A stretch of DNA of 64,000 bases, taken from positions 13,826,001-13,890,000 of the forward strand of contig OX344753.2 in NCBI GenBank assembly GCA_947034885.2. Reading direction: 5' to 3'. Position numbers and translations under genes: made by a program. A model generated the notes under the pieces. The model made no database searches. It saw nothing but the letters and a program-made list of their open reading frames with translations, and was not told where the DNA came from. Shown here one piece after another: positions 1 through 64,000 of the stretch; positions within the stretch are counted from its first letter, which is position 1, and every line of letters begins with the position of its first letter. Origin of the DNA: Thuidium tamariscinum (taxonomy: Eukaryota > Streptophyta > Bryopsida > Hypnales > Thuidiaceae).

Positions 1-1522
1 AAAGGCTCAAGTCATTTCAATTTAGTAAACTAGGGTAAAGTTGTAGATGAAGTTTGATGAATCGAGTAGTAGTTAAACTTCATCTACCCATAACTTTGGC
101 TAAAAATGTCATGTAGAAATGAATTTTACATTCTTAAAATGAAAAAAAAGTTTTCTATAAGTTGGTGTTATTAGTTTGTTTGACCTATCTTTTATAAAAA
201 AACAAACCACAATAGCCTAGTTCACTTGACCAATTACCTATTTGCATTTAAAATATACTTATGGTTTTTTTAGCACATATGAGAACACTTAGGCACCATC
301 AAAAAAATTGTTGCTTGAAAGGCATTTTGAATCAATGCCTAGGCATCCAACTAGCTAAAAACCCATAAATGTCTAAAAACCTGGTTATGCATGGTTATTT
401 ATCAAGGGTAGGTAAATAAATGCTTACAAGGACCAAATGTCATTTAAGTGACAATTGGAATTCAAGTAGGTGGTGATGAAGTAAACAATGATAGAATGTA
501 TTCAAAGATAAAATGGAGGCAATCACCCATTTTGTAGGAACGTAAAAGGAAATCATGGTTGAATGTCCTAACCAATACTTATGTTGACTAAAACAATTTG
601 GGTGGTTTGGAAAATTACTTTAAGTAATTGAATTTTGCAATTTCAAAAATTTTGCAATTTATTCCACACATTCCAAATGGTTACTTCTAAGTTTTTTCTA
701 TTTGGATTTTAAGCAAAAATTTAATCTAGTATACAAGAGAGTGTAAATAAAAAATTACCAGTGTATTCTAATTACTTAATTTCTCCATATTGAAATGTGA
801 TTTAGAGTAAGGTAGACTCATTTTTCATCTAAAATTTTGTATAAGTATGCCTCACAAGATGTAGAGTTTTATAGTATAGAGGCTTAATTTGGTATAGAGT
901 AAAAATTTTGTTTGAAGAGGGCTTGAAGTTTACTGGGTTTTTTTTTAAAAATTTGTCACTTTATGAGGATATTCCTAATTTTGGATTGATTCATGTGTAA
1001 ATGTGTTCTTTTTTCAAATTTTTCTCAAGAACATTTTTTTCAAATTTTTAGATATAGTTGTAAATAATTTTCAAAATTTTGACATCTTCCAAAGTTTCCT
1101 AAGTTATTTATGAAATTGACCTACACATGCAATGTAGTTGAAGTTAAACAAAATTCCATTTTGGCAAATGTACTAAAAAGTGATAAGTTTTTACAACTTT
1201 TTTTAACACACCCTTGGTCCTTTAGGGGTTAATGGATGTTCATAGTCTTCTAATATTGTAATAGGTGATGTATGTAAAAAAAATTCAATTGTTATGCTAA
1301 AAATTGGCAACACCAAGTTATGACTAGATCCAAATAGGTGGTACATGGAAGGGAATTAATTTGTAGGACTAAGGTGACAACAAATAAAGACTATCACCTA
1401 TCTTCCTTTGACTTTATAGTATAATTGCTAATATTTTTTTTTAAATTTTATATTCTAATTTTCATGATTTTTTTAAATTTAACAATATGATCCCTTTTGT
1501 TTGAGAAAACATCTCCTTTTCA
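1..1522. other. AT-rich intergenic DNA, no gene seen
   Basis: I see no coding exon, RNA gene or complete element here. Near 1204-1225 the sequence reads like the right end of a TTAA-bounded element (a TTTAGGGGTTAA terminus). A truncated copy of that family may therefore occupy the preceding few hundred bases, but I could not find its left end. Confidence 0.5.
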
Positions 1523-2449
1523 TTAACCCCTAAAGTCCCAAAGTCCCCTCGGGGGACACTTGGGATTTCGGGCAGGCTCGTGTGACTTGAAATTTTGACC
1601 TGATTTTTTGAAACTTTTTTTGAAGATAGGGAATTACATCAGCTTTCTAAAAATATAATTTTTTTTTCAATCGGTGCCTGGGAGCAGAAGTTTTGCCATC
1701 CAAAGTTAAAAAGCAGTTTGGCGGGCAGAAAAAAAAAACCACAAAAAAATGAAATTTTTTTTTTCAATTTTTTTTCTGAAAGATTATGTTTTTGTCTACA
1801 TTTGAAGCTTTGATTCATCCTATTTGGATTAATAATGAAAAAGTTATGGACAATCTTGTTTTTCGGGCAATCTAAGCATCTTCTTCAAAAAACAACTTTT
1901 AGAATTCATTTTTGAATGCAATTTTCAATTTTTTTCAAATGTTATTTTTTGACAAGGTTAAGTTTGTTTTCAAGAACAATCCCACCGTTGGAATTATGAT
2001 TTTTTAATTCCATCTAAGGGCTATTAACAATTTAGTATTTTGTTCACCTTTGGACCTACTTCTACTTAACAATTTTTTTATATGTGAAAAGCAAGTTTTG
2101 ACATTCTGAAATTTTTTTCCCCAAATCTCAACTCAAATGTTCAAGATAAAAAATTTTAACCTTATGGTGTGTAGTGCAAAAAAATCCACAAATGGCCATC
2201 AAAGTCACCTGAAATTGCAGGCCGCAATTGAGAAAAACTTTTTTTTTCAACTTCAAATGCTAATATCTTCAAATCCGTATGGTCAAACTTCATGAAATTC
2301 TTACCACATGATTTGAGACAAGTGAAGTACAAGATCCTACGGTTAGATTCTAAGAAAAAAGTTTTTTAGGTTTCTTGAGTGATTGCAACAAAAATGGCAG
2401 TTTTCAGTGGTTTCAGAGCCAGAAAATGCCTTGGGAACTTAGGGGTTAA
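1523..2449. mobile_element. TTAA-bounded non-autonomous element, copy 1 (927 bp)
   Basis: The element begins TTAACCCCTAAAG and ends CTTAGGGGTTAA, so the termini are inverted and both edges carry TTAA. The interior has no usable reading frame and is rich in A/T runs. Internal stretches are shared with 50722-51662 and, in reverse complement, with 18449-19391, 52.2-52.9 kb and 56294-57220. An example is the segment around 1800-1860 about a weakly conserved GATTCAT and AAAGTTATGGAC. TTAA duplication next to CCC termini is the signature of the piggyBac superfamily. Assignment to it is inference, because no transposase is present. Confidence 0.7.
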
Positions 2450-5021
2450 ATAAACATCTATTTTTTTAATAATTTTTCACACCTTTCATAACCACCATTG
2501 TCATATTTGTTATTTCTTCTTAATTACTTCAATTTATTAGTACCAATTGCTCTTACAAGCTTGATGTGATAGTGAAATTTTCACCAATTGACAATCTATT
2601 ATGTACCAGACAACATGGGTAGATGGCTTGAGAAACCAACTTTGAGACAATTCTAAGTAGAATCCTCTATCCCATATACTGAAGAACTTACTTCTAGGTG
2701 CCCCCACAAAATCCAACAATTACGATTTAAGATTTAGAAAGAGACTCGTGATGACATGGGAATCAATTCAACAACTTGTTGATTAGATATATTATTTTGA
2801 ATAGGGATCTTTTGCCATTCAATTTTTTTTTAACAATCCCCCTACTAGAATTTTTGCTCAAAATAAAAACCATGGATTTAATCCTTCTTGGAAAGCACTT
2901 TCTCCAAAGACAAACTTTAATATGAAAAATTCTTTCTAAATTAATCTTTGCTACAATTCTATACTTGGGAATAAAACTTAAATGTTTATAGAATATGTCT
3001 TTTATATTTGTTATAAATAGAAACTATCTATAAGCCAAATTTAACAAAATTTGAAAGTAGACAAACACCGTAATTATGGCCAAATTCTAAATTCTTAAGG
3101 TGGGTAGGTGCATAAATAAAAGAAATTTATGCCATTGAAGCTACATTGATTTGTTCTTTTAGTGCATATAATACTAATTTGCCAAAGTCATGCTATATGT
3201 AAATTAAATTAATTAGTGTAGATTGAAGTATTATTAAATTTCATCAAATTCCGCAAGAATTAAAATTTTCTAGTGATACTAATTTTCTAGGTGATGTCAA
3301 TTTTCCTCTCACTAATAGGACACATTGCCAAGGTAGTACAACTTGACAGTGCAAAAGTGGAAATAAAGGTTTTTGCAATAAAAAATAGGGATAAGTTGGT
3401 AGAAAAAGTGTATTCTTTGATATGAGTGGTAATTTTATATGAAAAAATTACTTGATTTTAAAATTTATTTTGATGATTTTTTTGATAATTTCTGAATGGT
3501 AATTATTGTGATAAATTTGAAATGCAACTTGGCCTTAATTAATTAATTCTTTTCTTTAGCTTTATTTATATCTATATGGTATTTTTTATGCATGTTGATT
3601 ATAATATTATAATCCCATATATTCTTCATATACTAGTTTTTACATATACCAATAACTTTTAGCTTTAGAGATACTTTCTAATCTATGCACAGAAGAACAT
3701 TTTCATTCTTATAATACTTTAAAGTAATAATTGGAGATTTCAAATTTTAAGTCAACAATATTTTATTTTTTATAAAAAAATATTTTTGTCTTTCTTTTAT
3801 TTCTTATGGTGGAATCAAAGCACATACAATTATTATACCTTGACTTTGACTTCTTCTTTTACCCACTTTGTAAAGGACTACTTCTTCAGTACTACATGCT
3901 AATCTCTAACACATGCTCCTAGCAATGACGTAACACGGCTCTACCTATTGGGGTTGATTGGAGTTGATTGAAGTAAATCTCTAATTTTATAGAATGATTT
4001 TATGTTTGACAAAAAGATCTTGAATGTGTAATGATAGTATTTTAAATTCTTAACATACTATCTTTTTTGAAAGTATTTCAATTTCAATAGTTCATAACAT
4101 TTTTCAATAATAGAAGTTAAACATTAATTCTATATCCAAAAATAACCATTTGAGTAAAGTGAATATTGACATTTGTCATCTTTTTGTCAAATAACATGAC
4201 TACTTTTCATTGCTAGTCATTGAACTTTTTAAATTTATTGTTGGTCTTCCTTGTCATAATTTGCAGTCTCATCATAGAAAATGTCTACTTGGTCTCAATT
4301 TAGTGAAAAGAAGGATGGATGAAGCTACAAGTGTCATTCATGGTGACAACATTTGGAGTTGTCTTTTAGCATGCCATCTAAATTCCTGTGGTCATTTACA
4401 TAGGAAACCCTAATGAAGGCTAATCTTTTCAAAAGGAAAATACTTGACCATAAGTTTAAGGATATCTTAACTACATTGAATATTGACTCTTGTTCAAACT
4501 TATCTTTACTATACAATCCTAAAAGAACACATTTTGAATATAGAATTGTAACTAAAGAATAATGTGTATTTAAATCAAGATGAAAATCAACTAATATATG
4601 TTGGAACTTAGGACAAAGAGTTAGGACATTTTAGGTTTGGACAGTAAATAACACTTTTATGTTGTTATTATTCTTTGATTTGGTCAAATTATTATTATTC
4701 AAAAAATTTCCATATAGGCTTCTATATAAGAATTTGTCACATAAGTAGAGTTGCCACATCAATAAACCCACTTCGTGAATGGGACTACAAAACTTAATTT
4801 ACAAAAATTCTCTATTGTATTCAAAATAGTTCAATATGTTTAGCACTCAAACTTTGAGTGCTACTCAATTTGAATTTTGAAGAGATGATAAAGTAAGCTT
4901 TTTATATAAGTAGGGTGGTAAGAGATAGAACAACTTAAATGGGATATTTAAATTAGGATGACTAGGAGCTTTGCTTGTAGTTAAGTCTATACTAGGAATT
5001 ATGGTTAAAATATAATTTCAA
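2450..5021. other. AT-rich intergenic DNA, no gene seen
   Basis: The short frames in this stretch lack coding character and look like chance openings in AT-rich DNA. A segment near 2548-2600 (around a CACCAATTGACAAT core) recurs near 6280 and 7250, so degenerate dispersed repeats are present. Confidence 0.5.
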
Positions 5022-5345
5022 GCGTCATTTTGGCATAGTAGACTATTTTTTTCAAAAAATCTTTAGCTTAAGAAAGGTGGGAAATCAAGCCAAATTTCAT
5101 CTCCAAAAATTTGTTTGAGATTTTAAAACTCCAATAAGAAGTTATGAACAAATTTGATAGATGGATTGGAAGGGACATTTTCTTAGACAATTTCAAATAT
5201 CATCTCTCAAATTTGTCCATATCTTTTGATTGGAACATTGAAATCCCAAATAGATTTGTAGCAATGAAAATTTTCTTAATTTCCTTCATTTTCATGGTTC
5301 AAATTTTTTGGAAAAAGTATAGTTTATAATGCCAAAATGAGGTCT
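5022..5345. repeat. Imperfect inverted repeat (foldback) with axis near 5183
   Basis: The outer arm around 5022-5058 (containing CATTTTGGCATAGTA) pairs with about 5304-5345 (TATAATGCCAAAATGAGG). Inner parts around 5110-5156 pair with about 5200-5250 (an ATGAACAAATTTG core against CAAATTTGTCCAT). A related palindromic arrangement lies at 47340-47690, which shares the motif of a 'CCTCATTTAGGCATAG' arm. This looks like a non-autonomous foldback element, now diverged. Confidence 0.55.
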
Positions 5346-7688
5346 AAAATTCTACTTTGACAAAGTTAATAAATTACTAAGTCAACTATACAAATTATTT
5401 TTTTAGTGAAATCAACACAATTTTGTTGGTTGTGTACTAGGTTGCTAGATGAACATAACCCAAGACAAAATTGTTTTAATCAACATAAACATGTTCACCT
5501 TTTGTTGATTAGGGCCCCATTTTCTTGCAATTTTAAATAATATTTTATTCATTTTTCACAATTTGAAAGTGTAGGATCTTATTAATGACTTATATTATAA
5601 TCTTGCCTACATTAGATGAAATTTGAAAGCAACAGAGGGCTATTTCTAGGTTGTTCCCCTATTATTCCCTTTGTTGTCCAAAAACTATGAACTAGCTCCT
5701 ATTGCTTGATTTTTTGAATTTTTGAATTTAATTTTTAATATTAAATTAAATTTAAATTTAAAATTAATTCATTTTTATAATTTGACATGGCATGGTCTTG
5801 GCTATGTCAAAGTTCTAATATATTAAGTTCCTACAATTTGAAAATAGTCTAAGAACTTGAAGGAATTCAATAGAGCTCACGGTCTTTTAATGCCCCAAAA
5901 TTTCTTGTAATCAAAGATTTGAGTCTACAAGCAATGTATACATAAGATATGATTGATCAAAAAACAAGACAATGTTTTTTTCAAGGCTACTTGAGTTTTT
6001 GGTAAGGTAGCTAAGTTGTCAAGTTTTTGAACTCTAAAACTCAAATTCTATTTTCTAAAAATATATATTGACTTGTAAAGTTTTATTACCAAAAAGATAG
6101 ATCTTTGTAAAAATTAATTTTCCTAAAAGGTCTTTTGAATCTCTAATCTCAAAAAAATGTGAAGAAAAATCCAAAATCTAATTTCACTTTCAATGTCCAA
6201 AGCATCTATAGGAAGTAATTATTTCAACTTGTCAATGTCAATATCTCCTACATGCTTGATTTTACAGTTGAAAATTTCACCAATTGGCATTGATATAATA
6301 TTTAATTTCTTACCATCCAATAAGATCAAGTACTACTGCACTTCCTACATAATGAAACATTGAGATCTTGTGACATCAAATGCAAAAAAGACAAAAATTT
6401 CCAATTCATGAGGAAAAGGCAACTTCCACATCAAACAATGGATTTTCCAAAGGATCATTAGGGAAGATTTGAGGTCTCTAAGAGCTGTTCAGGTCTGTTT
6501 CTAATATTGCTAATTGCTGTCAAATCAACAATTATCAAAAAATAAATATAAAAATAAAAATTTATGATCTTGAAATGCCAAAAAATTAAATTAAATTTTT
6601 TTAATGACATGGCACAATCTTGACTATGTCAGATTCTTGCATTTGTGTATTCTTGCAGTGGTTTCTACACTCCCATAGTTTAAAAACTCGTAGTCTTTTA
6701 AAGGTCTCAAATCTCTTCTAATGGCTATGATTTATGATAAATTGCTTCGAGCAACATGCTTTCTATAAAACACATTGGTCAAGCTTGGAAGATGAAGGGC
6801 TAACTAATTGAAGTAGACTTTCAATGCTATTGAATGATGCTATGTTTAATAAGGAGATTTTGAATTTGAAATGATATTATCTTATTAATCTTTTCTTTTG
6901 AAAATATTCCAATTTCAATCATTTATACACTCTTTTAACAATAGAGGTTAAATGCCATTTTTTCCCATCTAGCTAGGAAAGATAATTTAAGCATAGTGAA
7001 TATTATAACTAGTCTTTTTTTTGTTTAACAATATGGCTCCCTTCCATTGATCTTCTCTATCAAATTCATTGTTAGTCTCAATTTTATTTCTTAGTTAAGT
7101 CAATCTATCAATGTCTCTATTTCCTACATGCTTGATTTGATTCTTTTTCACTACTTCTCTCTATCAAACCCATGGTTGGTCCCCTTAATTCTTAATTTTT
7201 TCATTTTGCCATCATCAATGTTTCTTGAGTATTTGACTCAATGGTTGAAATTTCCACCAATTGACAATGATATAATATTCTCCCTATATGGATTCATTGA
7301 TATGGACATCCAATGCTATAGAGCAATGTTAAGTGTTAAGAAGATTTTGAATTCAAAATAAAGTATAGTATCATGCTTAGCTATTAAGGTTGGCCAAAAA
7401 TATTTCTGATAATGAATGCCAATTTTTTTGGAAATTCATTTGCATAAAAACTTTTTATGTATGAACAAAAAAGAAATATTTTATAATATTAGAAAATATT
7501 CTTAATTTTTTGGCAAATTAATTAATTATTTGACATAAAATGCAGATCTTTATAGCTATGTACAATATCCGAATATTCCATCTATATCTAAGAGAGTTTG
7601 TTTGTTTGTCATGTTGAGATCTCTTGGACCTTACACCCCCCTTTGTCACATTCTTCATATTGTCGAAAATCTCTCGGCAAGGAGGGGT
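5346..7688. other. AT-rich intergenic DNA with degenerate repeats
   Basis: No gene is supported. Segments near 6230-6310 and 7100-7290 resemble each other (CCTACATGCTTGATT, then TTCACCAATTGRCATTGATATAATAT-like sequence) and are probably copies of one decayed repeat. Confidence 0.45.
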
Positions 7689-8688
7689 GTACAGTCGGGT
7701 ACCATAAACTTACGAATTTTTGCATTCACAGTGAAACAGAAGTTCATTGCCGCCCACTTTGACGCCCTCCCGAGGGCTGAAAAATTAATATTTTTCCACT
7801 AAATTTCTTCTACAAGATCCTCTCTATGCTAATAACATATGTACCAAATTTCAAGTCCAAATGATTTATACAAAAAAAGATATTCAAACATGTACCAACA
7901 TGTGTAGTTCAAAAAAAAAATTTCACTACTACCAACTTTGACACCCTCCCAAAAATCAAAAAGAAAAGTTTTGGCCATAAAATTTTTGGTGTTAGATCAC
8001 CTTAGTGTTACTAACTAATGTGCCAAATTTCAAGTTCAAAAGAATTTCCCACAAAGAGTAGTTCAAATTCTACCAACTAACAAGTGTAGCCATGTGGAAC
8101 AATTTCACTATGGCCCAACTTTGACACCGTCCCAAGGGCAAAAAATTGTTTATTTACCATGAAATTTTTGGCATGAGATCACCTCTATGTTGATAATATG
8201 TGTGTTAAATTTCAAGGCCAAAAGATTTACTTAAAAAAAGATATATTCAAAATCTACCAACATGTGTTGTTATGGAAAAAAAAATCCATAACTACACATG
8301 TTGGTAGAAGTTGAACTACTCTTTGTGAGAAAAAATTTTGAACTTGAAATTTGGCACATTAGTTAGTAACACTAAGGTGATCTTACACCAAAAATTTCAA
8401 GGCCAAAACTTTTTTTTCCAATTTTTTGGGAGGGTGTCAAAGTTGGTAGTAGTGAAATTTATTTTTGAACTACACATGTTGGTACATGTTTGAATATCTT
8501 TTTTTGTATAAATCATTTGGACTTGAAATTTGGTACATATGTTATTAGCATAGAGAGGATCTTGTAAAAAAAATTTCGTGGAAAAATATTAAATTTTCAG
8601 CCGTCGGGAGGGCGTCAAAGTAGGAAGCAGTGAAGTTTTTTTTCATTGTGAATGCAAAAATTCGTAAGTTTATGGTACCCGATTGTAC
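7689..8688. repeat. 1-kb foldback: about 400-bp inverted arms around a 200-bp loop
   Basis: The left arm (7689-8089) starts GTACAGTCGGGTACCATAAA; the right arm (8292-8688) ends with its near-complement GGTACCCGATTGTAC. Landmarks mirror throughout, including the ACTTTGACRCCCTCCC box, the 'GAGGATCTTGTA' block and 'ACTACTCTTTGTG'. The loop (8090-8291) is not unrelated sequence. It is a third, diverged copy of the roughly 175-bp module present twice in the left arm, giving the order 1-2-3-2'-1'. Direct copies of an AAGGAGGGGTGTAC motif lie at 7680-7693 and 8823-8840. A transcript through this region would form a very long hairpin. Confidence 0.85.
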
Positions 8689-12024
<3,336 letters not shown>

Positions 12025-13100
12025 AAAATGACTTCGCTTTTTATGATCTGGCTCAGTTTTTGGAGCTAATCATAGATTATTCACTTCTAGATTCCGTCCT
12101 TGCTTTGGTTATGTCTCAGCTGACATCTAGTAGTATAGGTTCCTCGAGTGATTCGCCACAGCTTACCCGTTGTCCACTTCTCAGTGGAAAGTTGGGATCA
12201 CTGGAATTGTAGTGTATTCTTTTCTCCTGCTGGTAATTTGGTGATAGATATGGGGAGTGATTTTGTAGATGGTGCGTCGTGTGCCACTGACCAAAGGGGG
12301 CTACCTCATCCTAGAAATTCTCTTGGTCATCAGGTACCTAACATCTTCTGGCAGCCAAAAGGGGGCTGTAGTAGGAGGCTTTGTAGACTTATCAGGCATT
12401 CACACTGGAAACATCCCCACTTCAATGCTTTTGCTCCACCTCTCGCGTTTTTGCTTTTTCCGGTGATGTTCGACTTTTGAAGAGATGGTATTAATTCGTT
12501 GTAGTATAAGTTATGTGTCTTTTGAATCTGTGATCTTTACTCTCGGTTACGTAATCGAGCTTTGATTTGACCCTATTGGCGTACGTGCGGTGGATTCCGT
12601 CGTCGATTCTATGATTTTCAAAGATTTTTCCTTGAGCTAAGTTAGACTGAGTTTCAACAAATGCAAAGCTAGGTGTCTAAAAGCGGCTACCTGAGCCCAC
12701 ACAGGGAAGCGACACGTTGCTAGGTACCTCAATTAATAACGTTCTAACGAATTGGAGACCGAGTCAGCGAAAGGGTGCATGAGAAATGAAGCTATCCAAT
12801 CGCAATAAAAGCTCATTCGAAAAAACTTTAACGGAAACGGAAACTGGTGGGTTCATATCATTAACCTGCATGTGCAGAAACCTTGGAATTTGAGTAAGTG
12901 GTCAGAGGATAAATATTCTTCCGTTGTCAGAGTCTTCACCTTAACCCTAACTGTTTTGAATAAAATTTATAAACATAATTGAATATCTGAATCTCCACTA
13001 TATTTTTTTTGTGTAGAACTGAACTTAGAGCATTCTTCAGTCAACTTTCCATGCAAGTATTACAAACTTTATCTCGAAGCTTTGAAGTTTCCTTGAATTT
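12025..13100 (+). other. Probable 3'UTR of ROP, then intergenic DNA
   Basis: The GC-richer composition of the gene continues to about 12.9 kb, then drops to AT-rich DNA. Frames at 11.85-12.48 kb overlap or follow the last exon and have no family resemblance, so I treat this as 3'UTR and flank. No precise polyadenylation site is claimed. Confidence 0.45.
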
Positions 13101-15698
13101 TATTTGGATGAAGTGCACACCCTTTAATCCCTAAGCATCCAAACTCATCTCCACAATTCATGATTTTGGGAAAACCTCCACAAAGAACTTTTTGGAAGTA
13201 TATTTTGGAATTGAGATGGAAATAGAAGTTGTAGAGTTTGAGTCTTAGATTCTATCCGTATGGTAAGATTCACTAATACTATTACCAATATTCTTTTACA
13301 AATTTTCAAATTCAAAATTCAAAATTCCTTCAAAATTCAATTACAAGTGAAATATTGTCATTTTTTGAGTAAATTTTGTTGAAATGGATCTAAAATGAGG
13401 TTCTCTTGACATTGTGATTTTTTGGAATTTTTGTATTCTTGGATTCTATAGCCTCATTTTTGCATTTCCAAGTTTGAACTAGAGTCAATGCAATTTTGGC
13501 TTGGTCACCACTTGACATACTTCTACATTTGTAATTTTGGAAAAATACATACTTTAGTAACACCAAATCCAACCCTAGGATAGCAATAACTTCATAAAGT
13601 ATCTTTAGAAATTAGGATGAGTTTCATCCAAGCTATGATGAGAGAAATTTAATTTTCAATCTATATATCATCTAGAAATTGGACATTGGAGTGCTTCAAG
13701 GTGAACACCTAAATGTTTGAGGCACCAAATTTTGGTATTGACAAAACATGTGAAATAAAATGCAAACCTTACTAAGATATAATTTTCAAAAGGTTTTTGG
13801 GAGAAAAATTCTTTTTGAAGTTTGGTTTCAACATCACAAATTTGATTTTGAAAATGAATGATAATGATTTGACTATTTAAGATTTTGTACAAGAGTGTCT
13901 ATTGCAAATGTTGATTTTCTTGTGTTAAGTGATCTTGGCAATGAGCTTCAAATACACTACTATAGATCTTAGAGAAAAAATCCCATTAGAAATTCATTTT
14001 TAAAAACTTGTAGAGTATATTTTTCTTTTTTGGTACAAATGAAACAGAATCTCATTGTAAGGGTACAATACAAGACTTGTCAGCTACAAGTGGTCTAGTA
14101 CAAAGTTATAGAATAGATTTTGAGAAGCTATAATTGATGAGAGTGGTGTATGTTATGTTCTTTTAACCTCATATTTTTTTGGTGACATCAATTTTAGATT
14201 TGACATGTGAAAAAGAAGACTAGAAGATTTCAAATCACTTTTATAGTCTTAACACTATCATCATCAAATATTGTAGTCTTTCAATCCACAATTAATATTG
14301 TTGTATTTTCTTTTTACATGACTATGATATCTAATATGTATACTTTGAATTCATGTGGATACAATTTAAAAAAATCAAAAAAACTTATTAAATTCTTGCT
14401 TTTTGTTCAATTTAGAAAAAATTTAAAGAAGCTCAAAATAGACCTTAGGCATTTAGGGGTTAATCCATAAAATTCCTTTGGCATTTTGAGTCCAAAAAAT
14501 GTTTAAAATAGTCACTTTTGTGTCCACATTTTTCCAAGGATTTTTCAATGAATTTTTTTAACTATGACAATTGTAATTCTAAGATCTTAATCTCAACTTT
14601 GTGAAGAATAGATACAAAAAATTTTACATGCAAAATTCTTACCACTTATGAGATTTTTTAGCTTAAAGAAGACCTTTTTTTTCATTGCATGCCCATTGGG
14701 AAATCTCAACTACAAAGTTCAATGAGAACAAGACAATTTTGAATTTAGTTTTGAATTTTTTAGTATAATGTAAATGCTAGGGTTGAAAACTACCATACCC
14801 CAAGGTTAGAACTTGAGTACATTTTGTGAAAAATTTAGGGACCTTGTATTATTATGATCTCTTTGTAAAGGATAATTAAAAAATCACAAAACATCAATAA
14901 ATTCATTAAAAATTAAAAAAATGTCTTTATCTACAATCTAGTTGATAGAATTTTTTCACAAAAGTGAAAAAATAAAAAATTTAAAAAGTTCTAAATCACA
15001 ATTTTATAGCCTACAACATGATTTTTCTTGCCATTACCTTTGAGGAAGAAGATTGTCCTATGTCAAGAAAATTGTCAAGTAGCAAATCCTCCCAAGTGCT
15101 TTGATGATTGTAGAAATTCAATTGTAGAGGTCAAATCACTCAAAAATGAATAGAAGATGAATCTAAATTGGCATGTGCACATATATTGTATTTTTAGATT
15201 TATCTCAAAAAAAATGCATTTGAAATTACAAATTGTGCGCACAAAGAAGTTGAAAAGTCAATAAATCAACTCACTGAAGCCTCAAAAACCACAATGTAAT
15301 TGCAAGGAATTTTAGAAGTTGAAACATTTATCACTCCCCTTGTCAATGATTGAGTATTTTGGGGGCTTCAAATAGGTACATTAGGTTGCTTGCTTGAACT
15401 TTTTTCAAGTTACTACATTTGTCCTAAAATAAGTGTTCAATTATGATTTTTGTATTGTCATGAATTAGATTTATACTTTTTATTGCTTAGCCTTCCATAG
15501 CCTCTAGTTGATCTTCTCTCACATGTGCCACTCCAAAACCTCATGCACTTTATTAAAATTAGACATTTATCTTGAGACGGAGGCAGTAAATGAAGTTTCC
15601 AAACCTAACAATCATTTTTTTTGAAATGCACGTTTATATTCTTTGTAACCGAGCAATGGGAGATAATTATTCAAAATTAGATGAAATTATCAAACTTG
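13101..15698. other. AT-rich intergenic DNA with element fragments
   Basis: No gene is supported. A TTAATCCCTAAGCATCC-like terminus near 13123 and a TTTAGGGGTTAA terminus near 14452-14463 look like ends of diverged TTAA-bounded elements, but I could not pair them with confidence. Confidence 0.4.
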
Positions 15699-15699
15699 A

Positions 15700-15810
15700 A
15701 GGTATGTTTACACTTGGTGGTAAGAGTGATGCTTGCAATGTGAATCCGGTCAAGAAGTAGGTCTAAATTCATTCTCAATAACAACACTCTTTAACACCAA
15801 GTGTGAACAT
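15700..15810. mobile_element. Small palindromic MITE, copy 1 (about 110 bp)
   Basis: The left part reads AAGGTATGTTTACACTTGG and the right part AACACCAAGTGTGAACAT, giving inverted ends around a short core (GCTTGCAATGTGAATC). A second copy with better ends is at 44897-45020. The core differs in orientation but is recognisable (GATTCACATTGCAAG). Confidence 0.55.
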
Positions 15811-16228
15811 GAATAAAGGCATGGAGATGAAAATTGATACTAAGTGATATATGGTGGCATTTGCAGCACTTTTGAGCAATTCCCTCATAAAAATTTGTGC
15901 CACTTTTGAGCAACAAATTGCTCAAATAAAATCCCTGCCAGTGAGGGTGACAGCCAAATTGCAGTAACTTAGGCTTTTTTTTCCACACATGAGAGGATTA
16001 TTAGCAAATGCATTTGCAAAGATTAGATTATTCGCATCCCAACACAGAATTAAAGAGAATCTAAGGACCCATTCACTCCACTTGGCTGCAACTTTGGCTT
16101 CGGATCCTGCTGTAAGTTATCCTCCGGCACAGAGGCTTGCTACTTGCCAATTTGCCATTCATCTCAGGCACCTGCAAGTTTTGAAACATACAAATACTGC
16201 TACTAGCAGAATGTTAAATCTGCCTACT

Positions 16229-17038
16229 ATTAGCATTAAAACAACAAAATTAGCGATTAAAACAACAAAACTAGCGTTTAACCCCTAAGTGCCGCCAGCG
16301 CCAATTTTTGGCGTTCAGCAAGTTTCACAGGGGCCAAGAGGACCTGAATAGTAGTTTTTTTCCTTCATTTTATTTTAGTGACCTTTCATGTTGAGTTGTA
16401 AAGAGTCTCCAATTGAGTTTTTAGTCTAACTAATGTTTGTTTTTATGTAGTTGAGAAGTAACTAGAGAAAACGGATGACAAAATTTGCCATTTTAATGTA
16501 TTTTGAGAAATTGACAAAATCCGAAATTTCTCCTTGAAAATGACATTTTCTGAGTTTGAGCCCAACTAATGAAATGAAGGTCCTCTACTCGAGTTTCTAC
16601 TCCAATTGAAATTTTGGAAAAATTTGGAAAAATGAATCTTTTATTGCAGTTTGCACTTTGGCTGTATTTTTAATGTCCATTACATTCTAATTATAGATGT
16701 ACATGGTAAATTAGTTTACACCACAATGATTTTCACTGTAATTTTTGCACATGGTCAAATTTTCAGATTTTTTGAGATTATTTTCAATTTGATATGATTT
16801 TTTTTCATTTTTATTTCAGAAAATTTCATAAAAAAACAATTTTCCTCAAAAAAATCTGAAATTTCAGTGAAGTACAGAGGACATGCAGTTTCATTTCTGA
16901 AAAATAAAAATAAAATTTTTCATATGCATCTGATTACAAAATGGCAACAAACTGAGCGACAGTGCAGCCTGAAACCAGTGGTCATAGGCTCGGCGTTTTA
17001 GGGTTAAAACAACAAAATTCGCGTTAAAACAACAAAGT
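16229..17038. repeat. 21-bp tandem repeat interrupted by a TTAA-bounded insertion
   Basis: The repeat unit is close to ATTAAAACAACAAAATTAGC. Two units lie at about 16233-16276 and about two more follow 17004. The 16278-17007 element splits the array. Taking the element out with one TTAA restores an unbroken unit, so this is an internal record of the empty site. Confidence 0.75.
16278..17007. mobile_element. TTAA-bounded element, copy 2 (730 bp), with readable target site
   Basis: The left end is TTAACCCCTAAGTGCC, the right end GTTTTAGGGTTAA, with TTAA on both sides. The interior is AT-rich, non-coding and only partly similar to copy 1, although the termini agree. It contains short GC-richer terminal stretches around 16288-16345 and 16960-16998. 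Insertion inside a tandem repeat shows TTAA is duplicated on integration. Confidence 0.72.
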
Positions 17039-17257
17039 TTTATTACAACACTGTCAAAAGTTTTAGAGATACCGGTGACATTAGAGATTAATCAAAAAGG
17101 TCTCCCCAATTTGAACGAAGGGTGCCAAAGGAAAGTTTATCAAAGAATAAGTTAGTAGAAAAGAAACACAACACCACACTTCATTAGACCATAATTTTGG
17201 TGCTTCAAGGGTTTTTGTCTTGAGAGTTCTTTTTATCAAACTCCATCTCCATCATTA

Positions 17258-17530
17258 AGGTAGGTACACCCAAAATGGCACCTGACCTTAAAGCGCTCTG
17301 TACAACGTGCATAGATTTTCAAAATCAATCATGTACCCAGACTGTAGATGGCGCTTTCAGAAACACACTTTGACTGTTAATAACTTTTGCATACGGTATC
17401 CAAATCCATTGTTCTTTAGTGCGTTGGAACATGCTTTCACTCACCAACAAGACTGTGAAAAAATTTGAACAATATAATAACAGGAACTAGTCACAATATA
17501 AGAAACTGGCGCTTTTGGGTGTACCTACCT
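17258..17530. mobile_element. TA-flanked MITE, AGGTAGGTACACC family, copy A (273 bp)
   Basis: The inverted termini are AGGTAGGTACACCCAAAA and its complement ending GTGTACCTACCT, immediately flanked by TA on both sides (17256-57 and 17531-32). The interior has no reading frame and shares blocks with the copies at 19507, 35471 and 58705: a 'GCCATCTAC' or 'GATGGCGCTTT' segment, and a central stretch about ATACGGTATCCAAAT. TA duplication is typical of Tc1/mariner (Stowaway-like) MITEs, but these ends are not the Stowaway consensus. Confidence 0.75.
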
Positions 17531-17532
17531 TA

Positions 17533-18448
17533 GCGGTGTTGCAATTAGATACATGCCTTAACTCATAAAAGATGTCTCAGACGTTTAGTGTCCAATGAAT
17601 GACCAGGAATCCTCTTGTGTAGGTCAAAACTATAACTATTCAACTTTAAAATTAAGGGTCAAAAGTGGAGATCCTCTATAGTAGGTTGACTTAAAATGAG
17701 TTCTTTTGGATTTTTTTATACCAATGATTCCCACAATTTTAGAAGAGGTGGTTTTCACAAAGATCCCTCATGTCTTTCTAGGATTAATCGAAAAGGTCTC
17801 TCTAGTTTGAACCAAGGGTGCCAAAGGAAACTTTAACCAAGAATAGTAGAAAAGAACCACAACACCAAACTTCATTAGACTATAATTTTAGTACTTCAAG
17901 GCGTTTTGTCTTGAGAGTTTTTTTTTTTTTTTCAAACTTGAGCTCCTAGTCCCTCATTGCACACACTCAATGATTAATTGTAACATTAAATCCCTCATTT
18001 AGAAACAATATTTTAGTATTTTTAATGAAGGATATTGGTTGTACGTGGACTTATAATCATCATTGTCCAAAATGCCACACCTATATTTTGGCCAAAGAGA
18101 AACACTAAAACTTAAATATTGATGACACAAGTTGTCTACAACTATAACAAGAAGGTTTTGAGAGAGTAAAGTGTTGATTTTGGGTACACCTACAAACAAT
18201 TATTTAAATTTGTATAACTTACTGATACAATGTCCAAATGATGATACATTGTAAAGTACATTGAAATCCCTTTTCACTTGGCAAGCAAATTTAATACACT
18301 TCAAGGAAATGTAGTCATTTTTTGTCAATTTGGACATTTTTTTGGTCAATTTGGACAATTTTCTATCGATTCGGACACTATTTGTCAATTTGGACAATGT
18401 TTTATTGTAGTGATAAAAAATAATTTATGTCATAGAATAGTAAGTCTA
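17533..18448. other. AT-rich intergenic DNA with short 'TTTGTCAATTTGGACA' repeats
   Basis: The segment 17770-17930 repeats sequence found at 17090-17230 (GGTCTCTCTAGTTTGAACCAAGGG region), so a local duplication surrounds MITE copy A. At 18315-18400 a roughly 20-bp motif, TTTGTCAATTTGGACA, occurs about four times in degenerate form. The same motif recurs near 46870. No gene is supported. Confidence 0.5.
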
Positions 18449-19391
18449 TCCCCTAAAGGTTTTTGACTATGTTTCTACCAAAATCACTCCAAAACTTGGA
18501 TTTCTAATATAAGAGCAGTTTTTTTTCTTAAAAACATTTTTTGACATATTTAACTGTAGGATCTTGTAGTTAGGTGGTTTGAAAAGATGTGAAAAAAACT
18601 TCAGAAATTTTCACCATGTAGATTGCAAGATTTTAACATTTGAACTAGTGAAAATCCTTTTTTTATCCGTGCAAAAATCCGGGCAGCTGCTTTTCACAAG
18701 GTCACATTTGTAGGATAAAATGCTCAAAATGATGGTTACTCTTTGAATTCATTTTACAATGCAAGTTGTCTATACGCTCAAAAAAATTCAAATCATTTGG
18801 AATTGTCTAACATATAGGAAAAAAATAGTTAGTAGAAAGAAGTAGAAAATGCTTTAAAATACTAAATTGTGAACAATTTATTTATAAAAATAAAAAATGT
18901 CAATCCCAATGGTTAAAATATTGTAATAAACAATCTTCACTCAATTTTTTAGTTTTTTTTCAAAAATATTAAAAATTTAATTAAATATAGAATTTCAAAC
19001 TTTTGTGTAGAGTAGAGATTCTATACCTACCCGCAAACTACCCCAAACTAAACTTCCTCATAACTTTTGACTCATTTATCGAAATGGAATGATTCAAAGC
19101 TTTCCACATAGATAAAAATCTAATAAATAAATTTAAAATTTAAAATTTTTTTTAAAGTAATTTTTAAAGAAGTTTTTTTTCTGCCCAGGCTACCCGCAGT
19201 TCAAACAAAACAACATATCATGCCATAACTTCTTAACTGTGTAGTCAAAAGTTATGAAAATTGTTGGAACTTGAAGCTACTCCTTGGACACATGTTGTGT
19301 GAAATTTTCAAAAAAATAAAAACTCCATTCATAGTGGGCTGCCCAAAATCACTATGTTGCCAAAAAACACAGTTCAAGGCTTTAGGAGATA
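18449..19391. mobile_element. Degenerate TTAA-family element (reverse orientation)
   Basis: The interior matches 56294-57220 along its length: CCCCTAAAGGTTTTTGACTA at the left, ACTCATTTATCGAAATGGAA in the middle, then ATGTTGCCAAAAAACAC near the right. The terminal TTAA sequences are eroded here (TCTATCCCC at the left, TTTAGGAGATATT at the right), so this is an old copy. Confidence 0.55.
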
Positions 19392-19506
19392 TTCAATTGC
19401 TATTAGTGTTGATTTTGAGTACACTTACCTTACAAGGTACCAATAATCCTTTGCCTCTGTCTCTTTTGAAGTGGTTAATTTTGTATTTGATGACCTCTTC
19501 AAAGTA

Positions 19507-19769
19507 AGGTAGGTACACCCAAAAGCGCCACTTATTCATACTGAGCCTAGTTCCTGATATTAATGAGTTCAAATGCTTGTTGGCAAGTGAAAGCATGTTC
19601 CAACGCACCAAAGAACGCAAGATTTGGATACCATATGCAAAAGTTATTAACAGTCAAAGTCTGTTTCTAAAAGTGCCATCTACAGTCTGTGAACATGACT
19701 GATTTCGGAAATGTATGTGCACTATAGATGGCGCTTTTAGGAACAGGGCGCTTTTGGGTGTACCCACCT
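19507..19769. mobile_element. TA-flanked MITE, AGGTAGGTACACC family, copy B (263 bp)
   Basis: The termini are AGGTAGGTACACCCAAAAGC and GCGCTTTTGGGTGTACCCACCT, with TA on each side (19505-06 and 19770-71). The interior is shared with copy A, including GGATACCATATGCAAAAGTT and ATAGATGGCGCTTTT. Confidence 0.78.
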
Positions 19770-19771
19770 TA

Positions 19772-20774
19772 ATTGAAAATCTTCAATTCCAAATACAAAT
19801 CCACTTGTCCAAAGTTGTCCAGCAAGGAGGGGATCCAAGCTTAGATGCACGGCAGTTGCACTGAAGGTCATGTTGCTGTTTTTTGAGCCCACCCATTTTT
19901 GATTCCTATGCCACTTGTAATGCAATTGCTTGACCCCTTCTTCCAATCTCTTCTGTAAGTTGATGCACTCCCAATTTCCCCACTCAAGCATGTTCACGGA
20001 ATCAATCAGCTGCGGAACAAGTCTACAAATCAGACATTGGAAAAGCAATATCCAAGGTGGGTACCTCCAAACCACCACTTTTTGCTACTATGTCTAGTTA
20101 CAATTATTATTATAAGGTAGGTGGCTCTAAAAGCAACCTGGCTCTAAAAGTGACCTCTAACACAGAGGTATATTTTGCTTTCTTCAACGTACAAATAGTG
20201 TGCATTTCAACATTCAAGGGGTCACTTCAAGAAACCATTGTATTTCAACTTCAAAAATTCATAATTAATTCCTCAGAGGTTCAAAAAATAGGAAATGACT
20301 TGGATTGGATGCCATTTCCATTAATCTCTCTAGGAAAATTTATTAAAAATTATTTCAAGGAGTTTAGCTTCCTCAAAATTTCAATCATCTCTTAAAAGGT
20401 CACTTTAAGAGCGCACTACCTTATTGGTCAAAATTTTATATTTTTCTCATTGGTAAATGGAAGGAAGTTCCAACACACCAAAGATGCGACATTTGGATAC
20501 CATGTGCATAAGTTATTGAGAATCAAAGTTTTTTTTAGTAGAGGTTGTAAAATCATTTCTTATGTCCATATAGATTTTAAAGATGTACATGGAGTGATGA
20601 TGGTGGTTTTAAATAGGGTGTGATTTTGGGTGAATCCACCTGAACACAAGGTACAATAACCTTGTTCTAAAAGGTTTAAAATTAGCATTTGTGCATGGGT
20701 CCTAGTAACCTTGTAAGGATGGATTGAAGCCATTGATTTCAAGCGTCATTGTCCATCACTCTATTTGCATGGTT
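19772..20774. other. Intergenic DNA with partial or nested MITE copies
   Basis: Around 20055 (AAGGTGGGTACCTCCAAACC) and 20113 (AAGGTAGGTGGCTCTAAAAG) there are left-end-like sequences. 20455-20640 carries the right half of an AGGTAGG-family MITE (GGATACCATGTGCATAAGTT, ending near GGGTGAATCCACCT). The block therefore looks like nested, decayed insertions. No gene is supported. Confidence 0.45.
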
Positions 20775-20998
20775 GCTAGTATATGAGCATAGAAAGTTTG
20801 AGCCTATGAGCCTAGAATTCTATACACCTATAGTATAGGTGTCTATATTATAGCCACCTCAATGGTTATAGTATATCTATATTCTAAACACCTATATTAT
20901 AGGTGTTTATGTTAAAAACACCTTCAATGAGTGTAGGATACTTACTTATACTTAAGCTTAAGGCTGATAGGCTCACACTTCTATGCTTACATACTAGC
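20775..20998. mobile_element. Palindromic MITE with GCTAGTATATGAGCATAG ends (about 224 bp)
   Basis: The left end GCTAGTATATGAGCATAGAA mirrors the right end TTCTATGCTTACATACTAGC. The interior also contains short self-complementary pieces such as ACACCTATAATATAGGTGTT-type sequence. A related copy lies at about 47800-47990. The target duplication is not clear. Confidence 0.65.
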
Positions 20999-20999
20999 G

Positions 21000-22279
21000 T
21001 CATTGATGCCATATTACAAGTAGATATGAATGAAAAAACTTACATGTTTATTTGTCAAAGATAAAGTGATATGTCTATATTAAGTCATAAAAGATTTCAA
21101 ATTCTCCATATTCTTCAAATTTTTCAATTGGACTAGAACCAAACTTGATAAGCTTTGTTTCATTAGTTCAACTCAAATTCAAAAAATATTACTTTTTTGC
21201 CAAAAATTCACATCTAAAGTAAATAGTAGGAAATGGTTCAGATACACTACAAGGGATATTGTGCATTTAGGTGTCTTCATCTTTAAAAACCCAATAATAC
21301 TATTATGAGAAAATTTACAATATTATTTACTAAAAATATACTCAAGCAACTTCAATGAAACAAATTTGATGAAAAAACACTTAAAAAAATTCTTAGGTTT
21401 AGTCATCCAAATGGACACCTAGTGTTGGCAACAATGTTCTAAAGTTAACCCTCAAACAATGGAGCTTATTACTATTGTATGCGAAGGTTTGATTCAATAG
21501 TTTATTGCAGAAATTGAATTTCCATGTCAAATTTCTAAAGATCCACATCACTTCAAACCACTCACAAGTTGACAAGTTTTTTCTTTTTTTTTCCCTTCCA
21601 AAAATGACTTAATTTTTTACCAAATCTAACCTTCACATACAGTATATAATTTATTTCAATTTTTTTTCTTTGTTTCCTCTATTTTTTATCTAAGTTTGAG
21701 TGAGGGTTATTTTATTTTATTTTTTCAAAAATCAAACCACATATTTTCTATTAGTCATAAAAATTTCAAATTTATCAATGATAATTTCAATTTATTATGA
21801 TTTTTTAAAGAAAAGTGAAAAAAATTATATCAAATTCAAAATCAGCTCAAATAAACTTGAAAATTTTCTTTACAGGTGTTGTCCCTGCAAAGAATATTTT
21901 TAAGTGAACGTAATTTCTGTATAAAGTTTTAAATAAAAAATCAGTAGACCATAATAATATGTCCAATATTCAAAATGCAATAAAATCCTTAACTTTAGGA
22001 ATTTCAAAGTGGAGTAGAAACTTGACTTATTAACATTCATTTCATTAGTTAGGCTCAAATTCCAATTCCAAAAAGAGCATTCCCATGATTCAAATTTAGA
22101 TGAAGACAAAAGAAATAGGATTTATCAAAAAACACCAGAAAAGCTATCAATATATCCAAAGAAAGTTGGATGTTTTACGTGTTTTTAAACAAGATCTTTT
22201 GGGATAAAACAAGATCTTTTGTCATCCCAAAACCACATTTGAACTAATCCAACATTCTAGCTAGAGTTGACCTTTATAG
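21000..22279. other. AT-rich intergenic DNA, no gene seen
   Basis: No reading frame here has coding character, and no complete repeat was delimited. Confidence 0.45.
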
Positions 22280-22500
22280 AATTGACCCAATACCAAGGGC
22301 TTGTTTTTGAGAGAATCTTCATATTAGTGTTTCAATTACTCAACAATAGAACAACTTCTTAAAATCATTCTCTTCATTTCCAAGAGACTTTCAAAGGATT
22401 GATTCAATAAGAAAGGCTTACTTTTGAGAGAATCCTCATCTTTGTATCTCTAATATTCAACTATAGACCAACTTTGAAATACCATTCTCTTCATTTTGAA
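22280..22500. repeat. Diverged tandem duplication, about 117-bp unit, two copies
   Basis: The block around 22281-22396 (GGGCTTGTTTTTGAGAGAAT, then CATTCTCTTCATTT) is repeated at 22397-22500 (AGGCTTACTTTTGAGAGAAT, then CATTCTCTTCATTT). Confidence 0.65.
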
Positions 22501-22600
22501 AAGGTGTATAGACTATGTATTATGCTATTTTTGGTTTCAAAATTACAATGTATAACCATGGAAATCATCCATTTTGATATTGGGGGAATCATTGGTATAA

Positions 22601-22860
22601 AAAATCCAAAAGCATTCATTAAAATTCAAAGTACCATAGAAGATCTCCCATTTCTACCCCTAATAGTTCTAAAGATGAATAGTTGTACTTCTATCCTACA
22701 AAGGAGACTTCCTTATCATTTATGAGTATTAAAAAAATTCAAAAGCACTCATTACAAGTCAAAGTACCATAGAAGATCTCTCCTTTCCACCTCTAATTTT
22801 GGAAATGAATAATTGCACTTCTATCCTACAAAGGAGACTTATTTATCATTCATCAAACCC
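22601..22860. repeat. Tandem duplication, about 133-bp unit, two copies
   Basis: 22601-22733 and 22734-22860 share AAAGTACCATAGAAGATCTC and CTTCTATCCTACAAAGGAGA in the same order. The CTTCTATCCTACA motif also appears near 56235, so the unit is part of a dispersed repeat. Confidence 0.75.
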
Positions 22861-24003
22861 CAAATGTCGACCTCAATGTTTATCAATTATTTAGGTCTTT
22901 CCTTCTTGCTCAATTTCTCAAATGCCACTAACTTTGTCCACAAGCCATGAAGGATAATTCATTTTTGGAGCACCTACAATTATTTTTTCCCCATTTATTA
23001 TGAAGCACCAAAGTGATGATATTCAAAGTTGTAGTGGTGCTCCAAATTTCAACATTCATTCACATACTAGATAGAAAATATCACATTGGCACATATCACA
23101 AATCCATTATTTTCTTTTCATTCACAATCTAGCAATTTCATCCAAGATGTTTTCTTTTTAAATTTGAAGTATTTTTAACAATTTCATCCAAGATTTTACT
23201 ATTTGTGTTCCAAGGGTGTGGTGCAAGACCTATTAAGGTAGAACCACCTATAACCAATAGGCTCCCCATAGTCAACCTTTTGATGGACGTATTTCCAACC
23301 AAGGCTAGAATGAGTTTTTTTCTCATTTTTAAAGTTGGGACTAAAAATTCATGGCACATGTTCCAATGTAGTGTACAAGAAAGTAGAAAAGAGTGAGTAA
23401 AAATGTATTTTTTTGCGTGATCGAAATTAGAAGACTCCACAGATTGGTATTTGGTCAAGTACACTTTATGCCTTCTAAAATTCATAGTAATTTCAATTCA
23501 TATGATAAAATTACCAAAGTTTTGGGAATCCCCATCATTTTTATCTTTACACCTCTGAAAATATTTTTTTTGCTTTGCACTACACTAGATCATGCCTAAA
23601 ATACCTTAAATGATCGGTTACGGGTGGTTCTACCTTACTTTGGTGCAAATGGCCCACAAATGGCCTCCCCAAAGTCGCTACAAATTTACAAAGCCCAGTG
23701 ATTAGTATTCAATTAAGAGATGTGCTGGGACACTCTATTAAAGTTATCTTCCAACAAAGTAGCACATGGCATATCATCAAAATCATATAGCAGTTGCCAA
23801 ATTTATATTGTCTTACCAAAACTTCTGCACAAACAGACACTTCACATAATAGAACACAAATATTAGAATCCGAGTGGAGAAAAAGTGTCCCATTGTTGAA
23901 CGTTCACCCTGCTGCAAGATGCCCAAAGAAATGGAAATGACTTGTTCCAGAATTCAGTCCTGTTGAGCACAAGTCTGGAAGTTTACCTATTCAATTTATG
24001 TCA
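22861..24003. other. Intergenic DNA with a dispersed repeat
   Basis: 22975-23150 contains a repeat (GTGGTGCTCCAAATTTC, GAAAATATCACATTGGCACATAT) that recurs at 59400-59540, and reversed at about 42260-42420 and 45660-45725. No gene is supported. Non-repetitive sequence begins near 23640. Confidence 0.5.
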
Positions 24004-24255
24004 CAACCACAAGTGTATGAGAACTACAGTAGAACCTCTCTAAGTTGGTCCTCTATAAGCCAATAGATATCTGTAAGCCAATGTTGTTAGATTAATACTA
24101 GACAAGGCCACATTACAAATATTATGTGGCAACCACAAGTGTATGAGAACTATAGTAGAACCTCTGTAAGTTAGTTTTCTATAAACCAATAAACCTCTGT
24201 AAGCCAATGTTGTCAGACTAGTATTGGATAAGGCCACATTACAAATGTTATGAAT
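24004..24255. repeat. 126-bp tandem duplication covering the left end of a MITE
   Basis: The unit starting CAACCACAAGTGTATGAGAA at 24004 recurs at 24130, a period of 126 bp. Each copy contains about 23 bp that lies outside the MITE plus the MITE left end, so the duplication probably arose after insertion. Confidence 0.75.
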
Positions 24256-24344
24256 ACAACTGACTGTCTATAAAACAATAAAGCTCTCTTATTTTGATGT
24301 TGTCAAACCAGCCCTGGACCTGTTGGTTTAGAGAGGTTCTACAG
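24027..24344. mobile_element. pogo/Emigrant-like MITE (318 bp, TA-flanked)
   Basis: The left terminus CAGTAGAACCTCTCTAAGTT and the right terminus TTTAGAGAGGTTCTACAG are inverted and each abuts TA. The end sequence closely resembles CAGTAAAACCTCTATAA, the terminus I recall for the Arabidopsis Emigrant/pogo-like MITEs. The interior has repeated CTCTGTAAGCCAATG motifs and no reading frame. Confidence 0.72.
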
Positions 24345-26300
24345 TAGCTCACTTAGTGGGCAAGCACTGAGAACACTGAATTTCAAGGTTCCTGCTGCTA
24401 CAGCCAGTAATGCATGTAGAAAAAGAAAAGGAAGAGCACTTCAGCGAACTAACATACTGTCTCCAAGGTGGCTGCAATCAAACCTCGACTGCCAATTACA
24501 CTCCCTGAAAGTGGGATGCTTCTCACATAAACTCTTCATAGACCTGATAAACCAGCCCAAGTAATTAAAAACAACAGATTTTCAAAGCCAATGATAATAA
24601 CATTTTATGAGAAAATAATAACAAGCTCTGAATTGCTTTCAAAGTAATGGCAACCTACTCAAACTTCCTCTCAGCAGATGCAGCACTGTTAATGCAAAGC
24701 CTCCTCCCCTAGGTCCAGAGTCAAATAAATCTAAAAGTTGAATTCTACATCTTGCGAGACTAAAAGAAGAAGACTCTTAAACCTGTAAGGTACGGCACAT
24801 TAATTTTAACATGGTTTTTGACAGATATATTGAGCTGTGGAGAGGTAGCTCTTTGGGTACAAGAGCCAAAGCCGTGCAGACCAAATTTTTTTATCACTAT
24901 GACTATGACTGAATTTCTCTAATGCAATTTCAAAGTAGAGGGTGTAGACCACTATACAGCAAGTAACAACAAACAACCTCATATTTCCATTGAAATATCA
25001 ATGACTCTAGACATTTATCAATGTCATGCTTACTCCACTCGGTGATTGAAGGAAACCGGGTGTATGAACAGATGAGTTGCAGTGGCAATTGATAACAGGG
25101 GTCAATAGATCGTATCTGATCCGGTCCCAAAATGGTTTTAGTATTCTCTACCTTAGCAGATGATGACCTTGTACTGGAAAATTTTGACTCTGGAACTGCA
25201 ATCCTACACTCTTCTCAGAAATAATGAAACCCTAAAATCCATGGCTACAATCTGATAATCATATTGAACGAAAAACTTAAACTCTGAAATCTGGAGCATT
25301 TCCAATATCAGCAGACCCGCAACAACCCTGTCTGAAGTTATCCAGGACAAAGGGTTTATGCACACCTCAATCAGAAAGGGAACTCGCATTGATCTGTAAA
25401 ATGCAAGTACAGAGAAAAATTCCATATGGAAATGGAGACTCTATTTTCGAAGTGCTCAACTGCTGAAAAGACCAAGGCTTTAAGGTTTTAAGTGATCATT
25501 TTGGCACAAAAAAATTCAGATGGGGTAAGAAAATCATATCACCGTAACACTTACTTGGAATTGAATTGGCTCTTCTTTCTTTCAAGAACAAACAACCCAT
25601 GCCACGAGAATCAATTGCAATGAAGAGCATTATATGTCTCAGTAAATAAACGAATGAAAGATCTCATATGATCTACTCAAAATCGATTGAAATGCAGATT
25701 AAGTACCTTCATATAAGTTATCACCAGGTATCTCTCACCACAGGCGGTCTCCTTGCAAGTCCCGAAGCAGCAGGGGTTCGGCTGTTGGTGTCGTCGTTCA
25801 CTCCGGCTTCCTTGCAAATCTCATAATGCGAAAGTCATATTGATCATTTCCAAACTTTCTAACGAGAGAATGCAATTTAACAGTTGGAATGCGTCAAATT
25901 TATTTGGATACGAAATCCTTCATGGCAGTAAAAAAATGAAAAATGAAAAAATATAGCGATTTCCCACACTGACTTTTCCAAAAATCACTAAACTTAACCA
26001 AGCAGGAATCCTAAACCCTAAAATTGCCAGAACAAACTCCATCTCTCTGCCTTTGAGCATCATCCTGAGTCCTACGTTCTCGACTACAATTCATATCTTA
26101 GCAGTTCTACACGCCATTACTCAAAATCCACTGCAAAAAATAAAAAAGTCACGGTTAAGAAACAAGGGAGCTTCAGAAACTTTACCAAACAGCATAACTT
26201 AACTGAGAAAAAATTGAAACCCTAGTTTGTGAGTGACCCTAATGAATGAGAGCCCTAGAGAAGCATCCCTGGTTCTTTTGAATATTCGTTTTGGTCGTTT
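24345..26300 (-). other. Non-repetitive block, possible minus-strand transcript, unrecognised
   Basis: This stretch has the richer composition of the gene islands. On the minus strand it carries several open stretches bounded by splice-like sites. 25195-24978 is preceded by TGCAG and followed by GAG|GTTG (about 72 codons containing GPDQIRSIDPCYQL). 24759-24659 is preceded by TTTTAG and followed by A|GTAGGT (contains LLDLFDSGPRGGG). Another lies around 24550-24450, and one around 25835-25714 contains NPCCFGTCKETACGERY. I could not chain them in one consistent phase and recognise no family. It may be a non-coding transcript, a diverged pseudogene or a gene whose exons I misjudged. Confidence 0.3.
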
Positions 26301-28043
26301 GTCATGCCCCACCCTACCAACACGACAGGACTGAAAAAGGTGCCTTTAAATAATATAGAAAGCGCTCATGATATGTACAATAACTGAGAACGCAAGGCGA
26401 CAGATTCAGGAAAGAAGAAGAGACACGGGCGCCGGCTCTCTCACTCCCAGTGAAAGAAGGAGTTTGCGTAGCCGTAAGGAAGCGTGCCCGCTCTAGTGCC
26501 CACGAAGGTGACCGTTTGCCGCCCTCCTGCTGGAGTTCCTCACTTCGGATTTTCTGCGGTCGTGAAGGATGAGTAGTTGGAAATCTCTTTAGTTGGGCAC
26601 TTACTGGCTATGGCGGAATTAAGTTAGTGGTTGAGCGGTGGTCCCGAGGCCATCCGGTACAGGGTCCTTGCGTTTTGCACTTATTGACTGATTTCGTTGC
26701 TATTCTGGGTCACTGTCGAGGTAATGTGTGTTTGGGTGATACCTGTGTCCCGGAGCGGTAGCGATTCCAGTCTGTTTTGAATCCTCTTCCTTTTTGACAT
26801 TGGCGTTAGTATTAGGTCATGTCTTGATTGGAAATAACAGATATCTCCTTCGCCGTAGATGCTGTTTTCCTCTTTGGAAGGAGTTCCCATTTTTCTTCTT
26901 CTTCTTCTTTTTCTTCTTTACCCACAGTTGCGATGATTGAAACTGTTCGCATACCCTGTTTCTGAGTTGGTGATTGACCGCAAACTTCCCTCCCTCCTGT
27001 GTTGGGGTTGCGGCTTTTTCCTCTCTGCTCGAAAATCTGAATTTATGCCAGTTCCGTGGTCCTGAAGTGACCTCGGTCTGAATTCGTTCTCTCCAATTTT
27101 TCTGTGATTTGTTTTTCTTTCTATTTTCTCTATCCTGATGCTCCTTAGTCTTGAGGAACCTCGATCTGTCTTCTATCTCGAAGCTAGAGCCTTTGTCATC
27201 CTTCAATCCGAAATATGACACCATGTTTTCTCGAATGTGTTACTATTGCTGCCGCAGGTCGTTGATGTCACGCTCAGGCGACGGTGGTAGTGCAGGTTGG
27301 ATTGACTGGAGCGCAAGTCTGACGAGCATAGAAATTTGAGTTTTCCGCCAGTGTTTTGGCGGATTGGCTGCTCTGACTCTAGCAATGGTGAGAATTGGCG
27401 AGAAACCCTGATTCGGATTGTCAACGTGACAGAAGTTGTCCATTCGTTCACTTTGGTTTGTGTTATGATCGAGTTGAGAGGGAGTGGAAATCATGTTGCC
27501 TCCCTCAAGTACGCACTTAGGGTTCATTGTTCATTGTCGTCCAGAGAAAGCCGAGCGTTGTCTTCATCAGCTGCCTCACATTTCAAACCAAGGTTGTTAA
27601 TACTGGGTTAAGGAAGTGAGATTTTGTGTGTAGATTAGTTTTCTACAGGGCGATCAGGGTAATAAGTGTACTTTGAGTCGAATGTGGGAACTCACCAATT
27701 ATTTGAGCGGGCTATGCTTTGCATTACACTTAGCCTTACAGTACGATACTATTGATAGAAAATGATCAAGCGAACCAGCTGCCAGTTTCTAACTACTGAT
27801 TCTTGCCTGGTACTCTTTGCACATTTTCTAAGACCTGTTCTGTATGTGTTTACGATCAGGGAGACATTAGATTTTGTGCCCGGAGTCGCGTCCCGATTTC
27901 TAGCAATTTTATGGATTCGACTGCGACTCTCGATTGCCCTTATGGAAGTCAGCTGCTGGCTTGATAAAGAGGAGTTTTGCAGAGAGTGACTTCGAGGCTC
28001 TTAACATTAAAAGCGGGCTCGTACCTCGACCATTGATTGTATA
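26301..28043 (+). promoter_or_regulatory. Upstream region and probable leader of the PRT1-like gene
   Basis: The GC-richer, non-repetitive composition runs from about 26.3 kb to the start codon, as expected for promoter plus a long or spliced 5' leader. A CTT microsatellite lies at about 26894-26920. A TTTTGCAG near 27976-27982 could be the acceptor of a 5'UTR intron. Frames on either strand between 26.7 and 27.6 kb show no family resemblance and are not called. Confidence 0.45.
27911..27964 (+). other. Short upstream ORF (17 codons) before the PRT1-like start
   Basis: ATG at 27911 opens a 17-residue frame (MDSTATLDCPYGSQLLA) closing at 27962-27964, 80 bases before the main start codon. If it lies in the mature leader it could reduce translation of the main frame. 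If the acceptor-like TTTTGCAG just downstream is used, it would be intronic. Confidence 0.3.
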
Positions 28044-29959
28044 ATGGAGACGCACGATGCGGCGATGGAGTACAGGACACACCAGGAGTTCGTGACCGAG
28101 ACGCACGATGCGGCGGAGCAGTTCCAGTGTATCATCTGCTTGGAGCTTGTGTACAAGCCGATAGTGCACGCATGCGGCCACTTGTTCTGCTTCTGGTGCG
28201 TGCACAGGGCCATGAACGGGGCATACAAGAACTTCTGCCCTCTCTGTCGCCGGCCTTACATGCACTTCCCGCGCATCTGCGAACAGCTTCACTTCGTCCT
28301 GCTCAAAGCCGTGCACGACAAGTACCTCATCCGTGCCAAAGAGGTTCTCGAAGAAGAAGCGCAGGGCGGTATCTTCTCGCCAGAGCTTCATCCTGTCACC
28401 AGAATCCGACCAGGAACCCCGGCTCCTTCCGAAGAAGTCTCTTCCACTGACACTTCCAATTCCGCCAGTACTCTCTCAAATTCCTCCACCAGCAGTAGTG
28501 GCGACGATCATCCAAGTCCTTCCAAAGATCCGGCTCTTACCCAAGATCCGTCGCCTTCTTTCAAAGGAAAAGCTTTGATGCCTGAAGAAAGCGAAACAAA
28601 CCAAGAACCGCCGGACACTTCAAATTTAATCACAATAGCGGACCTGGCCTGCCTCCATTGCAATAACTTGCTGTACCGACCGGTCGTCCTGAACTGCGGC
28701 CACATTTTTTGCGAGCACTGCGTGGAAGTTGGAGACAAGGACTCTGTTACCTGTCCGTCATGTAGAGCAGATCACCCCGGGATCTTCCCGCAAGTCTGCC
28801 TGGAGCTTCACCACTACATCGACAGGATATTTCCACTGGAATATGCGCAACGCTCCCTCCAAGTCGCTCCACTTCACAGACCTTCGCTGCCGCCATCGGA
28901 ACCTGAAGACTCCATCAAGGGACGCATCCGCAAGCAGCTCCCGGGTCCTGTCCACCGCGCTGTTGGTTGTGATGGGTGCGGCATGATGCCGATCGTTGGA
29001 AAGCGGTTCCAGTGCCAAGATTGTCCCAAGTTTATTGGATTTGACTTGTGCGGGAAGTGCCACGACTCAGGGATTCTACTTGGCAGGTTTAATCAAGGGC
29101 ATACGAGCGAGCATCGCATGCTGGAGATACGGCTTCCCAGTCGGGGCAGTAGCATTGCAAGACGGTTCTTGGACGAAATGGCTAACCGAAGCTTGAATAT
29201 TTTGGACGACCTCCGCGCCATCGCCAACGACTGCAACGACGCCGAAGCGCTCCAGGTCTGTGAAACTTTTTGCACGAACTTTACACAATTTTTCCATATG
29301 AAGTTCTTGGCTAAATTCATCAGAGGAGCTTTGGGTGGGCCGTAAGTGTGGATTTGCTAAAAGAATGTCAAAATGAGCTTTAAATTCAACAAATAGAGGA
29401 GGATTTTCATGAGCAATAGCCTTGTGATGTCTCACATTCCTTGTTTCATTCTTCACTATGAATCTCGGTCTACTTAAGGTTAAGGTTAAGATCTGACATA
29501 GTGTGCCAAATTCTGCATGAATGAGAAGATTCAGTATACTACTTCTTAATAACGTTATGCCAAACCAAATTGTTGGAGCTAAAGCTACTAAAGCTAAACT
29601 GGCTATCGAAAGTTGTAGGCTGTGGTGATTTTGAAAGAACATAATAAGCGTCACTCCGTCAGGTTTTGTTACTGCAGCAGCCTCCCGTGGGCGGCAGCAA
29701 CGGCGCGAGCGGAACGGAAACAATAGCGCAAGCGATAAGTGTGGAGCCTGTCGCGGTCGTGGAAGAAGACGGTGAAGCTCCGACCGAGAATTACGTTCTG
29801 CAAGATGGCGACGGCGACGGCGACGAGCACCTGCACGATGGCTTCTTGCACAATGGTGGCGACGACGGGGAGTTCGACGGGCAGGATGACGAAGAGTTTG
29901 AGGCTTTTAGCCGTGACGATGAGGATATTGATTTCTTCCGGGTTGTTTTTCATTCATGA
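28044..29959 (+). CDS. PRT1: PRT1-like E3 ubiquitin ligase: two RING fingers plus a ZZ finger
   Basis: Homologue of plant PROTEOLYSIS 1, an N-recognin that ubiquitinates proteins with aromatic N-terminal residues in the N-degron pathway. RING 1: C29, C32, C44, H46, C49, C52, C65, C68. RING 2: C203, C206, C218, H220, C223, C226, C237, C240. ZZ finger: C309, C312, C324, C327, C336, C339, H353, H357. All metal ligands are present. A Ser/Pro-rich linker spans about 120-190. Exon 1 (28044-29341) reaches GGGCC|GTAAGT. Exon 2 (29698-29959) follows GGCAG and keeps frame, adding an Asp/Glu-rich tail for about 519 aa. If the intron is retained, translation stops inside the donor at 433 aa. Arabidopsis PRT1 is about 410 aa. 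The N-terminus holds a duplicated ETHDAA. An in-frame TAA 36 bases upstream supports this start. Confidence 0.88.
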
Positions 29960-31554
29960 GGATGGCGGGTACCCCTGTGCTCGCTAACTGGCTGGCTGGC
30001 GGGCTGTTGTTCCAATGTTGTATATACTGTACTGTTCAGGAATTGAAATTCAAGCTATCTGTGCTTCGGCAAGATGCAATGCCTTCCTGAAGTTGGGTTA
30101 CTCGTGGGAGTGTACCAATGATTTCAACTGGCCTGTTGTGTTGCATTGCGTTGCGTTGCATTGACGGGAAGGCTCGATTGCTTCCCCTGCAATTGGGGGT
30201 ATTTCAAAGTCGTCTTCGTCAGACCATAACCTTCTTGATAAGGAGCTGTCGATACCTTGGGTCGTGCACTAACTTAAGGAAGAATTACAGTATCCAAGAT
30301 GCCTTATCTTTTGATATCTTCTTTCTTTGGCCACGAATCCTCTTATATCTTGAGTTGGCTGGAAAAACTCTGCAATAGTTGGTGCTCGGCCAACTATTGT
30401 AGACTAATGGTCCATACCAACCAGGCAGTCAAGTATTGTAGACAGTGTAGTCGCTGTCAATCAGATGCTTACTCAAGGTGAAAGGGTTGGTAGTGCTGAC
30501 AACCCCCTCTTAAGCACCACTGAAAGGGTAGGCAACAATGCCCTTGCTGTGGACCATAATGAAGGAGAACAATTATTAACCTTACGATTGAAGAGAGAAA
30601 TAGCAGAAGTTTGAGGTCACATGTTGCATTGTTGCAGTGAACTTGAGCTTTTGTGGGTCTGGTCCAATTTAGCATTGCAGAGTGTACAGTACAGTACATA
30701 CATTGCAGTGTGTCAGATAGGAAGAATATTGCTATCACTCTAACGCTACTCGAGTTGCAAAAGATTGAGAGTTTTACACTTGGATAATGACGAACTCCCA
30801 TTCTATTGAAGTAAAGAAAGCATTTGAAACTGGGATTTACATCATGCAACCTTCTTGTCAAATATAACGAATCTGATCTGTTTAATGCGTCAGTTTGGCT
30901 ACACCTCGAACAAATGATAATTAACACAACAGCGACATTGTAATACTGGGGTTGGAATGTGCTCACGGTTGAGGCATAATGTGAGACCGCTTATTTACAC
31001 CACAAGCAGATTTATTATGAGCAGATTATGAGGCCGCTTATTTACAGTTGGTTTAACTACTGCAAATTTGAAAATCGGTGGTCCTTGGAGAGTATTTGAC
31101 CTACGACTCTTTAGATATCATCACAAAGATAAGCGAGACCTGGTTCTATAAGCTAAACGATAAACTTTAGTTTTACCTAACTAAAGTTCACAACGTATTC
31201 TATTTATGTGATGCAGTGGCCACCAACACTTTTGAAGTGCTCTCTACCTCGAGAACTAACTACATTTTATAGCACATTTTGGACCCTATAAAGACGACAG
31301 ACACACTCAAGTAATCGAGGAAGTTCCTGAAGACTTTGTATCAGGAATTTAACCTCACGAAATGTACCGGCGTCAGTCTGAAACAGGTTCATATAGATTG
31401 GAATCAGACTGATGGCGGTGCCTTTTGTGGAGAATCCATTAAGGCGTCTGTTCTGCAGATATATATACAATATAGACCGTACAATTTGATAAGTACAGTA
31501 GCTAGCCCACTTCTGATTGAGGGAAGATGAGAGTTTTGGATGCTGCTGAGTAAT
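29960..31554. other. Intergenic DNA between two convergent genes
   Basis: The PRT1-like gene (+) and the CCCH gene (-) end towards each other, so this interval should hold both 3'UTRs and terminators. It is not obviously repetitive. The short frames here have no recognisable family features. Confidence 0.5.
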
Positions 31555-33396
31555 TCAGGGCTGTCTTGGGTGTTTCTCACCGGCACCGCATAACTGTTGA
31601 AATATGGACAATCTCCTTGAGCTTGTCTTCTCCAATTGCAAATCACTTGACCGCGGTAAAGCTTGCATTGGAGAGCTTGAGCTGTGGACGAAACGACATC
31701 GTTTGCCATAGCTGCAAAGCCCAGTATCTGTGAATGACCTGCACAGCTGCAAGTGAATCCTCTGTTAACCTCATTCCTACACCTCAAGTAAGATGCTCAG
31801 CAAGTAAGGTTCCGCATACATGGTCAGAAGCCTGAAGATCGCCAGCATGGCGTCTTATCTTCAAAAACGAAACAAAACTCACAAAGACAATCCTTCAAAT
31901 TCGGTTGTCCGTATTTTGTTGTCATCAATCATATTTCTCTGTAACTTTCTGCCGATCTCCTATACAAAAGCATGCAGGAAATTTGCAAGCATGTCAAGAT
32001 ACACAAATGTCCAAACGCAGCATAGAGAACGAATTCTAATTACCTCCGTTTTATATTTAGGGTGACGAGGGACTGGGCGGAGATCGTCGTTTCCATGCGC
32101 AAACTGTACATCAGAGAAAACCGGGAGTTCACAACTGCATAATTAAGAGCTTGCCTACACATTGAATTCAATCGATTTTACCATCATGTATTTGTTAAGG
32201 ATTGAGTCATCAAACCTCGCTGTGAACATGCAGGCAATGAATCGAAGTTGCAACACAGAAGACATGTAACAATTTTCCATAATATCATCGATTACAAAAT
32301 CTATGTGATTCACACACTATATTAGAATGATTAACTGGCATGCAGACTGATATATTGTTTCTAATCAACCATCGTGGCGATTCCATATGAAGACGAAACA
32401 CATTGTCCGCATTTGTCACTCGCATACCTGGCACTTTGCTCCATATCTACAGACACCAGTTTCTTCCCAGGATCTGCACAACTCGGTCTTGTATAACCCG
32501 ATCTTGAGTTGTGGATGGTCTCCCGTATGCTCCGTATCGTCTGAGTAAACAGATACAGAAGAGCTCGAAGGCACTTCTGAGGGGAAGTTACTCATCGCCT
32601 GCTTAGGCCGTACCGGCACGAATGTGTCTTGTCTATGGCGAAATTGCACTTCGTAGCCTGGAGACTGTGATCCTTCATACGGTACACTGCTGAAACTATT
32701 CATCGGGTCGAAGGAGATTCCACTATTGTAAAAGTCAGAACTCTCTTGATTAATGCAGCGGAATTTCTCAGTTGTGGATAGAGGCATTCTCCTCTCTTCA
32801 CGCTGACGCGTTTGGCCGAGAGTGCATCGCGAAAGGGAGGAGTTTATCAAAATCTCTTCCTCAAGGCGAAGGCGCTGGAAATCATCAGCGTTGGTGGAGA
32901 AATATGGCACACCCCGAGAGGTCTCCAGGCCGCGACTTGAAGGATCAGAGTAGATTAATTCCAAAGTGCTCTCAGGACGAGTGTAAGCGTAGCAGAATTT
33001 CTCGTCCAGCGGTGCAGCCCGGCTACTCCCGTGTAGATCTCGAAGAAACGGAATGCCTATCTCTTCATCTACTTCTGGTAGGTAGCCAAGAAAGGATCCC
33101 GATCTTCGAGGGTAAGAGACCTCGTGACCACACTTGCAGACACACTGCACGGTCGAGTCCATTGGTACCTGAAAGTTCTCAAGAAGATAGTCTTTATCAT
33201 CATCCTCCAAGGCAAAGAAGTTTCCCGCAGCCTGTAGGGACCGGCGTTCATTGCGGAACCGAGAGATGTCCAGAGAATGCAAACTAGATTGTGCCACAGA
33301 GCGTGATACTCGCAACGGATGGTATGCCACATGAGGTGATGGAGGCCAGGATTCAGCAGGAGTGAACCTTTCATTTTGTCTCTTGATGCAATTCAT
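31555..33396 (-). CDS. Tandem CCCH (TTP-type) zinc-finger protein, C3H14/C3H15-like, 406 aa
   Basis: RNA-binding regulator of the tristetraprolin type; in Arabidopsis the relatives C3H14 and C3H15 act in secondary wall and anther development. Three exons: 33396-32428, 32103-32044 and 31746-31555. Junctions are CAG|GTATGC, ATGTACAG|TTT, GAG|GTAATT and CTTGCAG|CTG, all in phase 0. Finger 1 is C307-x8-C316-x5-C322-x3-H326, completed across the first intron. Finger 2 is C345-x8-C354-x5-C360-x3-H364, completed by the third exon. The 18-residue spacer contains LRPVPRHPKYKTE, and YKTEL precedes finger 1, both hallmarks of the TTP family. The 300-residue N-terminal part is Ser/Arg/Glu-rich without a domain I recognise, and a 42-residue tail follows finger 2. 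The start is the first ATG of the frame. Confidence 0.9.
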
Positions 33397-35200
33397 TTTA
33401 CAGGATGTCCTTCGACTGATTCAAATTCATCGGAGCTCAAGCAACGCACGCAAGAAATTGGCAAACCAAAACTGCAACACCAACAACATTGCAACGTACG
33501 TCAGAGCTGACGTGATTGCTACGCAAGGCCATTAACCGACTACATGCATTCTGAGCAGGTCGAATGCTCTAAATTCTTCTTTATGTCCAGAGTAGAATTG
33601 AAATGTACTGCAAATTGCAACTGGATTTAGATGTAATTCTAATTCACAGTAAAATTGTAACACTCTCTCACTTATCATTTTGAGCTTGTTCAATTCCGTA
33701 CGTTCTACTGCAATACCTCGGTATGCCGCATAAATCAGAGCGAGAAATCGATTTCGATTAGCCATTGTCCACTATACATTACCACACTCTCATTCCAGGC
33801 CAAACGATCTCATGAATTTCATATTGAAAAATGTTCGTCTACTGCTTCATTGCATGACGCTGAATCTCAAAATGAAGAATCACAAACAAATTGAGATCAA
33901 TTTAACGTATGACTCTCTCTCCCTCTCTTTCTCCTAAGTGAGTTAGCACCTGACACTCACAAGAAACAAAAATGCAGTCGAAACACTAACTCCACATTAG
34001 ATGCGCAGACCAAATTATTCACTCCACAATGGCAACCTCGCGGCAATATGAGAAAAAGAAAAGCAAGTATGACTAAAGTCGAGATTCGTCGAGATTCCGG
34101 CAATGGCATCATAAATCTGAAACTCCCTCATGAACTTTTCTCATCGGCAAATCAATAATACAGAATCTCGGCATTGCACTCCTTCATAGCTAGCATGACT
34201 CTCAGTTTCAAATTGCAGGCTATTAAAAAATTCCAATCCAAACTCAACGACCGTATCCTCTCCGTTGTTAGTCATCACCTGAAAATCTCAAGAACACTCA
34301 AAACTGCAGTTGAAACATGCAGTAGTTTCACATTATACCCGCTCGCAAATTTAGCTCTCGAATTCGCGAGTAATGGCAATGACCAAAAAACCTCGCGACA
34401 ATATTAAAACCGAAATTCGAGCTTCCTGCATTGGCGTCACAGAATTAAACTGGAACTCCCTGACTTCTCCCTGATTCCAAAAATGTTACAGAACCTTACC
34501 GATCATTCAAAATCGTCTCCCACACCGAGTAAAGTCCACCAAGCACCCGAAACACTCCACCATGCACCACCTTCTCCAGCGACAATTTCTCTGAAAATGG
34601 AATTCCGAAACAAAGCTTCAGGGAATTGCATCCTAGCTAGGAGAAGGACTCTCGGACTAGCTCGCATCAATGGCAATTTACAGCCTAGTTCCATGGCGAT
34701 GGTAGACGACGACGATGCGCTGCCTTGGTATACCTCCCAGAAGCCCCCTCGGCCGTCGATCCATCCCAGCCATAAGAGCCGTCCGATGCATTACCCCTGA
34801 TGGCCGTTGATCCACACCAGTCCTTTGAGCCGTCCGATTGGCCGACACTGGTGACTGTCGATCCAGAAGAGCCATGAGAACCGCCCGATAGGACTCCTCT
34901 TGGTGGGGCCCCGATGCAGGAGAGCAACGAGAACCGTCCGATTAGGCGCCGCGGATGCTGAAATGGCGGGCTTGGTTTGAGACCGACGGACGGAGAAACG
35001 CGCGCACAACGTCGACGATCGAGATTCGGCAGTCGCGCTCTCTCACGTCACTTTCGTGATGGCAAGGTCCCCATCATGACCCATTGCGCCTAATCATACG
35101 CTCATCCTTGGTCATCATTGTGGGACTGATGCCTGCGAGGGCTTCGTCCCTATGACCGCGTCTTCGGTCCCATCTCATCAATTTACTATTATTTAACTAT
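33397..35200 (-). promoter_or_regulatory. Upstream region of the CCCH zinc-finger gene
   Basis: Gene-island composition continues from the start codon to about 35.2 kb, with a CT-rich run near 33911-33935. A + strand frame at 34483-34800 is open but resembles no family, and I treat it as a by-product of composition. Promoter and leader functions are inferred from position only. Confidence 0.45.
34745..34960. repeat. Degenerate tandem repeats with CCGTCGATCCA and CCGTCCGAT motifs
   Basis: About four units of 50-65 bp. GTCGATCCA or GTTGATCCA marks unit starts at about 34757, 34807 and 34858. Near each end is GAGCCGTCCGAT or GAACCGTCCGAT (about 34780, 34830, 34880, 34935). CCGTCCGAT and GATCCA alternate regularly, so this could be a cluster of protein-binding sites in the CCCH promoter. 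Confidence 0.65.
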
Positions 35201-35470
35201 TATTTAACGGCAATTTTTTTAAGGGTTACGGATCCCTCATGAGTATTGGTAATAGCTGTAATTTCATGAAACTCTCTCTCAACATGTTTTTTAAAATTAA
35301 AACATATGCTAAAATTTAGATTTAAAACTTAATATCAATCATCAAATCACAAGTGTGCACAAACTCCTCTTTTACTCTTGAAGGATGGAGATGATGACCA
35401 TGTATCAAACTTCAAAATGATTTGAAATGTGGAAAATAGGTTCAAGTTTTTGTGAAAAAAAATATGATTA

Positions 35471-35739
35471 AGGTAGTACCCCAAAACCGTCACGAATTGC
35501 TATTGTGAGTGATTACTATTATTAGATTGTTCAAATTTTTTAATTGCCTCAATGGCAAGTGAAAGGATGTTCCAATGCATGAACAAATGTGACATTCGGA
35601 TACTCTATGCAAAAGTTATGAAGGAGCAAAGTTTGATTGTAAAAGCTTTTTTTTCATATAGGAATATAATTAACTTTGGAAATGTACATAAAGTATAGAT
35701 GGTAGTTTATGGTTAGTGGCACATTTGGGGTACCTACCT
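35471..35739. mobile_element. TA-flanked MITE, AGGTAGG family, copy C (269 bp)
   Basis: The ends AGGTAGTACCCCAAAAC and TTTGGGGTACCTACCT are inverted and flanked by TA (35469-70, 35740-41). Interior blocks shared with copies A and B include GGATACTCTATGCAAAAGTTA and TATAGATGG. Confidence 0.7.
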
Positions 35740-35819
35740 TAAATCCTACATATCCATGAAATTGGAATTGTAAATACTTATGTAACTACAATCAATCAAT
35801 ATCCTTTAATTATAATCTT

Positions 35820-36750
35820 AATTTCAAAAGGATTATTTCACTAAATTTGGCAACATAGGAATTTTGAGAAGTACATATGAGATTGTGAGTAGAGATTTCC
35901 ATATTTTGAGCCCAAACTTTAATAGAATTTGAGTACAAGGAATATCTTTTATGTGTACTAAAAATCAAGGCATTTGGAAATATGAGTCAAAAATTGTGGC
36001 ATGATACATTACCTTTTTTGTAAATGGGCATTTTGGGCAAATTGGAAATAATCCCTTCATTCAAAAACAAAAATTTGGAACTAATTATTTTCATTTATGT
36101 ATATGTGGAAAGCTTTGAATCATTTCATTTTGATCAATGAGTCAAAAGTGATGAAGAGTTTTTGTTTGCAAGCAATTATAGATTCTCTATCCTAAAATAA
36201 ACATTGAAATCTTTTATTTTACTCAATTTTCAATATATTTTAAAGAAAAATCATAGGACGTAAATTTTTTATTACAAAATTGCAACCATTAGGATTGGCA
36301 TTTTTCAATTCTTTAAAGATTATTCTTAACAATTTTGTATTTTGATTCATTTGCTCATATTTTCTACTTACTATTTTTTTCATATATGTTGTACAATACA
36401 ATTCCAAATAATTTGAAATTTTTTAGGCAAGTATCTTACTTGGCCTCAACAATAAATCCAAAGAATCACAACCATTTTGTACCATTTTTCATATGATTGT
36501 CACTTGCTAAAGAACAACTGCCCTATTTCCGCAAGGTAAAAAAAACATTTTTGTGCATTCAAATGCTAATATCTGTAATCTACATGGTGAAAAACTCTAA
36601 AAAATTTCCTTCATGTCTTCAAAGCAAATTATCTCAAGATCTTATGATTACAAATCTTAAAAATTGTTTTAAAAAATTTGATACTAATATTAGGAATGGA
36701 AAATTTTTACCATATTAGGATAAACATAGTCAAAAACTTTAAGGGGCTAA
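35820..36750. mobile_element. Diverged TTAA-family element, opposite orientation to copy at 56294
   Basis: Reading in reverse complement, the sequence follows 56294-57220. GGCAACATAGGAATTTTGAG lies near the left, AACTTTAATAGAATTTGAG next, then GAAAGCTTTGAATCATTTCA, and GTCAAAAACTTTAAGGGGCT at the right edge. The right terminus GGGGCTAA is a one-base variant of GGGGTTAA; the left terminus is eroded. Confidence 0.55.
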
Positions 36751-36760
36751 AAGTCAATTA

Positions 36761-37482
36761 TTAACCCCTAAAATCCAAGAAATTCACTTTGAAGGCTTTT
36801 GAAGGTTGGGCTTTGTACCTTAGATCACAAGCTTTATCAAGATTTTTAATTCTTTTTAATTTTTCAATATAGGAAAATTAATTATTTTTCTAAGAATAAA
36901 AATTTTATTCTAGTTTTTGTCCAAGAAAAAAATTTATGCAACAATAACACCAAAATAAACTAGGACAAGAGACAAAAAAAGAACTTGAATTAAATTTGTT
37001 TCTTAAGATTATATTTTTGTCTATGCAAAAAGGTGTGATTCATTCTATTAGGACAATTGATGTGAAAGTTTTTAAAAAAAAAATTGTGGGAAATCTTAGT
37101 AAATTTTTAGAAAATTAATATACCGTGTTTGTTTACAAACTATGCTTCAAAATAAATTGTATATATTTCTATTTTCTTTCTAAAACAATCTCACCATTGG
37201 AATTACTACATTTCAATTCCATCTTAAAGCTGTCAATAATTAAATTTTTTGTGCTAATTTATACTTACTTTGACTAAACAATTCTTTAGGTAATGATATT
37301 CAAAGGGGATCTCCAAGCTCTCAAGTCAAGTCTTCAATATAAAAAAATTTATTTACAATTTTTAGTACAAAATTTTTAGATTAAGGCTATTATTTTAAGT
37401 AGTACAAAGATTTTATGTTTTTTGCTCTTAGCCTAACTAGATTTTGACAAAAAGAATATGGCCTTAGCACTTCAGGGGTTAA
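36761..37482. mobile_element. TTAA-bounded element (722 bp)
   Basis: It begins TTAACCCCTAAAATCC and ends CACTTCAGGGGTTAA, with TTAA at both edges, and lies about 10 bp from the diverged copy before it. It is non-coding. An internal TGATTCATTCTATTAGGACA block is shared with copies 1 and 50722-51662. Confidence 0.7.
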
Positions 37483-38600
37483 AATTTATTTATTCATTAG
37501 TATTTGTAACTTTAGAATCTTAGGATTACATTAAAAAATTCAAACTACAAGACATATAATTATGTGAACAAAGCCTTTAAAGTGAAGCACAATATTTTTT
37601 TCAGGACTACCCAAAATTTTGCAATCATAGATTTTTGAAGCTTTTAAGCGTCATAACTCAAAATTTCTTTGCAAGAAAAATTTAGGTACTTCATATTTGG
37701 GTAGGGTCTCAACCCTCAAGTTAGAAAAAAGTATGCAAATTTTTAAAAGAAAATGATGTTGTGATCGTCCTATCCAAGTTGGTTCCCAAATCCAAAAATT
37801 GCATAACTTTCCTTTCAAATGTTGAATCTTCATAAAGTTAGATTCCTACCAAATTTGTTTGTTTTCCTAATCCTAAGAAAATTAATGAAAAATATCCTAA
37901 ATCAAATACTTTGTTTTAATTTTCAAAACCCATTTTGGCTTGCAATGAACATTAGGGACTAAAATTTACCTAAACTCAAATGAATCCAAGTTTTTATTTT
38001 GAATTTGAACCTCAAAATCATGTTCTCTTGGTAATTTATAATTAGTATTGAAAATGAATGGAAAAATTGTCAAATGTGTGGAAGTACATATTGGATTATT
38101 TTAATGCAATATAAAGATGATAATATCAAAATGGCATATATTTCATCACCTTTTTCGTGATATGATTTTTTTAATATTTAATATTTTTTTTCTTTTTAAA
38201 ATGAAATCATTTACTCTACAAGACTAAAATGCTCATTTGAGATTTTTTGGAATTTTGAGCAAAATCTACTAACTTCATATTTCGAAATTCTTATACAAAA
38301 ATTTGAAAATGCCCTCTAATCATCATACACTATTTATGAATGTTTGCTAACTTTGTATTATGCCATTCCAATAAGTATTGCAAAATGTTTGTAAAAGACT
38401 TTAATTTCAATGCCAAAGCAAGTATATATGTATGATAAATTGATTGTATGTGATTGGATGGATTAACACCTATATAGAAACTCTTGAATCATCCTTTTTC
38501 ATCTATTGAATGAAAATTACGAGGATTCTTAGTTAGCAAGCAATGAAGGTAGAAAATACATACAAGAGTTGTTTTAAGAATTCAATATTAGAAATTCCAA
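37483..38600. other. AT-rich intergenic DNA, no gene seen
   Basis: No coding exon, RNA gene or delimited repeat was found. Confidence 0.45.
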
Positions 38601-38848
38601 TTAACCCCTGAGCATCCAAAGCGAATTCATTGAAATCCAAACCTGTCCAAACTCATTCCACTCAAACTTTCTTCTAAGAATAAATCCACATAAACCAACC
38701 GTACCAATTGATAGTCAAGAGAGACCTGGAGGTTTGGGAAAAAGGACACGTCCTTTGACCATACCACGCAAAAGATTATAATAGTCAAACAAGAAAGTTT
38801 TTCAAATTGGAGAGGCCAAATTTTGGTCTTTGGGGCGTCAAGGGTTAA
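38601..38848. mobile_element. Short TTAA-bounded element (248 bp)
   Basis: The ends are TTAACCCCTGAGCATCC and GGCGTCAAGGGTTAA, with TTAA at both edges. It is the shortest member seen and has a richer base composition than its surroundings. The interior differs from the 0.7-0.9 kb members, so it is linked to them by termini and target only. Confidence 0.65.
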
Positions 38849-41800
38849 ATACAAAAATTTTAGAATAATTATTGCTTAGTGGAATATTTTCAATAGTAGA
38901 ACTTACAATTCTCAAAAAAAATTGGCAAACTTGTTAGCAATTTTGTATTTTCACTAATTGTGTACCACCTTCTAATTTATAAATATTTGAAATATAAATG
39001 TGAATTTTTCCTATTAGTCTCAATTCACTTTTTAGAATTTTGTCCAAAAGATTCAAATTATTGAACAAACATTTTTTTTCTAAAGAAATTAAAAGGACAA
39101 AACTTCCTATGATAAGGGCCATAAGTATCTAGTTCTTGAAATTGAGGCACATTGATTTAGCATCCATATAGGGTTTTTATTTTATCTTAATTTATTTGCA
39201 TTTTCAAAAGATTTGAATTTGTCAAATTATTTGTTTGATAAATTTAACTAAAGGATCTAGTTAACTTATTCAACAATATATTTTTTTAATTTGGAAGGAA
39301 ATGAAGGTAAAGATTTTTATCCTTGCGTTAAATAATTATATTTTGAAGCAATTTGGAATTCTAGTCATTGCAAAACTATTTAGAAAAAGTCATAGCTCCC
39401 TTATAAAGATTTGAAATTACAATAAGTTTTTGAAAAAGCATTATAATTTGAGTTTATATCATGTACAAAATAAGTTGGAAAGTTTTGAAATTTTTACTAC
39501 GGGTAAAAATTATGGTATATAACATCATGATTATAATGAAAAAAGACTTAAAAGTTTTGTATTATCCTATATTTTGAAAAGTGGTTAGAGCATCTACTAT
39601 GCAAGTCAATAAATAAGCCTACCATGTGTGTTTGTCTTTCTAAAGACCATGTGTTGTGTGGACCATCTAGCATGGCAATTGGCATAATGTCATTTCAAAC
39701 TAGTGCAATGAGTCAATCTAAATGGAAACTACAAGTACCTTCCATTAATATTAAGTAGTAAAGAGGCTTTTGATGGAACTTTTTATACTAATGCATAAAT
39801 AATGGACATTGTCAATTTGTCATTCAAGCTTTGATTGCAAAGCCTTGTTCTAAACTCAATAGACCTCACTCAAGTGCTAGAAAGGAGGACATTTAGAGCT
39901 TGGGAGAGTACCAAAAACTCTACCAAACCCATTGGGGCTATTAAAATTTTCTTTTGTCCAAATTAAGGAGTATAATATCAATATGTGACAAAGTAATAGC
40001 TGCATAGTAGATGCTTTTAGATTCTGAACTTTAAGTTTTTCTAATAAAGTATTGGAATTATTAAGCAAAATAAAAACAATTGATTTTGTTCAAAGGCAAA
40101 GGGATCATTTGATTGTCAAAATCAAGTATTAGAAAATAGAAATTCAAAATTTTATAATTAAAATCAAAGGAATTTCATCCAATTGTTAGTACTGCAAAGC
40201 TTTTGCTAGTAGTCAAACATATACATCATTAAGTTAAATTTGTCATTCTACTAATGTTAATTTTTATTCAGGATTTTATTTCAAAAGACTATACATGATA
40301 TTATTAATGCATTTTTTTCTTAACTTTATATTTTAATCAAATATTTTGACCTTTAAAATATCACTATCTTCTCTATTGAATTAAAAATGACAAAATTAAG
40401 TTGATTAAGTCTAATTTCTATTCTAATTAAATTTTTAGAAAAAAAATAAAATTTTTAAATTGATTGCAATTTGAATTAGGTTTTGAATTTGATTTTAATT
40501 ACATATCCATACATTTATAATGACATATTTTTGGTTGGCACTACAATTTCTACACAATAATATGCACCTATGGTAAAACTTACAAAAAAAACTTCTAATT
40601 GGTTTTGTATGTGACATGAAATTTCTTCATTATGTTCTTCAAGAAATCTTTGTAATTTCAAAATCTATATTATCAAATTTCAAAGTTTCATGATTGATAG
40701 AAGGTATGTAATCCTATTTATGAAAATAAAATTTTGTGTTTACATTTATATTTAGTGGAACATGTATAATGAAAGTAAGATTGAAGGATATTATGGTTTT
40801 ACCATATAACCATCATTTTCATCCCTTAGAGGTTCATGTGACCTCTATACTTACATTCTAAAATATTTTGCTGACTTGCTACCTCATTGTTGACTATAGT
40901 CCTCTTATTACACATTCAAACTAAATAATATTCATTAATTTCAAATAAGAACTAGTTTAAAGAATTTAGGTGTATCAAAAGAAAGATAGGTCTCCTATAA
41001 TTTAATTTGTATAATTGTGAATATTTCATTTTCCACAATGATTATCCTATTTAGATAATTTAAATACATTATCACGAATATTGATATCTTATTGAAAATA
41101 TTTATATACTAATTTAATTTATGTCACTAATATAGATTATCAATAAAAAATTATATAAATAAGGCAAGTAAATTTTTTTTATTAATAATTTGTCATGGTA
41201 TTAAAACAATAAAAAAATATTTTATATTTTACATAAGCCTAGTATCAAAAAATTGAACCACAATCAAGGATTTGGATAAATGTGATTGGTCCAAAGTTAT
41301 AAATCTCATTTAGTTTGTTTTTTAAACATATAAATTTTATGAATTAATTTTGATCAACTCCAAAAAATTAAAAAATTTGACAAAGAGTGAAAGACATTCA
41401 AAATCTCAAAGTTTTAAAATACTCAAGGAACCTTTTCTATTAAAATTATGCGCATGCAAGTTTTTGGAGCAAAACCTAAAGGTTCAAATTATGAGCATTC
41501 CTTTGCAACTATGAAAGATGACACATGTAAAGATTATCTTCTTTTCTTCTAACTCCAACTATTTCAATGATTATAATGAAGGACTATCATCCTCTAATTA
41601 GACATTAGTTCTCAACATTCACAACCATTTGACATGACATACTTTCAACCATAGTATTTGAGGTTTTAAACTATGTTGGGCCTTCTAATTGCCATACTCT
41701 TAAGAAATTGTTATAAAAAAAATATGGTTGCTCATACTACTAAATTGTATAGCCAAATTAGGAACTTGATCTTTGTAAAATAACCTCTTTGACTATTGTT

Positions 41801-44800
41801 CATAATAATTCAAAATCTTCTTAAAACCATTAGATAAATTCATACATTTATCAATGATTGGGATAAAATGACATTACTAAGTTATTAGTTTGACACAACT
41901 ACACAACATTTAATCCATAAATCCACATTGTAAACCTAATATGAGATGGAAGTAATGATTTTATGCAAGTTTTACATGAAACTATATAGCTTTGTTGTTT
42001 TTACATTGAAATTTTTATGGAATCATATGATTTTTCACATATTCTTTGTACCAAGAAATTAATTTTTATACAAAACTTTAAGACACAACATAAAATCTCC
42101 CTCCATTGAATACATGGGATACAACCTTTTTCACTCACATTACTAGTAGTCAAAAGTACCAAATTTTCCCTATCAACAAAATTTTAATGTTAAGACATCA
42201 TTGATATTTGTAATCACAAATGCACAAATTCTTTCTATCCTATTCAATTTGAGATTCAATAAAAAATCTTGGATGAAATCACCAAATTGTGGATGGAAAT
42301 AGAGTTATGGGCATGTGATATGTCCTAATGTGATATTTTCTATTCAATATGTGGATGAATGTTAAAATTTGGAGCACAATAGTAACATTTTGTTGCTACT
42401 TTGGTACTTCATAATTTAAAAAATAAATAAAAAACTCATCACAAGGCGAAAGATTATCTATGGTGTTTACAAAGTGCGTCTTTTCTCCTCCCCCATCCTT
42501 GCAAAGTACGAAAAGATTTTGGTGGACGTTGATGGTTACCATCCATGGTGCATTGGAGCCCTCTTAATGATGAAAATATACTAATCAAAGGTTTTACAAA
42601 TATATGATTTAATGTTCAAAGGATGCACAGTCTTTCCTTAAGATTACTTGACTATTCAAATCTTTTTTAACATCTTCTTCCCTATTAGTACATGATCATT
42701 GTTCTTGCTTTAATTATTGTTGTTCTTGCTACTCAATGTGGAGTACATTTGAGTGATGAATATGTTCTTCTTTGTAATCATTAAAGAGAGTTCAAATGTC
42801 ATGGCAATGATCCTCTCAACAAGCAATATTTGCAAGTACTATATGAAGTTTTTAGTTTTTGAAATCTATTTTTAATGCAACATGCTAAGACCTATGGTTT
42901 TTTAATTTTTTCTTATTGTGCAATAAGCCAACAACACTAAGCTCTTTATGGAAGGAGACAGAGCAAATCAAAATACAAAAAGTAGGCTTACAATGAAACA
43001 TAAGACCTTAAGTATTTCACTAAGTTGTTAGCTATTATATTCTTTTGGAAGAGCCAACTACCTATTGTTTTGTATTTGCTTGAAATTCAGTAATTTTGAT
43101 ATCATTTTCGAAAGTAGAAAACCAACTTGACGCATGTAGAAAAAGATTTTACACTACAATGTCATGTTAAGCAATTTGCATCACTATGTGTAGTATGTGG
43201 AGGTGAATTAGAAGATTTAGGGTTTGGCAATTTGTATCTTGATTTGTAAGCATGTTGATTCTTTCAATTGAATTGTGGTAGAATAAAGTGCTTGTGAATT
43301 TTGAATAAGGAATTTAGTATTAGAGTATGTTTGAAATTTTGAATGTTGACATTTTATGATAGTTGTATTATTATTATTATTTGATTGTCTTTGTTATTCT
43401 TGTTGTTAATGCTTTTTTATTCACTTGTTTTTGTATTTATGATGTTTTCTTTGTCATTTGTAAACAATATAGGAGCACAATATAGGAGCATGACGGGACA
43501 ACTAAGGAGAATGAGACATGAGATTGAAGACGAAATTGTTGAAGAAATTAGGGTTTTAGATTGAATGTAAAAGTTTTACGTTCAATAGAAAACTAGGTAC
43601 TGTATCCCTTTTACCAATGATAGCCTACCAGAAAGTGACACGTGTATAATATTAAATAATTAATATATTTATTTGGAAAACTCCTTGTAAGTGACTATCC
43701 ACTCTGAGTACAACCTACAATATAAGACATTAGAAGCGATTTGTGGCCTCCAAGAGACTACAAGTTCTTGGACTGTGGAAATTGCAAGAACATAGGAACG
43801 TAGAAATTTGACGTCGTTGTCATTTGGACTTTTTTTACACTTCAGGACCCTAGTTTTTTAATAATTTCTTATAATTTTTTTTATAATTGTTGGCCTGACA
43901 ACAACCAACAGTATTGAAAACAATTTCAAAAACAGACCTAAAACAATCCTTTGGAGGCCTCAAATCTCATGTAATGAATTTTCGATTCGGGTGAATGTAA
44001 GAAACATTCCTTGTACTATTTTGTGTCACATGACATATGCTAATTTGGTTTTTGGCCATAACTTTTGTATTTCTATTCTAAATGATTCAAGATTTATAAG
44101 AAAGGTACTCATGACTATTATACATCTTGCCAATTTTTTTTGTAATTATTGAAAATAGTTAGATATTTAAGAAAAAGACCCTAAATCCCCAATTAAATGT
44201 CACACTTGCCAATTTAGAGGCTTTTAGTACTATATAGAACCCAAATAAACTAATTTTGAGCTGAAATTTAGAGGAGATAGTTTTCTAGTAGACTTGTAGC
44301 TAATAGCCAAAGGAATTTCAAAAATAATTATTTTTAAGTGGTGTAAAAGTCCACAAAGTGAGCCTCTTTCTATGTGCATTTTGAAACATGTAAAAATTGA
44401 CTTTGGTGGGTTTTTTGGTGGATGACCATCTCCATAAAGTTATTGCACATGGAAAAAAATTCTAAATTTTTTTCCTATTTGTCCCTAATTAAAACATCAT
44501 AGTATGTATTTTCTTAAGGTTTGGCACTTTTCAAGTTCTCTTACTTAAAGATTTTTTTAACAAATTTTCTTAAGTGGTTTTCTTCATCTTAAAGGTATAT
44601 ACATTAGTTATATTTAAAAAAAATTTAAGTACTTCCAAAAGAAGCATGCAAATGCAACAAATGGTACAAGTGTTTCTTGCATTCCTCCATTACAATATAA
44701 TCCTTTTGAAATAATAAGGCTAGGAGTAGGTTGACTTTATCACATTAAAGAGGTTATTATAATGTTGGAGAAAATCATTGCACTTATGATGTTTGTAACT

Positions 44801-44896
44801 TTGTATGAAACTTAGACTAGGATTGGGCATTCAATATTACCTTAGCAAGATTATTACGTCAAATAATACTATTTGAAGGATTGTTAACTTATTTAA
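38849..44896. other. Long AT-rich gene-free stretch
   Basis: Very AT-rich. No exon with splice-site support was found on either strand. A short GC-richer patch at about 42440-42560 and a patch at 43490-43830 interrupt it without recognisable content. 42260-42420 carries, in reverse, the dispersed repeat of 22975-23150. Confidence 0.45.
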
Positions 44897-45020
44897 GGTA
44901 TGTTTGCACTTGATGTTAAAAAGAGTTCTTTGTAAGTGTCTTAGGAACAAATTTAGACCTACTTCTAAACAAGATTCACATTGCAAGTATCACCTTTAAC
45001 ACCAAATGCAAACATACCTT
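44897..45020. mobile_element. Small palindromic MITE, copy 2 (about 124 bp)
   Basis: The ends AGGTATGTTTGCACTTGATG and CACCAAATGCAAACATACCT are inverted. The flanks share TTA/TTTA, consistent with a three-base TWA target as in Tourist/Harbinger MITEs, but the call of superfamily is inference. Confidence 0.65.
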
Positions 45021-46137
45021 TAGAGAATACTATTCTAGAGTCTAGGTTCTATTAAATGATTGAAACTAGTTGCTCCACCCAAAATGTTCACAATCTAGTA
45101 CAATTACCAAATCCTTATGCAATTGTTTCATACATCTATGAATATCCTTGATTGAAACCTTAGGTTCCATTAGTCCATCTATCCTTGATGTCTAGACTCC
45201 CAACTCAATGACATGGTACAATGATAAGTCCATAATAACTACCCCCATTTTAATTTTCCAAGTACCTTATCAATGGTCTTGAGTTCCTACAATGTGCTCA
45301 AGTGAGTGCCTTCATACCAAAAGAATCATGTTGATACTCTATTGCCTTCGTTACATGTCAAATCCAATTGCACCCAATTACTTATGGATCAATTTCAATT
45401 CCTCATAATCCTTCATGATTTTCATTTGTGACTTGATTCTGCAGTCAAGCATCATGGAATGCTTTGACGATGCAATACTCTATTCTCGAAGGTTTGTAGA
45501 CCTGTTTTGATGAACCCTAGTCGCCAATTCAGACCCAAATCATGACCGTTTCAATTTCTACCTGGGTTTTTTTGGGCTTTGTAGTGCCAGATTGCAACCA
45601 AAAAATAATAATTTGGTTAGAAAATGATAACAAATCAAGATTTTTTTGCCAATTTTTTTTTAAAAATTGGATGAAATCACTAGATTGTAGATGAAAATAG
45701 AATTATGGATATGTGATATGTGCTAATAAGCGATCTTAGAACCCATTTATGAAGATTTGTGGAAAAGCTATACATGTTAAAAAAAGACAGCTATCTCCGT
45801 GACAAATAAAAAAATTGATAAAAAAAACGAGATAAAAGTAATAAAAAAAGGGGGGCAATTTCACTACCCATTTTTTTTCTAGTAGCACGGTCTTGCGATT
45901 GAGTAGGAAATTTTGGAGAAGCTTTATGTTTTTGTTGGCTACTTGTGGATTTTTTTGGTGTTTTGAAATGCTAAAAATTGTAGACATTCTATCCATGTTG
46001 TATTTATGTATTTTGAAATGCTAGAAAATGCACAAAAATATTTTCCATGGGTGATTGGGCGCAAAGTGTTGTAGAATGTGGAACATTGGAATGTGGATAG
46101 ACATTGTGTACAAGAAAAATCATATTGGCAAATTTAT
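45021..46137. other. Intergenic DNA, no gene recognised
   Basis: Composition is slightly richer around 45100-45600, but I found no coherent reading frame or splice pattern. 45660-45725 is part of the dispersed repeat also seen at 22975-23150 and 42260-42420. Confidence 0.4.
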
Positions 46138-46200
46138 TCACCAACAAGGGAGTTGAACCCTTCTTGCAAAATTGCAAGACTACCTAGTGTAGTGTTGGTG
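46138..46200 (-). tRNA. tRNA-like cloverleaf, probably a pseudogene or tRNA-derived relic
   Basis: Read on the minus strand, CACCAAC (46200-46194) pairs perfectly with GTTGGTG (46145-46139) as a 7-bp acceptor stem, followed by A. Inside are three perfect hairpins: ACTAC-ACTAG-GTAGT, CTTGC-AATTTT-GCAAG and AAGGG-TTCAACT-CCCTT. The last is a canonical T arm with the TTCRANY loop and a near-consensus B box (GGTTCAACTCC). At about 62 nt it is too short for a normal tRNA. The D loop lacks GG, the anticodon loop has six bases, and there is no variable loop. A functional tRNA is unlikely; a tRNA-derived remnant or SINE head is more likely. Confidence 0.4.
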
Positions 46201-46752
46201 TTATGTACACAAGCAGACAAACCACATTATTTAGAAAAAAGAGTTAGTATTCAAAACTTGAACGTCGAGGAAGCTCTGGAACAGCCACAACATCTTCGAA
46301 GCCACAGCACCACAATGGTCGATTCCATCAGCATCGTCACTCCAATACCGCAACAATGAGTTGTTGTGCCACTCCAAGTCCACCTCCACGGCAATTACAA
46401 ATCCCCAACGTCACAGCCTCCAGCATGCATTATTGGCATTGAGTCAAGGTAAACTTGAGCAGCAACACTTGCAAATCCTCATGGAAACTAAGGCTAGTAA
46501 ATGGAATGTCTACAGAAGGATACTAATCTGCTAGTTCTTTCAGAAATCCCCTTGCCGTCCGACCTTCATAGCACTTCTCCAAGAATTGATTGATTCTTTA
46601 TAAGGAAAATTCTGTAAGGAAAAATACTGTTGGCCAAACATGCGGACAACAAGGGAAAGATGTTTGCCAAGTCTATTTCTATAGCATGGTTTGAGGAATT
46701 TCAAAGTAGAGAAACACCTCCCATTCTCTATAGATCCAACTATGAGACAACA

Positions 46753-47755
46753 CACTACAAGGAAAATTGTGTCCTATTTGATAGTAATTTTGACATAATT
46801 CTGTCAACTCTGCTGTAGATTAGGAGTACCTATTTTGGACACTTTTTTGACAGAATTCTATCAATTTGGCTGTCAATTTGGACAAAAATACATGTCAGTA
46901 AGTCTTCCTCTCATTCCTTTACCACCGTGGATTTTTTTCTTTGCTACCATGGATTTTTTTTCCACATCACTTTTCCAAAAAACTATTTTCCAAGGATTTA
47001 ATAAAATAGTTGAAATAATGGCTAGAAAACAAAATTGATGAAATTTTTTCAGATGAATGATAAATTTTTAGATGAAATGCTTTTGGATGATTTAATTTTC
47101 TTTTATCAACTTTCAAAAATGTTGACCAAAACAAATTAAAATAATGGAATTAATTTATTCACTAAATTGTTTTACAGCATGAATCATTTGTATTTTGTGA
47201 AATGAATGGAGAAGTGAAGCTCTTTATATACACATACGGAGGTAGGAGGTCAAGCAACCCATATGGGATATATGAATTCTCAAAGTTGTGAGAGCTCATA
47301 GTTAAGTTAAAAATCCAAACTTTTGTATTAAAACTAAGATTTCAGACCTCATTTAAGCATAGTAGAATGTCTCTTTTCAAAAACATTTGAACCAAGACTA
47401 GTTAGAATATGAATTGGAGTTTCAATTTCAAAAATCTGTTTGAAATTTCAAGTTTTCAATCAAAAGTTATGGACAGATTTCAAAGAGGAAGTTTCAAAAA
47501 ATATAATAAGAACAATTTCAAACACCTCTTTGAAATTTCATAACTTTTGATTGGAAACTTGAAATGTCAAAAGAATTTTGAATGCATAACTTGAGTTGAT
47601 TTTCTAACTATGATTAGTTTAATTTTTTTTTGAAAAAATACATTCTTCTATGCCTAAATGAGGTTTGAAGTCTTATTTTCAACACAATTCCTATTTCTAA
47701 CTTAACACATTAATGTCAAAATTTCTGTAGATTAGGGTTCATTTCCCATGTAGTG
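46753..47755. mobile_element. CACTA-like non-autonomous element (about 1.0 kb)
   Basis: It starts CACTACAAGGAAAATTG and ends TTTCCCATGTAGTG, so the ends are inverted with the CACTA terminus of En/Spm-type elements. TTGTCAATTTGGACA-type repeats near the left end resemble subterminal repeats. The interior includes a palindrome (47340-47690). The flanking triplets (ACA and TAA) do not match, so the boundaries or class may be wrong. Confidence 0.35.
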
Positions 47756-47799
47756 TAATATTTTTTTTGAAGATTCAACAAGAGGATTGCTATTATGTG

Positions 47800-47990
47800 A
47801 GCACATGAGCTTAGAAGACTATACATCTATGATATAAGTGTCTATATTACAATAATCTTCTATGTTGATAATGCATATATGATATAAATACCTATATTAT
47901 AAACACCTTCAATGATTGCATGATATCTACTTATATATATGTCCAAGGCTCACATGCTCACACATTCATGCACATATTAGCATCGCTGGA
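47800..47990. mobile_element. Diverged copy of the palindromic MITE at 20775
   Basis: GAGCACATGAGCTTAGAAGA, TATAAGTGTCTATATTA and ACACCTTCAATGA follow the same order as in 20775-20998. The right side ends in a GGCTCACATGCTCACACATT region. Confidence 0.5.
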
Positions 47991-48763
47991 TTCAATAAGT
48001 GCAACTATTTGCATTGACCAAAAAGTTTACAATAGACTTCCTCCCTTACAATGTATACTACTATATTGTAAGTTCAATTTACAATTTGACTCTATCAATA
48101 ATGAAAGAATTATCAATTTTTTTTCAAAATGAAAAAAATAGGATATTAATTAATGAAAAAGGAATCATATTTTTTCAAAGAAATATGAGGGTATATCTAC
48201 ATTCAAAATAGTTGTGGTGCCACTAACAAAAGTGCAATTTAGTTCTCATTCAAGTACTCTTGTACTTTTTACAATTTAAAAATATAAGAAAATATATTTC
48301 AAAACTATAATTTTTTAATGTTATCTTACAAAATAAATCAAATATTATATTCCAAGAGCTCTACTATAGTAAAATGAATATTTTTTTTCTAGAATGCAAT
48401 TTTGAATCTTCACTTTTTTTCCCTTAAATTCTTCTAAAAATATAATGTTAAATTTATATGTATATAATTCTATTCTCACATTCTTTCATAACAAATATCA
48501 CTAAGTTCTTTGTTCATGTAAGGTACAAACTCTTTATTTTTTTTTTTCAAGGTTTTTTGGAATAATACAAAATATACTTGGAGTTTAAAAGGAAAAAATG
48601 CTTTATGAGGGTATCAAATTAAAAATATTAACAAAGAGATTACTCTATAATTAAATGCTTCAAGTGGTGGAAAAAAAACTTTCTAAATTTTGATAAATGC
48701 CTTGGAAATGGCATAGTATCAAAGTAAGTCCATTTAAGTTTTTGTAAAGCTGTCATTTAAAGA

Positions 48764-49140
48764 TTGCTTCCTTTAATTGTAGACATACCTTCAAATTATT
48801 TGTAATTCATTTCTTAATTGGTTGTTGCTAAAGTCCATAAATATTGTACATTTGAATGAATTGGCTCCTTTGATTGTAGAGGCTTATTTTTAAGAAAACT
48901 TATAATTTATTTTTAAATAATTGTCTCTAAAGCCTATAAGTACCTTTGAATAGATTGGCTCCTTTGATTGTAGAGGCTTATTTTTAAGAAAACTTATAAT
49001 TTATTTTTAAATAATTGTCTCTAAAGCCTATAAGTACCTTTGAATAGATTGGCTCCTTTGATTGTAGACTTACCCTCAAATCATTCATAATTATTTTTAA
49101 ATGATTGCCACTAAAGCCCAAGTTGAAGCTTATAAGTGGA
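48764..49140. repeat. 94-bp tandem array, about four units
   Basis: Units starting TTGGCTCCTTTGATTGTAGA begin at 48861, 48955 and 49049. The step is exactly 94 bp and the second unit shows almost no change. A diverged earlier unit begins near 48764 (TTGCTTCCTTTAATTGTAGA). The near identity of two units indicates recent amplification. It is non-coding. Confidence 0.85.
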
Positions 49141-50721
49141 TTTGAGTCAATTGTCAATCAACGTGTCAAAGCCTCAATTAAGAAGCTTCTTGCCAAAGTA
49201 CCCTTGTCAAATATTTTTTTATTTTCATTTCCAAAGTTTGAAATCTCAAATATTAATATCAACTTAAGTTGTTAGTTGTAACCAAAAGACATAGGATAAA
49301 ATGCATCTATATCAACAATTCTATCAACATCTAAATTTGAATGAATGAATGTCAATATTTGCAGAAAAATATATGTATTCCTATGCGGCTATGCCTCTCC
49401 ATCCAAATAATTATGTGTACAAATGTGCATTTTCATTTGTGCCTATGTATGTAATTTATACCACATACTTATCCATATTGACCCCTCGCTTTCATTTTAT
49501 TTCTCTATAGAGTTAGATTCCAACTTTGGAACAATCTATGGTTTGGATTTTGTAGAGATAATTTTTAGAGAGAAGTCATTAGACCTTCCAAGCTAACAAA
49601 AAATAAATTATTCCTACATTGATCATCTAGCTCACCTAAAATGGCAAAAAAATATTTCTAAAATGGTCTCAATAGCAAGGTTCTAGAATGGCAACTATTT
49701 TTAATTAGTTTATGTTCAAAAAGTAAATGATCCTATTATTGCCACTAAAACATTCTAAAACAACCCAAGCATACTCCAATAATGCCAATGAACGTATATA
49801 ATATATAAAAGCTTCTTGCTTCATTTATTCAAATTCCAAATTGGCTTATTACATTGCCACAATGGTGTCATGATTTGAAAAGTGGAAGAAAGAACCAAAT
49901 AACTATACCAAAATTATGTTGTTTTCATCTCATCAATTTTGGAATCCATATTTCTACAAGTTTCTATAAAGTAAACTTAAGAATTCTTCACCTTACTATA
50001 CAAATATCCAAATGTACCATTGTTCATATTATAGATCATAGCAAAAAGAAATGGCAAATGATTCAATAAGCAATGAAAATAGGTGACAATCATGGCACTT
50101 TTAAACCATTGATGGATGATAATATAAATTTCTTAGGGTGAATGGGGTAGAGCAATTTGTACATTTTTAAACAATGTCAAAATTTTGATTGAATTAGTTG
50201 AAAGTGCTTCAAAGTAGTCAATTTTAGAATACACTCTTGATAATTTGAAGGTACTTAGTTATGGATAATAGATTAAAGAGTATTTGATTTATAGGCACTT
50301 TGGAGAAATTCTCATCACCCTAACCTAATGATGATTTTTCATTTTCCAAGAGTCTATTTACAAATCTTATGAAAATATTATTTTTATTTTAAAAAAAATT
50401 CCTACATCTAAAATATTGGATGGTAATAGGTATGTTTTTCTTACTTATCATTACCTATAATATCAATCAAACAACATCAATGATTGCCAACTATTGGCCT
50501 CCTCCATTATCCAAAATGTACAGACCTTCAAGGTTTTAAAGTGCAATGTGGATAGTTTATAAGCAATATTCATCGTACAACTAAAAATAGCTATCATGAT
50601 TTTCATATTAGCTTAGAAATATGGAAAATTGTAACCAAAATATAAATGAAAGCCTTAATTGGTATTTACAAGTGAGATCTTCATAATTGGCATTATATTA
50701 TTGTTAAGAATTATAATGATT
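49141..50721. other. AT-rich intergenic DNA, no gene seen
   Basis: No exon, RNA gene or complete element was identified. Confidence 0.45.
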
Positions 50722-51662
50722 TTAACCCCTAAAGGACCATTACCCCCTTAGTGGACAAAATGGATTTTGGGTAGGTTCCTGTGACTCCAATTTTTGGTAA
50801 AACTTTTTGAAATTTTTCATAAGATAGAAAAATTGATTAGCTTAATGGAAATATAAATTTTATTTCAATTAGTGCCTAGAGCAAAAGTTATACCATAAAA
50901 GTTCAAATTTTCATTTGGCGTGCAACAAAATTTTCTTGAAAAATGTCAAAGTTAAATTTTAAATTTTAAATTCTAAAATAATTTTTTTTTTCTACATGTG
51001 AAGCTTTGATTCATTCTATTTGGACTAGTAATGAGAAAGTTATGGACAAACTTGTTTTTTAGGCAATGTAAATGACTTCTTGAAAAAATAACTTATAGGC
51101 TTTTATTTTTAAATGCAATTTTCACAATTTATAAAAAAGAAACAAAAAAATTGTTGCACAAGGTTATGTTTACTTTCTAAAAAAAATCTCATCATTGAAA
51201 TTGTTGTGTTTCAATTCCATTTTAGAGCTATTAACCATTTAGTTTTTCTTTCAATGTCATACCTACTTCTAGTTAACAATTTTTTTAAATAATGGTAATC
51301 AAGTGTGTTTTTGGAGAGTGTTTTTTTCTAGACTTTCAATTCAATTATTTAATACAAGAAGTTATAAATTTAAATTTTGTAGTGCAATTTTTTTTGACAA
51401 ATGGCGGTCAAATTCATTTGAAATTGCAAACCACAATTCAAAAAAACTTATTTTTTTACTTATAATGCTCATATCTTTCAATCTATATAGTCAAACTTCA
51501 CAAAATAATTACTATATAATCTTAGTCAAATTAAGTACAAGATTCTATAGTTAGATTCTTTAAAAAAAAATACTTTTTTCTATTATCTTGAATGAATGCA
51601 GCAAGATTGGTAGTTTTGAGAGTTTTTTGATAAAGAAACAACCTTGGTTCTTCATAGGTTAA
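50722..51662. mobile_element. TTAA-bounded element (941 bp), close relative of copy 1
   Basis: The left end TTAACCCCTAAAGGACC and the right end TTCATAGGTTAA each carry TTAA; the right terminus has lost two G residues. Order and content of the interior follow 1523-2449, including TTTGATTCATTCTATTTGGA and AAAGTTATGGACAAACTTG. Confidence 0.72.
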
Positions 51663-51681
51663 GTTGTATTGTAACTGCCTC

Positions 51682-51724
51682 TTTTGAGCTCATTGTGACA
51701 AACTGTGTCACAATGAGCTCAAAA
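51682..51724. repeat. Perfect 19-bp hairpin with five-base loop
   Basis: TTTTGAGCTCATTGTGACA is followed by AACTG and then its exact complement. The hairpin begins 20 bp after a TTAA-bounded element. It is perfectly matched in a region where most repeats are diverged. The T run one would want for an intrinsic terminator is not present in that form. It may be an element terminus, since a CCTCTTTTCGTCACATTGTC sequence lies near 52155. Confidence 0.8.
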
Positions 51725-54029
51725 AGTAAAAAAACTTAAAATTTTAATTATTTTGAGACCCCTCCCATCCCAATCTGATTTCTGATTTAAATATTAAATA
51801 TTAAATTTTTAAATTTCAGAAACTTCTGAATCTGGCCCCCACCCCACCCCCTCTTATAATTCTGAGAGGGTGCCTGGGCCTTCTTACAATCCATATGGGA
51901 TATCTCATATCCCGTACATGTATTAGTATCCCGTATCTGCACTCAGTATTCATACCCGTATCCATATCACATAGACATACCACGTATTTCATATCCAGTA
52001 TTTGTATCCGTATTTGTACTTGTATTTCGTACATGTATCAACGGCTGCTGATTTTCCTTAGGGGTAGGTGAGATTTTTTAATTTTCAAATCTGACGGTTC
52101 ACAATTTTTTCATGAGGTGGGGGGTCATGGAAATTGAAAACCAGGCATGTTGCCTCTTTTCGTCACATTGTCAAAGAATACTTATACTTGGTTCTAAAAT
52201 TAAATTAGTATTCCATTAATTTTGAGCTAGCAACTCTTAGTTTACCAAGAAAAGAATTTTCAAAGCAAATTTTCGAAGTGGACGAAAAGTTGTATTTAAA
52301 TATTTAATATAAACAATCATCTCCATAATTTTTTGTCCATATAATTTTCAAAATGACTTTCTACTACTTTATGGGGTAATCAAATTCAAATTACTTGCAT
52401 ATATGACCTTCATTAGACAGCTTATATTGTCTCCTACCTTGAAGTATGAAAGAGCCAATAGTATTAACAATAAATAACATCATTAGTTAATTTTCAGCTT
52501 TGGATACCAAATGATTGAACTATACCTTTTTGCAAACTAAAACTCTTTATAAGTTTCATTTCATTAATCCAAAATTCCAAATGGACTGATTTAAAGCCTC
52601 CCACATATGTATCATCTTGAAGAATCAATTTCAAATTTCAATTTTTTGAAAAAAAATTTAAAGAACTTTTTTGAATTGCCCAAGCTACAGGCCAAGTAAT
52701 GAAAATCATATATCATACTTGTAATAACTTTTTAACCATGTAGTCAACAGTTATAAAAATTGTTGGACCTTAAAGATACTCTTTGGGCACATGTGTGAAA
52801 ATTTCAAAAAAGAAGAATAAAAACTCTATGCATAGTAAATTCCTCAAATTGCTATGTTGCCAAGAAAAAAACTTGGTCCTTTAGGAATTAAACACATATA
52901 TATTTCAGAATGGGATGTTCACATCTTTGAAATGGGGATTCTAAAGTGCTTAATGATAAGCTTATTATAGTCAAAGCCGCCCCATAATCAATGATAGTTG
53001 GATACTTGGATTGAATTGATTGTTATTGGTTTTATTGTGTACATATAATAGAGAGAAGGAAAAATTCGTGAAGAAAAGTAGAGGTGGTAAAAAATTGGAA
53101 AATTCAATTTTATGTGCAACATAGATCCACTTTAGAAAAAAAAAACATGAATGAATCTACATAAAAGTATAGGATAATGGAAATACACCCCTTGTGACTT
53201 TTTATTTGTAAATATGGTGATCTTAAATACAATAATCAAGGTAAATAACTCCACATCAAGTACCCTTGTAACTCAAGTTTATCCCTTAAATTGTAAGAAG
53301 TGATCTCCTTGAAACTTTAAATCATCTTCTAATACAAGTAAATTGTGAATTGGCAATATACTAGTCATTTTTTGATGATTTGATTTATTTCTTGAATAGT
53401 GACAAAAACAATTTACATAAACAATCCAAGAAGTGAAAAATTAGATACAAAGATTTAGAATATATGGAAAAGATTTCAAGAACTTTAACTTTATAGATTG
53501 CAAGATAATGGGCTTAAGGTTAAGAAGAAATACTATTTTCTTAAAAACCATGCCGAAATGACTAACAACTATTTTGATCCTAGTTAGAATGTGATTTGAG
53601 AGCTAAAATTTATTTTCTTTGAACAATTGTATGCCATATTTTACGTATTACATATGTATCAAATTTGAAAAATTGTTGAGCATTTTTGCAAAAGATGTTG
53701 AAATTGTTGAGCTTCCTCAAAAGTTGAAGGTAACATAAACTTTGATTTAGGTGCTTGAATGAAAAAAATTACTAGGCGTAATACGTGTTTACACCTTGTG
53801 TCAAAATTTTGTAAACATCCAACCAAAATTGACTTCATATGAACTGCTATGTAGATTTTCAATTGTCTATTGAATAGACAATTGACTTGTAAAGATTCAT
53901 CTTATATTTTTTTCATAGTGTCAATCTTGGATTTGATATGTAAGACTTCGATTCACTTTTAAGTTCAAATCCCAGCATGATCAAACATTATCTAGAACAT
54001 TATAGTCTTTGAGAGTCCATATGTGATAT

Positions 54030-54032
<3 letters not shown>
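51725..54032. other. Intergenic DNA with element fragments
   Basis: 51830-52150 is GC-richer with several 'CCGTATCCATATCA / GTATCCCGTATCTG'-like runs. 52200-52890 contains a truncated TTAA-family element in reverse orientation, ending GGTCCTTTAGGAATTAA. No gene is supported. Confidence 0.45.

Positions 54033-54124
<92 letters not shown>
54033..54124. repeat. (AT)n microsatellite, about 46 repeats
   Basis: An uninterrupted AT dinucleotide tract is followed by a short TTTA-type run. It is likely to vary in length between individuals and to be hard to assemble exactly. Confidence 0.95.
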
Positions 54125-54128
<4 letters not shown>

Positions 54129-56293
54129 TTATTTATTTAGTTTTTCCTACATGATCCATAAAAAAGGTCTATTTAATGTTATATGGTCATAGTTTAAAGC
54201 AAATTGATAAACTTATCAAAAATTGGCTTTTTGATTAATTTAAAACAAATTCTAAAAAAGTCAAGTAAGGCCTAAGGGACTTTGTAGGCAGTCTACTATT
54301 TTACAATTTTTCAAAATTAAAATGTTAGAAGGTTTCAATTCATTACTAGGTCAAACTCATTATTTGATTTGACTATTTTAATTCCATGTAAGAGCTATAA
54401 ACAATTTGAATCTCTACATCTTGTAAGAACTTTTACTTAATTATTTTTCAACTCCTAAATAACGAAGTATTTTCTTAGAAGACAGGCTTGAATGTTCATA
54501 TAATCTCAATTTTTGGCATAATTGTTTTATAAAAAAATAAAAAAATAATTTTTCTAAGAATATTATTTATTCCAATCAATGTCTAGGAGCAAAAGGTATG
54601 CCACCAAAAATGCAAAATGGAGTTTGTAGGGCAATAAAAAAACCAAAAAAATCAAAATAAGATTCTAAATTTTTTATTTCTAACAAAAGGTATTTTTTAT
54701 ATAAGAAAAGATTCAAATTTTTCTACATGAGAAAGTTATGGAAAGTCTTGATTTTAGGGCAATCTAAGTTTTTTTCTCCAAAAATTAACTTTGAGGACTC
54801 ATCTTTTAATTCAATTTTTACAATTTTTCAACCAAAAAGTTCTACAAGGTTCAATTAATTTAATAAAGTAATCTCAATGTTGAAATTAGTGCATATTAAT
54901 TCCATCATAAATCAAGTGAATTCATTTTTTCCTAGGAATTCAACTCTATTCTTTAGTATAAGATTTTTTTAAATCAAAATTTGTAGTACAAAGATCATTA
55001 TTTAAGAAGATTCAAAGTCTTACAATCTAGTCATCCAAGATGAAAGAATATCCATTTTACTCACTTCCAACATAAAGATCTTGCAATCCACTTTGTCAAA
55101 GTTTTTGAAATTTCTTGCTGACAATTTCATACTAGTTTAGTACAACATCCTATTGATAGATATGCAACACAAACTAATTAGAAAAATTCATCACCTATTA
55201 TTTTTAATAAATATTACTTTAAACCATCAAAGTTGACTTAAAAAATTCACCAAAAATAGAATTTTGTTTTTTGAAATTGAAATTTGACATGCTTGAGTGA
55301 GATTGCATAAGGATGCAATGATAATCATGCAAGAAGACAAATTCCAATTTTTGTTTTATACTATGCATAAAAATTTGGAATGTCTCAAATTAGTAGTTTG
55401 GGAATGAATTGGATGTGACTGTAAATTCAACTTCTACAATCTAAAATAAAGAATCACAATTATAGTAGAATTGTTCCATTCAAAAAACTTTAATTTTAAA
55501 CCTTATAAATATAAGAATCTAGAATTGATTTAAGATACATCTATAATCGTAATTTTAAAATTTGTGATGTATTCATAAAGAGACAAAAAGAAAACTAAAT
55601 GTTAAAGAAAAATTTAAATATATGGTTGATACAAATCAAAGATCTATCAAAAAATTGAGAGCATCCACACCTTTGCATCCTTCTAGGATTGTCACTCTTC
55701 AAATGTATATAATAAGTGCTATAAAAATGTGAGCCCTTGCAATATTTTCTATCCATTCAATCCTAGTATGTCAAGCAATGGCCCTTGAAATCATTGTTGA
55801 TCCAAAATTTAGTTGGTTTGTCCTTTATTCTCCTTGATGAGTGGTCACTTGGTTGGTTGGACACTTGGATATTCTAAGCAATGGAGGAGATCAAGAATCA
55901 TGACAAATATTTAAAATATTCTTTAAAAATAGATGTAAACTTTACTATATCATATTCAGAGTATATGGGTACAAATGCCAAACATTAGAACCTCTCAAAA
56001 GTAATATTTCCAATAGTAATAACTTCTTTAATCCTTCAATACATGGCTAGAGAATATAGAAATCATCTTTTTTGGCATTATATGTCATCATCTACTTTTA
56101 AAATAATGCTTGTTGGAGGTCAAACTATTGTACATGCCCTACCCAGTTGTTCAAAAAAAACAAAAACAAAAACAAAACTATTGTACATGATCTTCCCTTC
56201 TTCTACAAAATTGAAAAGATGAACAATTGCACTTCTATCCTACATAAAAATATTTTTTGTCGTTTAGAAACCAAAAAATGGTGGTAGCATTAT
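54125..56293. other. AT-rich intergenic DNA, no gene seen
   Basis: 54480-54850 shares a GAGAAAGTTATGGAAAGTCTT block with TTAA-family interiors, so a decayed copy is probable. Otherwise no gene or element can be delimited. Confidence 0.45.
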
Positions 56294-57220
56294 TTAACTA
56301 CTAAAGGTTTTTGACTATGTTTTCACCAAAATTGCTCCAAAACTGTCATTTCTAAGACAACTACCAAATTTTAGAAAAAAAAACATTTTTGGAATAATTT
56401 AACCATAATATCTTTTTATGCACTAGTTCAAAAAGATATAGAAAAAAATTCAGAAAGTTTTGCCGTGTAGATTGCAAGATATTAGTATTTGAAGTTGCAA
56501 AAGTCCTTTTTTTACCAATGCAAAAATCCATGCAACTGCAATTCAAAAGGCCACATTTGTATTATTTTTTTTTCAAAATGATTGTTACTCTTTGAATTCA
56601 TTCTTCAATTCAAGTTGGATACATGCTTGACAATTTTCAAATGATTTGGAATTGTACAACATGTACAAAAGAAATAGTAAGCAGGAAGAAGTAGAGAATG
56701 ATTCAAAATACTAAAATGTTAACAATTTATTTGTTGAATTGAAAGATGCCAATCCCAATGGTTCAAATGTTGTAATAAACAATCTACATCCAATTTTTTA
56801 ATTTTTTTTCAAAAATATTGAAATTGAATAAAATAAAGGACTTCAAAGTTTTTTTAAAGTAGATAATCCATAACTACCCAGAAACTAAAATTCTTCACAA
56901 TTTTTGACTCATTAATTGAAATGGAATGATTAAAAGCTTTCCATGTATACATAAATCTATAAAACCAATTTCAAACTTTTATTTCCAAAAGAAAAGATTT
57001 TTTCTTATTTGCTTGAACTACCTGAGTTGAGAAACAAACAACATATTATGCAATAACTTTTCAACCATGTAGTCAAAAGACAAATTATTGGGCTTTGAAG
57101 ATACTCCTCATCCACACCTTCTATTAAAGTTTGGTTCCAAAACATCAAAATCTCTAGTCACATGTACCTGCCTAAAATCGCTATGTTGCCAAAATAGGCA
57201 CTTTGGTCCTTAAGGGTTAA
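56294..57220. mobile_element. TTAA-bounded element (927 bp), reverse orientation
   Basis: It begins TTAACTACTAAAGG and ends GGTCCTTAAGGGTTAA, with TTAA at both edges. The interior matches 18449-19391 along its length and is the reverse complement of the copy-1 type. It has no coding capacity. Confidence 0.72.
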
Positions 57221-57439
57221 AGGTTAAGATTATATTGATTGCCAAGTCCTAACATAGGCCACATAAAAAACATCAATAATGCAAATGACCATCCCTAATC
57301 TAATAACTTCACTAATGTAATGTAGTCAACTAATCCTCACCCTATGATTTTAGAAAGGTTCTATACTTCTATTGTAATGCAATGGCTTGCCATTAGTTCC
57401 AAACTATAAAAGGAATAAAATTAAGATAGTTTTACGATA

Positions 57440-58704
57440 GGAACCATGTTTGTCCTTTGGGGATGATAGTACTTGTAGTTACCTTTTGTTAGTTAGAGTG
57501 ACTCAGACCCAGTCAAAAAGAAGGCAAGGGAGGATTGACTCTCTTATTGTCCCATCAAAAGGTAAATGTAAAATTGCCCCCTATTTTGTGCCCTCTAAGT
57601 TTTATATTTTTTCACTATCCATAGCTAATTTGAGGTCTTCAATTACAAATATGAATTCAAATTTTTCAAATTTTATCATATGTGGCAAATGAAAAATGAG
57701 TGATTTCTCGAGGGATAAAAACAAGGCAATAAGGGGGTCAATCCTTTTAGTTGAAGTGAATTTGTCCCCATACTTGGCCATTCTAAGTCATTCCAAGGAT
57801 GCAAGTGAAAAAATATCCCCTATTTTATGCTTGATTAATTTACCTTGTACACTTCTCCTATTATACTTGGACCTCTAATTGCAAATATGAATTCAAAATT
57901 TGCAAATTTTATCATGCATGAAAAATAAAATATTTTAGCATTTTTCCAAGGGCCAAGTGAGGGAGTCAAGAGGTCTAGTTTACCTGGCCTTCAAAGTGGG
58001 CTAGGAAAAATTGATCCCTTATTGCAAGTACAGTGGAATTATCCAAAAACGTCCAAATAAGGAATTTAGCATAGTTGGAGGCAGCTTTTTCTAAAAATGA
58101 TATTTTTCTAGTATTAGTGAATGAAAATCATGAATGATTAAAAAAAATAAAAATTCGGATATAGTATGTAATTTCTACAAATTTTCAAAGTATTGGCTCT
58201 CTAGACCTGTGGAACCGTCCTATAGGTGCACCCAAAATTGAACCTTACGAAAATCAACACTTAGCTAACCAGATTTTCCTATGTGTTCTTCAATTGTGTC
58301 AACAAATTACAATCACATATGTGGCAAACACATTAAGGGAAGTCTACTGATGCATTTGGGTGAATCTACAATCCACTGCAAGGAGTAGGTGCAGGAATGG
58401 GTGTTTTGCCCTTACTACCCCAATTTCTTACCTCCAAAGAAAACATTAAATTTTTTAATTTGCCACATATGATAAAATTTGCAAATTCTGAACTCATATT
58501 TGAAATTAGAGGTTTCAAATTAGATGGGGAGGTGAAGAAATGCAAAATATATGCGACACAAAATTGGGGGAAATTTTTACACTTTTCTTTGGACAAGGGG
58601 ATAAGGCCTTAGGTAAATTGACCCCTCACTTAGCCCCTCGGAAAAACACTAGAATTTATTATTTTTCACAAATGATAAAGTTTGCAAATTTTGAATTCAA
58701 CATA
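57440..58704. repeat. Cluster of a roughly 250-bp dispersed repeat in both orientations
   Basis: Copies at about 57533-57715, 57730-57980, 58385-58610 and from 58612 on share, in either orientation, ATGATAAAATTTGCAAATTT, ATATTTGCAATTAGAGG and a run like ACTTAGAGGGGTCAA. Blocks at 58020-58240 recur at 63320-63490 (ATGAAAATCATGAAT, AATTTTCAAAGTA). The short frames here are by-products. Confidence 0.65.
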
Positions 58705-58977
58705 AGGTGGATACACCTAAAAGCGCACTTGACCTTAAATCGCCATCTACAATTTATGTACATTTTTGAAATCAATTATATATACAAATTGTAGATGGAG
58801 CTTTCAAAGACTAGCTTTGACCCTTCATGACTTTTACAGACTATATCCAAATGTTTCATTCTTTGGTCCATTGGAACATGCTCTCACTTTCCAACAAGAC
58901 TATATGAAAATCTGAACAATCTAATAATAGTAACTAGGTATAGTACCAATTTGTAGCACTTTTGGATGTACCTACCT
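58705..58977. mobile_element. TA-flanked MITE, AGGTAGG family, copy D, nested in another repeat
   Basis: The ends AGGTGGATACACCTAAAAGC and CACTTTTGGATGTACCTACCT are inverted, with TA on both sides (58703-04, 58978-79). It lies inside a copy of the 250-bp repeat: left flank TGAATTCAACA-TA, right flank TA-TTTGCAATCAAAGG. The uninterrupted version is at 63800-63825. Confidence 0.78.
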
Positions 58978-58979
58978 TA

Positions 58980-60724
58980 TTTGCAATCAAAGGTTACAAA
59001 TTCGTTACAATAAGTGTCCATGGTAAATTAATAAAGCACACAATAGGTGACTTTTTTTTGCTTGTACTCTTGGAATGACTTAGAAGGGTTGAATGAGGGG
59101 TCAAGGTGAATTGGCCCCCTCCCTTGGTCACACCAAGTCGTTCTACGGGTGTAAGTAAAAATAAAAGCCCCCTATGTTGTGCTTGATTAATTTACCTAGT
59201 GCACCTCTCCTAGCTAATTTGGAGCCCCTAATTGCAAATATGAAATCAGAATTTGTAAACTTTATCATTTTTGAAAAACAAAAAATTTCAGCATTTTTTC
59301 AAGTGGTTGAGTGAGGGGTTAGTTCACCCTAGCTAAGTAAGGAGGCTAGTTCACCCTGACCAAAATAAGGGGGCCAATTTTCCTTGGCATTTTCTTTTTT
59401 TGCATTTTTTATGAAGTGCCAAAATGGCAATATAATATAAAATGTTATAGTCAGGTGCTCCAACTTTTGGATAGAAAATATCACATTAGCACATATCACA
59501 TGTCTATGATTTTGTTTTCATCCAAAAATAGATGATTTCATTCTTAATTTAGATTTTTTTGGTGATATTTCATGGTTATTTGCCATATTTTAGCCAAATT
59601 ATAAATTTTTGGTGCAATCTGGCGCTACAGAGTAGAAAGCCAAAACGAAAAGCCCTACAAGTCCCTGGCCCTCAAAGGTGAGTGAGGAACTGAGGATAGC
59701 TCCTGTTCAACGTCAGCTGCGCCATGCGAATTTACCCATATCCCCATGACTCCATGAGGCAGTCCCAAGTCAGAAACAGAATCGGGAAGGTACAGTGAAA
59801 CTGATTGCTTTCTTTTCTGTTCGGAATCATTGATTGAACAGATAAGTAGTTCTCTATGTATTAGTTATTTTGGGACTGCCCTTTTAAATATTCTCCAGGG
59901 GTTGCTTCTATCTAACCGGATGAATATAGAAATGGGAGAGACTCAGAGACTAAATGTACCATACGCAACCGCCAAGTGGAGCGATATGACTGTCTATCAA
60001 ATGCAAAAGTTTCCACAGCCAGCCTGGTAAAGTAAAAATAGAATGGCTATATTCATCCTTCGCAAGTAATATATATTAGATGGCACAGTTGGAGCCACTC
60101 ACAAGACAGAGTCTCGATTGCAGCATATTCAAGCGCAGATTTTGTTCTACCAAGTCACATCAAATATGATCAGAATAGGTGAGCTACAGCTGCACATTAC
60201 TGTCGACTGGCGTCATAGATATGCTTATTAATACACAGAAAGATTCAAACTAACTTATACTCTTGTATGCTTCCTAATGTAAGTGAAAACTCGGATTCAT
60301 GGCAGTACGCAATTCAGAGATGAGGAGTACAAAAAAAGATTGTAATTCATGTATGCACAATTAAAAATAACACAAAAAATGGTTCATCAGCATCCACAAG
60401 TTTGTACATGGAACATAAAAATCTTGGTCAGGTAAACCAACGATTGAGAAGTAACTTACTGTCGGGAAAAATGTGTACACTCTAAAAACATGGGTTCTTC
60501 GGGAAGCAATTACAGGTATGTACTAGATGGGAGGAACCCTAACTGGAAAAGACTCCATGCCTCTCGATCAGCTGCAAAATCTTCAAGATTAGTCTATCAC
60601 CTACTCTTTCCTTTCTCTAGGATAAGAAAGCAGAAATTGACGAACTAAGCTCATTTTTGGTACAAAAGACTCCTTCGGTGTGAATGGATGTGGAAGAAAT
60701 GAAATCATCGTTCTCAATGTGAAG
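58980..60724. other. Repeat remnants, then the 3' flank of the F-box-like gene
   Basis: 58980-59345 continues the 250-bp repeat family. 59400-59560 carries the dispersed repeat of 22975-23150. From about 59600 the DNA becomes non-repetitive and richer, as expected near a gene end. The minus-strand gene stops at 60725, so 3'UTR and terminator lie here. The + strand frame at 59830-60030 is not supported as a gene. Confidence 0.45.
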
Positions 60725-62693
60725 TCAGGATAGCATGGACATTTCAAAGTTGGTGAACTTGTGGATCAAACCTTCACCGCCGCAGTGGGAATACTGGGGG
60801 CTCGTGAAGGAGTTCGTGATCTTGGCTACTTCCGCGATAGCCTCGGCCATCTCTTCATCTGTGAGTTCTTCCTCTTCGTCATCACTATCACTGTCCTCGG
60901 TCCAGCATCCGCCTGGAAAAATATTCAATTGTCAGAGAGTGTTCTGCGTCCAGAAACCACCTCTACGATACGAGACTAACTTCCATGAAGGCCACAGTCA
61001 GAGCATTCAAGACCGACGTTCATAGCCTGTACCAAACTCAGAAATAGAAACACAGTAAACTAGCTTGCTAAATCAATTCTGTGCATCAGAGACAAGGCTC
61101 TCAGAATTGATCGAGGAATGGAAATTGCCAAAACATAAGACCAGGGGAAGAATCTCTAAAAGGGAAGGTAATCCAAGCCCGTAAAAATGAATACCTGTCG
61201 AACAAACAACGTCGGCGAAGTCTGTTTCTCCAGTAAACGGGAAATTGACAGGAGTGCCTAAGCCGGGCTTTGAGTGGCGTATGATAAAGTCACCATCCAA
61301 GCTGCGCCGCAAGATTCCGTCGACACCAGCCACAGTTACACCGGCCATTTCCTCCGGCACTCCTCCGTTCTCCTCAATAAGCTTCAGGACCAATCTTTTC
61401 GGTACCACAGCGATAACACCAGAGGTTGTTACATTAGCACCTACTTCATAGCCATTGCGGAAAACCTCGAATGCGGTATCATCGTCGTGTATGATACAGC
61501 TCGTTCGCAAGACGGCACTCTGAATACCTCGATAGGTCAGAACCAAATCATTGTGGCCAGTTCCTTTCACGATTTCTCGAAGTTTGGCTTGCTCGTTGCA
61601 ATTAGTTCTGCCTTGGAAGAAAAGAGAAAACCTGCAAGATGAACACAAAGAGACTGAGAAATTTTCCTAAATAGGAAAAAATATAGATCGGAAAAATGCA
61701 CCGACAATTCTCTTCCTCCGTGACGCACGCAAACCACAGCGTCCGTTGCAATCAAAGATACTTTTCACACAAAACAAGGACTTAAATTGAACACGACAAG
61801 TTCAGGAAAAAGACTAGTAACCGGCACAAGAAACCTACGGGTCTACGATGGTAACGTCCCCGGTGAAATGCAGATTTGTGAATGAATCGAGTTGAGCAAC
61901 ATGCAATGAACCAGTAACTGCAGCCTTGACGTTCGAGAGCCAATTTTCATGCTCAACGGACTTAACAAAACCCTTTTCCGCTGCTCTCCAGGACCAAAGG
62001 GCATCCCTGGCACAAAGCGCATGATAGTGCTTGTTTACCTGCAAAATACAGGAAAAAACGGTTAATCAACCAAGTTCTCCATAACGCTAATATATTGATT
62101 GACAGCAACGTACAAACTAATACAACTCAACGAGTTTTTCGTAGCTGCCATGTAGCAAAAATATGTATGGACAGTATTCCACGAACGCAACAGTACTTTT
62201 CTAATACAAGAGACATGTGGAGAAAGGCAATTACAATTACGCGAACGACCTCCTAAATTAAACGGAGAAAGTTCTAAATTTTAGAAAAAGAGAAATCACA
62301 GAAACTCCTCAAAAAGCATAGAGCTCCATTGGAATTTCTCCATCATCTCCAATACGGAAGTTAAAGAATCACCTGAGCAAGCCGGCAGAGGTCGGACATA
62401 GGCAACAACTGAGCGACGCGTTCGAGAAGGGGAAACTCCAACGTCTCCCATCCTCCTAAAAATTTTCGGGAAAGCTCGCACTGCTCGCCATCTTTGGTCG
62501 GAGTTCCAGGGCCAAACGCATTGAGATCAGCTTCTTGACTCCTATTCTCTGTTTCTGTCCTCTCCATGCTTCGCGCTCGCACATCAGAAGAACACATCCT
62601 CTTGCTTCGAGGACCTTCGTCACAACAAGAGTCTATAATCCGAGCGTTATTCGAACTCACCGAGCTCTCCGTCAAGATAGGCATATTTTTCAC
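60725..62693 (-). CDS. F-box-like protein with unrecognised C-terminal region, 381 aa, four exons
   Basis: Exons: 62693-62373, 62038-61839, 61631-61195 and 60912-60725. All junctions are GT-AG (CAG|GTGATT, TTTTGCAG|GTA, CC|GTAGGT, TTGCAG|G, ACAG|GTATTC, TTCCAG|GC) and phases 0, 2 and 1 match to give one 1146-nt frame. Residues 85-130 (LEFPLLERVAQLLPMSDLCR, then LAQVNKHYHALCARDALW across intron 1) fit an F-box, suggesting a substrate adaptor of an SCF ubiquitin ligase. Residues 150-320 form a probably folded domain I cannot assign; it includes FTGDVTIVDPRFSLFFQG and GIQSAVLRTSCIIHDDDTAF. The tail has an acidic stretch (DSDSDDEEEE). The first 80 residues look disordered. The match to an F-box is by pattern only. 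Confidence 0.72.
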
Positions 62694-63300
62694 ACCTCGG
62701 GAAACGAACAGAATGCTAAAAGCTAAAATCGAATACTAAAATTTTTTAAAAAAACAAGAAACGCTTCCACTCACTCAATTCCCTCTCACGAAAATGTCTG
62801 ACTTCGCCACGCTCTCAACCAAAACAAGATAAACTAAAAACTCTCGAAAACGCTCAATCCACTTCCACAACGGCACGAATAAATCTCTTGATATTGCAAA
62901 CTGACTAAAATTTCCACAAAACGGCAAATCGCCCTACCACCGTCCAAGCTAGCTCCGTCCACGACAACACCAAAATCAAAGCAACGTCAAACTCAGCAGC
63001 AGCGAGCACACTCGCAGCATGTTCAATGTGATTGTCTGAGGAAAGTCTTCCGTGAGGCTGACTATGTAGCACGAGGTCGAGCCAGGTGATGCAGGAGAAC
63101 TGGGAATTGCAAATGTGAAGTGCAGGACGGACTGCAGGGAGAGTACTGGGAACTTATTACTCTTCTGCCACGCTAATAAGTGTACAGCAGCAGCTGCAGC
63201 AGTGCCGGATTTTGAAGGGTGCAGTGCCCTTCACCTTGCAAAACGGCTCAGTCTAATTAGACCGCACCTAAAAATGGAACACTCCTGAAATGAAAACCAA
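62694..63300 (-). promoter_or_regulatory. Upstream region of the F-box-like gene
   Basis: Gene-island composition extends from the start codon to about 63.25 kb, with a CAG-rich patch near 63186-63205, before repeats resume. Promoter and leader functions are inferred from position. No core element was identified with confidence. Confidence 0.45.
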
Positions 63301-64000
63301 CCCATAAGGTAGGAACACCCATAACCGTCAAAATAAGCAATTCAGTAGAGTTGAAGGTATCTTTTTCTAGAAAAAAAATTTCACAGTATTAGCAACTGAA
63401 AATCATGAATTTAAAAAAAAAATAGAATTTTTGGACAAGTCATCTAATTTTTGTGAATTTTCAAAGTAGAGCTCACTAGGGCACCCTATACCGCACTCTA
63501 GTAAATTTACCTTGATTCTCACAACAAAATTTAAAAAATTCAGAGTTTACCAATCAAAATTAAGAGTGAGTGACAATTTGGAGGTACTCTTGAAGACGTT
63601 TTAAGGGTACTCTACTTGTCTGTTATGGGTGCAGTAATGGTTATGGATTTTGCTACCTTACTTTGGAAGGGAGACCCAATAGGGAGGGTACCCAAAATGG
63701 TGGGCATTGGAAGGAGGCTGGGTGAATTGACCCCCTTTTTCCACCTCTTGGGAAAATGTTGAGATTTTTATTTTCCACACATGATAGAATTTGTAAATTT
63801 TGAATTCATATTTGCAATTAGAGGTCCCAAATTAGCGAGGTTAGGTGTAAGAGATAAAATTTTAAGTACAAAATAGGGGATTCTTTTTTTTGACTTACAC
63901 CCTTGAAATGACTTGGAGAAACTAGGTGATGGGGCTAATTCACCCTGACTTGGAAGGACAAGCATAAGGTGGGGTCGGGGGTCATTTTGGGTAGTGAATG
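63301..64000. repeat. Repeat block shared with 57.4-59.4 kb
   Basis: 63303-63500 resembles 58020-58240. 63655-63965 is a copy of the 250-bp repeat with ATGATAGAATTTGTAAATTT, TTCATATTTGCAATTAGAGG and CCTTGAAATGACTTGGAGA. It holds the empty version of the site occupied by MITE copy D. The window ends inside the repeat region. Confidence 0.65.

Follow-up and report, generated by a model that had tools for sequence, protein, structure and literature searches.

A 64-kb stretch of the genome of the moss Thuidium tamariscinum (C5:13826001-13890000, hereafter the window) carries non-coding intervals with TTAA at their edges and CCC-type inverted ends. What are these intervals, and what could have moved them? 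In the original prediction, eight of them were taken for one family, possibly piggyBac-like, with an autonomous partner elsewhere in the genome if the family is or was mobile by that route. We followed this up across the 363.2-Mb, 19-contig assembly. With a probability of about 0.96, the intervals are non-autonomous, MITE-like members of the piggyBac superfamily, 0.25-0.95 kb in length, families A and D sharing their ends with autonomous partners.

Elements in the window

All eight predicted intervals are present, and the limits given for the six with TTAA edges are exact. The two described as eroded copies, at 18449-19391 and 35820-36750, are real; we place their limits at 18446-19392 and 35818-36750. 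Six pieces were absent from the prediction (starting at 1143, 13124, 13702, 14460, 52450 and 54448). The features are listed below; the elements among them make up 14.6% of the window.

1143-1232, forward strand: right end of a copy of the A/B family; weak profile match (E 0.043), exact TTAGGGGTTAA
1523-2449, forward strand: A1, non-coding piggyBac-type element of 927 bp, ends TTAA-CCCCTAAAG
13124-13705, forward strand: F580, member of a family of about 580 bp; the right target is TGAA in the window copy
13702-14463, no strand assigned: Y, between F580 and the next piece; limits deduced from its ends and from genome matches to part of it
14460-14853, reverse strand: partial A/B-family copy, TTAA at its end
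16236-16277, no strand assigned: target array left of D, two 21-bp tandem units TTAAAACAACAAAAYTAGCGW
16278-17007, no strand assigned: D, non-coding, a separate family whose ends match the autonomous element Aut1
17004-17037, no strand assigned: target array, continued on the right of D, where the first TTAA serves as D's right target copy
18446-19392, reverse strand: B2, subgroup B, target sites eroded (CTAT/ATAT)
35818-36750, forward strand: B3, subgroup B, TTAA at one end (placed by eye) and TTAG, read inward, at the other
36761-37482, forward strand: A3, shorter relative of 722 bp, TTAA at both ends
38601-38848, no strand assigned: E, 248 bp, ends TTAACCCCTGAGCATCC / TTAACCCTTGACGCCCC; assigned by ends only
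50722-51662, forward strand: A2, older relative of A1 (71.5% identity), TTAA at both ends
52450-52891, reverse strand: partial A/B-family copy, TTAA at its end
54448-55184, forward strand: partial A/B-family copy, TCAA at its start
56294-57220, reverse strand: B1, subgroup B, TTAA at both ends
58080-58430, forward strand: paralogous empty site; the repeat is occupied by an A element at locus L012 and has a single TTAA here (match 58087-58415, 85%)

The idea of a single family held for six of the eight intervals. By self-BLAST and alignment, A1, A2, A3, B1, B2 and B3 form one divergent family, mostly of about 930 bp, with pairwise identities of 46-75% over aligned columns. It falls into two subgroups, collinear in opposite orientation, and the mutual similarity of the copies ends at or near their TTAA edges. 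A profile built from these six copies identified four further partial copies, weaker hits being left out of the count. D and E, on the other hand, have no BLAST match to the A/B family in the window and share with it only the kind of end, so that a single family of all eight was rejected.

F580, Y and the partial copy at 14460-14853 abut, with one target tetramer common to each neighbouring pair. We rejected the span 13124-14463, found by its ends, as one element: in the 39 other genome candidates scored, the best match (81-84%) covers only about its first 580 bp, which splits F580 from Y.

No Rfam or tRNA match was found, and an origin of that kind was rejected. Plasmid records likewise gave no match. 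Inspection by eye of 121 stop-to-stop frames of at least 60 aa, in three chosen regions of the window and over the first 50 residues of each, showed none that looked like a transposase. A frame at 28044-29342 resembles the E3 ligase PRT1; its best match is in the moss Ceratodon purpureus (68%), followed by two further sequences and the moss Physcomitrium at 54%, and by this single gene the host reads as a moss.

Genome-wide copies

First-look candidates numbered 6,320 for A1 and 8,906 for B1, figures that are not counts of confirmed copies. The 39 other A1 copies scored are 94-97% identical to it, 38 of them matching positions 1-927 and one 3-927. From 40 family A copies we built the genome-wide consensus that had been proposed as a check. 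It is 930 bp long, with a longest stop-to-stop frame of 90 codons, and the copies are on average 97.9% identical to the majority sequence and 96.3% to one another. The 39 other B1 copies scored have best matches of 86-90% identity to it; judged by sequence, subgroup B looks older than family A.

The TTAA target

The window holds seven exact copies of the 11-mer TTAACCCCTAA, where 100 Markov-shuffled versions averaged 0.07 and none had more than 2; with up to two mismatches there are 46 occurrences, against a mean of 25.99 and a maximum of 37 in 100 shuffles. We also scanned blindly for element edges with each of the 16 palindromic tetramers (8-base arms, 1 mismatch). TTAA gave 5 pairs, AATT 16, ATAT 5 and GTAC 5. 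With TTAA no outlier, the scan was rejected as stand-alone proof of the target, and the case for the elements therefore rests on homology.

TTAA is found at 18 of the 22 window ends inspected, 12 of which the original prediction had preselected for it; the exceptions are both ends of B2, one end of B3 and the start of the copy at 54448. Because of that preselection, ends picked by their inner sequence make a less biased test. The genome has 109 exact sites for the inner 22-base pattern of family A and none for that pattern reversed. We took the first 40, in listing order, of 100 sites listed among the 109, excluding earlier copies; all lie on contigs C1-C4. TTAA precedes the pattern in 37 of 40, the rest (CTAA, TTAT and TTTA) are one base off, and the outer bases vary. 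Genome-wide copies with other target sites had been named as evidence against a piggyBac-like origin; these ends do not refute it. In the 40 best family A copies, a set that favours intact ends, TTAA stands at 79 of 80 ends, again beside variable bases.

Unoccupied sites complete the picture. Joined at one TTAA, the flanks of the A element at L012 give an uninterrupted match to window positions 58080-58430, where the unoccupied paralogue has a single TTAA. In the array around D, the unit joints read GCG(A)-TTAA-AACAAC, and an unoccupied site is visible beside the element. The TTAA target is duplicated on insertion. The element at L010 is nested in a B copy, and the corresponding place reads TTGA, not TTAA, in all three window B copies; this is consistent with a substitution and is no proof of the target.

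The length of the target bears on the view that the elements are MITEs of the usual plant kinds, Tc1/mariner (TA) or PIF/Harbinger (TTA/TAA), with a preference for TTAA. Duplication of TA or of three bases within TTAA leaves identical letters, so single sites cannot separate these readings, and the window also contains a 277-bp MITE family, distinct from these elements, that resembles a TA family. Its four copies, however, keep nothing but TA constant next to the repeat, whereas the A ends keep all four bases in 37 of 40, beyond both the TA of Tc1/mariner and the three bases of PIF/Harbinger. We argue for a 4-bp target on this ground. As the partner transposase, moreover, is piggyBac (see below), we regard this view as scarcely credible. 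The moss Tc1-like elements PpTc1 and PpTc2 were rejected as relatives, their ends being CAGT with TA as described in part of PMC4054914.

The inverted repeats of the elements are imperfect. In family A, the outermost 7 bases are all inverted, as are 13 of the outermost 15; its consensus and the autonomous elements AutA and Aut1, described below, all begin with CCC and finish with GGG. These ends matter for two further groups that target TTAA, Kolobok and Sola3. Sola3 makes TTAA duplications such as those seen here. Kolobok makes them too, its ends being 5'-RR..YY-3' according to a section of PMC9587614, while ours are CC..GG. Autonomous elements with the same ends as ours hold a PF13843 frame, which refutes both groups for families A and D; overall, we find an assignment to either highly improbable.

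Autonomous partners

A genome search with the DDD transposase profile PF13843 placed all 116 matches scored, out of 659 first-look candidates, over the cut-off (E 5.7e-80 to 1.4e-70), several of them containing stops. The 14 control genomes gave no match (0/14).

The partner expected elsewhere for the family of about 930 bp was found at locus L085 on contig C7. This element, AutA (1528-6670, 5,143 bp), has the left end TTAACCCCTAAATGCCCAAAGTCC and the right end ATGCCTTGGGAACTTAGGGGTTAA, between which lies a 774-aa stop-to-stop PF13843 frame, the first Met at 162. Positions 1-140 of the family A consensus are 79% identical to its left end (140 bp), and positions 627-930 are 76.6% identical to its right end (303 bp). 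Three close autonomous copies (100, 98 and 96% over the coding stretch) were found; each is edged by TTAA on either side, they lie in different flanks, and the right 40 bp of these three are the same as in the family A consensus. The next match drops to 73%, by which a partner of this type looks rare beside its non-coding relatives.

The middle of family A (about 141-626) has no BLAST match in the autonomous copies found, so the family is no simple internal deletion of these copies. Given this and the 77-79% identity of the common parts, as against 96% among A copies, the direct source of A may be another element beyond those copies.

The same two observations, the differing interior and the common parts only 77-79% alike, could be taken to mean that the transposase genes are bystanders, unrelated to the elements, which something else mobilises. 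But the common ends flank the transposase frame left and right in collinear order and recur in 3/3 close autonomous copies, and the second family, D, matches its own autonomous element at both ends. We consider unrelated bystanders very unlikely, and retain autonomous piggyBac elements as the partners of A and D.

That second autonomous element, Aut1 (L083), is 5,096 bp long, has the ends TTAACCCCTAAACGCC and GGCGTTTCAGGGTTAA and carries a 1023-aa stop-to-stop frame (PF13843, E 5.1e-79). Its left 38 bp match D at 89.5% and its right 20 bp at 90%; E has only 9 bp in common with it. For E, F580 and Y, all assigned by their ends, no autonomous partner was found.

Aut1 has 11 copies; over a compared length of 3,984 bp, each of the 55 pairs differs at 0-2 positions. 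Divergence starts directly after TTAA, the flanks being different, and the left ends of the ten other copies lie exactly at the 5,096-bp spacing, with TTAA in 10/10. One copy, L066, adjoins an element of type B, whose identity to B1 is 83% over 210 bp, a single TTAA being common to both. From the near-identity of its copies, at least one autonomous lineage, Aut1, has evidently transposed very recently. The likeness of the 40 A copies (about 96%) and of the 11 copies of this one autonomous family indicates that the element families are not mere relics.

The transposase and its relatives

In the 774-aa frame, PF13843 (E 2.1e-79) is the sole profile at E ≤0.001. The Cys-rich domain PF13842 gave no profile hit there, and the frame finishes in a Cys-containing tail. 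Against solved structures, the frame matches 6x67 ("Transposase", E 8.9e-33), which we take to be the Trichoplusia ni piggyBac transposase, as is presumably 6x68, and piggyBat 9c0f (E 2.1e-22). Its motifs TIDE, MDNFF and GVDVADQ align with their 6x67 counterparts.

We aligned 15 moss sequences, obtained from 30 PF13843 loci by keeping stop-free catalytic stretches and collapsing identical ones. The first two residues of the DDD triad are present in 15/15; the third, with the D that follows it, is present in 14/15, the remaining sequence having a gap. The original prediction had allowed for an autonomous member of another superfamily as contrary evidence; the transposase found is piggyBac (PF13843, DDD).

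A protein search with the 774-aa frame gave 29 relatives among the 7,999 scored candidates with most words in common. The catalytic part of Aut1 has 48 relatives, the nearest (65-69%) from the source jgi; those with an organism label are animals (fish, mussel, prawn and butterfly) at 26-35%. In a midpoint-rooted FastTree tree, with sequences outside the length range dropped and the topology taken without support values, all 15 sequences from the moss group with 21 proteins from jgi, lgn and ena in a single clade, adjoined by the fish protein P0154. No close named plant relative of the moss transposases is among the matches listed. Since transposons are often masked in gene sets, this does not show absence from other mosses.

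Discussion

Families A and D have CCC...GGG ends, duplicated TTAA targets and ends common with autonomous elements that bear a PF13843 DDD frame. The piggyBac-like reading is thus supported both by TTAA at 37 of 40 genome ends and by the transposase of the partner. We propose that the piggyBac transposase would bind the ends common to autonomous and non-coding elements, cut the elements out at TTAA and insert them at a new TTAA in a cut-and-paste manner, the non-coding copies moving in trans only. If elements insert into a TTAA that an older one left behind, a head-to-tail chain such as 13124-14853 could arise, with single target tetramers common to neighbours.

The moss system resembles piggyBac of T. 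ni and piggyBat (9c0f) in its PF13843 DDD transposase, its TTAA target and its CCC-type ends, the latter two traits as given in parts of PMC10813416. It departs from them in its elements of 5.1 kb and its stop-to-stop frames of 774 and 1023 aa. Animal piggyBac-type MITEs are short and non-coding, carry TTAA and piggyBac ends, and are moved in trans. The moss elements share with these their shortness, lack of coding capacity, TTAA and piggyBac ends, and differ in host, in lengths of up to 0.95 kb and in the several families found per 64-kb window. Plant MITEs are of such kinds as Tourist and Stowaway, among others. Like Tourist and Stowaway, the moss elements have many short non-coding inverted-repeat copies; their target and transposase are different.

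A survey of plant MITEs in 207 genomes names five superfamilies plus a special group, with neither TTAA nor piggyBac occurring in its main text (PMC12550479). PMC4438587 nevertheless lists PiggyBac among the superfamilies present in every group it studied, land plants included, and an excerpt on a fern gives 1,230 PiggyBac entries, or 0.00% (PMC6890710). No publication on moss piggyBac elements appeared, by title or start of abstract, among the matches listed in a search whose coverage leaves out most subscription journals; PMC10619864 was discarded, its two hits being the word 'piggybacking'. The piggyBac superfamily in land plants is therefore not new, though little reported, and a moss is an unusual host for it; what may be new is its scale and youth in a moss.

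We lean towards a piggyBac system that is native to a land plant and still active. Several autonomous lineages would have radiated in the moss lineage and, with the MITE swarms they drive, would mould a sizeable part of the genome, TTAA-to-TTAA chains included. piggyBac is a widely used transposon tool that has been studied mostly in animals. A moss with more than 100 strong transposase matches, a near-identical autonomous element in 11 copies and many non-autonomous partners offers a plant-native system, suited to testing transposition, silencing and the origin of MITEs. Surveys of plant MITEs that consider only the usual superfamilies could give such families a wrong name.

Other repeats in the window

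17254-17532, 19505-19773, 35469-35742 and 58703-58979, four copies of the 277-bp MITE family
7688-8689, 1-kb inverted repeat, foldback-like
4891-5361 and 47212-47706, pair of related repeats of ~0.5 kb, foldback-like
48761-49120, local tandem duplication of 94-bp units
23996-24252, local tandem duplication of 126-bp units
57555-63949, cluster of diverged repeats in both direct and inverted orientation

The 277-bp MITE family, with termini AGGTAGGTACACCCAAAA, is distinct from the TTAA families, the non-autonomous piggyBac-type elements of the window. TA is the sole constant part of its copies' edges, and the family is probably Tc1/mariner-like; the TTAA edges of one copy are probably due to chance.

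The 1-kb inverted repeat has more repeats inside it, and its outer arms are 235 bp long and 93% alike. The two ~0.5 kb repeats are each self-complementary over most of their length. When the window was compared with itself, the cluster at its right, with repeat units near CCCCTAATTGCAAATATGAA, did not match the TTAA families.

Genome-wide, the ends of TTAA-family elements contain CCCTAAA. This motif is the repeat unit of plant telomeres; its presence here is probably a coincidence of the CCC-type end.
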